A stretch of 64,000 nt of DNA from Taxawa tesnikishii (nom. ined.) (lineage: Eukaryota > Ascomycota > Dothideomycetes > Dothideales). The stretch covers positions 186,001 to 250,000 of the forward strand of contig JAPDRO010000007.1 of the NCBI GenBank assembly GCA_030247885.1, given 5' to 3'. The notes under the pieces are model-generated. The model did no database searches. It was not told the DNA's origin and worked only from the letters and a program-made list of their open reading frames with translations. Below, one piece after another: positions 1 through 64,000 of the stretch. A program made the position numbers and the translations under genes. How positions within the stretch are numbered: the stretch's first letter is position 1; every line of letters starts with the position of its first letter.

Positions 1-2049
1 TTTTCATCATACTATTGGCCTCTGGCCGGTACTTGAGGAGGAAATTCAGATGCCTCTGTTTGCAGTTGATCTAGTGCGGTTGGTCTATAGCGATGCGGTG
101 GTCATCTGTAATTTGGTTCACAGTCGGTGCAGGAACACGTTGTGTTGACAGGTGAGGGCTTGAAGGTGAGGTTTTCAGTCTTGCTCACCACAGTTCATTC
201 TGTCTTCCTCATCGCAAGCTTTCCATCAACGACTATTCATCCACGTTCAAGGACTCACTCGTTCGGAGTTCCCCGCCCATCTTATAACACGCAACGACGA
301 AGCACACGCTGCCCGACCGCAACCATGCCGCAAGTGCTCCAGGCTGCCGTACCGCACCATCCGCGTCTGCATCACTTGCAGGTTTGACACAGCGTTCGAT
401 TGGTTCCTTATCACAGACAACGTGATCGACTCCATCGAGGTCATTTGGCGGTGCTAGCGGGGCCCTAATCGTAGCAAGGCAACTACTCGCAACCGACAAC
501 ACCATTTTCGGGAGTAGGAGTCTGTGCGCCCAGTGTTTGATCGGAGGACACTTTGGGAGATGAAACACCAGTAGCAGGTAACAGATATCCTGTCAGAATG
601 GGGATCGATGCCTATGCGATACGATCAGGAGCGATTAGGTTCACGGCCACGCCCCTGCGTGCCGAAAACAATGGGCAGGCGAATATCTCGTTCCGATGTA
701 AGACCCCTCAGAGAGCGAGAACAAGGCGATCGCCATGGTCGCGGCAGTGGACGTTCCTGATGCAAAGAGACAGTAGTGTGCAGGCGATCATCGGCTCCCC
801 AGTTGTGCCCAATACTGGAAACACTTTGAAAGATAGTTTCCTATATTGTTTGGCCCCACATTACCCGCCCTACTCGCTGCTGTAGCGTGCCCAAAGTTGT
901 CATACTCGTTTCGCCCGACATGTACCAATCCCAGGCTATGATAGGAGAAAGGCAGCGTATTGGAGACAGCAGATTGGCCATAGTCTTCCACTCCTATTCA
1001 TGGTATAACTGTGCTCCGCTACAACGTACGGTAACCTAAGCCTGCGTTTCATATGCTTAGCTGGTCTTCAGTCCTCAAGTTCCAATGGACAGCAATATAG
1101 GCGTTGGAAGCACACTGGCAGAGAAAAGCTTCCTTAAAGTGACGTCTCCGCACCAGGATTGTCAATGTTGGAATATTTAGTCAGTTTTATTCAGTATATT
1201 CAGTACTAAATAGCTGATTAACTATGAATAACTGGTTTTCCAGTGCTGAAAATCCAGCGGTTCCATTGAATCCCACTGACTGAACGTTCAGTCATTGTCA
1301 AGCCTACTCTGCACTTGCGGTCCGGTTGGAGAACGAAGCTGGTGCCCACATAAGGGAGGGAAACTGTAGTGGGTAGCCATCTTCGAAGGAGTTGGATCCT
1401 CATGCGGATGCATGTGTCACTCTCTATGGCGCTCGACAAAAGGTTTCTTTCTCAGCAATCGCTGTCCATCCCAGACCTGCTCAGCTGCTTTCGCTTGTGC
1501 GAAGCTCTCAAAGCCGCGCCGCACAGGGAGAAGACCAGTGAAGGCACGAATGCCAGACTTGTTACCTGTCTATTCGCGCTCAGCGAGCACTCAGAAAATA
1601 GGCTACATGCAAAAACAAACAAACAAGAACATCCAATAGGGCAGAACACCCTAGAACACCCTACCAAATGAAGTCGTTGAGACGTGCGTTCGAGCCAAGG
1701 ACGGTTTCATATGAAACGCCCAGGTGAATCCACAAGGTCACTACACGAAAACAAGATAACCAACGACATTGTTCTAGGAGATTATGCAACACCCCACATG
1801 ACCACATGACATTCACTACCTGGCTACTTAGGTATCCTCGACGGATGTTTTCTCGCTTTCTCATACATCGACATCCATGTCGCTTCGACAATTGGCCAAG
1901 CGACAAACACTCAAAGTATACCCAGAAAGTCATCAAAGCCATACAGTCAACCTGAGGACTCGACGGAAAGGTAAGTTTCTCAGAGTCTCTTGTCCGCTGG
2001 ATCCATAAGAAGGTCTAATTCGTTTGCAATAGACAGATCTGCCACTAAG
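1..2049. other. 5' flank without a recognisable gene; contains a likely 5'UTR intron
   Basis: No frame here carries a recognisable domain or consistent coding character. The only supportable element is a probable intron of 62 nt at 1971-2032 (GTAAGT donor, TTGCAATAG acceptor) just upstream of the first gene's start codon. It is either a leader intron or joins a short upstream exon that cannot be identified. Confidence 0.5.
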
Positions 2050-2903
2050 ATGGCTGTTATGATCGGAAGCAACACGCCACACTCGGCCAAGCGCATTGAT
2101 GCCGCCTCTTCCTCTAAAGTGGTCCGCCTCGTTGACGTTCGCATCGCGTTAGAAGACGGCAGAGTGGCCGCTCTCGAACTCATGCCAGAGAACGCCCTTA
2201 CGTCGAGCTCTCGCTACGCAGCCGCTGCTCTGCGGGATATCGCTCCTATTCAAACCCTGGGAGACAACACTCCTGCGCCCAAGATACTCATTCTCCCTCC
2301 AAACTTCGCTCCAGTCGATGGCCTCAAGAGGGTCCTGGCCTCCATCGCCGCCGCAGCTCAGAAGCGAAGTAGACTTCACATTGGCGTGCCAGCTGCGCTG
2401 CGCAATATCGCCCTCTCCTGGAAAGCGGTCTGGGCTCTCGATTTGTTTGTCGAGCAGGTCCACATCCGCCATGCCTTGCTGGAAAAATCACCATCACGCC
2501 CACCTCAGCGGTCGCCCTCATCAACTTACGCAACTTGTTCAACATCCACAACGTAGACCTCTACCGTCGCGAGTCCGATGTCAACATCTACCGCCGTGCC
2601 GTCACTAGGGCTGCAGAGCGTATTCTCAACAACGAGATAGATGGAGAAGAAGCGACTGTTTTGCGCCACCAGCTTGCCAATGCTGCCGGAGTTCTCGATG
2701 ATCTCGACAGTCAAGTGCAGTATCAGCAGGACAAGTTCAACAGGAAGGCTCTCCTCGAGTGGAAGGACCTTCGCCAGCCTCGGGCGAAGGATCGCAAGGC
2801 AGAGCGCAGGAAGGGGAGCAAGAGAGGTCGAAAGGATGTTACGAGCCCGTACGTCATCGATGAGAAGACGGCCACCGCCATGATGGGCGCCAAGTACTCT
2901 TGA
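2050..2903 (+). CDS. Hypothetical protein, about 284 aa, one-base frame break
   Basis: I do not recognise the family. The ATG at 2050 (MAVMIGSNTP) follows a probable leader intron. The first frame runs to about 2480, giving roughly 144 residues rich in Ala, Leu and short beta-type stretches (RLVDVRIALEDGRVAALEL). The protein then clearly continues one base back, from about 2481 (GKITITPTSAVALINLRNLF) to the TGA at 2901. The second half has a helical segment (RRAVTRAAERILNNEIDGEE), then a coiled, basic tail (KDRKAERRKGSKRGRKD) suited to nuclear localisation or RNA binding. The break sits at CTGGAAAAATC and is explained by one missing base. No intron consensus fits. The size and N-terminal style recall fungal BTB-like hypothetical proteins, but no such motif is certain. 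Confidence 0.6.
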
Positions 2904-5900
2904 GGAAAGGATATCAGGATCTGGGGGATGGTGGCACGCTGAGTGTGGCGGCGTAAGAGGAGCGAACAGAGGAATGGAATGTGATCTGAGCGCTGTTATC
3001 CAGTTTCTCGCCGGTGTGGTACAGGCGTAGGAGCCAGTCGTATGTAAAACAATATTACAGTCATCAACACCTCCTCTTCTTCGTCCATCGCCTAAATCTT
3101 CCTTGCTTTGCCTCCAACAGAGGTCAGTGTATTGTATTTCCTGTCTCCGAACAGCAAGCGTCTATGCTTAGGTACTGGAAAGGGCAGAGCTTTGAGTGAC
3201 GAATCTGGATAAGATCCACCTCGGGCACTGGTAGATGTCGAACGCGTCACATCGAATGGTACCGACAAGCTCTCGACATACAGGAAGGGGCGGATTTGAA
3301 TATTGTAGAAGCTCAGGCCTTTACACTCGCCGAATGCGAATCATCACGGCTGTTTCAAGTCTAGGCTTGATGGGTCGTGAAACCTACGGCAAATCAGTCT
3401 GTCAGATTGTTGTTCCATGTCAAATACTAAACAGGGTTACCGTGACTCGATGTGAAGCAAGCAAGTCGTTGTTTTGTTCGCCTATGAGTGCCCGCTGTGG
3501 AGGCACAGAGTTGGGGGAGAGACTATTCGTGTTTTGCCCAGGCCGTGACTCCGTGAGCACCAAGCATAGCTCCTGCTGAACTCAATGAAGGATCGTGATG
3601 GTGGTCACTCGAACAGGTAGCCCATCTACTGCCGCTGCTTGCTTCGTTACGATGAGCCTTGCGGAAGTAGATATACAAATGAGATCAGGGCAATGGGTCT
3701 TTTACTGAAACGTCCTGATAACTCGCCTCGTGTGTACTCTATGTCAGCCAATAGCATTTTGGTGCGCTATACGCCGGTTGTATCGGGTCCACAAGCCTCT
3801 ATCACGTTGCGATTGGTCTCCTTGACTTGCAATAGGATCCCACAACATGCTGCTACACATTTCCGAGCTCAATGCCTGTCTCCAGGCCTCTGCAGCACTC
3901 CCATCTTCCCCAGTATACGCGTCTTCTCACATGGAGGCCGCATCACGCCTCCCTACTGGTCAGATCTCGTGAAATCTGACAACTCCACGACTTCTGACCT
4001 ACTGCTTTCCTAACTAGTCCACTCTGCTCCCAGCCCGCTGCCCAGCTGATCATTCTGCCAGCCAATCGGCGTAAGTTCGCAACGCTAAGTCTCACCGCCT
4101 TGGCACGAAGGCACAAAAACACCTCCGACTCTGGCTTTGGAGTAACTTTCTACACCGCAAATCGTTTCTTCGTTGTCTTCTTCCACCCTCCTCATCACTT
4201 CCCTCCACCCTCACCCCTTGTCATCTATGTTCTAGTTTCGCATGCATCATCCTTCTTCTTCGTTCAACATACTCATCCCTCACTCACACGCATCAATCAA
4301 TACCTACAATGGTCACAAAATCCAGTGGCCTAGGTCCATGGCACCAGGTATGTATCGTGCATCGTGATTTTGGCTTGATCAGGTTTACCTGGTCATGGCT
4401 AGTGGCAACCGGGACTGGCAATCCCAAAACGTCTTGATCAGGTTCACCTGTTCATCACGTTCAGCATTTGAGGCTGGCAACCTCATCGACAACCTTCGAC
4501 TTCCGGGCTCCTGGATCTGGACTTTGAGACGGTAGGTATAATCTGAGGCGAGTCCTCGTGCAGCTGACGGTACTACAGGGCCCGACACATGGCTCCACCT
4601 CTTCGTGGTGTGTCGGACTAGTAATCACTTCGGTGGTGAAGCCAACGGAGCCAAACAGTGGGTACAGTATAGCAGTTCATCCGTTTTTGGAACCAGCCAC
4701 CTTCATGGCATCTCTCTTTTCATCAGTGTCTCCAGCCCTGAGCTGGAACCTGGAGAAGACTTCCTTCTTTTCCCTGTTCTCCAATCTGCGTAACCAGTTG
4801 ATAATCCCGTGTTGTTCTCGCGGCGTGCTGTGACGTCTGTTATGATGTACATCGCTCGGAACGTCTCGCATAACGACCGCAAGTGAAGTTTCGTACATCT
4901 CCTTCGTACCACAACCAGATGCACAATCAGGATTCAATCGACAATGCTACTTCACGTGTTGCTCCACGTTCTATTCCTCGTACTGCTTCGTCACTAACCT
5001 CTGTAGCCATCGTCTACACACTCGAGCAGTGTCGCATACATCTGCTTTTCCATTTGCCCTCTAATTTCCGCTCCACGTCGAGGTCGGCCGGTTGACCTTG
5101 ACAGAACCGAAGACCTCACTGATGCGTTGCTGCAACAATGCCGATAACCAGAGCCTTCAGCACACCATCTACTCTGGAAGGAAAAGCCCAGCGCTATGGC
5201 GCCAATTTCACCACCACCCGCAACACTAGCGCCTAAAGAGCAGAAGCTGGAGGAAGATAAGAGTGATGCAACGTTGACGACTGACTACTGCTTCAGCATG
5301 TCCGGTTAGAAGAGCTTCGAAAGAGATGAAATGACACGCCGTTAGTTGGTCTACTATACTACTCTATACCACTTTCAATCCCGTTCTGTATTGGTGAATC
5401 TGCCCAATGTCCACATCTTGCTCAACAAGTTGCAGCAGTGCAAAGCGATGAGCAAGTGGTGAAGCCCGCTACGTGAATATGGATCAAATTTTTCGTCGCT
5501 TGCCCAGGATTATCACAGACACTGCTGCACCGCTTTCCTTCCCCACTCTCTCATACTTTGATCCTTCTCGTGTTCTCTGCGCCCATCTTGCAGCCTTGTG
5601 CGTTGAATCGACATGGCATCCTTACGGATTGAAACCATGTCGCCCGAATGAGACTTCGAAGTGCGATGAAAAGAATGGCATCTCCAAGAAGAAGACTACC
5701 AGCTTTGGTTGCATGTGAGACACTCCATCCAGACTTGCAAAGTGGAACAAAACTGAGCAGATTCAAAGAGACTCCAGATAGACACTGTACAGTGCGATCT
5801 TCGGGATGTGCAGGTAGGAGTGGATGCTCCGTAACGGGCGAATCGCACTTTGTCGCTGTGATGATGGCCTTCGTAGTATTCCTGGGAGCCTTTCATGCCT

Positions 5901-6240
5901 GAGATACACGCAGAGCGACCGCTATGATCTCCACGGGCTGATGTCACAGTCTATATGGAAAGAGACATAAGTGGAGGTGCCGAGAGCAAGTCCATTGTCC
6001 GAGCCACATATCAACAAGGACGTACCTCACCAGCTGTCGCCCTCCTGGGAAGACCAATTGTTCTGAGTATGATGTCCTCGTTGGGCCTACAAAGTATAAA
6101 CCCATCATTGCCCATACCCAATGTAGTATCGCAACCCTCCCCTCCTGCCCTCATGGTGTCATTCTGAACCCGCACTTCCGTTCCATGTCTGTATCATCAA
6201 ATTTTGCTTCCAGATCGTCTGTATGGAAGCTTATGCTCTC
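2904..6240. other. 3.3-kb stretch without a supportable gene
   Basis: Many short open frames occur on both strands but none shows domains, conserved motifs or steady codon use. A pyrimidine-rich leader followed by ATG at 4310 (MVTKSSGLGPWHQ) and a GTATGT donor at 4348 looks like a possible first exon, but no convincing continuation was found. Two copies of the inverted motif CAGGTTYACCTG lie at 4380-4391 and 4439-4450. Confidence 0.5.
4374..4450. repeat. Two-copy motif GATCAGGTTYACCTG
   Basis: CTTGATCAGGTTTACCTG (from 4374) and CTTGATCAGGTTCACCTG (from 4433) are 59 nt apart. Each contains the inverted arms CAGGT and ACCTG around two bases. A third copy is at 11573-11587, just upstream of the F-box-like gene. 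This could be a transcription-factor site or the remnant of a small repeat; the sequence does not decide. Confidence 0.4.
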
Positions 6241-6603
6241 TCAGTTGTGGAGCGACATCCTTTCCAGTGGGATGTGCTCATCCATACCCTCAGCATCGAT
6301 GCGAACTCTGGTCGGCATAAGATTCGGACCGCCAGACTCCTTGGATCTCTGAAGAATCTCCTTCAAGAATCGCAGGTCCCTTTCCAGCTTGTCGGATACG
6401 AGTTGGTACTCGAGCGCCTTCTTCTCGCAGTACTTAGTAAAGTTCCCCTCATGAGATGTCTGATCAGCGATAGAACCGATATACGACATCCTGGGCGGAA
6501 GCATCAGCTCCATTCTGATCTTGTTTAGCTCCATCTCGATGTCCTGTAGACGGTTCATCTCCGCCATGCACCTTTCCTTCTGCTGTTCTCCGATAGTGGC
6601 CAT
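6241..6603 (-). CDS. Small coiled-coil hypothetical protein, 120 aa
   Basis: The frame is uninterrupted from the ATG at 6603 (MATIGEQQKERCMAEMNRLQ) to the stop at 6241. The sequence is strongly heptad-like and charged over residues 5-35 (EMNRLQDIEMELNKIRMEL) and again over 60-95 (EKKALEYQLVSDKLERDLRFLKEIL), so two coiled-coil helices are likely. There is no signal peptide or membrane segment. A polypyrimidine-CAG acceptor (CTTTCCACTGCAG) lies about ten bases upstream of the ATG on this strand, suggesting a spliced leader. It is head-to-head with the Myb-like gene, sharing a 414-bp intergenic region. The function is unknown. Confidence 0.55.
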   Translation of the reverse strand: MATIGEQQKERCMAEMNRLQDIEMELNKIRMELMLPPRMSYIGSIADQTSHEGNFTKYCEKKALEYQLVSDKLERDLRFLKEILQRSKESGGPNLMPTRVRIDAEGMDEHIPLERMSLHN

Positions 6604-7017
6604 TCTTGATTCTGCAGTGGAAAGTATCACAGTTGCAGAGAGTTTGTTCTGGTTGTTCGGAAGTTTTCGTTATCAACAGAAAGTCAGAAAGAGGACAATA
6701 GTCAAGTGGTGAATTGTGTTTACCTCCAGGAGTGAACAGGAGAGAACAACACACACTCATCACCTTACCCGCACAACACTCATGCCTCATCGCTGCTTTG
6801 TTGTACATTCCCCGGCTGTATGTGTGAAAGTAAACTTTCGTGGTGATTGTCGTCCAGTTTCTTAGGAAAACACCTTCTCCCTACTATACTTACGCGTCAC
6901 TTCGTGTTTCTTTTCTGACCTCCTCCAGGTCTAGATCCTGACTTTAGCTTTTCAATATATCCGATGCATCTTCTTCTGTTTTCCTCCCTGGCGTGACTTC
7001 CTAAGATCTGCAGCAAA
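6604..7017. promoter_or_regulatory. Shared divergent promoter region
   Basis: This interval separates the start codons of the minus-strand coiled-coil gene and the plus-strand Myb-like gene. Pyrimidine-rich runs precede the plus-strand ATG (CTTCTTCTGTTTTCCTCCCT), as is common in filamentous ascomycete promoters. I could not assign specific factor sites. Confidence 0.4.
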
Positions 7018-8718
7018 ATGTCTTCTGCCATGCACACAACGCGATCTCAAACAACCACTCCACTACGCCTGCAGCCAAGGAACACGGCTTCCGCTGCGGA
7101 GAGCAAGCTCTTTCCATTATTCCGTTATCTTGACAGCCATGGCAGCACCGTAGCGGACTCGGATGAGATATCTCCCCCTCGGTCACAGACACCAGCGGTA
7201 GAGATTTGCCCCGTTATATGCCAAAGGGGCCCACAGCTGGGCAAAGAAGTCTTCCATATCGTTCATTGCAGGAGCAGTATGTATCTCCTGACAGCAACTT
7301 GGTGAACCCCGACGCAGAAGTTTGGAGGTACTTAGATAGTCTCGGAACACCAAACACCTTGTCGTTCGAGCATTCTCCCGAGTGCACATCAGGGAATGGA
7401 GCGTACGGATGGAAGGATCCCCACGCTTGACAACACCAAAAAGCTCGTCAAAGGTTACCTTCAGCGCGCGATCATCGCCACTTCAGCGCCGGGCTTCTAT
7501 GCCTCTGCCTGCCACCCTTCGGCAGAAAATCGCGGAGAGACTGGCCGCTTCGTTTTCCACAAATGTTCGTATCCAAAATTTGGAGGCACGCGTTCGTGAG
7601 CTCGAAGCCAGAAACATTGACGGCATCACACCACCAAGCTTAACCCCTCAGCAGGATGCTCGGCTTCTGCATATGGTGGGTGAGAGGCCATGGGACGAGA
7701 TTGCCAACCACTTGCGTCTGCCGGTATGGGTTCTGAAGGCCCGCTACAACGAGATCACCCCTTTCAAGACTGCAGCGAACAATCGCAACTCGGTGCCAAA
7801 ACATCCAGCAGTCGGTTTCTCGGCTGAAGAAGTCGCCCAGATAATGCAGATGCGGCAACGCGGAGATTCGTGGAGCGAGGTGGGAGAGGCCATAGGGAAG
7901 GTGGTCAACCGCGTTGGGGAGAAGTACGAGCTTTTGGTCCGCAGAAGCACTCTCAGCGATACGATGCCAGTGGCGAAGACGTCGGCCAAAGTCGCTACTG
8001 TAGTGGGTACTGGAATAAGGAAACAAGTCAGGAAGAAAAGCCGTGGCGTCTTGTCCCAGTACGCTGCGAGAACGCTCTCTGGCCCATCTTTCGATCGCGC
8101 TTGTTCGACCCGCAACGACGTCGACAGGAAGCACAGAAATGAAGAAGATAGTAGTTACTTGGGGTTTACCATGTCAGACGACTTCAACATCCTTCGGTTG
8201 CACCTCAAAGCGAGATCATGGGAGCAGATCGCCGAGGTGCTAGGGAGATCGGTCTCGGAGATCAAGACACGTTTTGACGAGCTCGTTTCGTGTGAGAAGT
8301 TTTCCCGGAATCTGTCAGCCATACGGTAGAAGAGATGGAGGGAAACGATACCGTCATCATCAACACTGACAAAGATGCACTTCCAGAGAACGACTCGTAC
8401 GAGGACGTCGTCACCTTCATACAGGATAGCGAGCTCGCCGCGCGTTACACTAACAAAGCGAAGGGAAAGGCGCCTCAAGACGCTGTCACCCGCAAGCTCT
8501 CGGCCACTAATCAGTCGGACACTGCGCTTGACTCAGAAGTTCCCGTTCGGGCACCCACACCTGCCCGAATCAGAACATGCAGTGCAGAGATGTTCGCTGA
8601 AGATTTCAAAGCATCGCGGTCAAGTCTCATTCGCCGCATGCGTACCAAGACCCCCTCTATCGTCTCTGCCAAAACGCTTCGAGGCTTCTTTTCAAGCAAG
8701 TCGAAGAAGAGCCTCTGA
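7018..8718 (+). CDS. Three-repeat Myb/SANT-like nuclear protein, about 542 aa, two frame breaks
   Basis: Exon 1 (7018-7197; MSSAMHTTRSQTT) ends at a GTAGAG donor. An intron at 7198-7271 with a TTCATTGCAG acceptor joins it in phase to EQYVSPDSNLVNPD. Three helix-turn-helix repeats of Myb/homeodomain-like type follow: LTPQQDARLLHMVGERPWDE (about 7640), FSAEEVAQIMQMRQRGDSWS (about 7820) and LGFTMSDDFNILRLHLKARSWE (about 8160). Each carries the late Trp that anchors the third helix. Before them lies a short coiled segment (NVRIQNLEARVRELEARN). The frame slips back one base near 7408 and again near 8295-8305, after which EVFPESVSHTVEEMEGND leads to an acidic then basic tail ending KSKKSL. Role: probable DNA- or chromatin-binding protein. 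The specific family is not recognised. Confidence 0.6.
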
Positions 8719-10440
8719 ATAAAGACAGCAGCATCACTCGAGTGGGTAACGGATGGCAATAGTGGACACTCTCCAAGCTCGATGTCCTCCACCAAGGAAG
8801 GCGTCCGGAGTTGTAGCGCGATGATGCATTTTAGATCGATTAGATTTGGAGTTTCTGCGCATATTCGAATGTAGGGTAATGGATGAGAGGATGCTAGCAG
8901 TGAATCTTCCTGAGCAGACAAGCTGAGATTACGGAAGACGTACTACAAGGGTGAGGTAGAAGTTCGAACGCCTGCGTGTCTCGTCGTGGTTTTGACAGAA
9001 AGGTAAGCACATTATCACAACGCACAGCCAGTATACTGTTGACGGCATCGTAACTTCCCGCCTGTTTTTCTCTCCATGATTGCTGTCCCCTTATATCGCC
9101 AGCCGTTGCAAATAGAGAACGTGCGGTACTTGTTGTTCCTCGTACTAAGCATTCCCTCACCCTCGAGGATTTGTATCAATAATTTTGAGATCTGTGCTCT
9201 TTTACTGTGTCTGACATCCACGCCTCAGATTCGACCTGAGCAGAGATTTGGAACTCTTACCGCACAGATTCAATTGCTCTAGATTTCGAGGACGTGCAGG
9301 ATTTTAGGACCCGCCTGTTGCTCGGAACCAGAGAGGTATGACCCAGTGACCCCAAGATCGCAAAGACCATTCCCTGTACCATACGCCTTCTCCAAGCACA
9401 ATCAGCGACATTTCCAAGAACAGATACGACAGTTGCAGTTAATAGTAGAGCAACTGAACGACTCCACTGTGGAACTTGTTGATGTAGGGTTCTTGAGCCT
9501 GCAAGCTCAAGCACCCCGTCATGGAGAACGTCAAGACACGGTCGAGCAGCGCCTCAACAGCCTATCCACCGGTCACAAGGACTACGGCCGGCTTGTTGGC
9601 GTTGTCAAAACCCAGATGGTATAGCTCGAGCAACAGTCCCAGGTACACCAAGGATCTGGCGGGCTTCGTCCGACTGGTGGTAGACCATGAGTGACACTAA
9701 ATAACAGCGACACTGTACCTGAGACTTCGACTGCGCTGCGACCCACCTCTCGCTCTTCTACCAACATTCGAGATCTCTAAGAGCCCACTGGCTGTGAAAT
9801 GCAAGGGCAAAGTCGATCAAAAAGACAAGGATTGAGAAACACGACCGAGCAGTGGGAAGTAGATTCAGCCTCACAACAGTTCGATAATCCGCCGTACGGA
9901 ATAACCAGTTCTCCGGGTTTACTCTTGATCCAACTACTAATAAACAACGCTAATGCACGCAGGATGGGATATGGAAGGTTGAACGGCTAGTCTGTTGAAC
10001 TAAGATACGCGGGTTCGTTCTGCTACTATTACATGGGTCTACCTTTGATTGGCCTCATCGAAGTTTGGAGACGGTTTGTGCACACGTGAGATCCTGCCGC
10101 TGGTGATTATATATCTTCCCCTTGTTGCTAATCAATGTTTCCAGTATCACATCGTGGAGCCTCTAGACAGTTGCCAAATGAGAACTCCCTGCCGTCCTCC
10201 ACATGATTGGGTTCAGAGTGATGATCATGAAGACCACCTTTGAACGCACCAGCTTTCCATCAGCACGCGTCTGCCTTGTAAGCTGCTCGGAATCCCCGTC
10301 GCTCATATTGTTACTCTTGCTTGCAGAACGAGAAACATCTCCCCATCGGTCTTGGGAACACTCCGATCGCGACCAAAGTCGGTGAAAGATCCTGAGTCAA
10401 AACGGTGTGCGAAGTGGGTACCAGGCCTGTAGAAGCCAGT
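8719..10440. other. 1.7 kb without a confident gene
   Basis: A 92-codon open frame at 9346-9624 has a Gln-rich, coiled-coil-like middle (QEQIRQLQLIVEQLNDSTVE) and could be a small gene or relic, but it lacks a clear promoter, intron structure or homologue I know. Nothing else stands out. Confidence 0.4.
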
Positions 10441-11495
10441 TCAGCGGGCACGGCGGTGATGGGCCCGAAGGAGCAAGGTCGGGTCCCGATATTTGCTCGG
10501 CAATAGGGTTGGTGCATTGTTTGAGGTTGTAATGATGCTCTCGCTCGAGGCAGGTGCGGAAGTGGATGGTAGGCTTGAAAGCGCGGCGACGCCGGTTGGT
10601 TGAGCTCCAATGCCCGAATCGGAGTCAGAAGAGGTGGTAGTTGGCGTTGAGGCTCTCGAGTCCAGGAGGCTGGCGGTAGGAGACGGGTATGCTTTCGGAA
10701 CAGGGGTTCTGTAGGCAACCAGCTCTCTGTCCATCTAGCAGCGAGATGGGCTTCTTCATGGGTCTCGATGAATCCGAAGTCATGGAGCCAGTGTGCCAGA
10801 CTCTGCTGCTCGTACGAAGTGAGGTTTGCAGTCGACATATACCCCTTTGAGTTCCTTTTGTGGGTAATTACATTGCCTCTACAAGGGTCTCCGACGGCGA
10901 TTGATACGAGTCGGAGAGTGCTCACTTTTTCGAGTTGAGCCATAAGCCTGCTACGAACGAAATCCATGTTGTCGATGTCCTTGTTGCTACCCTCCTTTTG
11001 AAGGCACCATTGAATCATGACGTCGGTAATTTGCGGACGTTGCGAAAGTGCCTCAGCCACTGTAGTGCAGAAGGTCTCGTGGGTAGCTTGACTGCCGAGC
11101 CGATCCGTTTCTGGTCCAAGCGTGAAGACCAGATGGATCTTCTTGCAGTAGCGGTAATCTTTGAGTCTCCAGTCCAGTACTTCATTCAGATTCTCGCGGA
11201 AATGTTCGAAACGGTCTGGGGTCCATTCAGATGTAACCGAGAACGTGGAACGCACAATAACGTTGTTGTCCATAATCTCGGAGAAGACGGCGTTCACCTG
11301 TTTATTGACCAGGAGAAGGGAGAACTGTTGTAAAGTAGGGCAATGTGGGTGTTCGTGAACATCCCAGCCGATGAGTTGGGGAGGCGTATCGCAAATTGGT
11401 TCATTGCAGGCAACGATGCCAAGTACCTGAGCCATCAACTCGGTTGGCATCTTGCTGAAGTAGGCCGTACCGTCGGCGCTATAGATGTTAGCCAT
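10441..11495 (-). CDS. F-box-like hypothetical protein, about 351 aa, one frame break
   Basis: The ATG at 11495 begins MANIYSADGTAYFSKMPTEL. The early segment KMPTELMAQVLGIVACNEP resembles a degenerate F-box, the motif that binds Skp1 in SCF ubiquitin ligases. It is followed by LLLVNKQVNAVFSEIMDNN, the position and style (LLxVNKxV) usual in fungal F-box-type proteins. After HLAAR near 10740 the first frame becomes Pro/Arg-rich and implausible. The frame one base back gives MDRELVAYRTPVPKAYPSP and a Ser/Thr/Pro-rich tail with an acidic patch (SSDSDSGIG), ending at 10441. One missing base explains this. There are no membrane segments. Substrate unknown. A copy of CAGGTTTACCTG lies 80 bp upstream. 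Confidence 0.55.
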
Positions 11496-12496
11496 ATCAG
11501 CGGTTTAAATGCAGTATTCTCTACGAGTATGGTGACCGCACAGCCAACTTCCACCGTAAGGCAGAAGTGACGATCAGGTTTACCTGAGATTACGATATGC
11601 GGACACTGACAGTGATATGCATTGTAGTCTTGCTTACCTGGGAATCTCGTATGGCTGCCTCAAGTCCGCTTCTGCGGCGTCTCTGATGGTCTGGGCGTTG
11701 TTCTCCATAGTGTCTGTCAACTTAACGTAAGGTCGCCGACTCTCGAAACTGTTGCCGTGAAGGGCGGTTTAATCTGAGCTTAGTGTAGCACTTATGAGGC
11801 GTTTGGTCGTGTTGTCGTGTACAGAATGCCGATACCGTAGGTGATTAGGAGATTTTGCGAGATGCGTGCGGGTTGTGCATAATGAGTAACCGACAAGCAT
11901 CACGAGATTGAATTCACTTGTTCGCGTGTTGACAGCTCGTTAGCGTCTTGGCTCCCTCCCACCTTGCCATGTACTCTGACGCAATGGGAGAGCGTTCTGG
12001 GTCACAGTGAAGTAGAACAGCGTTCGACACTGCTCTGGGAGCCCTTCAACAAGAATTGGTTGTGCAAATGATCTGCCATTTGAGTGAACAATGCCGGAAC
12101 CATTCATCTACAATCTTGTCTGGTCGTATCATCGACTATAGTCTCCACTATTGTTCCCTGTATCAGGTCGACTGTAGATCCGCTTGCACACTAGCAGAAA
12201 GAAAGTGAACCTCTTGTGGCACGAAACATCCTGCTCGATCCTACGCTTCTCTCCAGCAACCCCACCGCGCGTGTGTTTCTTCTACCAATACAGCAAACAA
12301 CCCATAGTTATCGCCGAATCCTCGAATTCTTCCCCTTCTCACATTCCCACTGCATGAGCGCCACTCTTGTCCTGCCATACCGATCATTCCACATGAACCT
12401 TCCGCGAGATCCACCTTGTCAATCTGTTGTGCTTGAGCTTCGACCACCACCTGCCCCTTATGTCAGTATAACCCGCCGTCTCCAGATCTGTAGCCC
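11496..12496. other. Intergenic region upstream of the F-box-like gene
   Basis: No coding frame is supportable. The GATCAGGTTTACCTG motif at 11573-11587 lies about 80 bp upstream of the minus-strand start codon and matches the pair at 4.4 kb. Confidence 0.4.
11573..11587. promoter_or_regulatory. Third copy of GATCAGGTTYACCTG, near a start codon
   Basis: The sequence is GATCAGGTTTACCTG, identical over 15 bases to the copy at 4377. Its inverted half sites (CAGGT/ACCTG) suit a dimeric regulator, but the count of three is too small for certainty. Confidence 0.3.
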
Positions 12497-13342
12497 TTAG
12501 GGTCTTACGTACTTTGAGCTCTTCCTTCTACTATCAGCCACCATCTCGGCCTTGGGTATCTTGACCTTCCCCTGAGCATGATACGGTCTGGCACGCCAGT
12601 CGACAAGCTCATCCGCCTGCTTGCTCGGCGCAAAGACCCAATTTCCGTTGCTCTGGCGCTTCTCGTAGCAGTAGATGGTCGCCCGCCAGTCGAGATCTTT
12701 CCCGACGTGTGCACATATGGCGAAAAACTCAAGCTTTGGAATGCTCTTCAGGGTTCGGGCGAGCTCGTAATGGGTGAAGGAGTTGGTTCCGACCCCGGTC
12801 GATTCGCTGTCTGTTGAGCTGCAAGGAGCGAGGTCCTCCCGATACCATTTAACCACGATCTTCTTGATCCCTCTGTCGATGAGGACGTCGCGTAGGACTG
12901 CCAGCATGCGCCCGTGTAATCCGTACTGCTTCATCGACCGGCCATCGTACTGATTGAGCATGGGCTCTGCGGCGAATACACGGTGCTGACGAGAAAACGC
13001 GCCGTAACGAACGTTCAAGATGACGTACAGCGTGGAGCATCCGGGTAGGATGTCCGCATTCACCGCCTTGACAGCGTGGGTGAACCGCTGGAAATCTTCT
13101 TCGCCACCGTAGAGTGGAAACAGCAGCATGACCTCTTGGGTCACCATCTGGGAGATCATCGACGGCATCTCATCGGTGATCTGAGGGTGGATCAGGAACA
13201 TGTCCATAAGCCTAGCGCGAGCGGTGGAGGTGAGCCGGATGGTCACACGCTTGTCACCCTGTCTAGTGGTGCCGGCCTCTTCGAGCAGCGGACGGTATAT
13301 CTCATCGCGCAGCTCACGCGGAATGGTGAGTAGAGAAGCCAT
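12497..13342 (-). CDS. F-box-like hypothetical protein, 281 aa
   Basis: The frame is uninterrupted. I prefer the ATG at 13342 because it sits in ACCATGG context and begins directly with the characteristic MASLLTIPRELRDEIYRPLL. In-frame ATGs at 13399 and 13444 would add 19 or 34 Ser/Thr-rich residues. The LxIPxELRDEIY motif is typical of a large fungal family of F-box-like proteins with an otherwise unassigned body. In the middle, MVTQEVMLLFPLYGGEEDFQ and the segment ADILPGCSTLYVILNVRYGA fit an alpha/beta fold. There is no signal peptide or membrane helix. The likely role, from the family only, is as an SCF adaptor or in protein-protein interaction. Confidence 0.7.
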   Translation of the reverse strand: MASLLTIPRELRDEIYRPLLEEAGTTRQGDKRVTIRLTSTARARLMDMFLIHPQITDEMPSMISQMVTQEVMLLFPLYGGEEDFQRFTHAVKAVNADILPGCSTLYVILNVRYGAFSRQHRVFAAEPMLNQYDGRSMKQYGLHGRMLAVLRDVLIDRGIKKIVVKWYREDLAPCSSTDSESTGVGTNSFTHYELARTLKSIPKLEFFAICAHVGKDLDWRATIYCYEKRQSNGNWVFAPSKQADELVDWRARPYHAQGKVKIPKAEMVADSRRKSSKYVRP

Positions 13343-14622
13343 GGTGTGAAGGTTGGATTGAGATGTTGGTGTGTGGGGTTGAGAAGTACGTTTAGACATG
13401 AAGAGAGAGGATCTTACGATCTTGGTCTGCTTGAGCGTTGCCATGCCAAGCTTCCGCAACTTCACTTCACTTGAGACAATACAATATGCATCTATGAAAA
13501 TACGGAGTGAAATTCAGTGTTGTGACTGCAATGACTTCGCCTCATGAGTCTGCAGCGAGTTTACGGGCGTTCGAGAGTGTGGCACAGTAGTCTCAGGTCC
13601 CATCGCCCACGGCATCTTCCTGATCGCGGCGGTGGTATTCTACACACGCATGGAGATGCTGTTTCGAAAGCAGCTCCACAGCGCGCGTCGAGATCTAGAC
13701 TGTTGAGCCGGACACGCCGGCCATATCCTTCCTAACGGTTTTGCTTCTCAAAGACTCCGTATCGGAGGCCAAGCGCTTTTCGTATACTGTGGCTCGGGGA
13801 AAGTCTGGAAGGTGGTCCTGAGTTGGACTCAGCCATCTGTCGGCGGTGGAGGGAGCAATAGGCAGATATTCTGAGCAGGGAGTGATGGTGCGGCAACGGA
13901 GAACGGTATATCTGGAGGCTATAAGTGGAATCCTGGCCACGCTGGCAGAGTGTAGGATGCAAGCATGTGCGAGTGCCGTCAGTAATAGAGAAAAACGAGA
14001 TGAGTGTACTCAGCTGGGCTGCTCTGGGAGCTCACCACGCGAGTAAGGGAGCGGTGGTCTGCCAGCCAAAGGCGTAAATCTAGCAGATAGCAAGTTGACG
14101 ATTGTAGCGAACGGCAAAGGTCCGCCTAGACGTGAACCGGAGGAGAATGGAGGTGAGGGGTATTCGGGGCCGTTATAGGTCGTATTAGATACGTCGTGGC
14201 GATAAGCAAATGAGAGCAAGCTACCGCTCTGGGGATGCAATCAGTTCTCTTTAAACCAAGCGCAGGTTCTCTGTAGCCAGAATACTCCACTTGATCAGCT
14301 TCGTTCACTCCTCTAGACCTTCTCTTGGAAGTATGCAACTACCGACAGAAAAGTAGAAGACACGAACCTCAACAAGGTCTTAATCACTCATGACCTCGAT
14401 CTTTTCATGCGACTGCGAAGAGAGGAAACGAGATGGAGAATTTTGTGTATGACAAACCAAACCAACTGCCTGTGGGTATCTTGGATAAAAACAAACCGTC
14501 AAAGAACGCCACTGCTGTAGGATACCAGTCCCACTGACCACACCTGCTCAATTCCGTTCCCCTCACACTGGACAACGTGCTTTGCGTATAGAAACACGGT
14601 GTACGCATTCCTGAACGCCGCT
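13343..14622. other. 1.3 kb intergenic, nothing recognised
   Basis: This holds the promoter of the minus-strand F-box-like gene and the 3' flank of the next minus-strand gene. Short open frames here have no domain character. Confidence 0.4.
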
Positions 14623-15865
14623 TCAGATCCCGTCTCTCCTCCTTCTCGTCCTCCTCTCGCTCGTGTCAGTTGTACCGGGCTCCCATGCGCCGTCAAGCCA
14701 AAGACTCCTCTCGTCGTCCACTCTCTCCATCTTCTGATACGCGTCCTCACGTCCGCTGCTCAAATCTTCGGGCGGTGTCCTCTTCCTCTTCCTGAATTTC
14801 TTCGGCCTAGCGTCCTCTCCTTCGTTTTTAGCTTTCGGTTGTGCGAAGAGCGTGCGTCGTCCTTCGGCTTCGTCAAGCATGGAGGTGAGACTGGCGAAGG
14901 AAATGCTGATGCTGGCGTCTTGAAGGCTGCAAGGGATAGTGGAAAAGACAGCTTCGGGAAGGATGTCGGAGAGGGTGAGTGTCAGGAGGCCGTCGAGTGC
15001 GGCACCGTCGCGGTCGCGGAAGGGGATGGCGTCGAGGATGTGTTTGCAGATGCCAATCTCTTCGCCGGTTTCGGGGTCTATCTCGTCGCCAGGGCGCCAC
15101 AGGCTGACTGTGGCTTGCTTGTTGGTTGAAGTAGTGGAGGTGGTGCGGGAGCGTTGTCGTCGAATGGGGTAGGTGTACTCGATGTCTAGATCGAGAACGC
15201 AGCGAATAGCGTGGCACGAGCCGACTATGTAGGAGTCCACGATATAAGGGAGTTCTTTCCGCTTTTGCGAGAACGACACCTCAAGCGTCAACGCCGGAAA
15301 CCATAATCCAGGTGACACAGCGTAGCGTCCGGCGATCTGTCTAGCGTGTTCTTCGCTGCGTCAGCTGATTCCTGGCTCGACGATGGCGATAGTTGTAGAG
15401 AGATAGTCGGACTGCCTCCTGGTTTGATTTTCAAGAGAATGTCTGCGATCTCCGGCTCCTCTTTCGCCAACTCTCGTATTCGGTAAAGTATGGCCTCCAC
15501 TACGCGTTGAGTAAAGTATTCATGTGTCGTACTGGGCATGCGGAGGATGTAGAGACTTCTGGCTGGGTTGTAGTCGTAGCGCACTTTGTCCTGATACCAT
15601 CCCCAAAGGTCTTGGTCGGCGTGTAGCGCGTCGAGGAATCTCGAGTATTCGACTGGGGAGAGCCTGAAGTGTCGCAAAGGTTCGCCCTCGTGATGGTATG
15701 TGCTCTGCTCCCGCCGACGAAGGACGTCGAGAAGGCGTGCGACACTTTGCGGTACGAGAGGTTTTGGAGAGGCTGGAGGAGAGGGAGGGAGCTCTTGGTG
15801 GGGGTGGGGTCGATGGATAAGAGAGACGCGTTCGACGACTTTGCTGACAGAGTTTGCGAGGACAT
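14623..15865 (-). CDS. PD-(D/E)XK / Uma2-like fungal protein, about 414 aa, two frame breaks
   Basis: The N-terminus starts at 15865 (MSSQTLSAKSSNASLLSIDP). After one slip near 15670 it continues as LRHFRLSPVEYSRFLDALHA, KVRYDYNPARSLYILRMPST and TQRVVEAILYRIRELAKEEP. The stretch SPDATLCHLDYGF is followed, after a second slip near 15300, by PALTLEVSFSQKRKELPYIV and DSYIVGSCHAIRCVLDLDIE. The pattern PDA...PxLxLEVSxSQ matches the core of Uma2-like proteins of the PD-(D/E)XK nuclease superfamily, which are widespread as orphan genes in fungi. The C-terminus is charged and basic (PKKFRKRKRTPP), possibly nuclear. Both slips are one missing base. Nuclease activity is inference; the usual second acidic-Lys pair is represented only by EVS. 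The gene is either functional with consensus errors or decaying. Confidence 0.55.
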
Positions 15866-16652
15866 CGAGGCTATCCGCAAGATGTCTGTGTTGAAGCAGC
15901 GCGTTTCATATGGTGCAGCGCATTGTCCGGCGTTGGTATAGATGTATGCAACGCGGCGGTCGACATGTTGTCGCGAGACGTTCGAAGGATGACGCCCGCA
16001 GATCATCCGCCGGCAAGACAGCAGCTCACGTGATGCCGTCGCTTTTTCTGCGACACGTTTGCGGCAGAGAACGCAGAGCCGCATCCTCTTACTCATGAGA
16101 GGCTGAGACAAGACATTTACGATAGGAAGCATAGCATATGCACACCTGATCTCCGAAACAATGCGAGCTGAATGGAACAAAACGTGGCATACTCGAGTAC
16201 CCTTGGCGAGAAGAAGCTCCGCCTGCCTGCTCATCTTGTTCGACTGAATCGCTGCTCTGGCCCAGCACCAGGAGCACAACAAGAGCACAGACGCTGGTAA
16301 CTGCACTGTTCTTGCGGTGATCCAGGTCACGTACATTCAGGTGTCTTGCTGCGCGCTGTTCGTTGATCTCCAGGGTTCGGCTCGTGTCAGGGCGCGTCTT
16401 CGTCCTGATCTCCTCCGTCCGTACTCGAAGGTCGCACAATCTCGTTCACCACGAGTGACGTGAATCACACCTTGCATAAGCACCGCCGTTCTGTCTTCTT
16501 AGGATTGGATGCCGATAGCCTCTTGCGTCGTCAATCCGACACGGCAATGCGGCGCGGACCATGAAGACGCTGAAGATCGTCAGGACAGAACCTCATCTCT
16601 ACAGTGGAACCCATCGCGATGGCCTTGTATGCTTTCTTCATCAGTCTCGTAC
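15866..16652. other. Intergenic, nothing recognised
   Basis: Upstream flank of the PD-(D/E)XK-like gene. Frames on both strands are shadow-like and lack domains. Confidence 0.35.
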
Positions 16653-17001
16653 TCAGCTTGATCGAACACGCGAATATGGTACAGACAGATTATGTGTTTT
16701 CTTTGGAGGAACCTCAGGGGCCTCCAAGAAGTCTTTCTTTGCATGCTTACTGCAATCTAACGATACTAGCGACTGCGCGAATGCTGAGGGCAATGATTTA
16801 CTGAAACCCCCATCGTGTGCTCGGTCAAGATACTTCGAGTGCCGGCAGAGCACGTCCTTATGGATGTGCCTTATATCAGCGTCGGCACTCTCTTCTACAG
16901 CCGCTTCGCCCGAAGGAAGGATCCGGGACATGGACGTAGTAGTCGTCAGCCAAGTGCCGTTCCCGGTCAGATCCGCATCCGCCCTGTAGAACCAGACCAT
17001 T
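16653..17001 (-). pseudogene. Fragment resembling a BTB/POZ domain N-terminal part
   Basis: An open minus-strand frame contains ESADADIRHIHKDVLCRHSK followed by YLDRAHDGGFSKS. This matches the core of fungal BTB/POZ proteins, where an F-x-VHK-x-x-LC-x-x-S-x-Y/F-F segment leads into the dimerisation helices. Upstream (MVWFYRADADLTGNGTW) and downstream sequence does not fit the fold, so this is probably a relic or one exon of a broken gene. A second BTB part on the same strand lies 1.3 kb away at 18320-19128, but they seem to come from different copies. Confidence 0.35.
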
Positions 17002-18319
17002 ATCCGAGAATCTAGCACCGTTCTTTCGATATGCAGCCCTTTCCACCGCTACGAGTGGTACCCCTTCATGGCGATGTCCTCAAGGGTCTGGACCTTGCGT
17101 GGGACGGCGGGTCTCCGACCTCTCTTGACTTCTTGCATGGAAACATCCCACTCTGCACTTGGGTTGCGCCGAGGTAAAACGGCTGCTCTTCTGGCCCCCA
17201 GAAGCTTCGCCATGCAATCTTCTAAATCAGCGGCTGCGCTGGCGTTACTTGCAACACTCCTGCTGATTCTCTAGAGAACTCTGTCTTTTGCGCGTCCATA
17301 TCAGCACTGACGTTGCGTCGAGAAGGAGGTCATGTTAGAGGGGGACCCGTTCATCGTACCATCTCAGAAGGGTTGCAACACGGTACAGTGCGGCGCTGAC
17401 GGTGATCTGTGCAGATTGAAGATGCCGGGTGAGATGTTTGACGTTTTGCGTATGGATTTGAAAAGGATCGTTGTTTCCATGAGGCCCAGCGTCACATTCA
17501 AGGGCGCAACGATGCGATGCATTATAGGAAGACAAAAGCGCGCGGGTGTCGACAAAAATGTTGTGTACGCATTCATCGGCGTAAGACTGTGAACCTGGAT
17601 TGAGGAAGGCTTTGCTCATTGCGAGTGAAGACGATGCCGATCCTTTGTGCCGATGTTGTGTCTTCCCGGCGCCTTGCGCTCCACACATACAACTTTGAGA
17701 AAGGTGGGTAGGTCGTTGTCTAGATGTTGCGCATTAAGTTGGTGCATGTTAGCGCTGAGGAACGACGTTTTTGCTGTGTGGCTCCATAGTGGGCGTGGAC
17801 ATCGAGATTGATTTTTACGGACGAGGGCAAGCCTTTGATGTTTGCACGTCGAAAGCGCCCCGAAGCAGCGAGATCTGCAGCTCTCATGATCAAGTTTCGT
17901 CTCTTGGTTACGACTGTCTGTTGATATTTTCTGCGACAAAGAAGAGTATTACAAAGATTGCATCTTTCCCCAAAACAGCGGGCGCAATCCACGGCACCAG
18001 AAGTCTTTCTCCACCTCACCTATAGACTTCGGGTGCTCTTCTGTTCGTACCCTGATGCGTCCCTTCCCCAAGTTCTCTTGATCCAATCAATTCGCATACC
18101 GTAAGAGATAGTGGTGTCAGCGCTGTATAATGAAGACCCATGCCCAACTAAGTCACAAAACGATCATCGGAGAAGAGCAAGCCTACCTGTACCTGGAAGT
18201 GTAGACAATGAGGATGCTCAGAACGGGCTCAAACAGCTCACTATCAGAACCCATGAATGCACTCTCATTGCGCTGGAACTATCCCGCTGTAGAGCGGTTG
18301 ATCTGTTGTCGTTCCGAGA
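17002..18319. other. Region between two BTB fragments, nothing recognised
   Basis: No coherent gene was seen. Frames at 17332-17688 on both strands look like chance opens. Confidence 0.35.
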
Positions 18320-19128
18320 TCAACTATCGTTGGTCCGCGGATAAAAGCACCCGGCGAGGAACTCGAAGCAACGGCTCAGTCCTTCGAGAGATAAGATAGT
18401 GTCCCTGCGGAACGGTGCCACAGTGGGAGGTTGCCGAAAGTGGCTGGACCATGTTTGTGCCTCGCTCCCCAGGCCGCACGTAGTCTCCCATTCTGTATTC
18501 TGACCGGTGATTGGATCTACCCGTCCGTGGCCATGGTATTCGCACACGTTGGTGCAGCACTCGCACTCCCACATCAAGTGCTCGGCGAACATCTCACTTA
18601 TATCTGATGGCGGGGCGTTCCTGTACTGGTCACTGTCAACAAATTCTTCCCAACACTCTTTGCGTTTTCTCAGCACCTCATCCCGGAACTCATACGGCAG
18701 TATGTTGGATCTCTGCAACTCAAGAATCTGCCATTCGTTGCAACGACGGAGCACCCTTTCGGCAAGTAGTGCCCGAAAAGGCGACTTTGCTGCCAGGTTG
18801 CTGAACGCATAGGCGATGCTCGCCAGGTTCCTATCGAACATGGGGCACTCGGAGACACTGGATACCTCCTTGGCGCGACGGAAGAGGCTATCGGTTACTG
18901 CGTGACGCAGGGCCATAGAGTCATAGTAGTTGCCCATAACAAACGTTTCTACGGCGTGGTCAAATCTAATCGCCTGTCCGGTGCCTGGTTCGGCGAGAAT
19001 GCCTTGGTATAGCCAGCCAATGATGATCTTGAATAAGGCGCCGCTGCATTCGAGAGGTTTGAGGGGTTTGGCGTTAGAGCGGCACAACGCTTCAGAGAAG
19101 TGTCCCCTGTTGTTGAGGGCACGGTCGA
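18320..19128 (-). pseudogene. BTB-domain protein, 5'-truncated with an in-frame stop
   Basis: The long minus-strand frame reads ALFKIIIGWLYQGILAEPGT, then IRFDHAVETFVMGNYYDSMA and LRHAVTDSLFRRAKEV. This is the second half of a BTB/POZ domain and the following helices (WLYxG...Y.fGdxYd...LR). Just upstream the same frame reads FDRALNNRGHFSEALCRSNA preceded by a TAA where family members have the Tyr of K-Y-F-D-R-A; no BTB start is found beyond it. The C-terminal 110 residues are rich in Trp, Cys and His (MWECECCTNVCEYHGHGRVD). It is probably a pseudogene. It could alternatively start downstream, but it would then lack the dimer interface. Confidence 0.5.
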
Positions 19129-22035
19129 ATTATTTGAAGATGCAAAGGGGAAAACCTTCTGGCTTGAGATGTATTGAGTTTCGACTCCTTAGGAGTTTTC
19201 TTGGCTTGTAGTATTGGTTTGGGTGAGATTGAGCGGCTGCGTATGCACTGGCTCTGCAACGATTAGGAAGAACCTTTAGAGCAAGGAACAGAAGTGACGC
19301 AGAAGATGTCCTGGGGTGGAATTTGCAAACACAAGAGGTCACCGATTGCAGGCTTAAGTGCCCAGCCTCCAGGTGTGAACAGTGGCTCGCATCGTAGAAC
19401 ACTTGCTAGTGAAATCTGGGGCGTTCACTTTCATGATCGGCTCGGCGTACCGATTCGCGGGCGCCCTCAGTTCACAAGATTTCTAACACTTACACGAGAA
19501 GCGCTGCGGCCTAGATCAGCGTGTCGTCCCTTTTGTTGGATGCGTGTTATGCCGTGACTGATCTAGCGGGCCAGAACTCCAACAAGATCCTAAGTGCGCA
19601 GAAATGTTACAAAACAGACACCTGAACACGTCGTACCAACATCAATCACTCGTCAGTTTCTAGGAACTTGGAGGGCGCTTGAACTGATGGGAGTGATTGA
19701 ACTGCTGGGAGTTAAATACGTCATTCTCTTCCGTGTGCTGAGTAGTCCATTTTGCAAGCAGGCGCACAGATGATCCGTCGGATAGGTGAGAGACTCCGTA
19801 ATGTCGTGTCGAAGTGCAAGCAAGTGGCGATACAGTATATATAGCTTCGTCAGTGCCCACTCGGTCAACGCGCATTGTCCGCTCCATGAGCATTGCTATT
19901 ATGTGGCAAGAGGTCCAACGGGGAGAAGATAGCTGTTGAGCAACAATTAGTTGGGCGGGTTTGCGAGTCGGGTACTATGTGACCCTCAAAGGAGACTGCC
20001 AAGTACTTTGGTTACTGAAGACAAGAGCATCTATCATGGTCGCAGTCGGGACCACACAGAACTTCCCTTTTCAACTCTGCAGTTTTCTGCCTCAGCGTGT
20101 GGCCATTGTCCCCGACTCGACTCGCGTGCCCCTAAACTTCTGAGCCGATGTGGTTGCATGTCATACACCCACGTAGTACTGGTACATACAATGGGAACTC
20201 CAGTGCGCAGGCGAACCAGTCTAGGAGGTTCTGTGGTGCTATGTATCTTGCAGGGAAGTCCATGAAGCGTCAGTCTCACAGCCTTCGGGTGGAAGGTATA
20301 GAGTCATTCTCCGGTATTTGCTTATGTGGCACTCCTTTGTGTCCGGCTTTATCTGTACCAAACATCACTGTTTCTGTATTGGTATGGAAGAATTTTTGCG
20401 GCGGTCAGGAATAGACGTGTAGGTGTATGTCGTGAAGTGTGGCGCATGGGAACGTCTCAGTGCAGGATCACGGTCCATGATGCAAACGGTACGCTGAGCG
20501 GTCCTGATTCCATGGAGCACTGTCCTGGAGATGGGAATATGTGACAGAATCCTCTTATAATGTCATGTGGCTCCACTGTACTCCTTGTGGAGACTCAATT
20601 GTAGGTTTCTTTCTGTTAGGCTGTGTTTGCCGGTCGCTAACAGAACGCTCCTCTGAACAGCACAAGCGTTATGTATGTTGATAACGCAGTGGCATAGCTG
20701 CATCACCACAGCGTTTGGTGAGGCGTGTGGAATCATTGTTGAGCCTGAGTGTGCTGATTGTGTTTGAGTACCTCTTGTATGCTGGATCAGTACCACAGCG
20801 AGCATAATGACCTTCGGTTTCACACATACTGTACTTACATTGAAGACCCTACTAGATTCTTGCCTTAGTGCAGCAGAATGATCGTTCCCTGAGGCCACTG
20901 TAGAGAACCGAAACCATTCACTATTGTTGAGCACTCATTGCGGCATGTACCGCCAGTCCGACTGCAAGGCGTGCAACAAAGCCTCAATCACTTCAAACAT
21001 AGAGTCCAGATACCAGTCTTACACTCTTCTGCACTTGCTTGATCATCTGCGAAGCGACCGATCTTCGTGCCTAGAACTACCTCACATGCAAGATGGTGGT
21101 TCCGTCTCTCTGCACGGATCCATAGGATTGGGCGGACTACTGCACCTCAGGCTCTTGAAGATGCATTACGGCGAAGAGTATTCGGATTGTATGAGGCGAG
21201 CCGTTACCAGAGAGAAGCAGTCCAGGTTCTTCAGCTATGCCGGAACCTTCAGTTCCTCGTCTCGAAGACCCCATTTTACATGAAGGATGACGCTGGCATT
21301 ATCGGTCAAGCCGGCTCTGGACATCGGCAGCTGACTGACATCAAAGAGGCCAAAATGCAACCCTCTCCTGATGTGTTGAAGTGGCCCGAAAACCACTACG
21401 TTGAGTGGCCATCAGCATGCGGCGAGGATCCGGTGTGCGTTGCAGCGGTGCAGGACACGACGCAGCGTCGTGTCGAGCTCTACCGTTCTGACTCGCTGGG
21501 CTCCAGCTCTTTCGCTGGAAGGACGTTCCAGTGCCGGCGGAAAGCGGCAAAGGGACTGTTCTAATGCGAAGCGGGGGCAGGCGTGGTGGCCATGGTTCTT
21601 TCTGTCGTTGAATCTTGAAGATGGATGATGGTCCTCAGTGCTCAGGCCTAGACGGCATCTGCCGTTGACTGCTCCGCCGCACTCCGAAGCCCCTGTCGCG
21701 GGTGCGGAACACTTCGTTCTTCGGACGTCTCACTTCCGCATCATTCCATCCAAACAAGGCGCGTCGAACCACATCCTGTGGGTTTTCTCGCTGTAGTATA
21801 GTCATTATCGCCGTCGAATTGACTCGGCAGTACGTACGTACCAACATGAGTCAGGATCGTCGTGCCGGCCGCAACCCTACGTGCGTAACACCAATGGCAG
21901 CTCTTCTCCACAACTCTACATCAACGGCATCACTACCGTGCCCCTCCTCTCTCAACAGCTAAGGCGTTCCGTCTGTCTCTTTCCTTGCCTCGACGCCCTT
22001 TTTCCATTGTACTCACAAGCAGCCCGTCGATCACA
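19129..22035. other. 2.9 kb without a confident gene
   Basis: A plus-strand open frame at 21067-21564 is the longest but has no domain and low coding character. A perfect hairpin occurs at 21454-21474. The 100 bp before 22036 are the pyrimidine-rich promoter of the glutathione S-transferase gene. Confidence 0.4.
21454..21474. repeat. Perfect 10-bp inverted repeat with one-base spacer
   Basis: GACACGACGC and GCGTCGTGTC flank a single A. This could be a hairpin or a dimer-binding site. No gene contact was established. Confidence 0.4.
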
Positions 22036-22722
22036 ATGACGCTCACAATCCACCACCTCCAAGTCTCGCAATCCGAACGCCTGGTCTGGCTCTGCGAAGA
22101 ACTCGGTATACATTACAACCTTCGCCTCCACCAACGTGACCCTGTCTTGTCTCCTCAATCGATCAAAGACCTCCACCCACTCGGCGCCGCTCCCATCATC
22201 GAGGATGACGGCATCCGCTCCCCACTAGCCGAGAGCGCCGCCTGCATCGAATGGATCATCAACAAGCATGGCAGCGGCCGTTTGGCGCTGAAGCCGGACG
22301 ACAAAGACTATGACCAATACCTTTACTGGTTCCACGTCGCGAACGGTAGCCTGCAACCTGCCATCTTGCGCGTCTTGTCGCTCCAACTCGCCGGCGTCGA
22401 CGCCTCGAATCAGACAATGCAGAACATGCAGCAGCGGGTGGAGAAAGAGCTGGCATACTACGACTCCCGTCTGAGCAACAATACGTGGTTGGCGGGAGAG
22501 GAGTTCAGCGCCGCAGATGTTATGACGGTGTTCAGTTTTACGACTATGAGGACGTTCATTCAGCAGGATTTGAGCGGGTACGAGAACATACTCGCGTACC
22601 TGCAAAGGGTTGGCGAGAGACCGGCATACAGAAAGGCGATGGAGAAGGGAGATCCTGGGATGGATTGGAAGGCCGCCATGAACGGCAAGCCACCGCAGAG
22701 CTTTTTGAGAAGATTGGGATGA
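22036..22722 (+). CDS. Glutathione S-transferase, 228 aa
   Basis: The single-exon gene is intact. The ATG at 22036 follows TCACA and begins MTLTIHHLQVSQSERLVWLC, a thioredoxin-fold N-terminal domain in which the catalytic Ser lies in the VSQSER loop. The segment LHPLGAAPIIEDDGIRSPLAES has the cis-Pro (AAP) and the glutathione-binding ES pair. The C-terminal helical domain follows, with WLAGEEFSAADVMTVFSF, the N-capping and hydrophobic-staple motif of the GST core, and ends KPPQSFLRRLG. Family role: conjugation of glutathione to electrophiles or peroxide reduction in the cytosol. It resembles fungal GSTs of the Gtt1 type. There is no signal peptide and no obvious pathway partner next to it. 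Confidence 0.9.
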   Translation: MTLTIHHLQVSQSERLVWLCEELGIHYNLRLHQRDPVLSPQSIKDLHPLGAAPIIEDDGIRSPLAESAACIEWIINKHGSGRLALKPDDKDYDQYLYWFHVANGSLQPAILRVLSLQLAGVDASNQTMQNMQQRVEKELAYYDSRLSNNTWLAGEEFSAADVMTVFSFTTMRTFIQQDLSGYENILAYLQRVGERPAYRKAMEKGDPGMDWKAAMNGKPPQSFLRRLG

Positions 22723-24062
22723 AGAGGTAGGAAGTCGTCACTTGTGGACATGAGCGCAGATGATGAGGGGAAACGCCATTGATGCATGATGGCTGGTTCG
22801 GTGTGAGATGCTAGAAGTACCCGACTCTAATGCAGACCTCTCGGCTCCAAGTTCTTTCAACGGGTTCCGTTACCGTTTCAAACCTGCTCGGGAGCTTCTC
22901 TTCTTCCGCCTTTCCGTGTCCTCTTTCGAAACATACGCAGGCAATGCCTTGCGTTGTTAATACGTTCCCGTCGATCCTCGCCCGCCGCTTCACCGACAGA
23001 TGCCCGACCGAAAGCTTGCTTGCAACGCGTACGCTGCAGTGATGCACTGTACATATACCGCGACAAACGCTTCCAACCTTCTCAAAGTCACTTCGTCTGC
23101 GAATGGTACCGGGTACGAGGTCCGGCGAGTATCGGAGGCTTGGGCTCCTTGTGTCATGCGACTCTCTATTATCCAGAAGTGCCAACGTATCACTCGACCA
23201 AGATTCCTTCCGAGCTCATAGTACATGTTCCCTTCTGTGTTCTGAGCCTGTACGAGTGCGTTAAATGACGGCGCTGGCATGTACACGTACACTATCGCGC
23301 GAATCTTTAATACCTCTATTCAAGAGGATCCTGGCGAAATGAATCTCGACCAAGCTGGGCCGTGCAATCTGGACATCCGATCTAGCGCATGCTGACTTGA
23401 CTACAAGCTCATCTTGACATCGAGGCAGTGACGCTTGTGAACACGGAGGTCTCCGTGGGCTTGGCATTCGGGAATAGCTGCCGTTGTCCGATGACTTCCA
23501 TCTCCCATCCATCCATCTATCTCTCCGTACGAGATGCGAAGCCAGCGTGCACCAAACGCTGCGCTTCAGCTGACCCGAAAATAGTCCTACTCCATGCCGT
23601 CGAGGTTTCCAAGAAACACTTCTTGTGTTTTGTGCGGGCGAGTTTCAACGCGCCACAGTATGCAAGCCAAGCCCTCACTGGATGGCAAGGGTCGGCGTGA
23701 CCCCCAAGGGCGAGGCTGAGGCTGAGGTCCCCTCGCTGGACAGGTAGGAGACTTCTCTTTCCCGCGCACTGATGTGTTTTGTAGCTAGCCTGCTCATCAC
23801 AGCTCCTGTACACTTCCCTCCCCACCAGCTCGTAACTACGTAGCACCGACTGTCTGCACCACTGGGTCAGCCCCCAGTAGGTCTACCTCAGCATCTCCGT
23901 TAGGAAGGAGCTCAAACAGTCTGTGTTCATTCAATATCCAAGCAACACCGTACCGCCGCACCGCCCAGCCAGAATTCCGTTCCACTCCAGCTGTTTCGGC
24001 GACAGGCCACCGCTACACCGGATGAAAGAGAGCGTGGAAACGCACGGAAGAGTTCAGATACA
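22723..24062. other. 1.3 kb intergenic, nothing recognised
   Basis: 3' flank of the GST gene and promoter of the STAND-N/TPR gene. Open frames on both strands show no domain. Confidence 0.4.
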
Positions 24063-26614
24063 ATGGATCCCCTGTCTATCACAACCGCTGTTCTCTCTAT
24101 CACCAAGCTCTGCATAAGCTCCATTGGGCCACTGGCGACATGGATCGGGGATATCAAAGGAATAGCAAAGACGATTGAAGGGTTCCAGGGAGAAATAGAG
24201 ACGCTTGCTGCTACGCTGGACTGTCTGAAAGACACAATCACTTCCATTGAGTTGAACTTTCCAAACATGGGCAGCGAGCAGGGAACATGTGGAAGATTGC
24301 TGGTCAGGGTAAGTGCTATACTCGGTGATTGCGAGGCCACAATGGATAGGTTGGGCAGCATCTTTGCCCAGCTGGACAAGCACAGACGTTCCAACAAGGT
24401 TCGCGCGATACGGCAATTTCGTTACGAGTTGAAGTCCGGCGAAGTCGCATGTCTGCGGCAGCGGATACTACACTTCAACTCGACATTGGCTTTGCCCCTA
24501 CAACTGCTCACAGTATCTCTGCTAGTACACCAAAACACGCCTCGCATGCCAGATGATCTGTTTGGGATTCTTCAAAGGCTCGAACAACTTGGCAACGGAG
24601 TGATCAAGGGTGCCAATGCCCATGGTCCGACACCCGACACTCAAGTGTTCGATTGGCTGCAACAACTCGAATTTAACATGGCTCAAACGCAGGCAGCAAT
24701 CGAGGTGGTCACAGAACAGCTATCCCCAACGCCACCCGGAACGGCACCCGATCAACCGCAGAATCAGCGGTACAGTTTCGTTGATCTTTCCGAAGACAAC
24801 AGAGCAGAGGAGAGGGCGGTCTATGACAATCTCAAAGAGTGTGTGACTTCCGTACGCGAGCTTTCTTCCAGCGTCTCCTCTGCTGCCAGTGCAAGATCCG
24901 CCACTACATCAGGTACTTTGAGGCCGGCTGGGACAGCCAATCAGTCTCCTTTCGACAGTTTCTACACACGGGCATCTGTGTATGGCGTTCCCCTGAGCCA
25001 GGAAAGTCGCGAGAATATTGAAGCCTGGATACCTCAACGTCATGCCACACCTTCTCGTACCGTCCCAAGCAGCTCCCAGGATCTTAGCGGAAAGGCCTGC
25101 TCCACAGGCTCAGTTCGAACCGATGGTACCGACATGACTGAGCCTACGGACTCGGAAGATGACGATGCAATCGACCCACTGCTTTTGAAGGCTTACATCG
25201 ACAGTGGTCAGACCAAGTTCAGCACCGGCAACTACGAGTTAGCTGAAGCCGCTTTCCGAAAGGCCCTGTCTAGAATGGAGACTCTGCAGACCTATACGAC
25301 CGTGGCCATCACGCCAGATGACATTCGACTACTGCTGTCTGAAGCTTGCTTTAGACAACGAAAACTTGCAGAAGCGATCGAAACCGCTACGCATGTGGCC
25401 AACCGCACCTCAGATCCAAGCGATGGCAACCGTCTGGCAGCTGCACATCTCCTCGCCCAAATATACATGGAACAAGGTGACCTCGTCCGTGCCGAGCAGC
25501 ACGCGTTGACGGCGGTCCGTGGGAGGCGCAAACGATTTGGACGGTCACATGCCCTTCACCATCAATCGGTTGAACTTCTAATATTGATTTACCAGAAGAA
25601 GGGAGATGAAGTTGAGGTTGAAGCTTGGCAAACCTTGTTGCCAAACAAAGCCGGTGATGGTACATACATTCTACCAAACAAGAAGCCGACGCCGGCACGG
25701 AACGCTTCGACGGCAGACCACGCCTCTGGCCACCCGCGTCCGAGCCATATTCCAAATCCAGCACCTATGGGTGAGAGTCTAAGAAAGAAGACGATGCACC
25801 CTTCAGCGCCTGCATCAGTACCGGTACATGCAGCCGCGCCGGGAGACATCAGGAAGGATGAAAACTCTGCCAGGTGGACTCCGGTGCAGGAAGAGATGGC
25901 GGAACACCAAGCTGCTTGGGCGGAGATGGACGAAGACGAGCAAATGCGATGGGAGACGGCCGACGTTGCTCCACAGGATGAGTTTTTATTTCGTCTGATG
26001 AGCTGTATACCTCATCAGACGAACCTCACGTTTCTGCAAACGAACCATGGGCCTCAAGGATGAAGCCGCCTACCTCTGAGGACACGTCACGTACCCCGGA
26101 GAACAAGCTAAACGGCACCACAGAAGAGCAGCTGACTTCACGCCAGCAGTCTTTCGTGTATTATTATCAAAGGATAGAGAAGTGGTGCGCCGCCGCAGAC
26201 CACGATCGCGCTGTTCGAATGGCAATGCGACTTCTGAGGCTCTACCACTATGGCGACTGCCTTGTGTTGAAGGCGGCAGTCGGTTGTGGGTCTAAGATAT
26301 CGATGTCCCTGCCAGTCCGCTCAGGCTTGAGTGAGGCGATAAGAAGTGGCGGCGAATCCGGGCTGGTGTCGACTGCCACGAACAAGTGCGCGGCAATCCA
26401 TTTCTTTGCCGCTCTGCCTGGCGATTATCAGTTCGAGGTCAAGCATCTGCTCGAAAACGGTGCTAAGGCTAATACCGAGGCGACACTGGCAGAGCCACTC
26501 GTCGACAACCGTCATCTAATCCGATATGCGACACCTAGAATGTTGGCTTGGATGCAAGGTAACACAGCAGTGTCCCATTTGCTGTCTAAACATATCAGTG
26601 CCCAAGGAAGTTAA
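24063..26614 (+). CDS. STAND-type N-terminal domain / TPR / ankyrin protein, about 850 aa, one frame break
   Basis: The ATG at 24063 (ACAATGG context) begins MDPLSITTAVLSITKLCISS, the hallmark helix of the fungal N-terminal domain found on many NLR-like STAND proteins. A Ser/Thr-rich linker follows, then tetratricopeptide-like helices from about residue 370 (YIDSGQTKFSTGNYELAEAA, LLLSEACFRQRKLAEAIETA, RLAAAHLLAQIYMEQGDLVR). After the T run at 25983-25987 the frame slips one base back and continues DELYTSSDEPHVSANEPWAS into a helical part and an ankyrin-like repeat (AAIHFFAALPGDYQFEVKHL). It stops at 26614 after one repeat, whereas the neighbouring paralogue carries several more, so the 3' end is probably truncated. 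No NTPase module is present. A role in self/non-self recognition is inference from the N-terminal domain. Confidence 0.75.
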
Positions 26615-28031
26615 GCAGACTCGGGTGTTTATCCGAGATACGCGTGCCATTGGCAAAGAGAGCAGGGCTGGAATTTATCGCCACGCGGTTGCCGGTGCGC
26701 GTACTGCCAAAACCGTCGCGTCTCTTGAGCGGCTCTGTCTGAACTTACCAGCAGCCCTCTCGCGTATTCACGGTGTTCAGATTATGTAACATGCTCCAGA
26801 GTCATGCGATCGACTTATATAGAGTTGGTTCCATAGGTTTCGATTGGAACGGAAGCTCCTACGAACTATTCATCGTGCATAAAAACTGCATTTAAGTATA
26901 ATCATGCATCAACACTGCGCGCAACATAATCTACGCATCAACATCGCGCACATGCATAAATGTCTTTACAGGCAACGAAAGCACTGGTACATTAGCATAC
27001 ATAATTGGCATACTTACGTACATCCTGGACGAACGAAGCCACCAAGCATATTAAATTGAAGCTTTCGACTATAGTAACTTTTAGCGCTATTAACTGAGTT
27101 GGGCTGCCAGTCACTGACATCCATTCGGAAACGTGCCGGCTGGCCAAGAACACAAAAAGAGCTCGCGTTCATGCAACTGTCAAAAAATGGAATGGCGCTA
27201 ATCACTGAATCAAGGAAGTTGAACCCTAAGGCTTTGGATCATGTGCGGGGACATACATTGGGTGCGGTTCTTGGCCTGTCGTCCTGTTAATGTCATTGTT
27301 CGGGTGGTGGTCGCAACTATGACTATTGGGCTTGTGTATCATCAGTACAATATCGAGGTCAGCCCGACCCTGCTGTGATAGTGTTTCATCGTCAAGCTTC
27401 CGCTGTTCCTGTAGCAACGCGCACTCCAGCACGACCGTATATAGTTGCCCTGCACCCTGCATAATCGTTCGGCGGCTGCTCGGCGCAGCCTGCCAAAAAT
27501 AGCATCCTGTCAGCGGGCCGGCGCGGCAAGCTTGGCGTCCCCGGACGTCGAAGATCATTGTGGGATCGACGTCTCCAACTTCTCTTCAGGCCCAGTTGGC
27601 TTGATATACGAGTCTACGCTCATCGCATCCAAAGTTGCAGGCGTGCTCATCAGATCCCCCTCGGGTATATTTGTCTGCGTCTGTCGTTTCACCAGACAGC
27701 CGTCATGTAGGTGTAACGTTCAGGAGTCGTTCGCTATACGAGCCCCTAGCCGAGCCAAGCCAAGGCCCCTGCACCACGAGGGTGGAGAACAAGACGGAAT
27801 GCCTTCCCGGCTTGTCGCGCAGAAAGGTAAGTTCGTCCAATATATCCTGTTTTGCCCACGTCCCTTGAGCCTGTTTCCTCGTTCTCTCGAGCACCGGTAT
27901 GACCGCTTCGAGTCACTGCAGCATTGCACTGCACGAATCGACGTTCAGCAGCGACTCCCAACCCTACCGCACATTCGGTGTTGCGCGAGTATCCCAACCC
28001 AAGATTGAGGAAGACTAGGAGGAAGGACTGA
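26615..28031. other. Region between the tandem paralogues; AT-rich patch and small repeat
   Basis: About 26800-27090 is AT-rich and holds a two-copy imperfect tandem repeat of period 29 (GCATCAACA at 26906 and 26935). This is where the missing ankyrin repeats of the first paralogue would be expected, so a deletion or insertion may have happened here. An open frame at 27445-28008 has no domain. Confidence 0.4.
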
Positions 28032-29977
28032 ATGGAGCCCGCGTCGGCCGCGTCCGCGATTGGCGGCGTCGCAAACCCTAAGAACAAGCGCTTCAGTCTA
28101 CGGACTCTGTACAGCCCATCTCCAAGGCCGGAGAGTATCGTGGCCTCGAATCGGAAGACTAGGGAAGGCTTTGCAACTCCGGGAAGCTCCCGTTATCACG
28201 AGTCTTCGAGCACAGTGTCCACCAGGAGCTCGTCCCGTGGCTACAGCCGACGCTCTTCAGGCTCCGTTTTGACCAAGGATACCGCTGCGACTCAATCGAG
28301 TGACTCGGGAGAAGACGATGTAACCGACCTTCTCAAGGGTTACATTTCCGATGGTCGGATCAGGCTCGATGCCGGAGAATACAAAACGGCTGAAGATGAT
28401 TTCCGAAAAGCCCTCTCCAAGATGGAAGCCCCACGATCTCGCTTTTCGGTAGACAGTACGCCAAGTGAAATTCGCTTGCTACTGTCCGAGGCATGCCTTG
28501 GTCAGAAGAAGTTCGATGAAGCTACGAAGTTTGCTACCGCTGTCGTCGACAGGATACCGGACCGACATGACGAGACTCGCCTGGCTGCTGCGCATCAGCT
28601 CGGTATAATCTACATGCAACAAGACCAGCTTGATCGTGCTGAAAAAATGCCATGGCGGCAGTCAGGGGGCGCCAGAAGCAGTTGGGGCGGACTCATCCCC
28701 TCTACTGCCAGTCGCTCGAGTTACTGAACTCTATCCATAAGAAGAAAGGAGACGGGATCGAGGCAGACGCTAGACAGGTCTTGTCACCGGCTACTACTGG
28801 CTCTGGCCGGAGCAGCTTCCTCGTTAGGAAGGCGAAGAGATTACTTGCTCCATCGTCAACTCGGGTGGATCTTAGACACAAGCCGTTGTCAGTTCCTCAA
28901 CAAGCCTTTACGAAAATCTACTGGCAAATCCACGAAACGTGTACCGCGGGGACTACGAACGCGCCGTTGCTCTGACTGGTGAGCTCCTTGATCTTTACCG
29001 GAAAGGTGAGAATCCTGACCTGATTGATCTGAATACTTCACATTGTGTAAAGGTCAGATCAATGCCGCTGCTCTTCCGCTCAGGTATGATTGAAGCCATC
29101 AGGGATGGGGAAGCTCTGGTATGACGTCTACTGCCTCTACAAAGTGTTCGCCCATCCATTTCTTCGCGGCCTTGCCTGGAGACCACTGCGATGAGGTTCA
29201 GTACCTGCTCGACCATCGCGTGGGGGTGACAACGACCGTAACTGTCACCGGAAGATGCAGCGGATCCGAAGACTACATTCGGGACTTCAGGCCCATCGAT
29301 CTGGCCGCGATCCAGGGCAACTTCAAGGTGTTCAAGTTGCTATATCCGCACACTCCCATCCCAGAAGATCAGGCGGATCCGAACGTCCCTTGGAGATTCG
29401 CGCACACCAGGCCAGGGAACCTTCGATTCATTCAGTTTCTGGTCCAATCTGGTGTGGACGTTACAACCGGTAGAAGTACGTCAAGAGCCACGATGCTACA
29501 CGAAACCGCCGCCTGGGGTGACGTCGACATGGTAAACTTACTGCTGTCGGTGGGGGCTCGGATCAACGCACGCGACTCCAATGGTAATACCCCTTACTCA
29601 TCGCACTCTGGACGTGCTACACGCTCTGCCGTATGGGGAAGTTGAACCAGGCGCGAGAGCGGGTGGAGGTGGTTGAAACCATTGTCAAGGGTGGAGCAGA
29701 CTTGAATGCAGTGTCAAAGAATAACAATGGGATCAAGTTCTGGGTTCTGCAGATTGGGAAGCTAAATCACGATCTGGCAGAGTCTCTTCGCAGCGTCATC
29801 GGTCTCCCAGAATCTCAGCCCTCCAGCACCGGGTTACTGGCAAGTACTGAGAGTTATGGGCGCGACCGCAGCCGACGGAACACTTATCGGTTCTCTCGTC
29901 TGTTATCTCATCCCTCTCAACCCAGATCTGCCGGGGGTCACGTCTCCACGGGTAATCGAGGATCAAGTGACGCCTGA
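28032..29977 (+). CDS. TPR/ankyrin paralogue of the preceding gene, about 649 aa, four frame breaks
   Basis: It begins MEPASAASAIGGVANPKNKR, the first turn of a STAND-type N-terminal helix, then passes directly to the Ser-rich linker, so most of that domain is absent. The TPR part aligns with the upstream gene: YISDGRIRLDAGEYKTAEDD, RLLLSEACLGQKKFDEATKF, AAVRGRQKQLGRTHPLYCQS. The ankyrin part reads SPIHFFAALPGDHCDEVQYL, RPIDLAAIQGNFKVFKLLYP, ATMLHETAAWGDVDMVNLLL and VETIVKGGADLNAVSKNNNG. The frame slips one base back near 28645 (an A6 run), 28930, 29110 and 29600. Four slips could mean a pseudogene, but all have the sign seen across the window. It arose by tandem duplication with the gene at 24063. 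Confidence 0.65.
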
Positions 29978-30074
29978 TGCGGTCCGTCGCCGACAGACAG
30001 GGCGATGTGGCTACACTTCGTACGCCTGTCCGTATGGCTGTTCCAGAATTTGGACTCGAACTGCTTGATACTAC

Positions 30075-30428
30075 CCTACCGTCAAGACGAACCTGTGGCC
30101 CGTCGCACCCAATGCCGTCGGCTTCGTCTTCCTGCTGTGTGTCACTTACTCCTCAGACCACTTCCGCAAGCGCACCTTTCACATCGTGTTCGCGCTGTGC
30201 GTCGCCCTTGTGGGCATGATCATCCTCGTCACCATCGACGGGCTGCACAACAAGGGCATCGCATACTTCGCCTGCTTCCTCATGGTCATGGGCTCCTACA
30301 TCCCCTGATTTCTGATGCATAGCTGGCACAACAACAACAACAACAACAACAACAATCTCAATGAGAATTCCCGCGCCGCGACCACGGGCTTGCTCGTCGG
30401 TTTCAGCAATCTGGGCGGTATACTCTAG
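30075..30428 (+). pseudogene. Fragment of an anion:cation symporter (ACS/Dal5-type) MFS transporter
   Basis: Reading TVKTNLWPVAPNAVGFVFLL, then CVTYSSDHFRKRTFHIVFAL, CVALVGMIILVTIDGLHNKG and IAYFACFLMVMGSYIP, followed after a stop by FLMHSWHNNN and ENSRAATTGLLVGFSNLGGIL, this matches transmembrane segments 7-10 of fungal ACS-family permeases. No start, first half or end is present. The Asn run falls on a trinucleotide expansion. It is a different subfamily member from the intact MFS gene at 44.1-45.7 kb. It is a gene fragment. Confidence 0.75.
30328..30355. repeat. (ACA)n microsatellite, about nine units
   Basis: An uninterrupted ACA/AAC run lies within the MFS fragment, where intact relatives carry two to four Asn codons after HSWH. 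It would encode a poly-Asn stretch. Confidence 0.9.
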
Positions 30429-33400
30429 TGCGCCGCCAGCTGCGGGTCTGCGGCCTTTGTATCTCGTCTCGTGAGTGCCGGTCGCATGTCGTACGCTCGA
30501 TCACTGCGGTTGAGGAAAGCTCATCGAGCGGATTTTTGGTGCAAAGATGCGTTGTGCCGTGCGTTTGTATCATGCAAACACATTTCGTGCTGCAGAGATG
30601 TTGCACAATCCAGGTTTATGAACTATCCCCGAGCGTCCGGTTTGACAGGTGTCAGGCATGTAGCCGTAGCGGCTCGGATAGGGTTCCAGGCGCGTGCTGA
30701 CACGGATGACTGCGTGGCACGGCTGCCCGACTTGCAGGGGATCGAGGCTTGGGTCGTACAGAGACGTCGACTGAGGAGGTTGAAGACGAACGCTCGAATC
30801 CCCCGCCTGACACGCTCAGCTTCGCTACCGCGCGCGCAAGATGGAGGTTCAAGATTACCCTAGGTGTGGAAATCGCGGTCGGTGCGACTGATCCCAAAAC
30901 TTCCGTCTCTGGAATCGAATGCCGCCGGAGCGACGGAGCGCTCTCGGTATCAACACATCATGTACCCGCGAATGAATAGAGGACAGGTGACACAGATGGA
31001 AGAGGGCCCGGTACAATGCCTTGGGGTGTGGAGCTGCTCACAGCCGTCCTGTCGCTTTGTGCAGCGACAATGCTACCATCGCAACCCGGTCTTCCTCTGT
31101 CACAAGACCTGGAAACAAAAGGAGAGTTCGCAGCTGATACAGCAACATGCGTCAAGGCGGATGAATGCATGCGGATCAAAATCAGCCTGCCGTTGGGGCT
31201 GTTGTCTATGACGAAGATGATCCCCACTTGTCCAAATGGTTCAGTTTCATTTCCTCCTTGATGAATTGTGTTCGTGCGTGTGATCGAACCTTGCGAGTGG
31301 TCGCCGGGTTCTAGATAACGAGATCCTCGGGGAGTGGTAAGTCTACAACGTGCGAGGACAGGCTGCGAAGCCGACTTCGAGAATCTGGCCTTGGAAGATC
31401 GCCGAGTCGACGCGTGTTTATCGTACTCTCGGGCACGTTGTTGCTGCGCGTCGTGTACACAAGAAGAGTCGTTGTCATGTTTTGGGAGCCGGTTCGCAGA
31501 TCAACGGCTGAAACGGTCGGCTTGTGTGTATAGTACCTGCAGATCATCCCAGCCACCCATATATGACGCACTACTGCGAGTGCGTTCTTTTCGGGAAGGA
31601 ATGCAAGAGAGGCATCGCCGATCCGGTGTGGCAAATGTCTAAGGTGCTGCGGTTGATCTGAGGATGTCGAACTCTGTTTCTCCGAACATCGGCCAGAATC
31701 CGCCGGGAAGGACAAGAGGCAATGTCCAACAACTGACATGCATTCTGACTTGCGTTTTGTGGGTAATGTTTGAGGTGGCGATGTCGTGCTGAGCTCGGAT
31801 TGACGTTGGTGGAGCTGTGAGAGACCGTACCGGCTTAGACCAGACTGTAGCTCACCTTCAAGTTCAATGCGTGATTGGCCACACAACAAACAGGTGTAGT
31901 AGCTCATCTGTATATCATTGGCTTGCATGCGGTTCTAGTAGGGGTAGTCATCCTTTGCTGTTGGAAATGAAGGGGTGGGAAAGCTCTGCAGCTTCCAAGA
32001 GATGGGCGACGATAGCAGGAAGAAGGAGCGCGCTCATGTCGAATGCACCCAGATGCGTGCTGAAATCGTTCTCCACTAGGTGCGGGTATTCTTGTATTCA
32101 CCGTGCCGTCTCTGCTAGGAACAATACGAGAGTTTAACCCCATGTAAGCACTGCGGGATCCTCTCCGTCGACATATACGCTGCATCATGCAGTCCATATT
32201 TCTGCCCGCAACGTTGACGAAACAAATACCGAACTAGACGGACCAACTCACAAAGATACAAACCAACTTGTATACTAAGAATAATGCGTGGTTAGCTTGA
32301 GGTGATGTTTTGAGTTTTCCCTTCGCTCATGAACGAGGCTGAGATAGGTCCCATTACGCCTGACGACAGCTGCCGACACATGCACCAATAAAGCCGAGTC
32401 TTTGTGTGGCCTTGCCTGCGCCAACACACGCTTGACGCCCTCTCGCATCTGCAATCCAGTGCAGGCCCGAGAAAACGCGAAAACAGCTCCCAAAAGGGAA
32501 TATGCAGATAGAAACTTACCGCATCGGAGGATTCAGCTGATCCCGTTAAACGCATCGATTCGCCTCCGGTCATACGCAGTCCATATTTGCTCGATCACCT
32601 CACTATACAACGACGCGCGCCAGATTGCAGTAGAACAAAGCGACAGCAAGCGAGCAACGCCCGATTGGCCGCGCGTGTTTGCATAGTTGCTTCCTTCTTT
32701 GACGAATCGGCCCCACCGACCTTTTCCACACAAGCTGCAGGCCAAACGTGGCTGCACAGACCGCTGTTGCTGCGAACTCCTGTTTTGGACGTGAACTCGG
32801 CAATTGAAGACAGACGAACAAAGGAAGGAAAGGGGCTTGCGAGGCCTGCGAACACGAAGCACACGCCAGATCTGATGTACCCGAACTGACAATGCAGGCG
32901 ACGTGAGATTAACCAATCAAACTTAAGGTTCGGGCGCCGTTACGCCGCTTTCCGCCCCTTGGGGCCGAACTTCGCCGGGTTTTATGTCTTCCATCATCCC
33001 GTCTAGGCAGCCAACTTCAGCCCCTATGGAAGCTTTGAAGGTACCTGTACCAACATTTTCCACAAACACAGAAGCGCCAACTTCAAGCAAAGAATATGCC
33101 CTTTACTGTTGGGTTGAGTGCATGCAATCCTGGTCGAGGCCCCCAGTTCCGTTTCCCGCATTCCACAACACGCTGTCAACCCCACTTGGTGCGGCATATG
33201 TACAACACGTATACAACTCTCGCCGTGACGACGAGGATACGGCGTCCTGAACCTTGTCTTCCTTCAGGCATCGAGTCTTTGGCCCCCTTGTGCGCTCCAG
33301 AATGTTGGTGGACAGATCGAAGAAGGCGCACTGCCGTTATATCTTCCAGCCGTTCCACGTACCGCAACACCGCGTCCCGCTTTCAACGCCTGCTAGAGAT

Positions 33401-33999
33401 CGCCCCTTATAGAGACGTTATACGCTATTACACTGCCTCGCATACCTTGGAATTCCAGTTCCCAATGAATAGTTCGTCCCTATCACTTTGACGTAGCAAC
33501 CTGCGATTGTGGGAAGACTTACGCCACGCCCGTTGGAAACGGTTGTGTATTTCCAGGTCCCTGGGTTCGTTTGTTCCCAAATCTGGGTGCCAGAGCCGTT
33601 GGAGCCACGGTGATCCGACATTACAGTCGCGCCATCCCATAGGTCGCGCCAGCGTATAAGATATCCAGGCGGTGGCAGCCGCAGTGAAAGGGAACCTCTG
33701 TCGCTTGCCGCAGCTTCGCTTCGACGAACAGAAACTCGAGAGAACCGAAACGAACAAAGGAAGAACCACCAATCACACCTTGGCGCCCGCCATAAGCATC
33801 TCGTCTAGTGTGTTGCAAGCAAGCGGCTTTGTGCTGAGCCGGCACCACAGAACGCCAGTGGATCTTCAAGCACAACAATAATTGTCGCGGGTAGGCGCAG
33901 TCCCTTATCTGAAATGGGGAGCCTCCTTCTGTACCCCGGGCCACTCAGACTCACCTGAGACCATCTGCTTTGGTGCTCGAGCAGCGTCGTGGGAGCAAC
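30429..33999. other. 3.6 kb without a supportable gene
   Basis: Several open frames of 90-205 codons exist (for example minus strand 31311-31928) but none has a domain, and opposing frames are equally open. No repeats, TIRs or RNA genes were seen. Confidence 0.4.
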
Positions 34000-35561
34000 A
34001 TGGACGATAATTTGAGTCCGACAGCGTCGACGTTCGTGGCAAGTCCGACGTCGACGACTTTCCTGACGAGTCCGACATCGACACTTTTACAGCAAGTCCG
34101 GCGTCGACGACCACCAGCTTCGACTCCGTGGAATTGGAGAAGGGGTATGCGAAAGCGAAGTATGGGTTCATATCCGAACAAACCCTGAGCTTCCAGATCG
34201 CCGAGAAGGAGCGCATAGAACATATCAGCAACCAGCATCCCCTGCCTGAGAAGAACTCTCCCGAAAGCAAGTCCAGATTCCTGCGGTTACACTTCTGGTC
34301 GACGTACCGGGTTTTGTTCGTCATCGTCTTTCTGGCGAATCTGGCTGTCCTCATCGCACTTTCGGTCCCCAAATCACTCATCAGCACAAGCCTCAGCTCA
34401 GAAAATACCGCGACGGCCGTGTCTTGCAATTTGCTCGTCGCAATAGCCGCAAGGAACGAGCATGTGGTCAACATGCTTTTCGCCTGTGCAGTCCACATCC
34501 CGCTCAATGTTCCTCTCCGGATAAGGACGTATGCAGCCAAGGTCTACGGCTACGGTGGCATGCACTCTGGATGCGCGATTGCGGCTGTCTCCTGGTACAT
34601 CCTGTACGTGGGCTTGTTGACGCGAGACAACATCCAGAACGGATTCAAGGACCTGCCGACCATGGTCATCGGCTATTCCATCTTGGCTCTCCTTCTCTCA
34701 ATCGTGATCCTCGCATACCCGTCGCTTCGGATTCGATACCACGATGTTTTCGAGAACGTTCACCGCTTCGCTGGTTGGTCCGCCATCGCGCTCTTCTGGG
34801 CCCAAATCCCCGTCTCCGCGTACCTTCAAAGTCAGCAAACTAAGGTTGCAATGGGCAAGATCCTCATCCAAACACCCACCTTCTGGATCCTCATCGCCAT
34901 AACCCTCCTCATAATCTACCCCTGGACGAACCTCCGCCTCCGCACTGTCGAGGCCGAAGTCCTCTCTCCGCATGCTATGCGCTTGTACTTCCCGCACGGC
35001 CACCTTCTCTCCGCGCAAGGCGTCCGGCTCACAGACGCTCCGCTCAAGGAGACGCATTCCTTCGCCACCATACCCAACCCTCACGGAGCAAAGGGGTTCA
35101 GCGTCATCATCTCAAACGCGGGCGATTGGACCAACCGCATGATCCAGAATCCGCCCGCCAAGCTCTGGATGCGCGGACTGCCGACGACGGGGATGCTGCA
35201 CGTCGCGCTGGCGTTTCGGAAGTGCGTCATCGTCACTACAGGCAGTGGTATCGGACCCTGTCTTTCCGTGTTCGCGGGATCTCCCGAATACGTGAGCCGC
35301 ATCCTGTGGAGTACGCCCAAGCCGCTCGAGACCTACGGTGTTGGGTTGGTTTCAGAGGTGATGGCTGCCGATCCGGAGGCTGTGATCATCGACACCAGGT
35401 TGACCGGGCGGCCGGATCTAACGAAGTTGGCGTATAGTTTATACAAGGAGACAGATGCGGAGGCAGTGCTGGTTATGAGTAACCAAAAGGTCGTGGAGAG
35501 TGTAGTGGGAGAGTTGGAGGCGAGAGGAGTGCCTGCGTTCGGGCCAATCTTTGATTCATGA
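34000..35561 (+). CDS. TmpA-like integral membrane FAD/NAD(P)-type oxidoreductase, about 520 aa, one frame break
   Basis: The main frame lacks an ATG. The natural start is the ATG at 34000 in AACATGG context (MDDNLSPTASTFVASPTSTT). The Ser/Pro/Thr repeat in that frame continues one base back from about 34087 (TASPASTTTSFDSVELEKGY), so a single base is missing. The body has about six hydrophobic segments (VLFVIVFLANLAVLIALSV, CAIAAVSWYILYVGLL, IGYSILALLLSIVILAYP, FAGWSAIALFWAQIPVSAY, FWILIAITLLIIYPW). A reductase domain follows with CVIVTTGSGIGPCLSVFAGS, the glycine-rich nucleotide-binding loop of ferric-reductase-type enzymes, and ends PAFGPIFDS. Its closest known relatives are the TmpA membrane proteins linked to conidiation signalling in Aspergillus. 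The substrate is unknown. Confidence 0.75.
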
Positions 35562-37759
35562 ACATGAGCATATGACTTCGCATAGTATGGGTGGAGTTGT
35601 CAATACTTGATAAAGCATAGCGGCGTTGGAGAGGAGGAAACTAAGGGTGTCTGTTTGAATAAGTGCTGCATGAGTTGGGTATGCATACTCTACATGTTCA
35701 TGTTTCGAATAATGGCGCAGGCAATGACAAATTAGCGTGATGGCACGAATGACAAATGGACTAGTCACAGCTTACTTCGTGGTACCTGAACTGCAACTCC
35801 GTCTCGAAAAGAGCGATGACCGCACACTGCTTCATTCTGGTCAAGTCGCTTGAAGGCTGGCCAAAAAGTGGCGCATACGGCCGGAAAAGGCGCATCGATA
35901 GCCCTCGTGCGCTTGCAAGAAGCTTGTTGCATACCCATGCTATTCCGGATCTGGTTGGAGGTGCGCACGCAAACCAGGTTTTACTGAGTGCCCCGTGGAA
36001 GGCCATGCGATCAGGGTCATGCTTGTGGCCCCAGGAGCGATGTCCATCGAGGTCAGAGTGGTGTCGGCATTGGACCGGTTAGTCTGAGCATCTGTGAGAT
36101 CGGATGGAGTGAGCAACAGTTTGTCGCACGTGATGACGCGAAGTCTTTCCTGATCGGAACCTCTCACAAGTTGGTGCTATCTTAACTTCTCGTGGTTGGA
36201 ACGCCGATGAATCACTTCGCGCTGGTCGCACTACAGGTCGAGACCACAAATGCACATATATTTCCACTGCCCGCTCTCTGAAGATTTGATCACCGGATAT
36301 TGCATAACGATTCTTCATACTGAGTGGCAGAAGGCCCTTGACTCCCCTTGCGCCTTCGTATAGGCCTCATTTGGCAGGCCACGTCTGCAGCTAGTCCACC
36401 AACCGCTGCTTCTATTCTGCGCCCTACAGCCACTGCCAGTCCACAGCCGCCAGGGTCTAGACCCGGTCATCGAACCTACACTCGGCCGCAGCGGACAGGA
36501 TGCAGGTCCGACTGTGCGGAAGGCCACGTCCGGCGTGAGCTGCAGCTAGAATGTCATCATAACGAGTTATCGACAGCCTATTGCCGTCTGTCTGTACACC
36601 TATGGCCCTATGGCTTTCATTCCAGTCTCCATCAGAATTTGGATTTCAATTAGACCATTGCATTTCGGTTTGGCATTTGTCATGATATGCTCTTACGCTG
36701 TGCCGGAAGCTTAGTGTTGGCAGTTATAGAGTGAAGGTGAAGAATAGTCCTGAGCGCTTACAATGCCCGAAGACTGTGATGCGTGAGGTATGGGGTACTG
36801 AAGAGATTAAGAGGCATCTGCAGACAAGCAGAAAAGACTCATCGACACTGCAGGAACATGTTCAGGGCGAACAGAAAAGGGCAGTCGGAAAACCAAAACC
36901 TCGAACACCAAGTTGTCTGACGTCCTTTGTGATACCAAACCCAACAACTCCGTCCACATCTTGCCCACCGCCCGCAACAATGCACTACTTTTTGACAGGT
37001 AGGAGACATGCAAGGGAAGTCGAAGGATATGCATCAGGCTAAAGAAAGCGTACGAGTACCTGTGTCGGTACGAGACCAGGATGACCAAATCTGCGCTGAG
37101 ACAGATGACACGGGGTATGAAGCCGCAGGTCATCTTGGAGAAAGTAAGTGCGTAGCACCCAAAATTATGGCAAATCACTGTTGTAAGTCCGGGACTGATT
37201 TCACTTTGGGTTTGTGCCAGCTTCACCGTGAGGGTTTTTGGGAACGATAGATACCCTCTTGCACAAAGGGCAGACGAACACCAGTCTCTACCCGGGCTAT
37301 ACATGAGCGTGTTGTGACACCGTTGTTGCCTTACAACAGCACCTTGTCCATTCTACACATTGGCACGTGAAAGTGCAGGCCGCTGTTGACTTACGCTGGT
37401 CTACTAAGCGGGCATGCAATCCATTAGGTTCGACTCTCACCCCAGTCCCGAAAGGGTAAAGCACGCGATGCACCATGCGAGTGAAACGGGAGTATGGAGC
37501 GTGGACACATCGCTCGGTAACAACACTCGTGAAAGCTTTTGATGCTATCACCATGCGAACAGCCCTTGAATCTCTTGGTAGTGTTCACCTGATCGCTCCC
37601 TTTCCGAACAAACCTACCATCTACCTCCTCACATTGCGGCAGCACTACCCAGCTTCCTTTCTCGTGGCGTAACAGCACTGAGTCGTTGCATCCTATAGAC
37701 CATGTTTAAAACAGGCCACTGATTCGCGCAACGCAGAGTTCCGCCCTCGCTATGACTCA
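35562..37759. other. 2.2 kb intergenic, nothing recognised
   Basis: No coherent gene was seen. The last 100 bases form the promoter of the BTB gene. Confidence 0.4.
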
Positions 37760-39320
37760 ATGGAGCAAAAAGTACGACCGCGGTTGGCGGCAAGAGCGCG
37801 CTCCTCTTCTCTTTGCGGCCGGGATACGTTCATTATATATGAAGAATACGAAGAATACCGCCCAGGTCCCGAGCAACACTCTCTGCGAAACCTATGCATG
37901 CCACGGGTTCCAACCATAGAACAAAAGCTATCAACGCCTGAAGTAGGCTCTTCCCGATTATCGACACAGCTGTCCGGTCATGGATTGTTTGCGGAGAACA
38001 GACGCTTAGGGCCTGATAGCGAGACGTCTGCTATAGGCGATCGCTCTGGAAGTGTTGGAGTTTCGGACGATGCCTCAGGAGACGCAGAAGCCTCGAACGG
38101 CGAACAGAATCTTATCACGCTGCTATGCCCAGGCGCTCCTCAGGCTGCATCTCGTGACGGTCGTATCCAGACTTGTCACCCCACTCCGGAGCAACACTCC
38201 AATGGCCCTGACAACCTAGGTACTGGTGGTGAATCTGCTCAACCATCGTCACTGGAGGGTAACACGCCATCGAACGACTATTTCAGTCCAGGGCAAGGTC
38301 CTGTCGAAGCATCCGAAGGCAAATCCAGCGAGTGGGCGAAGATGGATACCGCGGCCACTTCTGCTTCCAAACAGGCACCAACGGAACGGGACAGCAACAT
38401 CTTCTACACGTCATGGGAAGTTACCAAAGACGAGCCTGTTCTGATCAGGGGCAGTAAACGGAGCGCTGTCAACGAAAGCGTAGTGTCTGATCGTCCCATC
38501 GTGACCCTCCATGGTCCAGGCTGGAGGTGCTACATTGATCAGGAAACATTGTGCGGTTACTCCAAGTACTACGCAGCGGCCTTGAGCGGTCGCTGGGCCG
38601 AGACAAGACTCTCACTGCGACCTGTTTACGGCTCATTTGAAGTAATCCAACGCTTTCTCAGCTGGACCGTAACGGGCAGCCTTGGAAAAATGGATTTTCG
38701 TGCTCACGCGAGGCTGGCAGTCGATTTGTACATCTTTGCTGATTACTGTGACATCCCACTTCTACGACGAAACATCCTGGACGGATTCTCAGCAACCTTC
38801 GATGGGACCGGGGAGAGATGCAAGGCCCAGGGCCATGATGAGGTCCATCCGCAGTGCCGTCCGCATCAAGACATTTTCGACTACGTGTGGGACAATCTTC
38901 CGAGGGAAGCTCCACTGAGACGCTGGTTCTTCATGCTCCTCATATTCCATGGCAGTGTCTCCGAAACATGGGTCCCGGACGGTGTGCATATTGAAGGAGA
39001 ATGGTATCTGCGCAGCGGAGGCGAGTGTGCAGCCATGAGGACTGTCAAACCAGAACATCTGGAGGCTATGGCACGAATCATAGGACCAAGGTGTAAGGTG
39101 GCGTATCTCAGTCCAGACCGATGTCATTGCCACAAGCGTTTGTGCGTGTTCACGAGCACACAAGCCAGGAGGAAAAGATGGAAAGTAAGTTCATGTCCCA
39201 ACTCATGTGTCACCAACCGTTACTAATCTGGCGTAGCATGCGGAAAAAGCGCTTACCTCTGCTGGAGAAATCGGAATTGGCAAAGAAGCCACTCACGCAG
39301 CCCAATCCGCAGTCTTCTGA
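37760..39320 (+). CDS. BTB/POZ-domain protein, 515 aa, one intron
   Basis: Exon 1 (37760-39184) opens at ATGGAGCAAAAAG and encodes a long disordered, Ser/Glu/Gly-rich N-terminus of about 240 residues. The BTB/POZ domain (about 245-345) follows: RPIVTLHGPGWRCYIDQETL, CGYSKYYAAALSGRWAETRL, VIQRFLSWTVTGSL and LAVDLYIFADYCDIPLLRRN. The C-terminal part (DIFDYVWDNLPREAPLRRWF) is a helical extension common in this fungal family. An intron at 39185-39236 (GTAAGT donor, TTACTAAT branch, CGTAG acceptor, 52 nt) joins in phase to HAEKALTSAGEIGIGKEA and the stop at 39318. The frame is intact. Family role: dimerisation and protein interaction, sometimes as Cullin-3 adaptors; the specific target is unknown. 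Confidence 0.8.
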
Positions 39321-41075
39321 TGATGTGACCGGTGCGTTCCAGCAGATACCGCCAGGTGCAACTGCCAACGTGAGCGGTGCTGCTGCTGGGCACACTCAGA
39401 GCACTGGCTGGTTTGCCTTCGGAAACACCCATTGCGTTTTTCAGTGAAACTCACATCTATGCGCAAGAGGCGCTGTTCATCCCAAACCTGATTGTAAACC
39501 AATCGTTTGTCTGTTTCGTGACGACACTCGCAGCGCAGGTGCGCTCGAACGACTGTACTGTACGGGAATGCTAGTGGAGAACATGCATGCCGAATTTAGC
39601 CCATGGTTTGTGGAACAAAGTGGGGGCGAAGGGAGGGTGTCGTCAAGGCATCACTGGTGGATAGGTGTCAAGCTTGTTGGCCCATGTGGGCTTTCTGGAA
39701 AGGACTCCGCATTGCTTGTATCAGGAGTGTCGAGTGTACAAGCGTACAGCATGTCAACTATCGAGGTAGACGCATTCAGACTACGCCTTAAACCACTTAC
39801 ATTTCACATCGTCTACACATATCTAACATTGGGCCTGCCTTGAATGCAACTCTGATTGGCGCACCGACCCAACTTGTGCCGTGCTTCTTCGCTCTGTCAT
39901 ACCTTCGTTCTTGCAAGGGGGACCTTGTCTGACGTACCTATCTCCAAAGCGAGGCTTCTGTTCTCCTCTATGCTGGGTCAGTATCGGCTTTCGGTGCTTA
40001 ACGAGATGGTACATGGGTATTGCTCCTCCACCTGGTACCCCATCTTCTGGGTTTTGGACGAAAAACTCTCTTAGTAGGCCTTGACTACGAGGAGGAAGGA
40101 GAAATGGATGCTCAGTTGAAACGGCAAATTTCGATTTGTGCGTTTGGGTTTCGATGCTTGCTGAAGGGAAGATGATGCGGTCGTTTTTCTGCCTAGACCA
40201 CAAAGAGCAGAGCGCGAACGGTAGGAGTGGAGGTAAACCCTTCCAGTAATTCCGTGATATACGCTCGAGATGAATTAGCTATGGAGACTTTAGCAGGACT
40301 AACGATGGAAAGCCAAACGCATAGTGTGGTGAGCGATCATGCGTGTCTTCCAGCTCGACTTACACGACCCTCAGCTATCGACTCGGACATGCAACCGTGT
40401 CAATTGCTCTGGCGATGTCTCCCTCAGATCTGCCTACATCGTTCAACTGCATATATCAAAAGACTTTTTGATCATTTTATCTACTTGTATAGAATGACAG
40501 TCTTACTATATACCATAACCCTTAAGATTGAAGACAGCTAATAGAGGTCTGAGAACTTTGTTGGTACTTACTTACACCAATTACAAAGCAAGTTGGAGCA
40601 TATTTAGGGTGGAGCATGACTCAGTCAGAGTTAGATACAGATGTCTCCATAGTAGGGGAATTAAACGTTGGAATACTATACACAAGTGTACTATGTTACA
40701 CGTTTTTGAGTTATACACTAGTTTCCCTTTTCGGCCGAGTACGAGCGACCGCAAATCAGCTCAAGCGACAGGCGGTCTTCATTGCAGGCGGTCTTCGTTG
40801 CAGGCGGTCGATGCGAGACCTCCGTTTTGGGTTCCAGGACCATGTGACGTCTCTAGAGGACAGAAAGTGGCCAGCAGAGCGGGGAGCTTCATACACGCTG
40901 CGAGCCGCATCCGTGATTGTCTCAACGCGGCAGAGCATCAGAGCAGGAGCGCGATGACCTCGCATCTGCCGCTAGCCCGACTGTATGAAGGGCCACGGCC
41001 AGACGTGTACGGCAGGTAGACCAAGCGATTTCCTTCTCGCTGCTGACTTGCAGCTGGAGTCCGTCAGAACTGTTC
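39321..41075. other. 1.75 kb intergenic, nothing recognised
   Basis: 3' flanks of the BTB gene and of the regulator gene. The 40440-40720 part is AT-rich without recognisable element ends. Confidence 0.4.
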
Positions 41076-43453
41076 TTAGCTAAAGTTAAATTCCGTGCCA
41101 GTGTTGTCAAGACTTCCAGCCCACAGATCTTCGTTGATCAGCATCGGTGCACACCCCGCCATCCACGTGGCAGCATCCCAAGCAGGCTCGAGGAAGAAGT
41201 CCGTCTGAGGCTGAACCGTATCTGTGCTGCAACCGCGAAGATCGTTGCCGCAAAGACTGAGTATCACATCGCGGCATCTCGGCGCGCTTGGGTTTATCGT
41301 GGCCATTGAGTGCACGATTTCCAAGGCGGATTCGATCTGGAAACGCCACTCAGGTGCTAATGCAGACTGTGGTTTGCTCCGCAAGCAGTGGACCGGGATC
41401 AGCGCTGCCTGAAAGAGAAAGTAACTGCACAGGTCAGCGTTTGCAACATCGCACTGGAGGCCGAGAAAGCTCACAGCACGTAGAAGGAAGTCAACCTTGA
41501 CTGGTAGTTTGATTTCCAGAAGCTTTGAATGTGAGTGATGCTCTCCGAGGCGGCCTGTAAGCATCGGTCGGTAGCTACTTGCTCGTCCCACGGAAGATCT
41601 TGTGCTCCAGCTTGCAACGCCCATCGGACGAGGAATGGCCTGAACATGATGATTCTCAGATTGCGAAATCTCCACGAATTGATCCCATGGACAAGGCTAT
41701 ATTTCGGTTTCAGTGTCGAGCCGGCATGGTCGACGAAGTACTGCGGGACTTTGCCCACCCATGAGCTAACAATTGTGTCATCGAACACTAAAAGCTGCTC
41801 GGCTCTGGGTGGTGGATTGCTGATGACTCGGTTGTATATCTTCATAGTGTGCAAATGATAGGACGACTGCTCCCGGATGTACGTGCAAACAGTGGCCTCG
41901 TCGGTTTCGAGTGGCTGAGTGTACAAGCCAGGATGTAGTTGCTTACAATCAATGAGTATCAGTCGGTGGTAGTTGGAAAAACTCGACTCACTTCTTCATG
42001 TAAATTCGAGGGCAATCCGGCATCCACTCCCTCTTGCGGCCACGTCAGTGGTCGGCTGTATGTGATAGTGGCGCCAACGTCAAGAACGCACAGCGACCAC
42101 CAGATTCTTCTGCGCATCTCTCGAGCAAGGGTGGACATCTTTTTACCAGCGAGCTCCTTGTGCAGCCCCAGTCCGATGGCAAGGCGTAGAGCAAGCCCAC
42201 CATAGCTGTAGCCACTGTTTGGCTTGTTGCGCTTCTGTAAATAATGTGCCATCAAACCAAAGATCTGGACCATCGCCAGATTCCCCACCTCGAGACAGTT
42301 CATCGACAAATTCTGCTGGGCCGTCCTAAAGATCGCCACGTCTGTGTTATCATGGAAACTAGTGCTGGACGCGAACGCCCCAGCAGCTGCAACAAGGTTC
42401 ACCAGTACCATCCATGTACCTTGGCTTGGGCGAGGTGTTGTGCTTGCGTATTGAGCTCGGAATGTTGGCTCGTGCAAAGCGGGGAAAGTGGGATGGTAGA
42501 GACTGAAATACGCATCCACGAAAGCATCGGACATGGCTCGCGTGACTAGCGCTTGTGCGTGCACGTCTGACGTCGCCGCAGTCTCCTGAGATTGTCTCAG
42601 CAGCTGCAGCATATGACACTGCCGCTGGCTCCGCGAGGCTGGATCCCAGGCGGGGCCGCTTGCCGTTTCCATCCACATAGTGCGCAGGTGAGACGCCCCA
42701 GATGCAGTACCAAGATAGCCATAGTTGGCAGCATCTACAGTCAATGTGGCCATGCCATCCATGATCTTTTGACGCCTTCTTCGTCGCCCATAGATCGAGC
42801 TGCAGGATTGCTGGAGCCGAGACCGGCAGAGGATCTCTCCTGTTCGTCCCATTCGAATTCTTCCTCGTCGGAGTAATCGGCTGTTTGATACACTCCTTCA
42901 TTTGGCTCCAGCTGTTCAGTAGAAGGGCTAGCCCCGGGTCCACTGGAAACGAGCCATCCGAGCGTCGCTGGGAAGGGCGGAGAATAGTTTGCTTGAGCGT
43001 CATACTGCTGGTGGTTGTATGAATGATATGTTTGCCCGGAATCCGGTGTGACTTGTCGGGTCGTCGCATCCTCCGCCGATCGTACCGGCGGCAACACTGG
43101 GACTTCTCCGGACACGTTCTGATCCAGGAGGTGGGTGACTTGTTCTTCCGTGAATATTCTCCTCAGGATATCTTCGGCTCGCTGGAGCCGATACTCGACC
43201 TCGGTGAGATGTCTGTAGAAATGTTAAACCAGCGTTGTTAGAATCGCGGGGCTGCCTCGACAGACTTTCTCGTCAAAGGCGTACGGCTGTTCTTGTCGTA
43301 GAGACAGTGTCGCCTGTAACGTCTGCATGTGGAGCACTCCGGGATTTTGTGATCGCAATTAGCCTTCCTCCGTCTGCATTCTTTGCAGGCTAAATTATCA
43401 TCGCAATGCGCAGGTCTTTTCACCAAGCCAGCGTGCGCAATGTGAGTTGCCAT
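41076..43453 (-). CDS. Zn2Cys6 transcription factor with fungal-specific TF domain, about 741 aa, three introns, one frame break
   Basis: Exon 1 (43453-43266) begins MATHIAHAGLVKRP and holds the binuclear zinc cluster CKECRRRKANCDHKIPECSTC followed by a basic stretch. Introns: 43265-43213 (GTCTGT donor, GGTTTAAC branch), 41991-41942 (GTGAGT) and 41474-41425 (GTGAGC). All join in phase: TRK|HLTEVEYRLQRAED, HEE|QLHPGLYTQPLE and YVL|YFLFQAALIPVH. The middle homology region follows the usual pattern: DAYFSLYHPTFPALHEPTFR, GGLALRLAIGLGLHKE and RRRIWWSLCVLDVGATITYS. One base is missing in an A run of the coding strand (plus 42767-42770), where GDEEGVK must continue as KIMDGMATLTVDAANYGYLG. Restoring the count gives exactly 742 codons. 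Role: nuclear pathway-specific activator, probably of the adjacent transporter and dehydrogenase. Confidence 0.85.
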
Positions 43454-44061
43454 CTTGCCTGAAAAATCCGCGGCGCAAAGACGTCGGCGTTATCAGGGCT
43501 GAGGGTGACAGTCACCCATCAATGCATCCGTGCTTTGTGCAACAACCACTCTGGGATGATGGTGTGATGTGGCGTGGCAGATCTGGCCGAGGCATCTCGG
43601 AACAGGACGCCACCTCGACCGTTCCCCTCGAAACTACACGTTCAGCTGCAAGATGCGATTCAGTGCGCGTTGTGGAGGATGACCCACCGAAAACCTTCTA
43701 GAAGGCGTTTTATCGAAGCTCTTAGTTAACCACGAAAAAGTGGCATTGTAGCGTGACTAGTATATGATAGTATTTATAGGTATTTGGAAAGAACAGGTCA
43801 CTAACAGAACGCAACAGGGCTATTTCTAATAGTAATATATTTTGATTTCCCCAATTTGATCCCCCAATTTGACCCCAACGTCCTTTAAGATTATTCTGAA
43901 GGGGAACACGGCGGGAGGTCTGGAACAGGGGAATGCGCTTTGCCACAAACGTGCAATTGAACGTTTCCATAGTTACATCGGTATCAGTGAAACTATCCCC
44001 GCATGTTCTTGAACTCCGACTCCGTATTCGCGCTATCCGCGCTATTCCCCATCGAACCCCA
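43454..44061. promoter_or_regulatory. Promoter region of the Zn2Cys6 regulator
   Basis: The interval lies between the regulator start (minus strand) and the 3' end of the MFS gene. The 43720-43880 part is AT-rich. No specific site is assigned. Confidence 0.4.
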
Positions 44062-45719
44062 CTACAGCAAGAACCTGAAACCCTTCTGAGGTCCGGATCC
44101 ATTCCCGGTTGCGGCAGCACCCATAGGAACGCCGGGCACGAACTCTCCACGATCCAGCTTCCTGTTCAACCGACCGAGCCAAATCCGCAGAACAAGAGCT
44201 GCGCAGATGGAAAGAACTGCAGTAGCGCAATTCATAGCGAACGCAAGAGTGTAACGAGGACCCATAAAGCTCTGGTACATGTAGCTGGCGTAGATGCTAG
44301 TTGTGTTGCTAAGGCAGTTGATCAGAGCGAGAGAGGCTGCGCGCTTGGATTGCGGTCTCAGGAGGGTGTTCGAGATCCAAGCAAGAGTGACTACAAACGA
44401 CATGTAGAAGGAAGCTGGCATGAGCATCATAGCGACATATCTGGGTGCCGTCGCGGTAGTTGCGGCTGCTAGGATGAACGCGACGACGGAAACGCAAAGT
44501 GGTAGGACGATGTGATAGAATCGCTCGCCGGTCTTGTCCGCATGCCAGGCGTTAAAGGATGCCGTGATGAAGGCCAGTACGTACGGTGGCGCCGTAAGGA
44601 GAAGAGTGTTGATATGGTTGTATCCAAGAGTGGCGACTACAGTAGGGAAGAAGTTTGTGACACTTGCACTGGAAGTGATTCCAAACAGGACGGCCAGGAG
44701 AACGTATGTCTTGGGATCCTTGAGAGCGAGCACGAAGCCATGGAAGAAGCCGTGCTGCTCATCCTCGGTTTCAGCTTCGCCAACATCTGCGCGAAGGCGG
44801 TAGATCGCCAACTGGCGTTCCTGTTCATTGAGCCATCCGGTCGTGTGTGGGAAGTTTGGAAGGACAAAGTAAGCGACGCAAGCGATCACGACAGTGGCGC
44901 CTCCCTCAAGGATGAACATCCAACGCCATGCGCTCAGACCTCGAACGTTGTCCATGCCTTTCGATATTCCAGCAGCGATGAGTCCGGAAAATGCTCCCGA
45001 AATCAGCGATCCAGAATACAGCAAGGCAGTCCGCAAGGCGAGTTCTTTTCTGGTGTACCAGCATGACAGGAAGAAAAGACAACCGGGCTGGCAGAGGTCA
45101 GCGAAGCCCATTGCACATAGAGGGAAGCACTCACGAAGTAGGCAGCCTCGACGAAACCAAGGCAGAATCGAATAGCCACGACTGATGCGTATGAGTGACA
45201 CGCAGCGATCGCGCCTGAGATGATTCCCCAGATAATCATGACCGTAGGAAGGTAGAGGGCAGGCTTGCCGAATTTGCTCAGAATCAGGTTGGATGGTACC
45301 TGCATGATGATATAACCAACGAAGAGGATGCTAACGCAGGTCTGTTACGAGTCAATCAGTCTGCGTTTGCGACAGAAGATGAGGTGAGGGAAACGGCATA
45401 CGCTGAATTGGGTCGAGGTCATTCCAAGCTCTTCCTGCATGCCGACTTCTCCTGCCAGCCTCGCGCTCGCAATGTTGTTGCGATCCAGATAGTTCATGAT
45501 ATACATGATCACTAGCAAGGGCAGCAGACGGAGATCGATCCTCCGCACCAGCTTCTTCTCGAGCACGGAACGCTCATCTTCCGACAAGCCTTGGAGCAAC
45601 TCTGGCAGTTGTGGTCCAGCGTGGATTGGCACCGTGTTTTCGTGAAAGATTGCTGCGTCTTTCTTCTCGTAGTTGCTGGAAACGCTAGCCGAGCGCCGGT
45701 CGCTGTTGAGGTGAGCCAT
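44062..45719 (-). CDS. MFS transporter, anion:cation symporter (Tna1/Dal5-like), 516 aa, two introns
   Basis: The gene is intact. Exon 1 (45719-45402) starts MAHLNSDRRSASVSSNYEKK. Its first membrane segment carries the family signature RRIDLRLLPLLVIMYIMNYL followed by DRNNIASARLAG. Introns at 45401-45342 (GTATGC, 60 nt) and 45134-45088 (GTGAGT, 47 nt) join in phase to give QFS|TCVSILFVGYIIMQVPSN and AAYF|PGCLFFLSCWYTRKEL. Twelve membrane helices can be placed, including GAFSGLIAAGI (TM5) and WRWMFILEGGATVVIACVAY (TM6). The family takes up organic acids such as nicotinate, allantoate, pantothenate and sugar acids at the plasma membrane. It lies 1.1 kb head-to-head with the 6-phosphogluconate dehydrogenase paralogue and next to the regulator. 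Substrate by context: possibly a sugar acid. Confidence 0.9.
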
Positions 45720-46836
45720 TGGTATGGTTTTTGATAAAGAAACCTGGGGAGAGCGGTGGGGATGCGGAGGTCTCACCCATGGGGCATTCACGTTTTTATA
45801 TCCCATCACACGATGCATGTGTAGGCAAGTCGGCGCTTCGAGTCATGAACGGCCAATTCTGGAACCCTGGTCTGGAGGCCGTTGCACAGTATCGGTTGAC
45901 TGTCGACCTGGTGGGTCAAAACCGGCGTGTAGGGTGACACTCGCCCGTCCGTGCGTCGCTATGGTCGAACTTGGAAGACTGCTGGAGCTGGTGCCAAGCC
46001 TTTTGCGGCTTACCGCGGCCCTTCCATCGATATTTCGATGCGACACGCCGATGTTTTTCCGGCTGAGGCGGCGGAAGTGACCGTCAATTCCAAGCAATTC
46101 CAAGACACTACAACAGTGGGCTTCCAGTATCTGGTCAAGGGGTGCCTTGCGGACGATACAATGAGCCAGGCGTAAGCACCACTCGAGACCCACAAGCTTT
46201 TCTCCCGTATCTGCCACGGTCTTGCTGATCGAATCTGCCGTTGGCGTCCGTGAGTCGTATTGACATGGAAGAAGGCACCCGGGCATGTGTGCTCCTTGCC
46301 ATCTAGCTGGACCCGATGCAGATGGCAGTAAACGCGCGTATGGCTCCCACCACGGCCAAGACTTTCTCCTTGATTATGGTTCTAGATGGCTTTTCAGCGG
46401 CGAGCCGTCGGAAGCTGTTAGGGGCGCTAGAAGCACCCAACCCTCTTCTACCGCTAAGTCATGCGCCACTCGATCCACGAGATGCCACGTTCTGAGTCAA
46501 GTCAACCAGGGCTTCCTGGACCTTCTCTAGGACCAATCAAGGGGCTGGGCTGCCCTAGAGAACGCAAGCCCTCTCCGACATGTTTCCCTTCGCTTTTGTG
46601 GTAGGGTCACAGTCGACCAAGTCAGTAGTGATCCCATATGCGCACCTGTGTCGTCCTCACGGAGCGAGAGGGTAACAGTCAACTGCGCTGCCGGGTATGG
46701 CCACTGCGAACACTTTTTCCTATAAGATGGTATAGTTTGGCTCCTCGTCATTCTGCTGTTCCATTGCCCGCACGACTCTTGCAGCTTAGCACATCTCCGA
46801 TTTTGATCATCTTACAAACAATCGCTGATACCCAAA
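45720..46836. promoter_or_regulatory. Divergent promoter region between transporter and dehydrogenase
   Basis: These 1117 bp separate two divergent start codons. A TATAAAAA box for the transporter is at 45793-45800. Its position suits joint control of both genes by the neighbouring Zn2Cys6 factor, which would be expected to bind paired CGG triplets; I did not assign them. Confidence 0.5.
45793..45800 (-). promoter_or_regulatory. TATA box of the MFS gene
   Basis: On the minus strand the sequence reads ATATAAAAACGTG, about 75 bases upstream of the start codon at 45719. This is a good match and a plausible distance. Confidence 0.55.
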
Positions 46837-48492
46837 ATGGTACACCTGACCGACAGCGTTTCGTCAGACGGCACCGGTTCCTTGAACCGCCGCGTCGAGA
46901 AGGTATCCGGGCATGAATCTACCCATCCCAAGGTTCGCAGTCCAACTAATCCATAATCAAGATTGGAGTCATCGGCACAGGAGTGATGGGTTCCATGTTT
47001 GCTCTCCTGTTAGCCTCGAACGGGATAACAGTCTACATCCACGACCGTTCAGAACAAAGCATGCAAAACACCGCCACTAAAGCGAAAGCGTCCGGCCTCT
47101 CGGGCAATGTAATCCTGTGCCATGATTACGATAGTCTCTGCGAATCTCTTGGCTCACCCAAAGTCTTCATATTCAGTCTGCCTCATGGCGGGCCTGGAAA
47201 CGCTGTCGTGCAGACTCTGTCACCCTACCTCCGAGCAGGCGACATCATCGTCGACGCCTCGAACGAAGACTATCGAGTCACGCAGAAGCGACAAGCAATC
47301 CTCGAGCCCTTCGACGTACACTACATCGGCATGGGCATCTCCGGTGGTTTCAATGGCGCACGCTACGGACCGGCCATGATGCCTGGCGGCTCTACGTACG
47401 CAGTCGAGATGTTGCTTCCGCTCTTGGAAAAGATAGCAGCCAGGGATGGACAAGGAAGACCTTGCGTGGCGCGCATTGGCTCGGGAGGAAGTGGACATTA
47501 TGTCAAGATGATTCACAATGGCATTGAACACGGCATTATGTCCACACTGTGCGAGGCATGGGAGCTGATGAGCAGGTGCCTAGGCATGACCGGCGACAAC
47601 ATTGCCAAGGTGTTCGACTCGTGGTGTGAAGATGGTCCTTTGGTGTGTGCACAAACAAATCCTCTAATCTACCCTGGCTTGCTGACATGACCGAGAAAAA
47701 CAATTTTCTTGTCGAAATAAGTGGGCCGGTCTGCAGGACCAGAGACCGCAGATCCAACTACCTCCTGGCCACCATCCATGATGCTGTAGTCCAAGACGCC
47801 AACGATAGTGAAGGCACAGGCGTCTGGGCAAACGAAGAAGCCATCACCGCCCATGTTCCTGCCCCTCTCTCTCCGCGGCGCACAACTTACGCCTCGCGTC
47901 CTCGGATATGGCTCAACGCGCGACCATAAGGCCGTACCTTGGTATAATGGAAACGGAAAAGATGCACCTTTCGGACAAAGCGCAGTCGCAATTCCTTCTC
48001 AAACTCCACGATGCAGTATTTGCATCCGTGCTTGCTTGTTTTGCACAAGGGCTGGACCTTATGGCCAGAGCCGATGAGCGCGAGGGGTGGAATCTGGATT
48101 TCGTCAGCGTTATCAACGTCTGGAGGGCCGGGTGCATCATCCGATCGGACTACGTTGCTGATTTACTCGAGCGGCACTACAAGAGGGCCATGACGGCGGA
48201 GAGCAAGGACAAGGCACATCCACTCTGTGGGGATGAGATCTCGAGAGATCTGAGGAGATGTCTGCCTGCGTTGAAGACGGTGCTCATTGCGGGCCTGGAA
48301 TTCAATGCGCATATGCCTTGTTTGAGCGCGAGTTTGGAGTACCTGAAGTACATGGCTTGCACGAATCTGCCGACGAGCTTTATGGAGGCGCAGCTGGATT
48401 GTTTCGGCGCGCATGGATACGATCTCAAGAGTGAGGTTGTGCAGAGGTTTGCGAAGGGCAGGCATCACAACAGCTGGTCTGTTGCCGCTTGA
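46837..48492 (+). CDS. 6-phosphogluconate dehydrogenase paralogue, about 514 aa, two introns, one frame break
   Basis: Exons are 46837-46902 (MVHLTDSVSSDGTGSLNRRV), 46962-47642 and 47696-48492. Introns of 59 and 53 nt have GTATCC and GTGTGT donors and join in phase to IGVIGTGVMGSMFALLLASN and GPL|KNNFLVEISGPV. The Rossmann loop is GVIGTGVMGSM; substrate and catalytic segments are VDASNEDY, GISGGFNGARYGPAMMPGG and GSGGSGHYVKMIHNGIEHG, with the catalytic Lys and Asn present. The usual GGEEGARYGP reads GGFNGARYGP, a notable divergence. The C-terminal all-helical domain is complete (SVINVWRAGCIIRSDYV, CLPALKTVLIAGLEFNAHMP, AQLDCFGAHGYDL). One C is missing near 47862-47865, where HVPAP must continue SLSAAHNLRLASSDMAQRAT. 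Reaction of the family: oxidative decarboxylation of 6-phosphogluconate to ribulose 5-phosphate with NADP. It is not the housekeeping enzyme, which starts differently. Confidence 0.85.
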
Positions 48493-48583
48493 TTTCGTCT
48501 GTATGTCTTTTCATCCTGAGCATCAGTAGGAACTTCCCAGTTCCTATTCTCAATCCGTACCTGTAATGGCAGTGCTTCTAGTA

Positions 48584-48625
48584 ACGTAAACCGCGGGGAA
48601 GTCGATCAGGTGGGGTAGTCGATCA
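48584..48625 (+). repeat. Left terminal inverted repeat of the pogo/Fot1 element
   Basis: It is 42 bp and identical to the reverse complement of 50769-50810. TA precedes it at 48582-48583. Confidence 0.95.
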
Positions 48626-49893
48626 CTCAAACGCGACCTCCCATTGTTCTACTACTATTATTACCAACTATGAGTGCTTCTACGTCTAGCAAACGAGCCT
48701 ATACTGAAGCCGATGTCCAGAATGCTGTCTCTGCCTTAGAAAACAAGGAATATAAGTTAGTTCGCAAGGCTGCCACCGCATATAGCATCCCCTTTACTAC
48801 TCTATAGAACTGCATGGCTGGACGAACTTCACGCGCAACCGCGCACGAAACAGAGCAGATCCTTTCAAATGCGGAAGAAAAGACTTTAGTGCGATGGATT
48901 ACACGTCTTACACGTACCGGCTTTCCTACTTCGCCTACGTTAGTTGTACAAATGGCGGAGGAAATCTAACGCGGACGCGTACAACTATCGAAGACTTCGC
49001 GACCTTCTCCTCGACCGATTGGCGAGAAGTAGCTTAACCGCTTTAAGACTCGTCATCCGGAGATCGCAAGCATCTAGACACGCTAGATAGATAGTGCGCG
49101 CTTTAACGCGACAAACTATAATGGCGTGAAGAGATAGTTTGACGCGGTAACGGAGCTTTTATAGAACATAACTACCCTCCGGAGCGCGTCTATAATATAA
49201 GTAAGTCTAGCTTTGCTATCGGAGCGAGCCAAACGTTAAGAGCTTTAATTAACATACGCGAGGTAGCTAGTTAGAAGTAGATCGGAAGTAGATAAGAGTA
49301 GATAACGGCGATCGAGTATATAAGCGCTACTAAGGAAGCTATACTTCCCTTAATTATCTTCAAGGCTAAACATACTAATATAGCGTAGGTACCTATATAT
49401 ACGCCTTTAGACTAGAGGTTCTCGACTAGTAGTAGTAAATAGACGTCTAATAGTTATAGTTTATAGTAACTAACTATAGTTTTTAAGCCTTTAACGTAAC
49501 TAGAAGACCCTATAGCGCGGCGGCTTTTAATTATAGACGACTATAGTAGCTATATAACCGCAAAAGTAATCGCCTTCTATATAGAGAATGCGATTAACTT
49601 AATTATCTTACCGCCTTATTACTTATATATACTCTAACTACTTAATATTAGCGTATTTACGCCGCTTAAGCGCGCGCTAGCTTTAGAGACCGACGCCGCT
49701 TTACGAGTAGACTTAGGCCGTATATCGCGCGTAAAGTAGACGGAGATATATATCCGCGTAAGGGTAAAGGCGCTTACTACTCGTAATATTCTCGGAGGAT
49801 AAAAGGGCGTAGGCCTTATACTACTAAGCCCTATAATAGTACTCGATAAGCTACCTACGAAGCTAACTATTACGGATATATAACCTTATATAC

Positions 49894-49969
49894 TGTTAAC
49901 ATGTATCACCCTACCTAAGGTATACAAGAGTAGATGCTCACGTGACATCACTTTTGTCACAAGTTAAAA
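49894..49969 (+). repeat. Left terminal direct repeat of the TRIM
   Basis: 76 bp; one difference from the right repeat (C versus A at the fourteenth base). Confidence 0.9.
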
Positions 49970-49982
49970 GGTTATGAGCCCG

Positions 49983-50045
49983 GGTTAGCGCGTTGGTTAA
50001 ATCGTGATCTCGATGTACGACAGAAGGTCACGAGTTCGATTCCCA
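49983..50045 (+). other. tRNA-gene-like A and B boxes inside the TRIM
   Basis: TTAGCGCGTTGGTTAAATCG resembles the D-arm/A box of a tRNA gene and GGTCACGAGTTCGATTCCC the T-arm/B box, about 50 bases apart as in real tRNA genes. The acceptor and T stems do not pair convincingly, so it is not a functional tRNA. It may act as an internal Pol III promoter as in tRNA-derived SINEs. Confidence 0.5.
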
Positions 50046-50191
50046 CCTGAGTTGTGGCAGAAGCGCGTAAACTCCCAAACGGGAGTAGAGCCTCGGCAAG
50101 CCGCGGAGTCGGCCAATAAGCCCGGAAGGTTGCGAGCCTCGAATCCATTAGCGACGTTGCACGCTTGTACCCCTTACTAGGGTTAGGGGAG

Positions 50192-50267
50192 TGTTAACAT
50201 GTATAACCCTACCTAAGGTATACAAGAGTAGATGCTCACGTGACATCACTTTTGTCACAAGTTAAAA
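50192..50267 (+). repeat. Right terminal direct repeat of the TRIM
   Basis: 76 bp; preceded by the purine tract GGGTTAGGGGAG and followed by the TATAC target duplication. Confidence 0.9.
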
Positions 50268-50768
50268 TATACTTCTATAATAACCCGATCTAGACCTTTC
50301 GCTATTAGATAGCTCTCCGCTAGATGGCACCGAGCTACGCGAAGCAAACGCGCTATTTAACTCTACGATCAAGGCGATCTAGGAGGCTCTATCCCTAGCA
50401 AAGTAGTATATAGAGCGGATAACTCGCGCTTTTAAATTAACGCATAGCGAGCTTATATTATTGCGCAAACAGCTAGCGGAGTAGGAGAAGCTTCTTAATA
50501 TACGAAAGGCTCGAAAGAAAGGCAAGTGGGTCGCATTAAAGGGAAGGTTCGTATTTAGCACGAAAGAAGTGCTCGAGATAGCGAAGGTAGCAGAAGCGGA
50601 TTTAGCGGCGAAAAAGCCGCGCGGACGGCCACGCAAGCGTCCGATTGAAGAAGTACTTGAGGAGGAGGAAGACGAGGTGCCTGAAAGTATATGTAGCGAC
50701 TCAGATTCTGACTGCATTGTTGTTGCGGTACGCAAATAACGATCGAAGTTGGAAGGTCTGCGGTTTAA

Positions 50769-50810
50769 TGATCGACTACCCCACCTGATCGACTTCCCCG
50801 CGGTTTACGT
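50769..50810 (-). repeat. Right terminal inverted repeat of the pogo/Fot1 element
   Basis: It is 42 bp and a perfect inverted match to 48584-48625. TA follows it at 50811-50812. Confidence 0.95.
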
Positions 50811-50812
50811 TA

Positions 50813-52650
50813 TCTGATAATGAAGACTTTTCTGCCGCTTCTACTTTCTCGATGAAGTGCCCATCGAAGCGCTGTAAAGGGCAGGGTCAAGTATTACCGT
50901 CGGTGCTCTGACGCTCGGTACTGCAACTGGTACAGTGTTTGGAGCCTGCAAGCAGTTTTTGCCGAACGCGGTAGATCCGACCATCGCTAACCCTTCTTGT
51001 TTCTCACGGGCTCCAGCATTCCAGGGCAGGGAGATGAAATCCCGAGTGGAGTCTTGCTGTGGGTCCTACACCTAGATCTTGCAAAGCCACGGTTATCTGT
51101 GTGTCTGCGCGTGGCTCTCGTTGCACACGCTTCTGATGTTGAAATACTCTGATGACCGCTCGCAGCTCCAGGTCGCAGCGTTCGTAAAACCAGTGGCTTT
51201 CGTTGTATAAAAACGGAATGAATAGGAAAACTGCGCCGGTGGTATTCGAATCGGGCGACGATTGAGTCTCATTCAGGTGCCTGCGACCGTTGTCTGATGA
51301 AGACGGGCTGGCGTATTAATCCTTCTGCGTGAGCATGGCTCGAGATTGGGAGGTTCACACGGTCATGCCTAACCGATAGGCCCGTTTGGGCATTGCCGGT
51401 GGCATGCTTTTTGATGAAGGTCGCGCTTCGAAGTTGTAGCGAGCCGTGTTTGCATTCAACCCCATTTTCTACATGCCGTACGTCTGGTCACAGGATCTCC
51501 GAGTCGGTATTCCGAACGTCACGTACGCTAACCCCCCCCCCGCGCACTTACTCGTCCCGAAGAATCAGGTGCACACGGGTGCTAGTCATCACACCCACAC
51601 GAACCCCAGTATTTGCTCACGAGAAGAATCCTACACTCTCGCCTACGGATGGTGCTGCATCTTCCACATTGGTAAGTACAATATGGTGGGTCGGTTGAAC
51701 TGCGAGTGCAGAGTGATGAGAAACACCGCGATGTGGAAGCTTGCCCCGATGTATACGAGCCTAGGTCATGCCTTCACACCATGCCTACAAGAACAGCGAA
51801 TCGCGCGTCATCACCTCTCTAACCTGCCTTCGTGGAGCAGAACGTACATGCTATGCGCCCATCCCTGTCTATGTTCGTAACAAATGAGAGAACAGGTATT
51901 ACCGCATCGCACCGCGGAGAACGTCTTCTCCAGCAGCCCACACAGAGCGTAGAGAGCTACTGAACAGAACAGGAGCGCCTCTCTAGCTATTGTGTCATCC
52001 TTGGTGCAGAGGTGTGTTATCGGAACAGTCAGGATGAGGTGAATGGAGAAAAAGCAGGAACCTACATTACCCTGCTAGTCTTCTCTGTACCGTGTCCATT
52101 AGACCAGATGTGGTTGCCGGAAGGGCCAGTTCCAAGGATGTTCTGTGGCTCTGTGCAATACCACAGAAGCGCTGAAGCTGTCTGCCGCCGTGACCGGGCA
52201 AGCCTGATAAAGTGTGTCTTACAATGGAGCGAGGAATGTCTGCCCGCTCATGTATTCCGATGAATGCAAACCTGTTGTAACCTTCTGCAAAGACGATGTC
52301 CTGAGAGGATTGCTGTACTGTGGCGAGTGGACGACATCACAGCACGTCTTCCTCTTTGCAGCCGCATATTCTTGGCAGGGGTAGGGACCTCGCGTGCAGA
52401 AACATAGGGACTAAATCGGCGTTCGGTGCAAGGTTTAGCCTATCAGGGGTCGTCAAATCAGCCCATCGTGCTAAATGGTTCGAGAAATCAGCCCAGAAAA
52501 CAAGAGGCGCATGTTCAACGCCAAAATATCTACTCTTGCTGCCACCCTCTTCCCTCTCCACCACCTCCACCCCTTCCACCTCTACACACGGCCGGCGCAT
52601 CGCATCCGGTTGTCCTTCTGCGACGTCTGGAATCTGGAACTTCTCACGCA
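50813..52650. other. 1.8 kb between the transposon and CYP51; includes the CYP51 promoter
   Basis: An open frame at 51446-51670 (FNPIFYMPYVWSQDLRVGIP) ends at a good GTAAGTAC donor and might be an exon relic, but it has no known domain. A C10 run lies at about 51533-51542. The last 250 bp form the CYP51 promoter. Confidence 0.4.
52457..52496 (+). promoter_or_regulatory. Two sterol-regulatory-element-like sites upstream of CYP51
   Basis: AAATCAGCCCA occurs at 52455-52465 and again at 52485-52495, exactly 30 bases (about three helical turns) apart and 150-200 bases before the start codon. ATCAGCCCA matches nine of ten positions of the SREBP/SrbA consensus (A/G)TCA(T/C/G)(C/G)CCAC. SrbA-type control of CYP51 is established in Aspergillus. 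Here it is an inference from the motif. Confidence 0.5.
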
Positions 52651-54492
<1,842 letters not shown>

Positions 54493-55830
54493 TGTGGAGG
54501 CGATGATACCCGTGTACGGTGCGTAAAGCGGTGGCATAGTCGTTTGGTGCCGCCGAGCGTGCATAGAGTTCCCGAAATGGATAAATATCGTTCATCGACT
54601 GGAATCGTACTCGTGCCACGTCAACCGTGACGGATGATGTTCGCTGACCGCTCCTTCCTCGGGGGCCCCGTGCTGCGGTGAGTTGCAGTCAGACCCGGGA
54701 GCTGCGCACTTGATTGCTGCGACCCCGATGTCGTCGTCGCCGCGCGGATCCGCATCAAACTATGCACCCGCGCCCCTCACGGCCGGTTCGTTCCAACACC
54801 CCCTGTACCACCACTCCTCCCCACTCATTACCCACTCCCCGAAAACCGCCACCGCCCTCGTCAGACCCCCGCTATACCCCTCCAACTCCAACGCGCCGGT
54901 GCGCGTCCCAGGGCGCGATGCAAGCCGGGTGGGCGCAAGAGGGTGGGCCGGGGCAGCGGTGGAGAGAGCGAGCGGCTCAGGTCAGCGAGGCCGGGCTTCC
55001 ATGACCGAGACGAAGGGGAGCGGTCGCGTGGGGTTCCCACGGGACGATCGAAGCCGTCCCGGAGATGGTGTGCCGTGTCCAGGGGTGGGGCGGCTTGTGG
55101 TCGGGGCCGGATCGGCTGACTGACGGATGGCTGGCTGGCTCTGCGGAGGGATGGGTGTGCTGCGCGGGCGTCTCGTCGCGGTGGCACGGTTCTTGATGGG
55201 GGTGGAGGATGGATGCGGAGGTGGGGGATGCTATGCTGTCCTCTGCTGTTTTGTATGTATGTATGGGTGGGTGGGTGTGTGGGTGGGTGGATGTGTGTGG
55301 TGACGGAACGGCGCAGAGCGGAGTGGGATGGATGATGGATGTTGGGAGATATGCGTGGGGAAGGACTTGCCTATATATGTATCTGGGTTTGCCGAGCTGC
55401 AGATCAGGTGAAGGAGACAATCGTGCGCACTCCGATTGTGCCGGAACTACACCGCGACATATCCACTCATACTAAATGCGTGAGCGACGAGACGGGACGG
55501 ATGCTGAAGTGAGGTGGATGTAGGGGAGAGGTGGGTGCTCCGTCTGCTGGCCCGCTGTCGAATACGTTCCAGATGCCCTTACCTGGTCTGCTTTGACTAG
55601 CTTCCTTTTCTGTATAGCGCGGGGCTTCGCATTCCCATCCGCGCACCACGTAAAGTCCACGACGCAAACCATACGGATTCAAAATCACCAGACCAGAGTG
55701 CATCAACTCGGTAGATTGACCGTTCTCATTAGCGTACAGACGGCATACTACATGATCGTTGCGTACAAGCCCACAAAATCCTACAAGATCCCCCTCACTC
55801 ATCCATTGTACCCATCAGATCGGGGGCCGC
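54493..55830. other. Intergenic region between convergent CYP51 and beta-glucosidase genes
   Basis: This 1.3-kb GC-rich stretch holds both 3' ends. A G-rich tandem patch (GGGTGGGTGGGTGTGTGGG) lies at about 55264-55290. No coding frame is supportable; the overlapping opens on both strands are compositional. Confidence 0.5.
55256..55302 (+). repeat. G-rich simple repeat, potential G-quadruplex
   Basis: TATGTATG followed by repeated GGTGGGTG/TGTGGGTG units. It contains at least four runs of three G with short spacers. Confidence 0.7.
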
Positions 55831-57687
55831 TCACAGGCCATGCTGCCTGAAAAAGTCGACAAAGGTGAACATGCTGGCCTTGGGGGTCCTGACTTCGGTG
55901 GTGTAGTTGACGCTCTGCAATCCGAACCTGGTGGTCAGTCCGCTGCTCCACTCGAAGTTGTCGAAGATGCCCCAGGCGATGGCGCCGGTGACGTTGACAC
56001 CGTCCTCGACCTTGGCGGCGAGGAGGTTGTTGAGGTAGCCCTGGAAGTAGTCCTGCCGGCGCTGGTCGAAGAGCTGGTCCGGGTACGAGGTGAAGTCGCT
56101 CTCGAAGGGCTCCGCGAAGCCGAACTCGGACAGGACGATGTCCTTGCCCTTGGGGCCCGTGTACGTGTTCTGGAGGTAGTTGAGGAACTGCCTGATGCCC
56201 ACGGGTACGCTCTTGAGCCAGGACGCGCCCGGGTCGGCCGCCGGACCGATGTCCCAGCCGGAAGCGGTGACTTGGGACTGACGGATGCAGGTCGGGTAGC
56301 TGGGGTCGGAGCTGTTGGACACGCAGGATGAGGTGGTGTTGCCGGGGAGCGCGCCGATGATGTCGGTTGTGTAGCCATCGATGGCGAAGAAGTCGCAGGA
56401 GCCGAGGATCATGGCGCTCTGCGCGGCGGTGAAGTTGGGGAGCAGGTCGCCGAGGGTGCTGCGCATCGAGGCCGGGTAGTCGCCCGTGCGCCACACCGGG
56501 TCGTTGAACCAGCCGAGCTGGAAGTCGTTGCCGCGGGCGACGGCGGCGGCGTCGGCGGCGGAGGTCGTGTTGGCGATGAAGTTGTTGGCGCTGTTCTTGA
56601 AGGTCACGCGGCCCTTGCCCTGCAGCTCGTTGCGGTACCAGTCGACAATCTGCGCGTGCACGAGCAGAGTGTTGTGGCCGCAGTAGTACTGCGCGCGGAG
56701 ACCGGTGATGCCGTACTGTGGCCAGTAGCCCTCCGGGAAGCCCGGGTACTCGTCACCGCAGTAGACCTGAGGTTCGTTGACGGTGACCCAGATCGGAACG
56801 TATGCGTCGTAACGGGTCATGATGAGCTGAGCGTAGGCCAGGAAGTCGGCGATGATGTCCTCGGAGACCCAGCCATTGTACTCGTTCATGAGGGCGAGAG
56901 GCGTGTCCCAGTGGAACAGGGTGACGACGGGCTTGATGCCGGCGTCGACGAGGCGCTGGATGACGTCGTCGTAGTGAGCGAGGGCCTGCTCGTTGACGTA
57001 GCCGCGGCCGAAGGGGAAGACGCGGCTCCAGGAGATGCTGAGGGAGAAGTATGGGATGTTGAAGGCCTTCAGGCGCTCAATGTCCTGCGGGTAGAGGTAG
57101 TAGTGGAGGTCAGTGATGTCTCCGGTGGTACCGTCGGCAACGTAACCGGGAACACGGTGGGACAGCAGGTCCCAGATCGAGGGACCGCGGCCCTCCGCCA
57201 TGGCTGCACCCTCGACCTGGTAGGCAGCACTGGCGACACCCCAGACGAAATCGGAGGGCAGCTTGTAGGAGCTCAGGTTGCCGGTGGTGATCTGAGACGA
57301 GAAGCTCAGGGACGGAGGTGGCACCGGGGACGGCTCTGGCGTCGGGCTGACGGTGGTGTTGAAGGGGAGAGAGGAGACGGGTCCGACCTGCTCCCAGAGC
57401 CTCGACCATGCTTGCTCAGAGTAGTCGGTGGTGAGGACCTGACCCGATGAGGTGGGTGTTGGCGCCTGCGAAGTCCAGGAGGTGTAGGTGAAGTTGCTCA
57501 GGCTGGAGAAGGTCAAGTTCCCGCTCGCCGGGGCGGCACTCTGCATGGCAGAGCTGGAGGCGGCCGATCCGATGGCGGAGATCTGGCTCGAGGCAGCAGC
57601 TCCGACACCCGCGGAGGAGGTGGAGGCTTGGGCGAAGGCAGCGCGAGCGCCGAGGACGGCGGCGCCCAGCAGGGAAAGGGTCGACAT
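55831..57687 (-). CDS. Secreted GH1 beta-glucosidase, 618 aa
   Basis: The single exon is intact from the ATG at 57687 to 55831. A signal peptide (MSTLSLLGAAVLGARAAFAQ) is followed by a Ser/Ala/Thr-rich, likely O-glycosylated linker of about 140 residues before the catalytic (beta/alpha)8 barrel begins at KLPSDFVWGVASAAYQVEGA, the GH1 N-terminal signature. The acid/base Glu is in WVTVNEPQVYC (about residue 300) and the nucleophile Glu in IVLSEFGFAEP (about 520, the ITENG equivalent). AWGIFDNFEWSSGLTTRFGL is the C-terminal substrate-binding motif. Reaction: release of terminal beta-D-glucose from cellobiose or beta-glucosides outside the cell. Several N-glycosylation sites are present (NLTF, NFTY, NTTV). 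A TATA box lies 60 bp upstream. Confidence 0.95.
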   Translation of the reverse strand: MSTLSLLGAAVLGARAAFAQASTSSAGVGAAASSQISAIGSAASSSAMQSAAPASGNLTFSSLSNFTYTSWTSQAPTPTSSGQVLTTDYSEQAWSRLWEQVGPVSSLPFNTTVSPTPEPSPVPPPSLSFSSQITTGNLSSYKLPSDFVWGVASAAYQVEGAAMAEGRGPSIWDLLSHRVPGYVADGTTGDITDLHYYLYPQDIERLKAFNIPYFSLSISWSRVFPFGRGYVNEQALAHYDDVIQRLVDAGIKPVVTLFHWDTPLALMNEYNGWVSEDIIADFLAYAQLIMTRYDAYVPIWVTVNEPQVYCGDEYPGFPEGYWPQYGITGLRAQYYCGHNTLLVHAQIVDWYRNELQGKGRVTFKNSANNFIANTTSAADAAAVARGNDFQLGWFNDPVWRTGDYPASMRSTLGDLLPNFTAAQSAMILGSCDFFAIDGYTTDIIGALPGNTTSSCVSNSSDPSYPTCIRQSQVTASGWDIGPAADPGASWLKSVPVGIRQFLNYLQNTYTGPKGKDIVLSEFGFAEPFESDFTSYPDQLFDQRRQDYFQGYLNNLLAAKVEDGVNVTGAIAWGIFDNFEWSSGLTTRFGLQSVNYTTEVRTPKASMFTFVDFFRQHGL

Positions 57688-57746
57688 GGCTGCAGACGTG
57701 CTGGATGATGTTCCTGGTGGACAGCAGTGGTGACGCCCTTCCCTGC

Positions 57747-57754
57747 CTTATATA
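57747..57754 (-). promoter_or_regulatory. TATA box of the beta-glucosidase gene
   Basis: The minus strand reads GTATATAAGGC, 60 bases upstream of the ATG. Confidence 0.6.
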
Positions 57755-58320
57755 CCACGCCTGACGCGCACGGCATCGGTACGCTCACGACGACGACAGC
57801 ACAGGAATGCCGCGGGGGGCAGAGACTCTCGCTCCGCGACAGCACAGATGTTCCGCCCCAGCCACTTTCTGGCCGCCGTTCCGACCAATCGAACATGTGC
57901 GACATGATGTTTGGCAGACGAAAAGGCAGCGATGTCGCTCGATGCACATGCCGAATCCTTGCAGTCGCATTGTCCGTCACTGTCCAGCAACGGGTCTAGT
58001 GCTGATGCGGCTCCGTCAGGTGCCTGTTCCACCTGTCTGTTCTGGCATGCCGTCCGCGCCGCTCCACTCCGGCTCGGATCCATGTGCACAGGCACCAATG
58101 AGACATGTCGCAGACTCCACAGCGGCCGACTGGAGGGCGTCCGGGTCTCCGCGCCGGGTTTCCTGGTGCTGGACGACAGTGCATAGGATGGTATGCGAGG
58201 GAGATGAGGTGAGGTACGGTGATGGAGAGGACCCGGGGATGAAGCAAGAAACGGCGCTGCTGACTCCACAATGCTTGTCTGTGCGGCTTGTGCGGACGTC
58301 ATCATGTACCGTGCTACCCG

Positions 58321-58370
58321 CCATGTCTCTCCATGTCTCTCTGTGTCTCTCCATGTCTCTCCGCGTCCAT
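58321..58370. repeat. Minisatellite, five 10-bp units
   Basis: The unit is CCATGTCTCT; units 1, 2 and 4 are exact, unit 3 reads CTGTGTCTCT and unit 5 is degenerate. Confidence 0.8.
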
Positions 58371-58958
58371 CGCCGGCGGGCACACACTGGATCCCAGCAA
58401 GGCTGGGGAGACAGTGGGAAGAACCTGCTCTTCTAAGCCGTCCCGCCCGAAACCACGGCGACCGCCGAAGTCTGTGTTGGTATTGAGGCTGCTGCTGATG
58501 CTTTGGACTTCTCCATCTCTCGAGACGAGGTACGCGGCAGCTGACAGCTTCACAGCCGAGCAGCCGTCCATCGACAAATACGCGTTACACACGACGAGCG
58601 AAAGCGTGCAAGCGCCAGGCCGTGCGCGTCGTCGTGGCCGAAGGAAGTGTCGTCGACCTACATGTTCCACGTTCAAGCCAAGCACGACCAAGCTCTTTGG
58701 GCCGAAAGCTTCGTTCCCACGGAACATGCGCTCGGTACCTGAGCGACGACATGTTCATGCAAGTAACCAACAGCCGCAGTCATGTCTTGGTATCATCCGA
58801 CGGGGAGCTAGCTATGTGCTATATGCTATATGCTATATATCCCATGGCAACCGCTTTGCCTAGCGCGCATCTCCCATCGCACGTCGCACGCCAAGGACGT
58901 CACGCACATCATCTTCTTACCACAACCCCCCCCCCCTCTCACCCTCCCTCGTCACCCC

Positions 58959-60520
58959 TCAATGCCTCCACACCCTGACTTGCTTGTCCTGCCCGCCGCT
59001 TCCCACCCTCTCCCCGTCCGGGCTCCAATCGACCGCGAAGACCTGATCCTTGTGCCCGGGCAGATCCTCCCTCAACTTCCCCGTCCTCGTGTCCCACACC
59101 TTGAGCGTGGTGTCCTTGCTGCCACTGACGAGCAGCCTGCTGTCCGCGCTGAACGCGACCTGGTACACGGGTCCGACGTGGCCCTTGAGCGTGTGCAGGA
59201 AGCTGCCGTCGCGCGCGCTCCAGAGCTTGATGAGGTTGTCGAAGCCCGCCGACGCGAGCAGCGTGCCGTCGGGCGAGAAGACGACGTGGTTGACTTGCTT
59301 CTGATGGCCCAGGAGACGCGCCACGGGCTTGGTGGACGTGCCGGGCGTCCAGAGGTAGATGGTGCAGTCGTCGGACGCCGACACCAGGCGCTCGACGACG
59401 GTGCCGTCGCTGCCGGAGTTGACGCCCGCGGCCGCTTCGAAGCGCTCCTTTGCCTTGGCGCGCATGCCCGCCCCGCTGTCCGGGATCGACTTCTTCCCGC
59501 CGTGGTCGTGGTACGCCGTTCGGAGGACGAAATCCGTGCTCAGCGCCAGGTGGTTCACCCAGTGCGCGTGCGCGTTCAGCGTGTGCGCCAGCGTGCCGTC
59601 CGACGCCCTCCACACCTTGATGCTCTTGTCGTGGCTCGCCGTGTAGATGAAACCGGCGCCTCCCCACCTCACGCAGCTCACGTTGCCCTTGTGTCCCGTC
59701 AAAGCCATGTCCGCCTTCCTGCCCACCGTGTCCCATATCCTGACCGTGCCGTCCTTGCTCGCCGACGCCAGTCTCGGCCTCCCCGCCGCCTGCACGTGAT
59801 ACGGCTCCCAGCTCAGGCTCGTGATCCACTTCGTGTGACCCTTCAGGGGCCCGCCGAGCGGTTTCCCCGTCACCGGGTCCCACAGACGCACCGTGTTGTC
59901 CATGCTCCCCGTCGCCAGCACGCCGCCGTCCGGACTCCACGCCACGCACAGCACCCACCCGGTGTGCGCGCTCAGCGTGTGCAGCGGCGTCCCCGTCTCG
60001 CAGTCCCAGATCCGTGCGGTCTTGTCCCCGCTCCCCGTCGCGAGGCGCGAGCTCGACGCGGGCGAGAACTGCGTGCACAGGATCGACTCGCCGTGTCCCG
60101 ATATGGCCGCCGAACACCGCGTCACCGCCTTGACCCTGAACACCGCCTCCGCGCGACAGGGGATGTCGAGCTGCACTTCGCTGCTGCTTTCGCCCTTCGC
60201 GATCGCGTCCAGGATCCGCTGCTGGCTGAACTCGGCCCCTTCTGCGCCATCGGTGCCGAGGGGGTCGTAGAAGCGGTAGGGAAGCCGTTCGGAGGCGTCG
60301 TTGCGGTCGAGGAGGGAGTTGAGGAGGAGGGAGAGGTTTTGGGCGTGAGGTCGGCGAGCGAGATGGTCACCACGGGTCCTTGCGGGAGGCCGGTGTCTGC
60401 GTCGAGGAACTGGATGCGCTGGTTGCCCACGGGCATGGGTGGTGGAGAGACCTGCTCGCGAGCGCGTGCCGCGGCGGCCGTCTTTTGCCGTTTCGAAGGC
60501 GGTGGGAGAACCGTCGCCAT
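58959..60520 (-). CDS. Ribosome assembly factor Rsa4/Notchless (NLE domain + WD40), about 520 aa, one frame break
   Basis: Rsa4 binds the pre-60S particle in the nucleolus/nucleus, and the AAA+ ATPase Rea1 pulls on its N-terminal MIDAS-interacting domain to drive maturation. The ATG at 60520 begins MATVLPPPSKRQKT. The NLE domain follows: VGNQRIQFLDADTGLPQGPV, SLADLTP, then one base back QNLSLLLNSLLDRNDASERL, PYRFYDPLGTDG and EVQLDIPCRAEAVFRVKAVT. Eight WD40 blades come next, including AISGHGESILCTQFSPASSS, HTGWVLCVAWSPDGGVLATG, GHKGNVSCVRWGGAGFIYTA and GHKDQVFAVDWSPDGERVGS, ending RVWRH. A base is missing in the C run of ACGCCCAAAAC (plus about 60344-60352); restoring it gives 521 codons, the family's usual size. 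The protein is essential in yeast, so a genuine break is unlikely. Confidence 0.93.
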
Positions 60521-63212
60521 GCTGTCCTGCTGTGTTTGAAAAACGACCGGTGAGCGGACGACTAGGAAACTGTTTGTTTGCGAACGGGATCGGCTTCAGA
60601 GAATTGCGAATCGAAAAGTTGCCGCGCCAAGATTCCGATAAGATCGTGGATATATGATAAAATCATTGAGATATGATAAGATCAGCGGATCCTGACTCGA
60701 GTGTGAAGATGAGAGGTCTTGGCGGGATCTTCTGCTTGCGGGGAAAGGCTAAAGGCTGCCATTGCTATGCAACGCCTCGCTATGGATGAGCAAGCAACCT
60801 GCCACTTCAAATCTCACAACCATCTGCACAGACCGTGTCATTTCTGTTCCGCCTGCAACGGTCTCCAAGGACGCGTTCATCAGGACTGACGATGCAAGGA
60901 AGAAGAGCATCGCCAGACACGAATGCGACGATGTATCGGATTACTATACACTCCATGTTTGCAGGAGAAGATTCAAGCGAGGACGTTTGTGTGTCCAAGT
61001 TGGCCACGGCTTTGGGAAAGGATGGACCGACTCTATCATCTGGCCGAAGTTGGCGTTCCAAAGTCTTCTCGACATCCATACCGAGGCGTAAGTATGGTTG
61101 AACAGTCACGAAATCGAAAAGCTTTCCGGACCGCGCGAACTTGTGAAACTCCGTCGCTGAATGAGAGAGCTCGATGCATGGGGTTGTGAGGATTTCCCGG
61201 ATTACATCGACAGGACACACGAGGTTTATAAAGTACTCGAAAATCTGGATGCAAGCCTTCAGATACCGGATCCCGTACGTTTGCTTTCATTTCGTGATGG
61301 GCTCGACCGTGAGAATGGCCATGGACCACATAGGCAGAGCTTCCGGAACATGTTCAAGATGAAGCATGATATGCTCGAAGTTAACCTTGCTGAAACCATC
61401 TTTTATTGTAACTAATGCACTACGACCACGCATGCGAGAAGTGAAGGCGTGTCAGCAAAGACGTGAAGCTGACAGCAGACGTGGCACGAAGTCGCTCCGT
61501 CAACACTGCAACATGCCTGGCCACTCGATTGATCGATGCTGGAGGCTCCGTCCTGGAATGAGAAGTGGCAGATGTCGACGAGCCGCAGACGGCCGCGGTT
61601 GGCCCGAGTCAAGGTCCAAGGAATCGACGACGATAGGATGACTGGCTTGAGGTAGTCCAACGTTCATAGCGAGGTTGCTCTTCGATCCTTCGATGTCGGC
61701 TCTTCCCATCATACCGAAGCAAGATTTGGTAAATGTTGGACTTCATAGCCGATAGACTTCACACTACCTCATTCGTGGGAACAAGTGAGGCTCGGGAAGG
61801 TCGTTCAGGTTTCGATATCGCCTAGTCCTAGTATCAAAACATCTGCAGTTGATGTTCGGCCAGCCAATCTGAATCGGTGAAGGCTGACTGACGGGCAGGT
61901 GATAGCACCTCATCATAGGGTTATCTAGAGCAGAGCTACCGAGGGTTGGTCTTCGGACCATACATGCAACGTGCGTCAAGAGGCCGGTAGCGCTAGACGT
62001 AGTATGGCAGATTGTTCGAGGGACGTGTTAACCCTACCCGACACCGTGCTCGTATCTGAAGGGTATGCAGCCTGGATAGTCTAGGTCGCTCGTGTGTGTA
62101 ATGAGTCGGGCCTGGTATATGCGAATATGCAATGTGCGTTAGGTTTGGGCCTTCGTGGGACAGGTTAGTTTCACCCTGCTGATGACGGTCATCTCAACGG
62201 CAATACCGCTCAGTACGAAGGGAACCACAATTCCGGATCGCCAACCCTACGGCCGTCCGACTACGCTATACCGCGAAGCTACGCCCGGCTAACTATTCTT
62301 CGTCATTTTAGGTGTCTGAGAACATTACGGGGACTGACCTCAAGCCACCAACCATGCGTTCGGAACATCGACCTCATATGTTCACACCGGTTTCGTTGGC
62401 TTCTCACCCAATGCTATCATACTAACGAAACCGTCCCTTGTTTGGCCTCGCGCTTCCTTCCGCCCATCTTTTCCGCTGTACCTGCCGCTCAATTTCCTTT
62501 TGCGTCTCTACAGGTAACGCTCGCGGCTCAGGCCCATGCCTCCCTCTCTTTCCCTCGCAACTGCTCTACGTGTAAGGGCGGAGAACACTGGGCGGTTGTT
62601 CGTAACCAAAGCCTGTCGGGACCTATGGAATATGTGGACGCCTGAGAACGCTTCCAGGTCTGCTCTGATGAGCACTCAAGAAGACCCATTGTGTCATAGC
62701 TCGTGACTGCAGCAAAGCAGTAGCCCATTTTCATATGTTTCTCCAAACGTTTCTCCAAGAACAACGATAACAACAACAGATACCTACACACGTTCTGCAA
62801 CAGAAATCGAGACAACATCTGCAGGTGCAGCAGCACCACGACCATCGGAACGAGAACCCCGTTCACCGCGAAGGAAGAAACAGTATTCCGCTACGTCACC
62901 TTCACCTCCGCCAGAAGTGAAGCCAACAACGTGACGGACTAGTTGTTTCCTGGGGATGGTTATCGCCAATGCGCAAGCCGGTGTGTAACCTGAACTTTCC
63001 GGACTGCCTCGCAACGAACCTCAAACCGGGCCATGAGCGCATCGAGTAGGAAGATTCATATCCCACGCCTGCCAATCGGCCGGTGTCCGCTTCCCCACTC
63101 ATCGTCAATTCAGACACATTTGATCTTCCTTCAACACCTGTCCAGCCTTTCTCTCTATGTGCGACTCACAACGACAAAAAGCCAAGAGAGAACTCCCGCT
63201 GGAAACGAACAC
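60521..63212. other. 2.7 kb without a confident gene
   Basis: The first 150 bp are the RSA4 promoter. Beyond it, open frames such as 60835-61189 and 61161-61415 have no domain. 62010-62440 is non-coding in all frames I examined. Confidence 0.4.
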
Positions 63213-63602
63213 ATGCTTTCACGTCGAGACGACAACATTGATGGGCAGCAGAGGGAGTATAGAGCTGTCATTGAGGAGAGAAGACTGGAGAGAATCGGCC
63301 AGCTGCAGGGTGTGAACAGCTTCAACATCAACCGAGAGCGAGCAGACCAGCCTTACCAGGAATCATACTGCTTTAGCTCCGATGAATGCGACGTCTCCGA
63401 TATTAATGCTGGAACACTGCCATCCCGGGAGATGGAAATGAAACAAGTCCGACAGCACGTTCCCAGCGCGGGTGGCAGGTACAGAGCCGAGTGCGCCGCC
63501 GGTGCGAGCATGGAGCATGAGAGTCCACGGTTAAGGCTGGAAGTAGCGAGACTACGTCGGTTGCGTGCCACGAGTTCCGTCGCACCGTCGCACCGTCGCT
63601 AG
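63213..63602 (+). CDS. Hypothetical charged protein, 129 aa, low confidence
   Basis: An uninterrupted frame from ATG at 63213 (MLSRRDDNIDGQQREYRAVI) to the stop at 63600. It is very rich in Arg, Glu and Gln and has helical segments (EERRLERIGQLQGVN, RLRLEVARLRRLRA), so a coiled coil or disordered interaction domain is likely. Downstream, around 63755-63870, a different frame reads DYDLDEIESRHEMENSKARE, which has similar composition and may belong to the same gene after a frame slip or intron. I know no homologue. Confidence 0.35.
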   Translation: MLSRRDDNIDGQQREYRAVIEERRLERIGQLQGVNSFNINRERADQPYQESYCFSSDECDVSDINAGTLPSREMEMKQVRQHVPSAGGRYRAECAAGASMEHESPRLRLEVARLRRLRATSSVAPSHRR

Positions 63603-64000
63603 ATGAGCCAAGACTGGCCCAGCCAAGAGGACAACGAACCAACGTCGACCTACGAGAGCACACCACCCACCGCGACAAGAGACCCCAGAACGGCCACATG
63701 GGTGGCTGAGGAAGGGTCAGCCAGACCGACCCGCACACGAACTTGCGGCATCCGACTACGACCTAGATGAAATTGAAAGCCGACACGAAATGGAGAACTC
63801 GAAAGCGCGTGAAACGGTTTCCGACACGCGAAATTTGGCAAGTTCGAGACTGGGAGCTGACATCACACCCTGCAGATGACTGGGCGCTAGTAAAGATCCT
63901 GGAGTGTATCGAGCAGCGTATAGAGAACGACCAAGAGTGAAAGACGGTCAAGGATTCGGACGGCTGCCGGAGCGCTCGAAGTAGGAGTGCGGTGACCTGC
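63603..64000. other. Right edge, possible continuation of the hypothetical gene
   Basis: Charged coding-like stretches appear in more than one plus-strand frame (63603-63900). The window ends before this can be resolved. Confidence 0.3.

Follow-up and report, generated by a model that had tools for sequence, protein, structure and literature searches.

The window, a stretch of 64,000 nucleotides from Taxawa tesnikishii, comprises bases 186001-250000 of contig 32 in a genome of 29,367,862 bases on 34 contigs. It contains a Gal4-type regulator, a gene resembling 6-phosphogluconate dehydrogenase, Rsa4, and a TPR/ankyrin gene (28032-29977) with an adjoining paralogue at 23904-26614, together with GST, GH1, MFS and P450 genes in which no break was seen. 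Its intron signals, the regulator and Rsa4 mark the DNA as fungal. The letter N is absent from the window and from the 22 loci checked, with the exception of locus L021, which consists entirely of N. At each of 14 scored sites, namely all those listed in the first-pass annotation of this DNA other than 7408, an open protein-coding frame continues one base back, as that annotation had claimed for all of its breaks. Because both frames at each site were chosen by eye from three-frame views, following that annotation, the frame arithmetic is an unblinded check of the claimed sign. No convincing extra-base break was found in the window, in line with the same annotation, and we confirm that the single-base-back frame breaks are a real observation (Table 1).

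Table 1. Frame breaks in the window, by position in the first-pass annotation, interval, strand, and associated gene and features.
2480	2373-2556	+	One base back; A run inside; no assigned family; blind model call at 2484
8300	8296-8329	+	T run inside; may be an intron (8292-8386); blind model call at 8303
15300	15288-15360	-	No run of at least 4 inside; no assigned family
15670	15500-15905	-	Wide interval; no assigned family
25983	25982-26063	+	TPR / PigL_N-like gene; T run inside
28645	28643-28727	+	TPR/ankyrin gene; homopolymers inside; pieces abut against paralogue
28930	28876-28975	+	Same TPR/ankyrin gene as 28645
29110	29094-29124	+	TPR/ankyrin gene of 28645; G run inside; pieces abut against paralogue
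29600	29588-29645	+	3' of ankyrin repeat; C run inside; downstream side lacks family support
34087	34011-34188	+	T and G runs inside; no Pfam match
42768	42741-42897	-	Gal4-type regulator; A run inside; blind model call at 42768
47863	47812-47929	+	6-Phosphogluconate dehydrogenase-like gene; C run inside; profile pieces abut
60348	60300-60439	-	Rsa4; A run inside; pieces abut; blind model call at 60338

At four of these junctions (28645, 29110, 47863 and 60348), the homologous pieces adjoin directly and exactly one base is lacking between them. The 6PGD profile is matched from 48 to 102 in one frame and from 98 to 290 in the next at 47863, while at 60348 a solved Rsa4 chain is matched over residues 1-64 by the first frame (E = 0.0027) and over residues 63-517 by the second. 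The pieces flanking 28645 and 29110 match successive parts of the adjoining paralogue. Three further junctions have partial support. At 42768, a Gal4_dimer piece lies upstream and a Fungal_trans piece downstream, with the junction itself outside both; at 28930, the paralogue matches both sides, leaving about 140 nt between them without a match; and at 29600, an ankyrin match lies upstream and the downstream side has no match in either the paralogue comparison or the profile search. For the sites at 2480, 7408, 8300, 10740, 15300, 15670, 25983 and 34087, the open frames themselves constitute the support. Contig 33 carries a diverged copy of the 2480 gene. When the two are aligned, the window shows a one-base gap, but a second gap lies nearby. 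The downstream dehydrogenase piece gave nothing at E <= 1e-20 in a structure-sequence search, and its family membership rests on Pfam; a search of plasmid proteins with the dehydrogenase piece gave only bacterial relatives, with identity below 60%.

The breaks had also been described as free of splice sites; 8300 is a possible exception. There, and at no other listed site, our intron test returned a candidate, 95 bases long. The test missed a likely intron near 47650, the acceptor of which is not YAG, and its sensitivity is therefore incomplete. By eye, the frame changes near 47650, 42000, 41490, 45400, 45130, 52902 and 53229 resemble ordinary introns, and the intron-like frame changes in the MFS, regulator, dehydrogenase and P450 genes span roughly 50 to 130 bases. 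None of those seven positions appears in the original list of breaks.

To score the sign of the breaks blind, we used a 3-periodic Markov model that penalized missing and extra bases equally and allowed introns. It was trained on long ORFs from the loci under test and on some exons of the window, and was applied to 18 loci of 10 kb, one on each of 18 contigs. An earlier choice of ORFs by codon usage drifted to some genes and lost the 960-aa ORF of locus L008, and it was replaced by this model. On synthetic genes with 60 planted deletions, the model made 58 deletion calls and 0 insertion calls; with 60 planted insertions, it made 57 insertion calls and 0 deletion calls; and on 60 intact genes it made 0 calls, showing that it is balanced between signs. 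Across the 18 loci, we obtained 27 missing-base calls and 0 extra-base calls, or 17 against 0 when the cost was made harsher. Extra-base breaks in comparable numbers, which the first-pass annotation had held would overturn its reading, are thus not seen in this sample. Within the window, the model gave 7 missing-base calls and 1 extra-base call at the mild cost, and 2 and 0 at the harsh cost. Four of the missing-base calls match listed sites (Table 1) and one more, at 39111, is unassigned, while those at 53030 and 41990 lie at visible introns, as does the extra-base call at 53296, at an intron end of the P450 gene.

Homology yields a similar picture elsewhere in the genome. We searched the whole genome with four Pfam families, paired neighbouring pieces of one gene, and measured, for each of the resulting 61 pairs, how much DNA separates the pieces in excess of the profile's requirement. 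The pairing took in 106 of 106 p450 rows, 14 of 14 Aldedh rows, 27 of 27 AA_permease rows and, for Fungal_trans, just the 19 of 101 rows in which inspection by eye showed a neighbour; pairs lying more than 700 bases apart, overlapping by more than 60 in the profile, or out of profile order were excluded. Genome searches with Sugar_tr and MFS_1, each with nine candidates scored, stood outside the pairing. The spare DNA falls between -7 and +16 bases in 14 pairs, is 35 and 44 bases in two, and is at least 48 bases, hence intron-like, in 45. The 14 short-spacing pairs comprise 11 with the frame one base back and 3 with a net +1. The chaperonin family, for which 24 rows were paired by hand, adds one further break, in one of its subunit genes on contig 1, where the frame steps one base back at a run of G. 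At face value, the 15 junctions too tight for an intron divide 12 to 3. One of the three (L025) is firmly an intron, read by eye from the DNA, leaving two with a net +1. L023 is, again firmly and by eye, two one-back steps through the third frame, and L024 reads, more softly, as two losses at two neighbouring homopolymers. The homology test of deletion bias thus gives 12 one-back breaks and no unexplained one-forward break among the 15 junctions, the reading of L024 being the softest. Judged by eye, a run of at least 4 marks 11 of the 12 single breaks, and the remaining one (L027) lies at runs of 3.

Many of the window breaks had been placed in short homopolymers. A run of at least 4 is present in 12 of the 13 intervals tallied, with none at 15300, although this count is weak taken alone because several of the intervals exceed 100 nt. 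These 13 are the scored sites other than 10740, where the frames agree with the first-pass annotation. In the blind sample, a run of at least 4 lies within 15 nt of 16 of the 27 model calls, against a null of 0.176 for positions drawn at random from the coding segments called (p = 1.5e-6), and the other 11 calls have no such run within that distance. We also counted runs in 244 kb of pooled coding and non-coding DNA. The homopolymer counts exclude L001 (inside the window), L003 (23% GC) and L021, and the run spectrum additionally excludes L002. For lengths 3 to 7, C/G runs number 4013, 818, 138, 3 and 1, and A/T runs number 3626, 854, 182, 22 and 5. Trained on these 244 kb, Markov chains of orders 2, 3 and 4 predict means of 43, 28 and 22 C/G runs of at least 6, where 7 are seen, and means of 51, 48 and 40 such A/T runs, where 28 are seen. 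Against this expectation, C/G runs are sharply depleted and A/T runs moderately so. The seven C/G runs include three long C runs that persist, of 10, 11 and 19. In L003, the longest A/T run is at most 6. Relative to 50 kb of E. coli K-12, a genome of another kind, A/T runs of at least 6 occur here at 11.5 rather than 82 per 100 kb, and C/G runs of at least 6 at 2.9 rather than 6.0 per 100 kb, the latter from small numbers.

We conclude that the breaks are almost certainly assembly errors: the consensus loses single bases throughout the genome, often by shortening short homopolymers by one. In the fungus itself, the affected genes are most probably intact. This conclusion draws on the single sign, the number of contigs involved, the position of breaks at homopolymers, the shortage of long runs, and the occurrence of breaks in presumed essential genes; the breaks are spread over the genome, as sampled in 18 loci on 18 contigs, and affect housekeeping genes, namely Rsa4 and a chaperonin subunit. 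Deletion-biased consensus error had been proposed as the simplest reading of the window, and the one sign on 18 contigs, the homopolymer position, the run shortage and the breaks in single-copy Rsa4 and a chaperonin subunit support that proposal. Several observations count against it: the three long C runs persist, 11 of the 27 calls lie away from runs of at least 4, L027 lies at runs of 3, the A/T shortage is only moderate, and polishing yielded an excess of insertions in one fungal nanopore study (PMC7500977).

Genuine decay of genes, in which a strong deletion bias has cost the fungus single bases, would suit the TPR/ankyrin gene, with its four breaks and adjoining paralogue, and a decayed fragment on contig 33 is related to the 2480 gene. 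We nevertheless regard decay as very unlikely. The same sign recurs in 18 loci on 18 contigs with 0 extra-base calls, the frames on either side of the breaks remain open, and both a chaperonin subunit and Rsa4 are hit, the latter without a second genome match at E <= 1e-20 when 3 candidates were scored. Rsa4 and chaperonin subunits are essential in yeast. Pseudogene decay is marked by indels of both signs in dispensable genes, and we find one sign and these two genes. Because the pattern is genome-wide, decay confined to the region of the window does not fit. Missed introns are a still less probable source of the breaks, scarcely worth entertaining as a general account, even though a candidate exists at 8300, L025 contains an intron, several further frame changes in the window are judged by eye to be introns, and our test of the listed sites is incompletely sensitive. 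The spare DNA measures -7 to +5 bases at 13 homology junctions compared with at least 48 bases at the 45 intron-like ones, the Rsa4 and 6PGD pieces abut, and introns shift the frame both ways, so that overlooked ones could not produce a ratio of 27 to 0.

In programmed -1 ribosomal frameshifting, the net change of frame is one base back, as it is at every break here, and one break (L035) carries the canonical heptamer A AAA AAC. A -1 recoding system, whether by ribosomal frameshifting or by transcriptional slippage, would have to read through many unrelated genes, however, and a slippery heptamer of the form X XXY YYZ stands in frame at the junction in only 1 of the 24 breaks tested, being absent from the other 23. 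The shortage of long homopolymers across the sample, including the 23%-GC locus L003, is moreover unrelated to decoding. Canonical -1 recoding is thus disfavoured, and we give recoding in general a negligible chance. It is likewise barely conceivable that homopolymers are truly shortened in the genome and that slippage of RNA polymerase or the ribosome at short runs provides a genome-wide -1 rescue; the single sign favours such an arrangement, and nothing else does.

Consensus error of the kind we propose has precedents. In PMC5889714, all base callers but one capped runs at 5 in nanopore reads, and a nanopore assembly carried 28,791 deletions against 3,900 insertions. Our assembly resembles that consensus in its strong deletion bias, its single-base losses, its few runs longer than 5 and the genome-wide extent of the effect, and differs in that three long C runs persist and some breaks lie off runs of at least 4. 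Homopolymer indels are described as breaking reading frames in fungal nanopore assemblies in PMC7500977 and PMC9453082, where, as here, conserved genes are broken by one-base homopolymer indels in a contiguous long-read assembly. Unlike the assembly in PMC7500977, in which insertions outnumbered deletions after polishing and errors more often made runs too long, ours shows missing bases only, which may point to an older base caller or to light polishing. The cause is probably base calling on a nanopore platform or light polishing of a long-read consensus, the platform being deduced from the pattern of errors.

The pattern is thus almost certainly an artefact rather than new biology, as the first-pass annotation suspected for the window, and is shown here to extend throughout the genome. 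Gene loss, pseudogenes, short proteins or recoding inferred from this assembly would mislead. The combination of a sign-symmetric frame model with a homopolymer spectrum is read-free and could flag similar assemblies. Extrapolated by proportion, 27 calls in 180 kb would correspond to some 4,400 breaks detectable across the 29.4 Mb genome.

Among the 24 frame breaks tested, a canonical −1 heptamer was present at one only, near base 140 on the reverse strand of L035, a locus sampled elsewhere in the genome. This break sits within a P450 gene on contig 33 and is most simply explained as a long A run that was called short. The run-length counts show that homopolymers of at least 6 bases are scarce apart from three long C runs of 10, 11 and 19, which the assembly retains at window 51532, window 58926 and position 5058 of locus L012. 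Also retained are 24 tandem CA units at position 7944 of locus L006.

A stretch of the window gene that breaks near 2480 has a copy on contig 33, with window 2368–2514 matching L002 1501–1649 at 84.6% over 149 bases. On the one strand viewed, every reading frame of the copy is interrupted by stop codons, and its sequence looks like a decayed fragment.

The window also contains a P450 gene, which appears whole and which we take to be sterol 14-demethylase-like, and two neighbouring TPR-repeat paralogues that differ from one another, one having a PigL_N-like start and the other ankyrin repeats.

Window coordinates of the P450 gene and the TPR-repeat paralogues
Feature	Position	Introns
P450 gene	~52651–54489	two
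TPR-repeat paralogue	23904–26614	
TPR-repeat paralogue	28032–29977	

The GC content rises to 58–64% across window 52001–60000, with most of the remaining window at ~50–55%. The genes of this segment (P450, GH1 and Rsa4) are ordinary in appearance. Against a genome value of ~53%, locus L003 (contig 1, 100001–110000) has 23.3% GC over 10 kb and is perhaps an AT-rich repeat or centromere.
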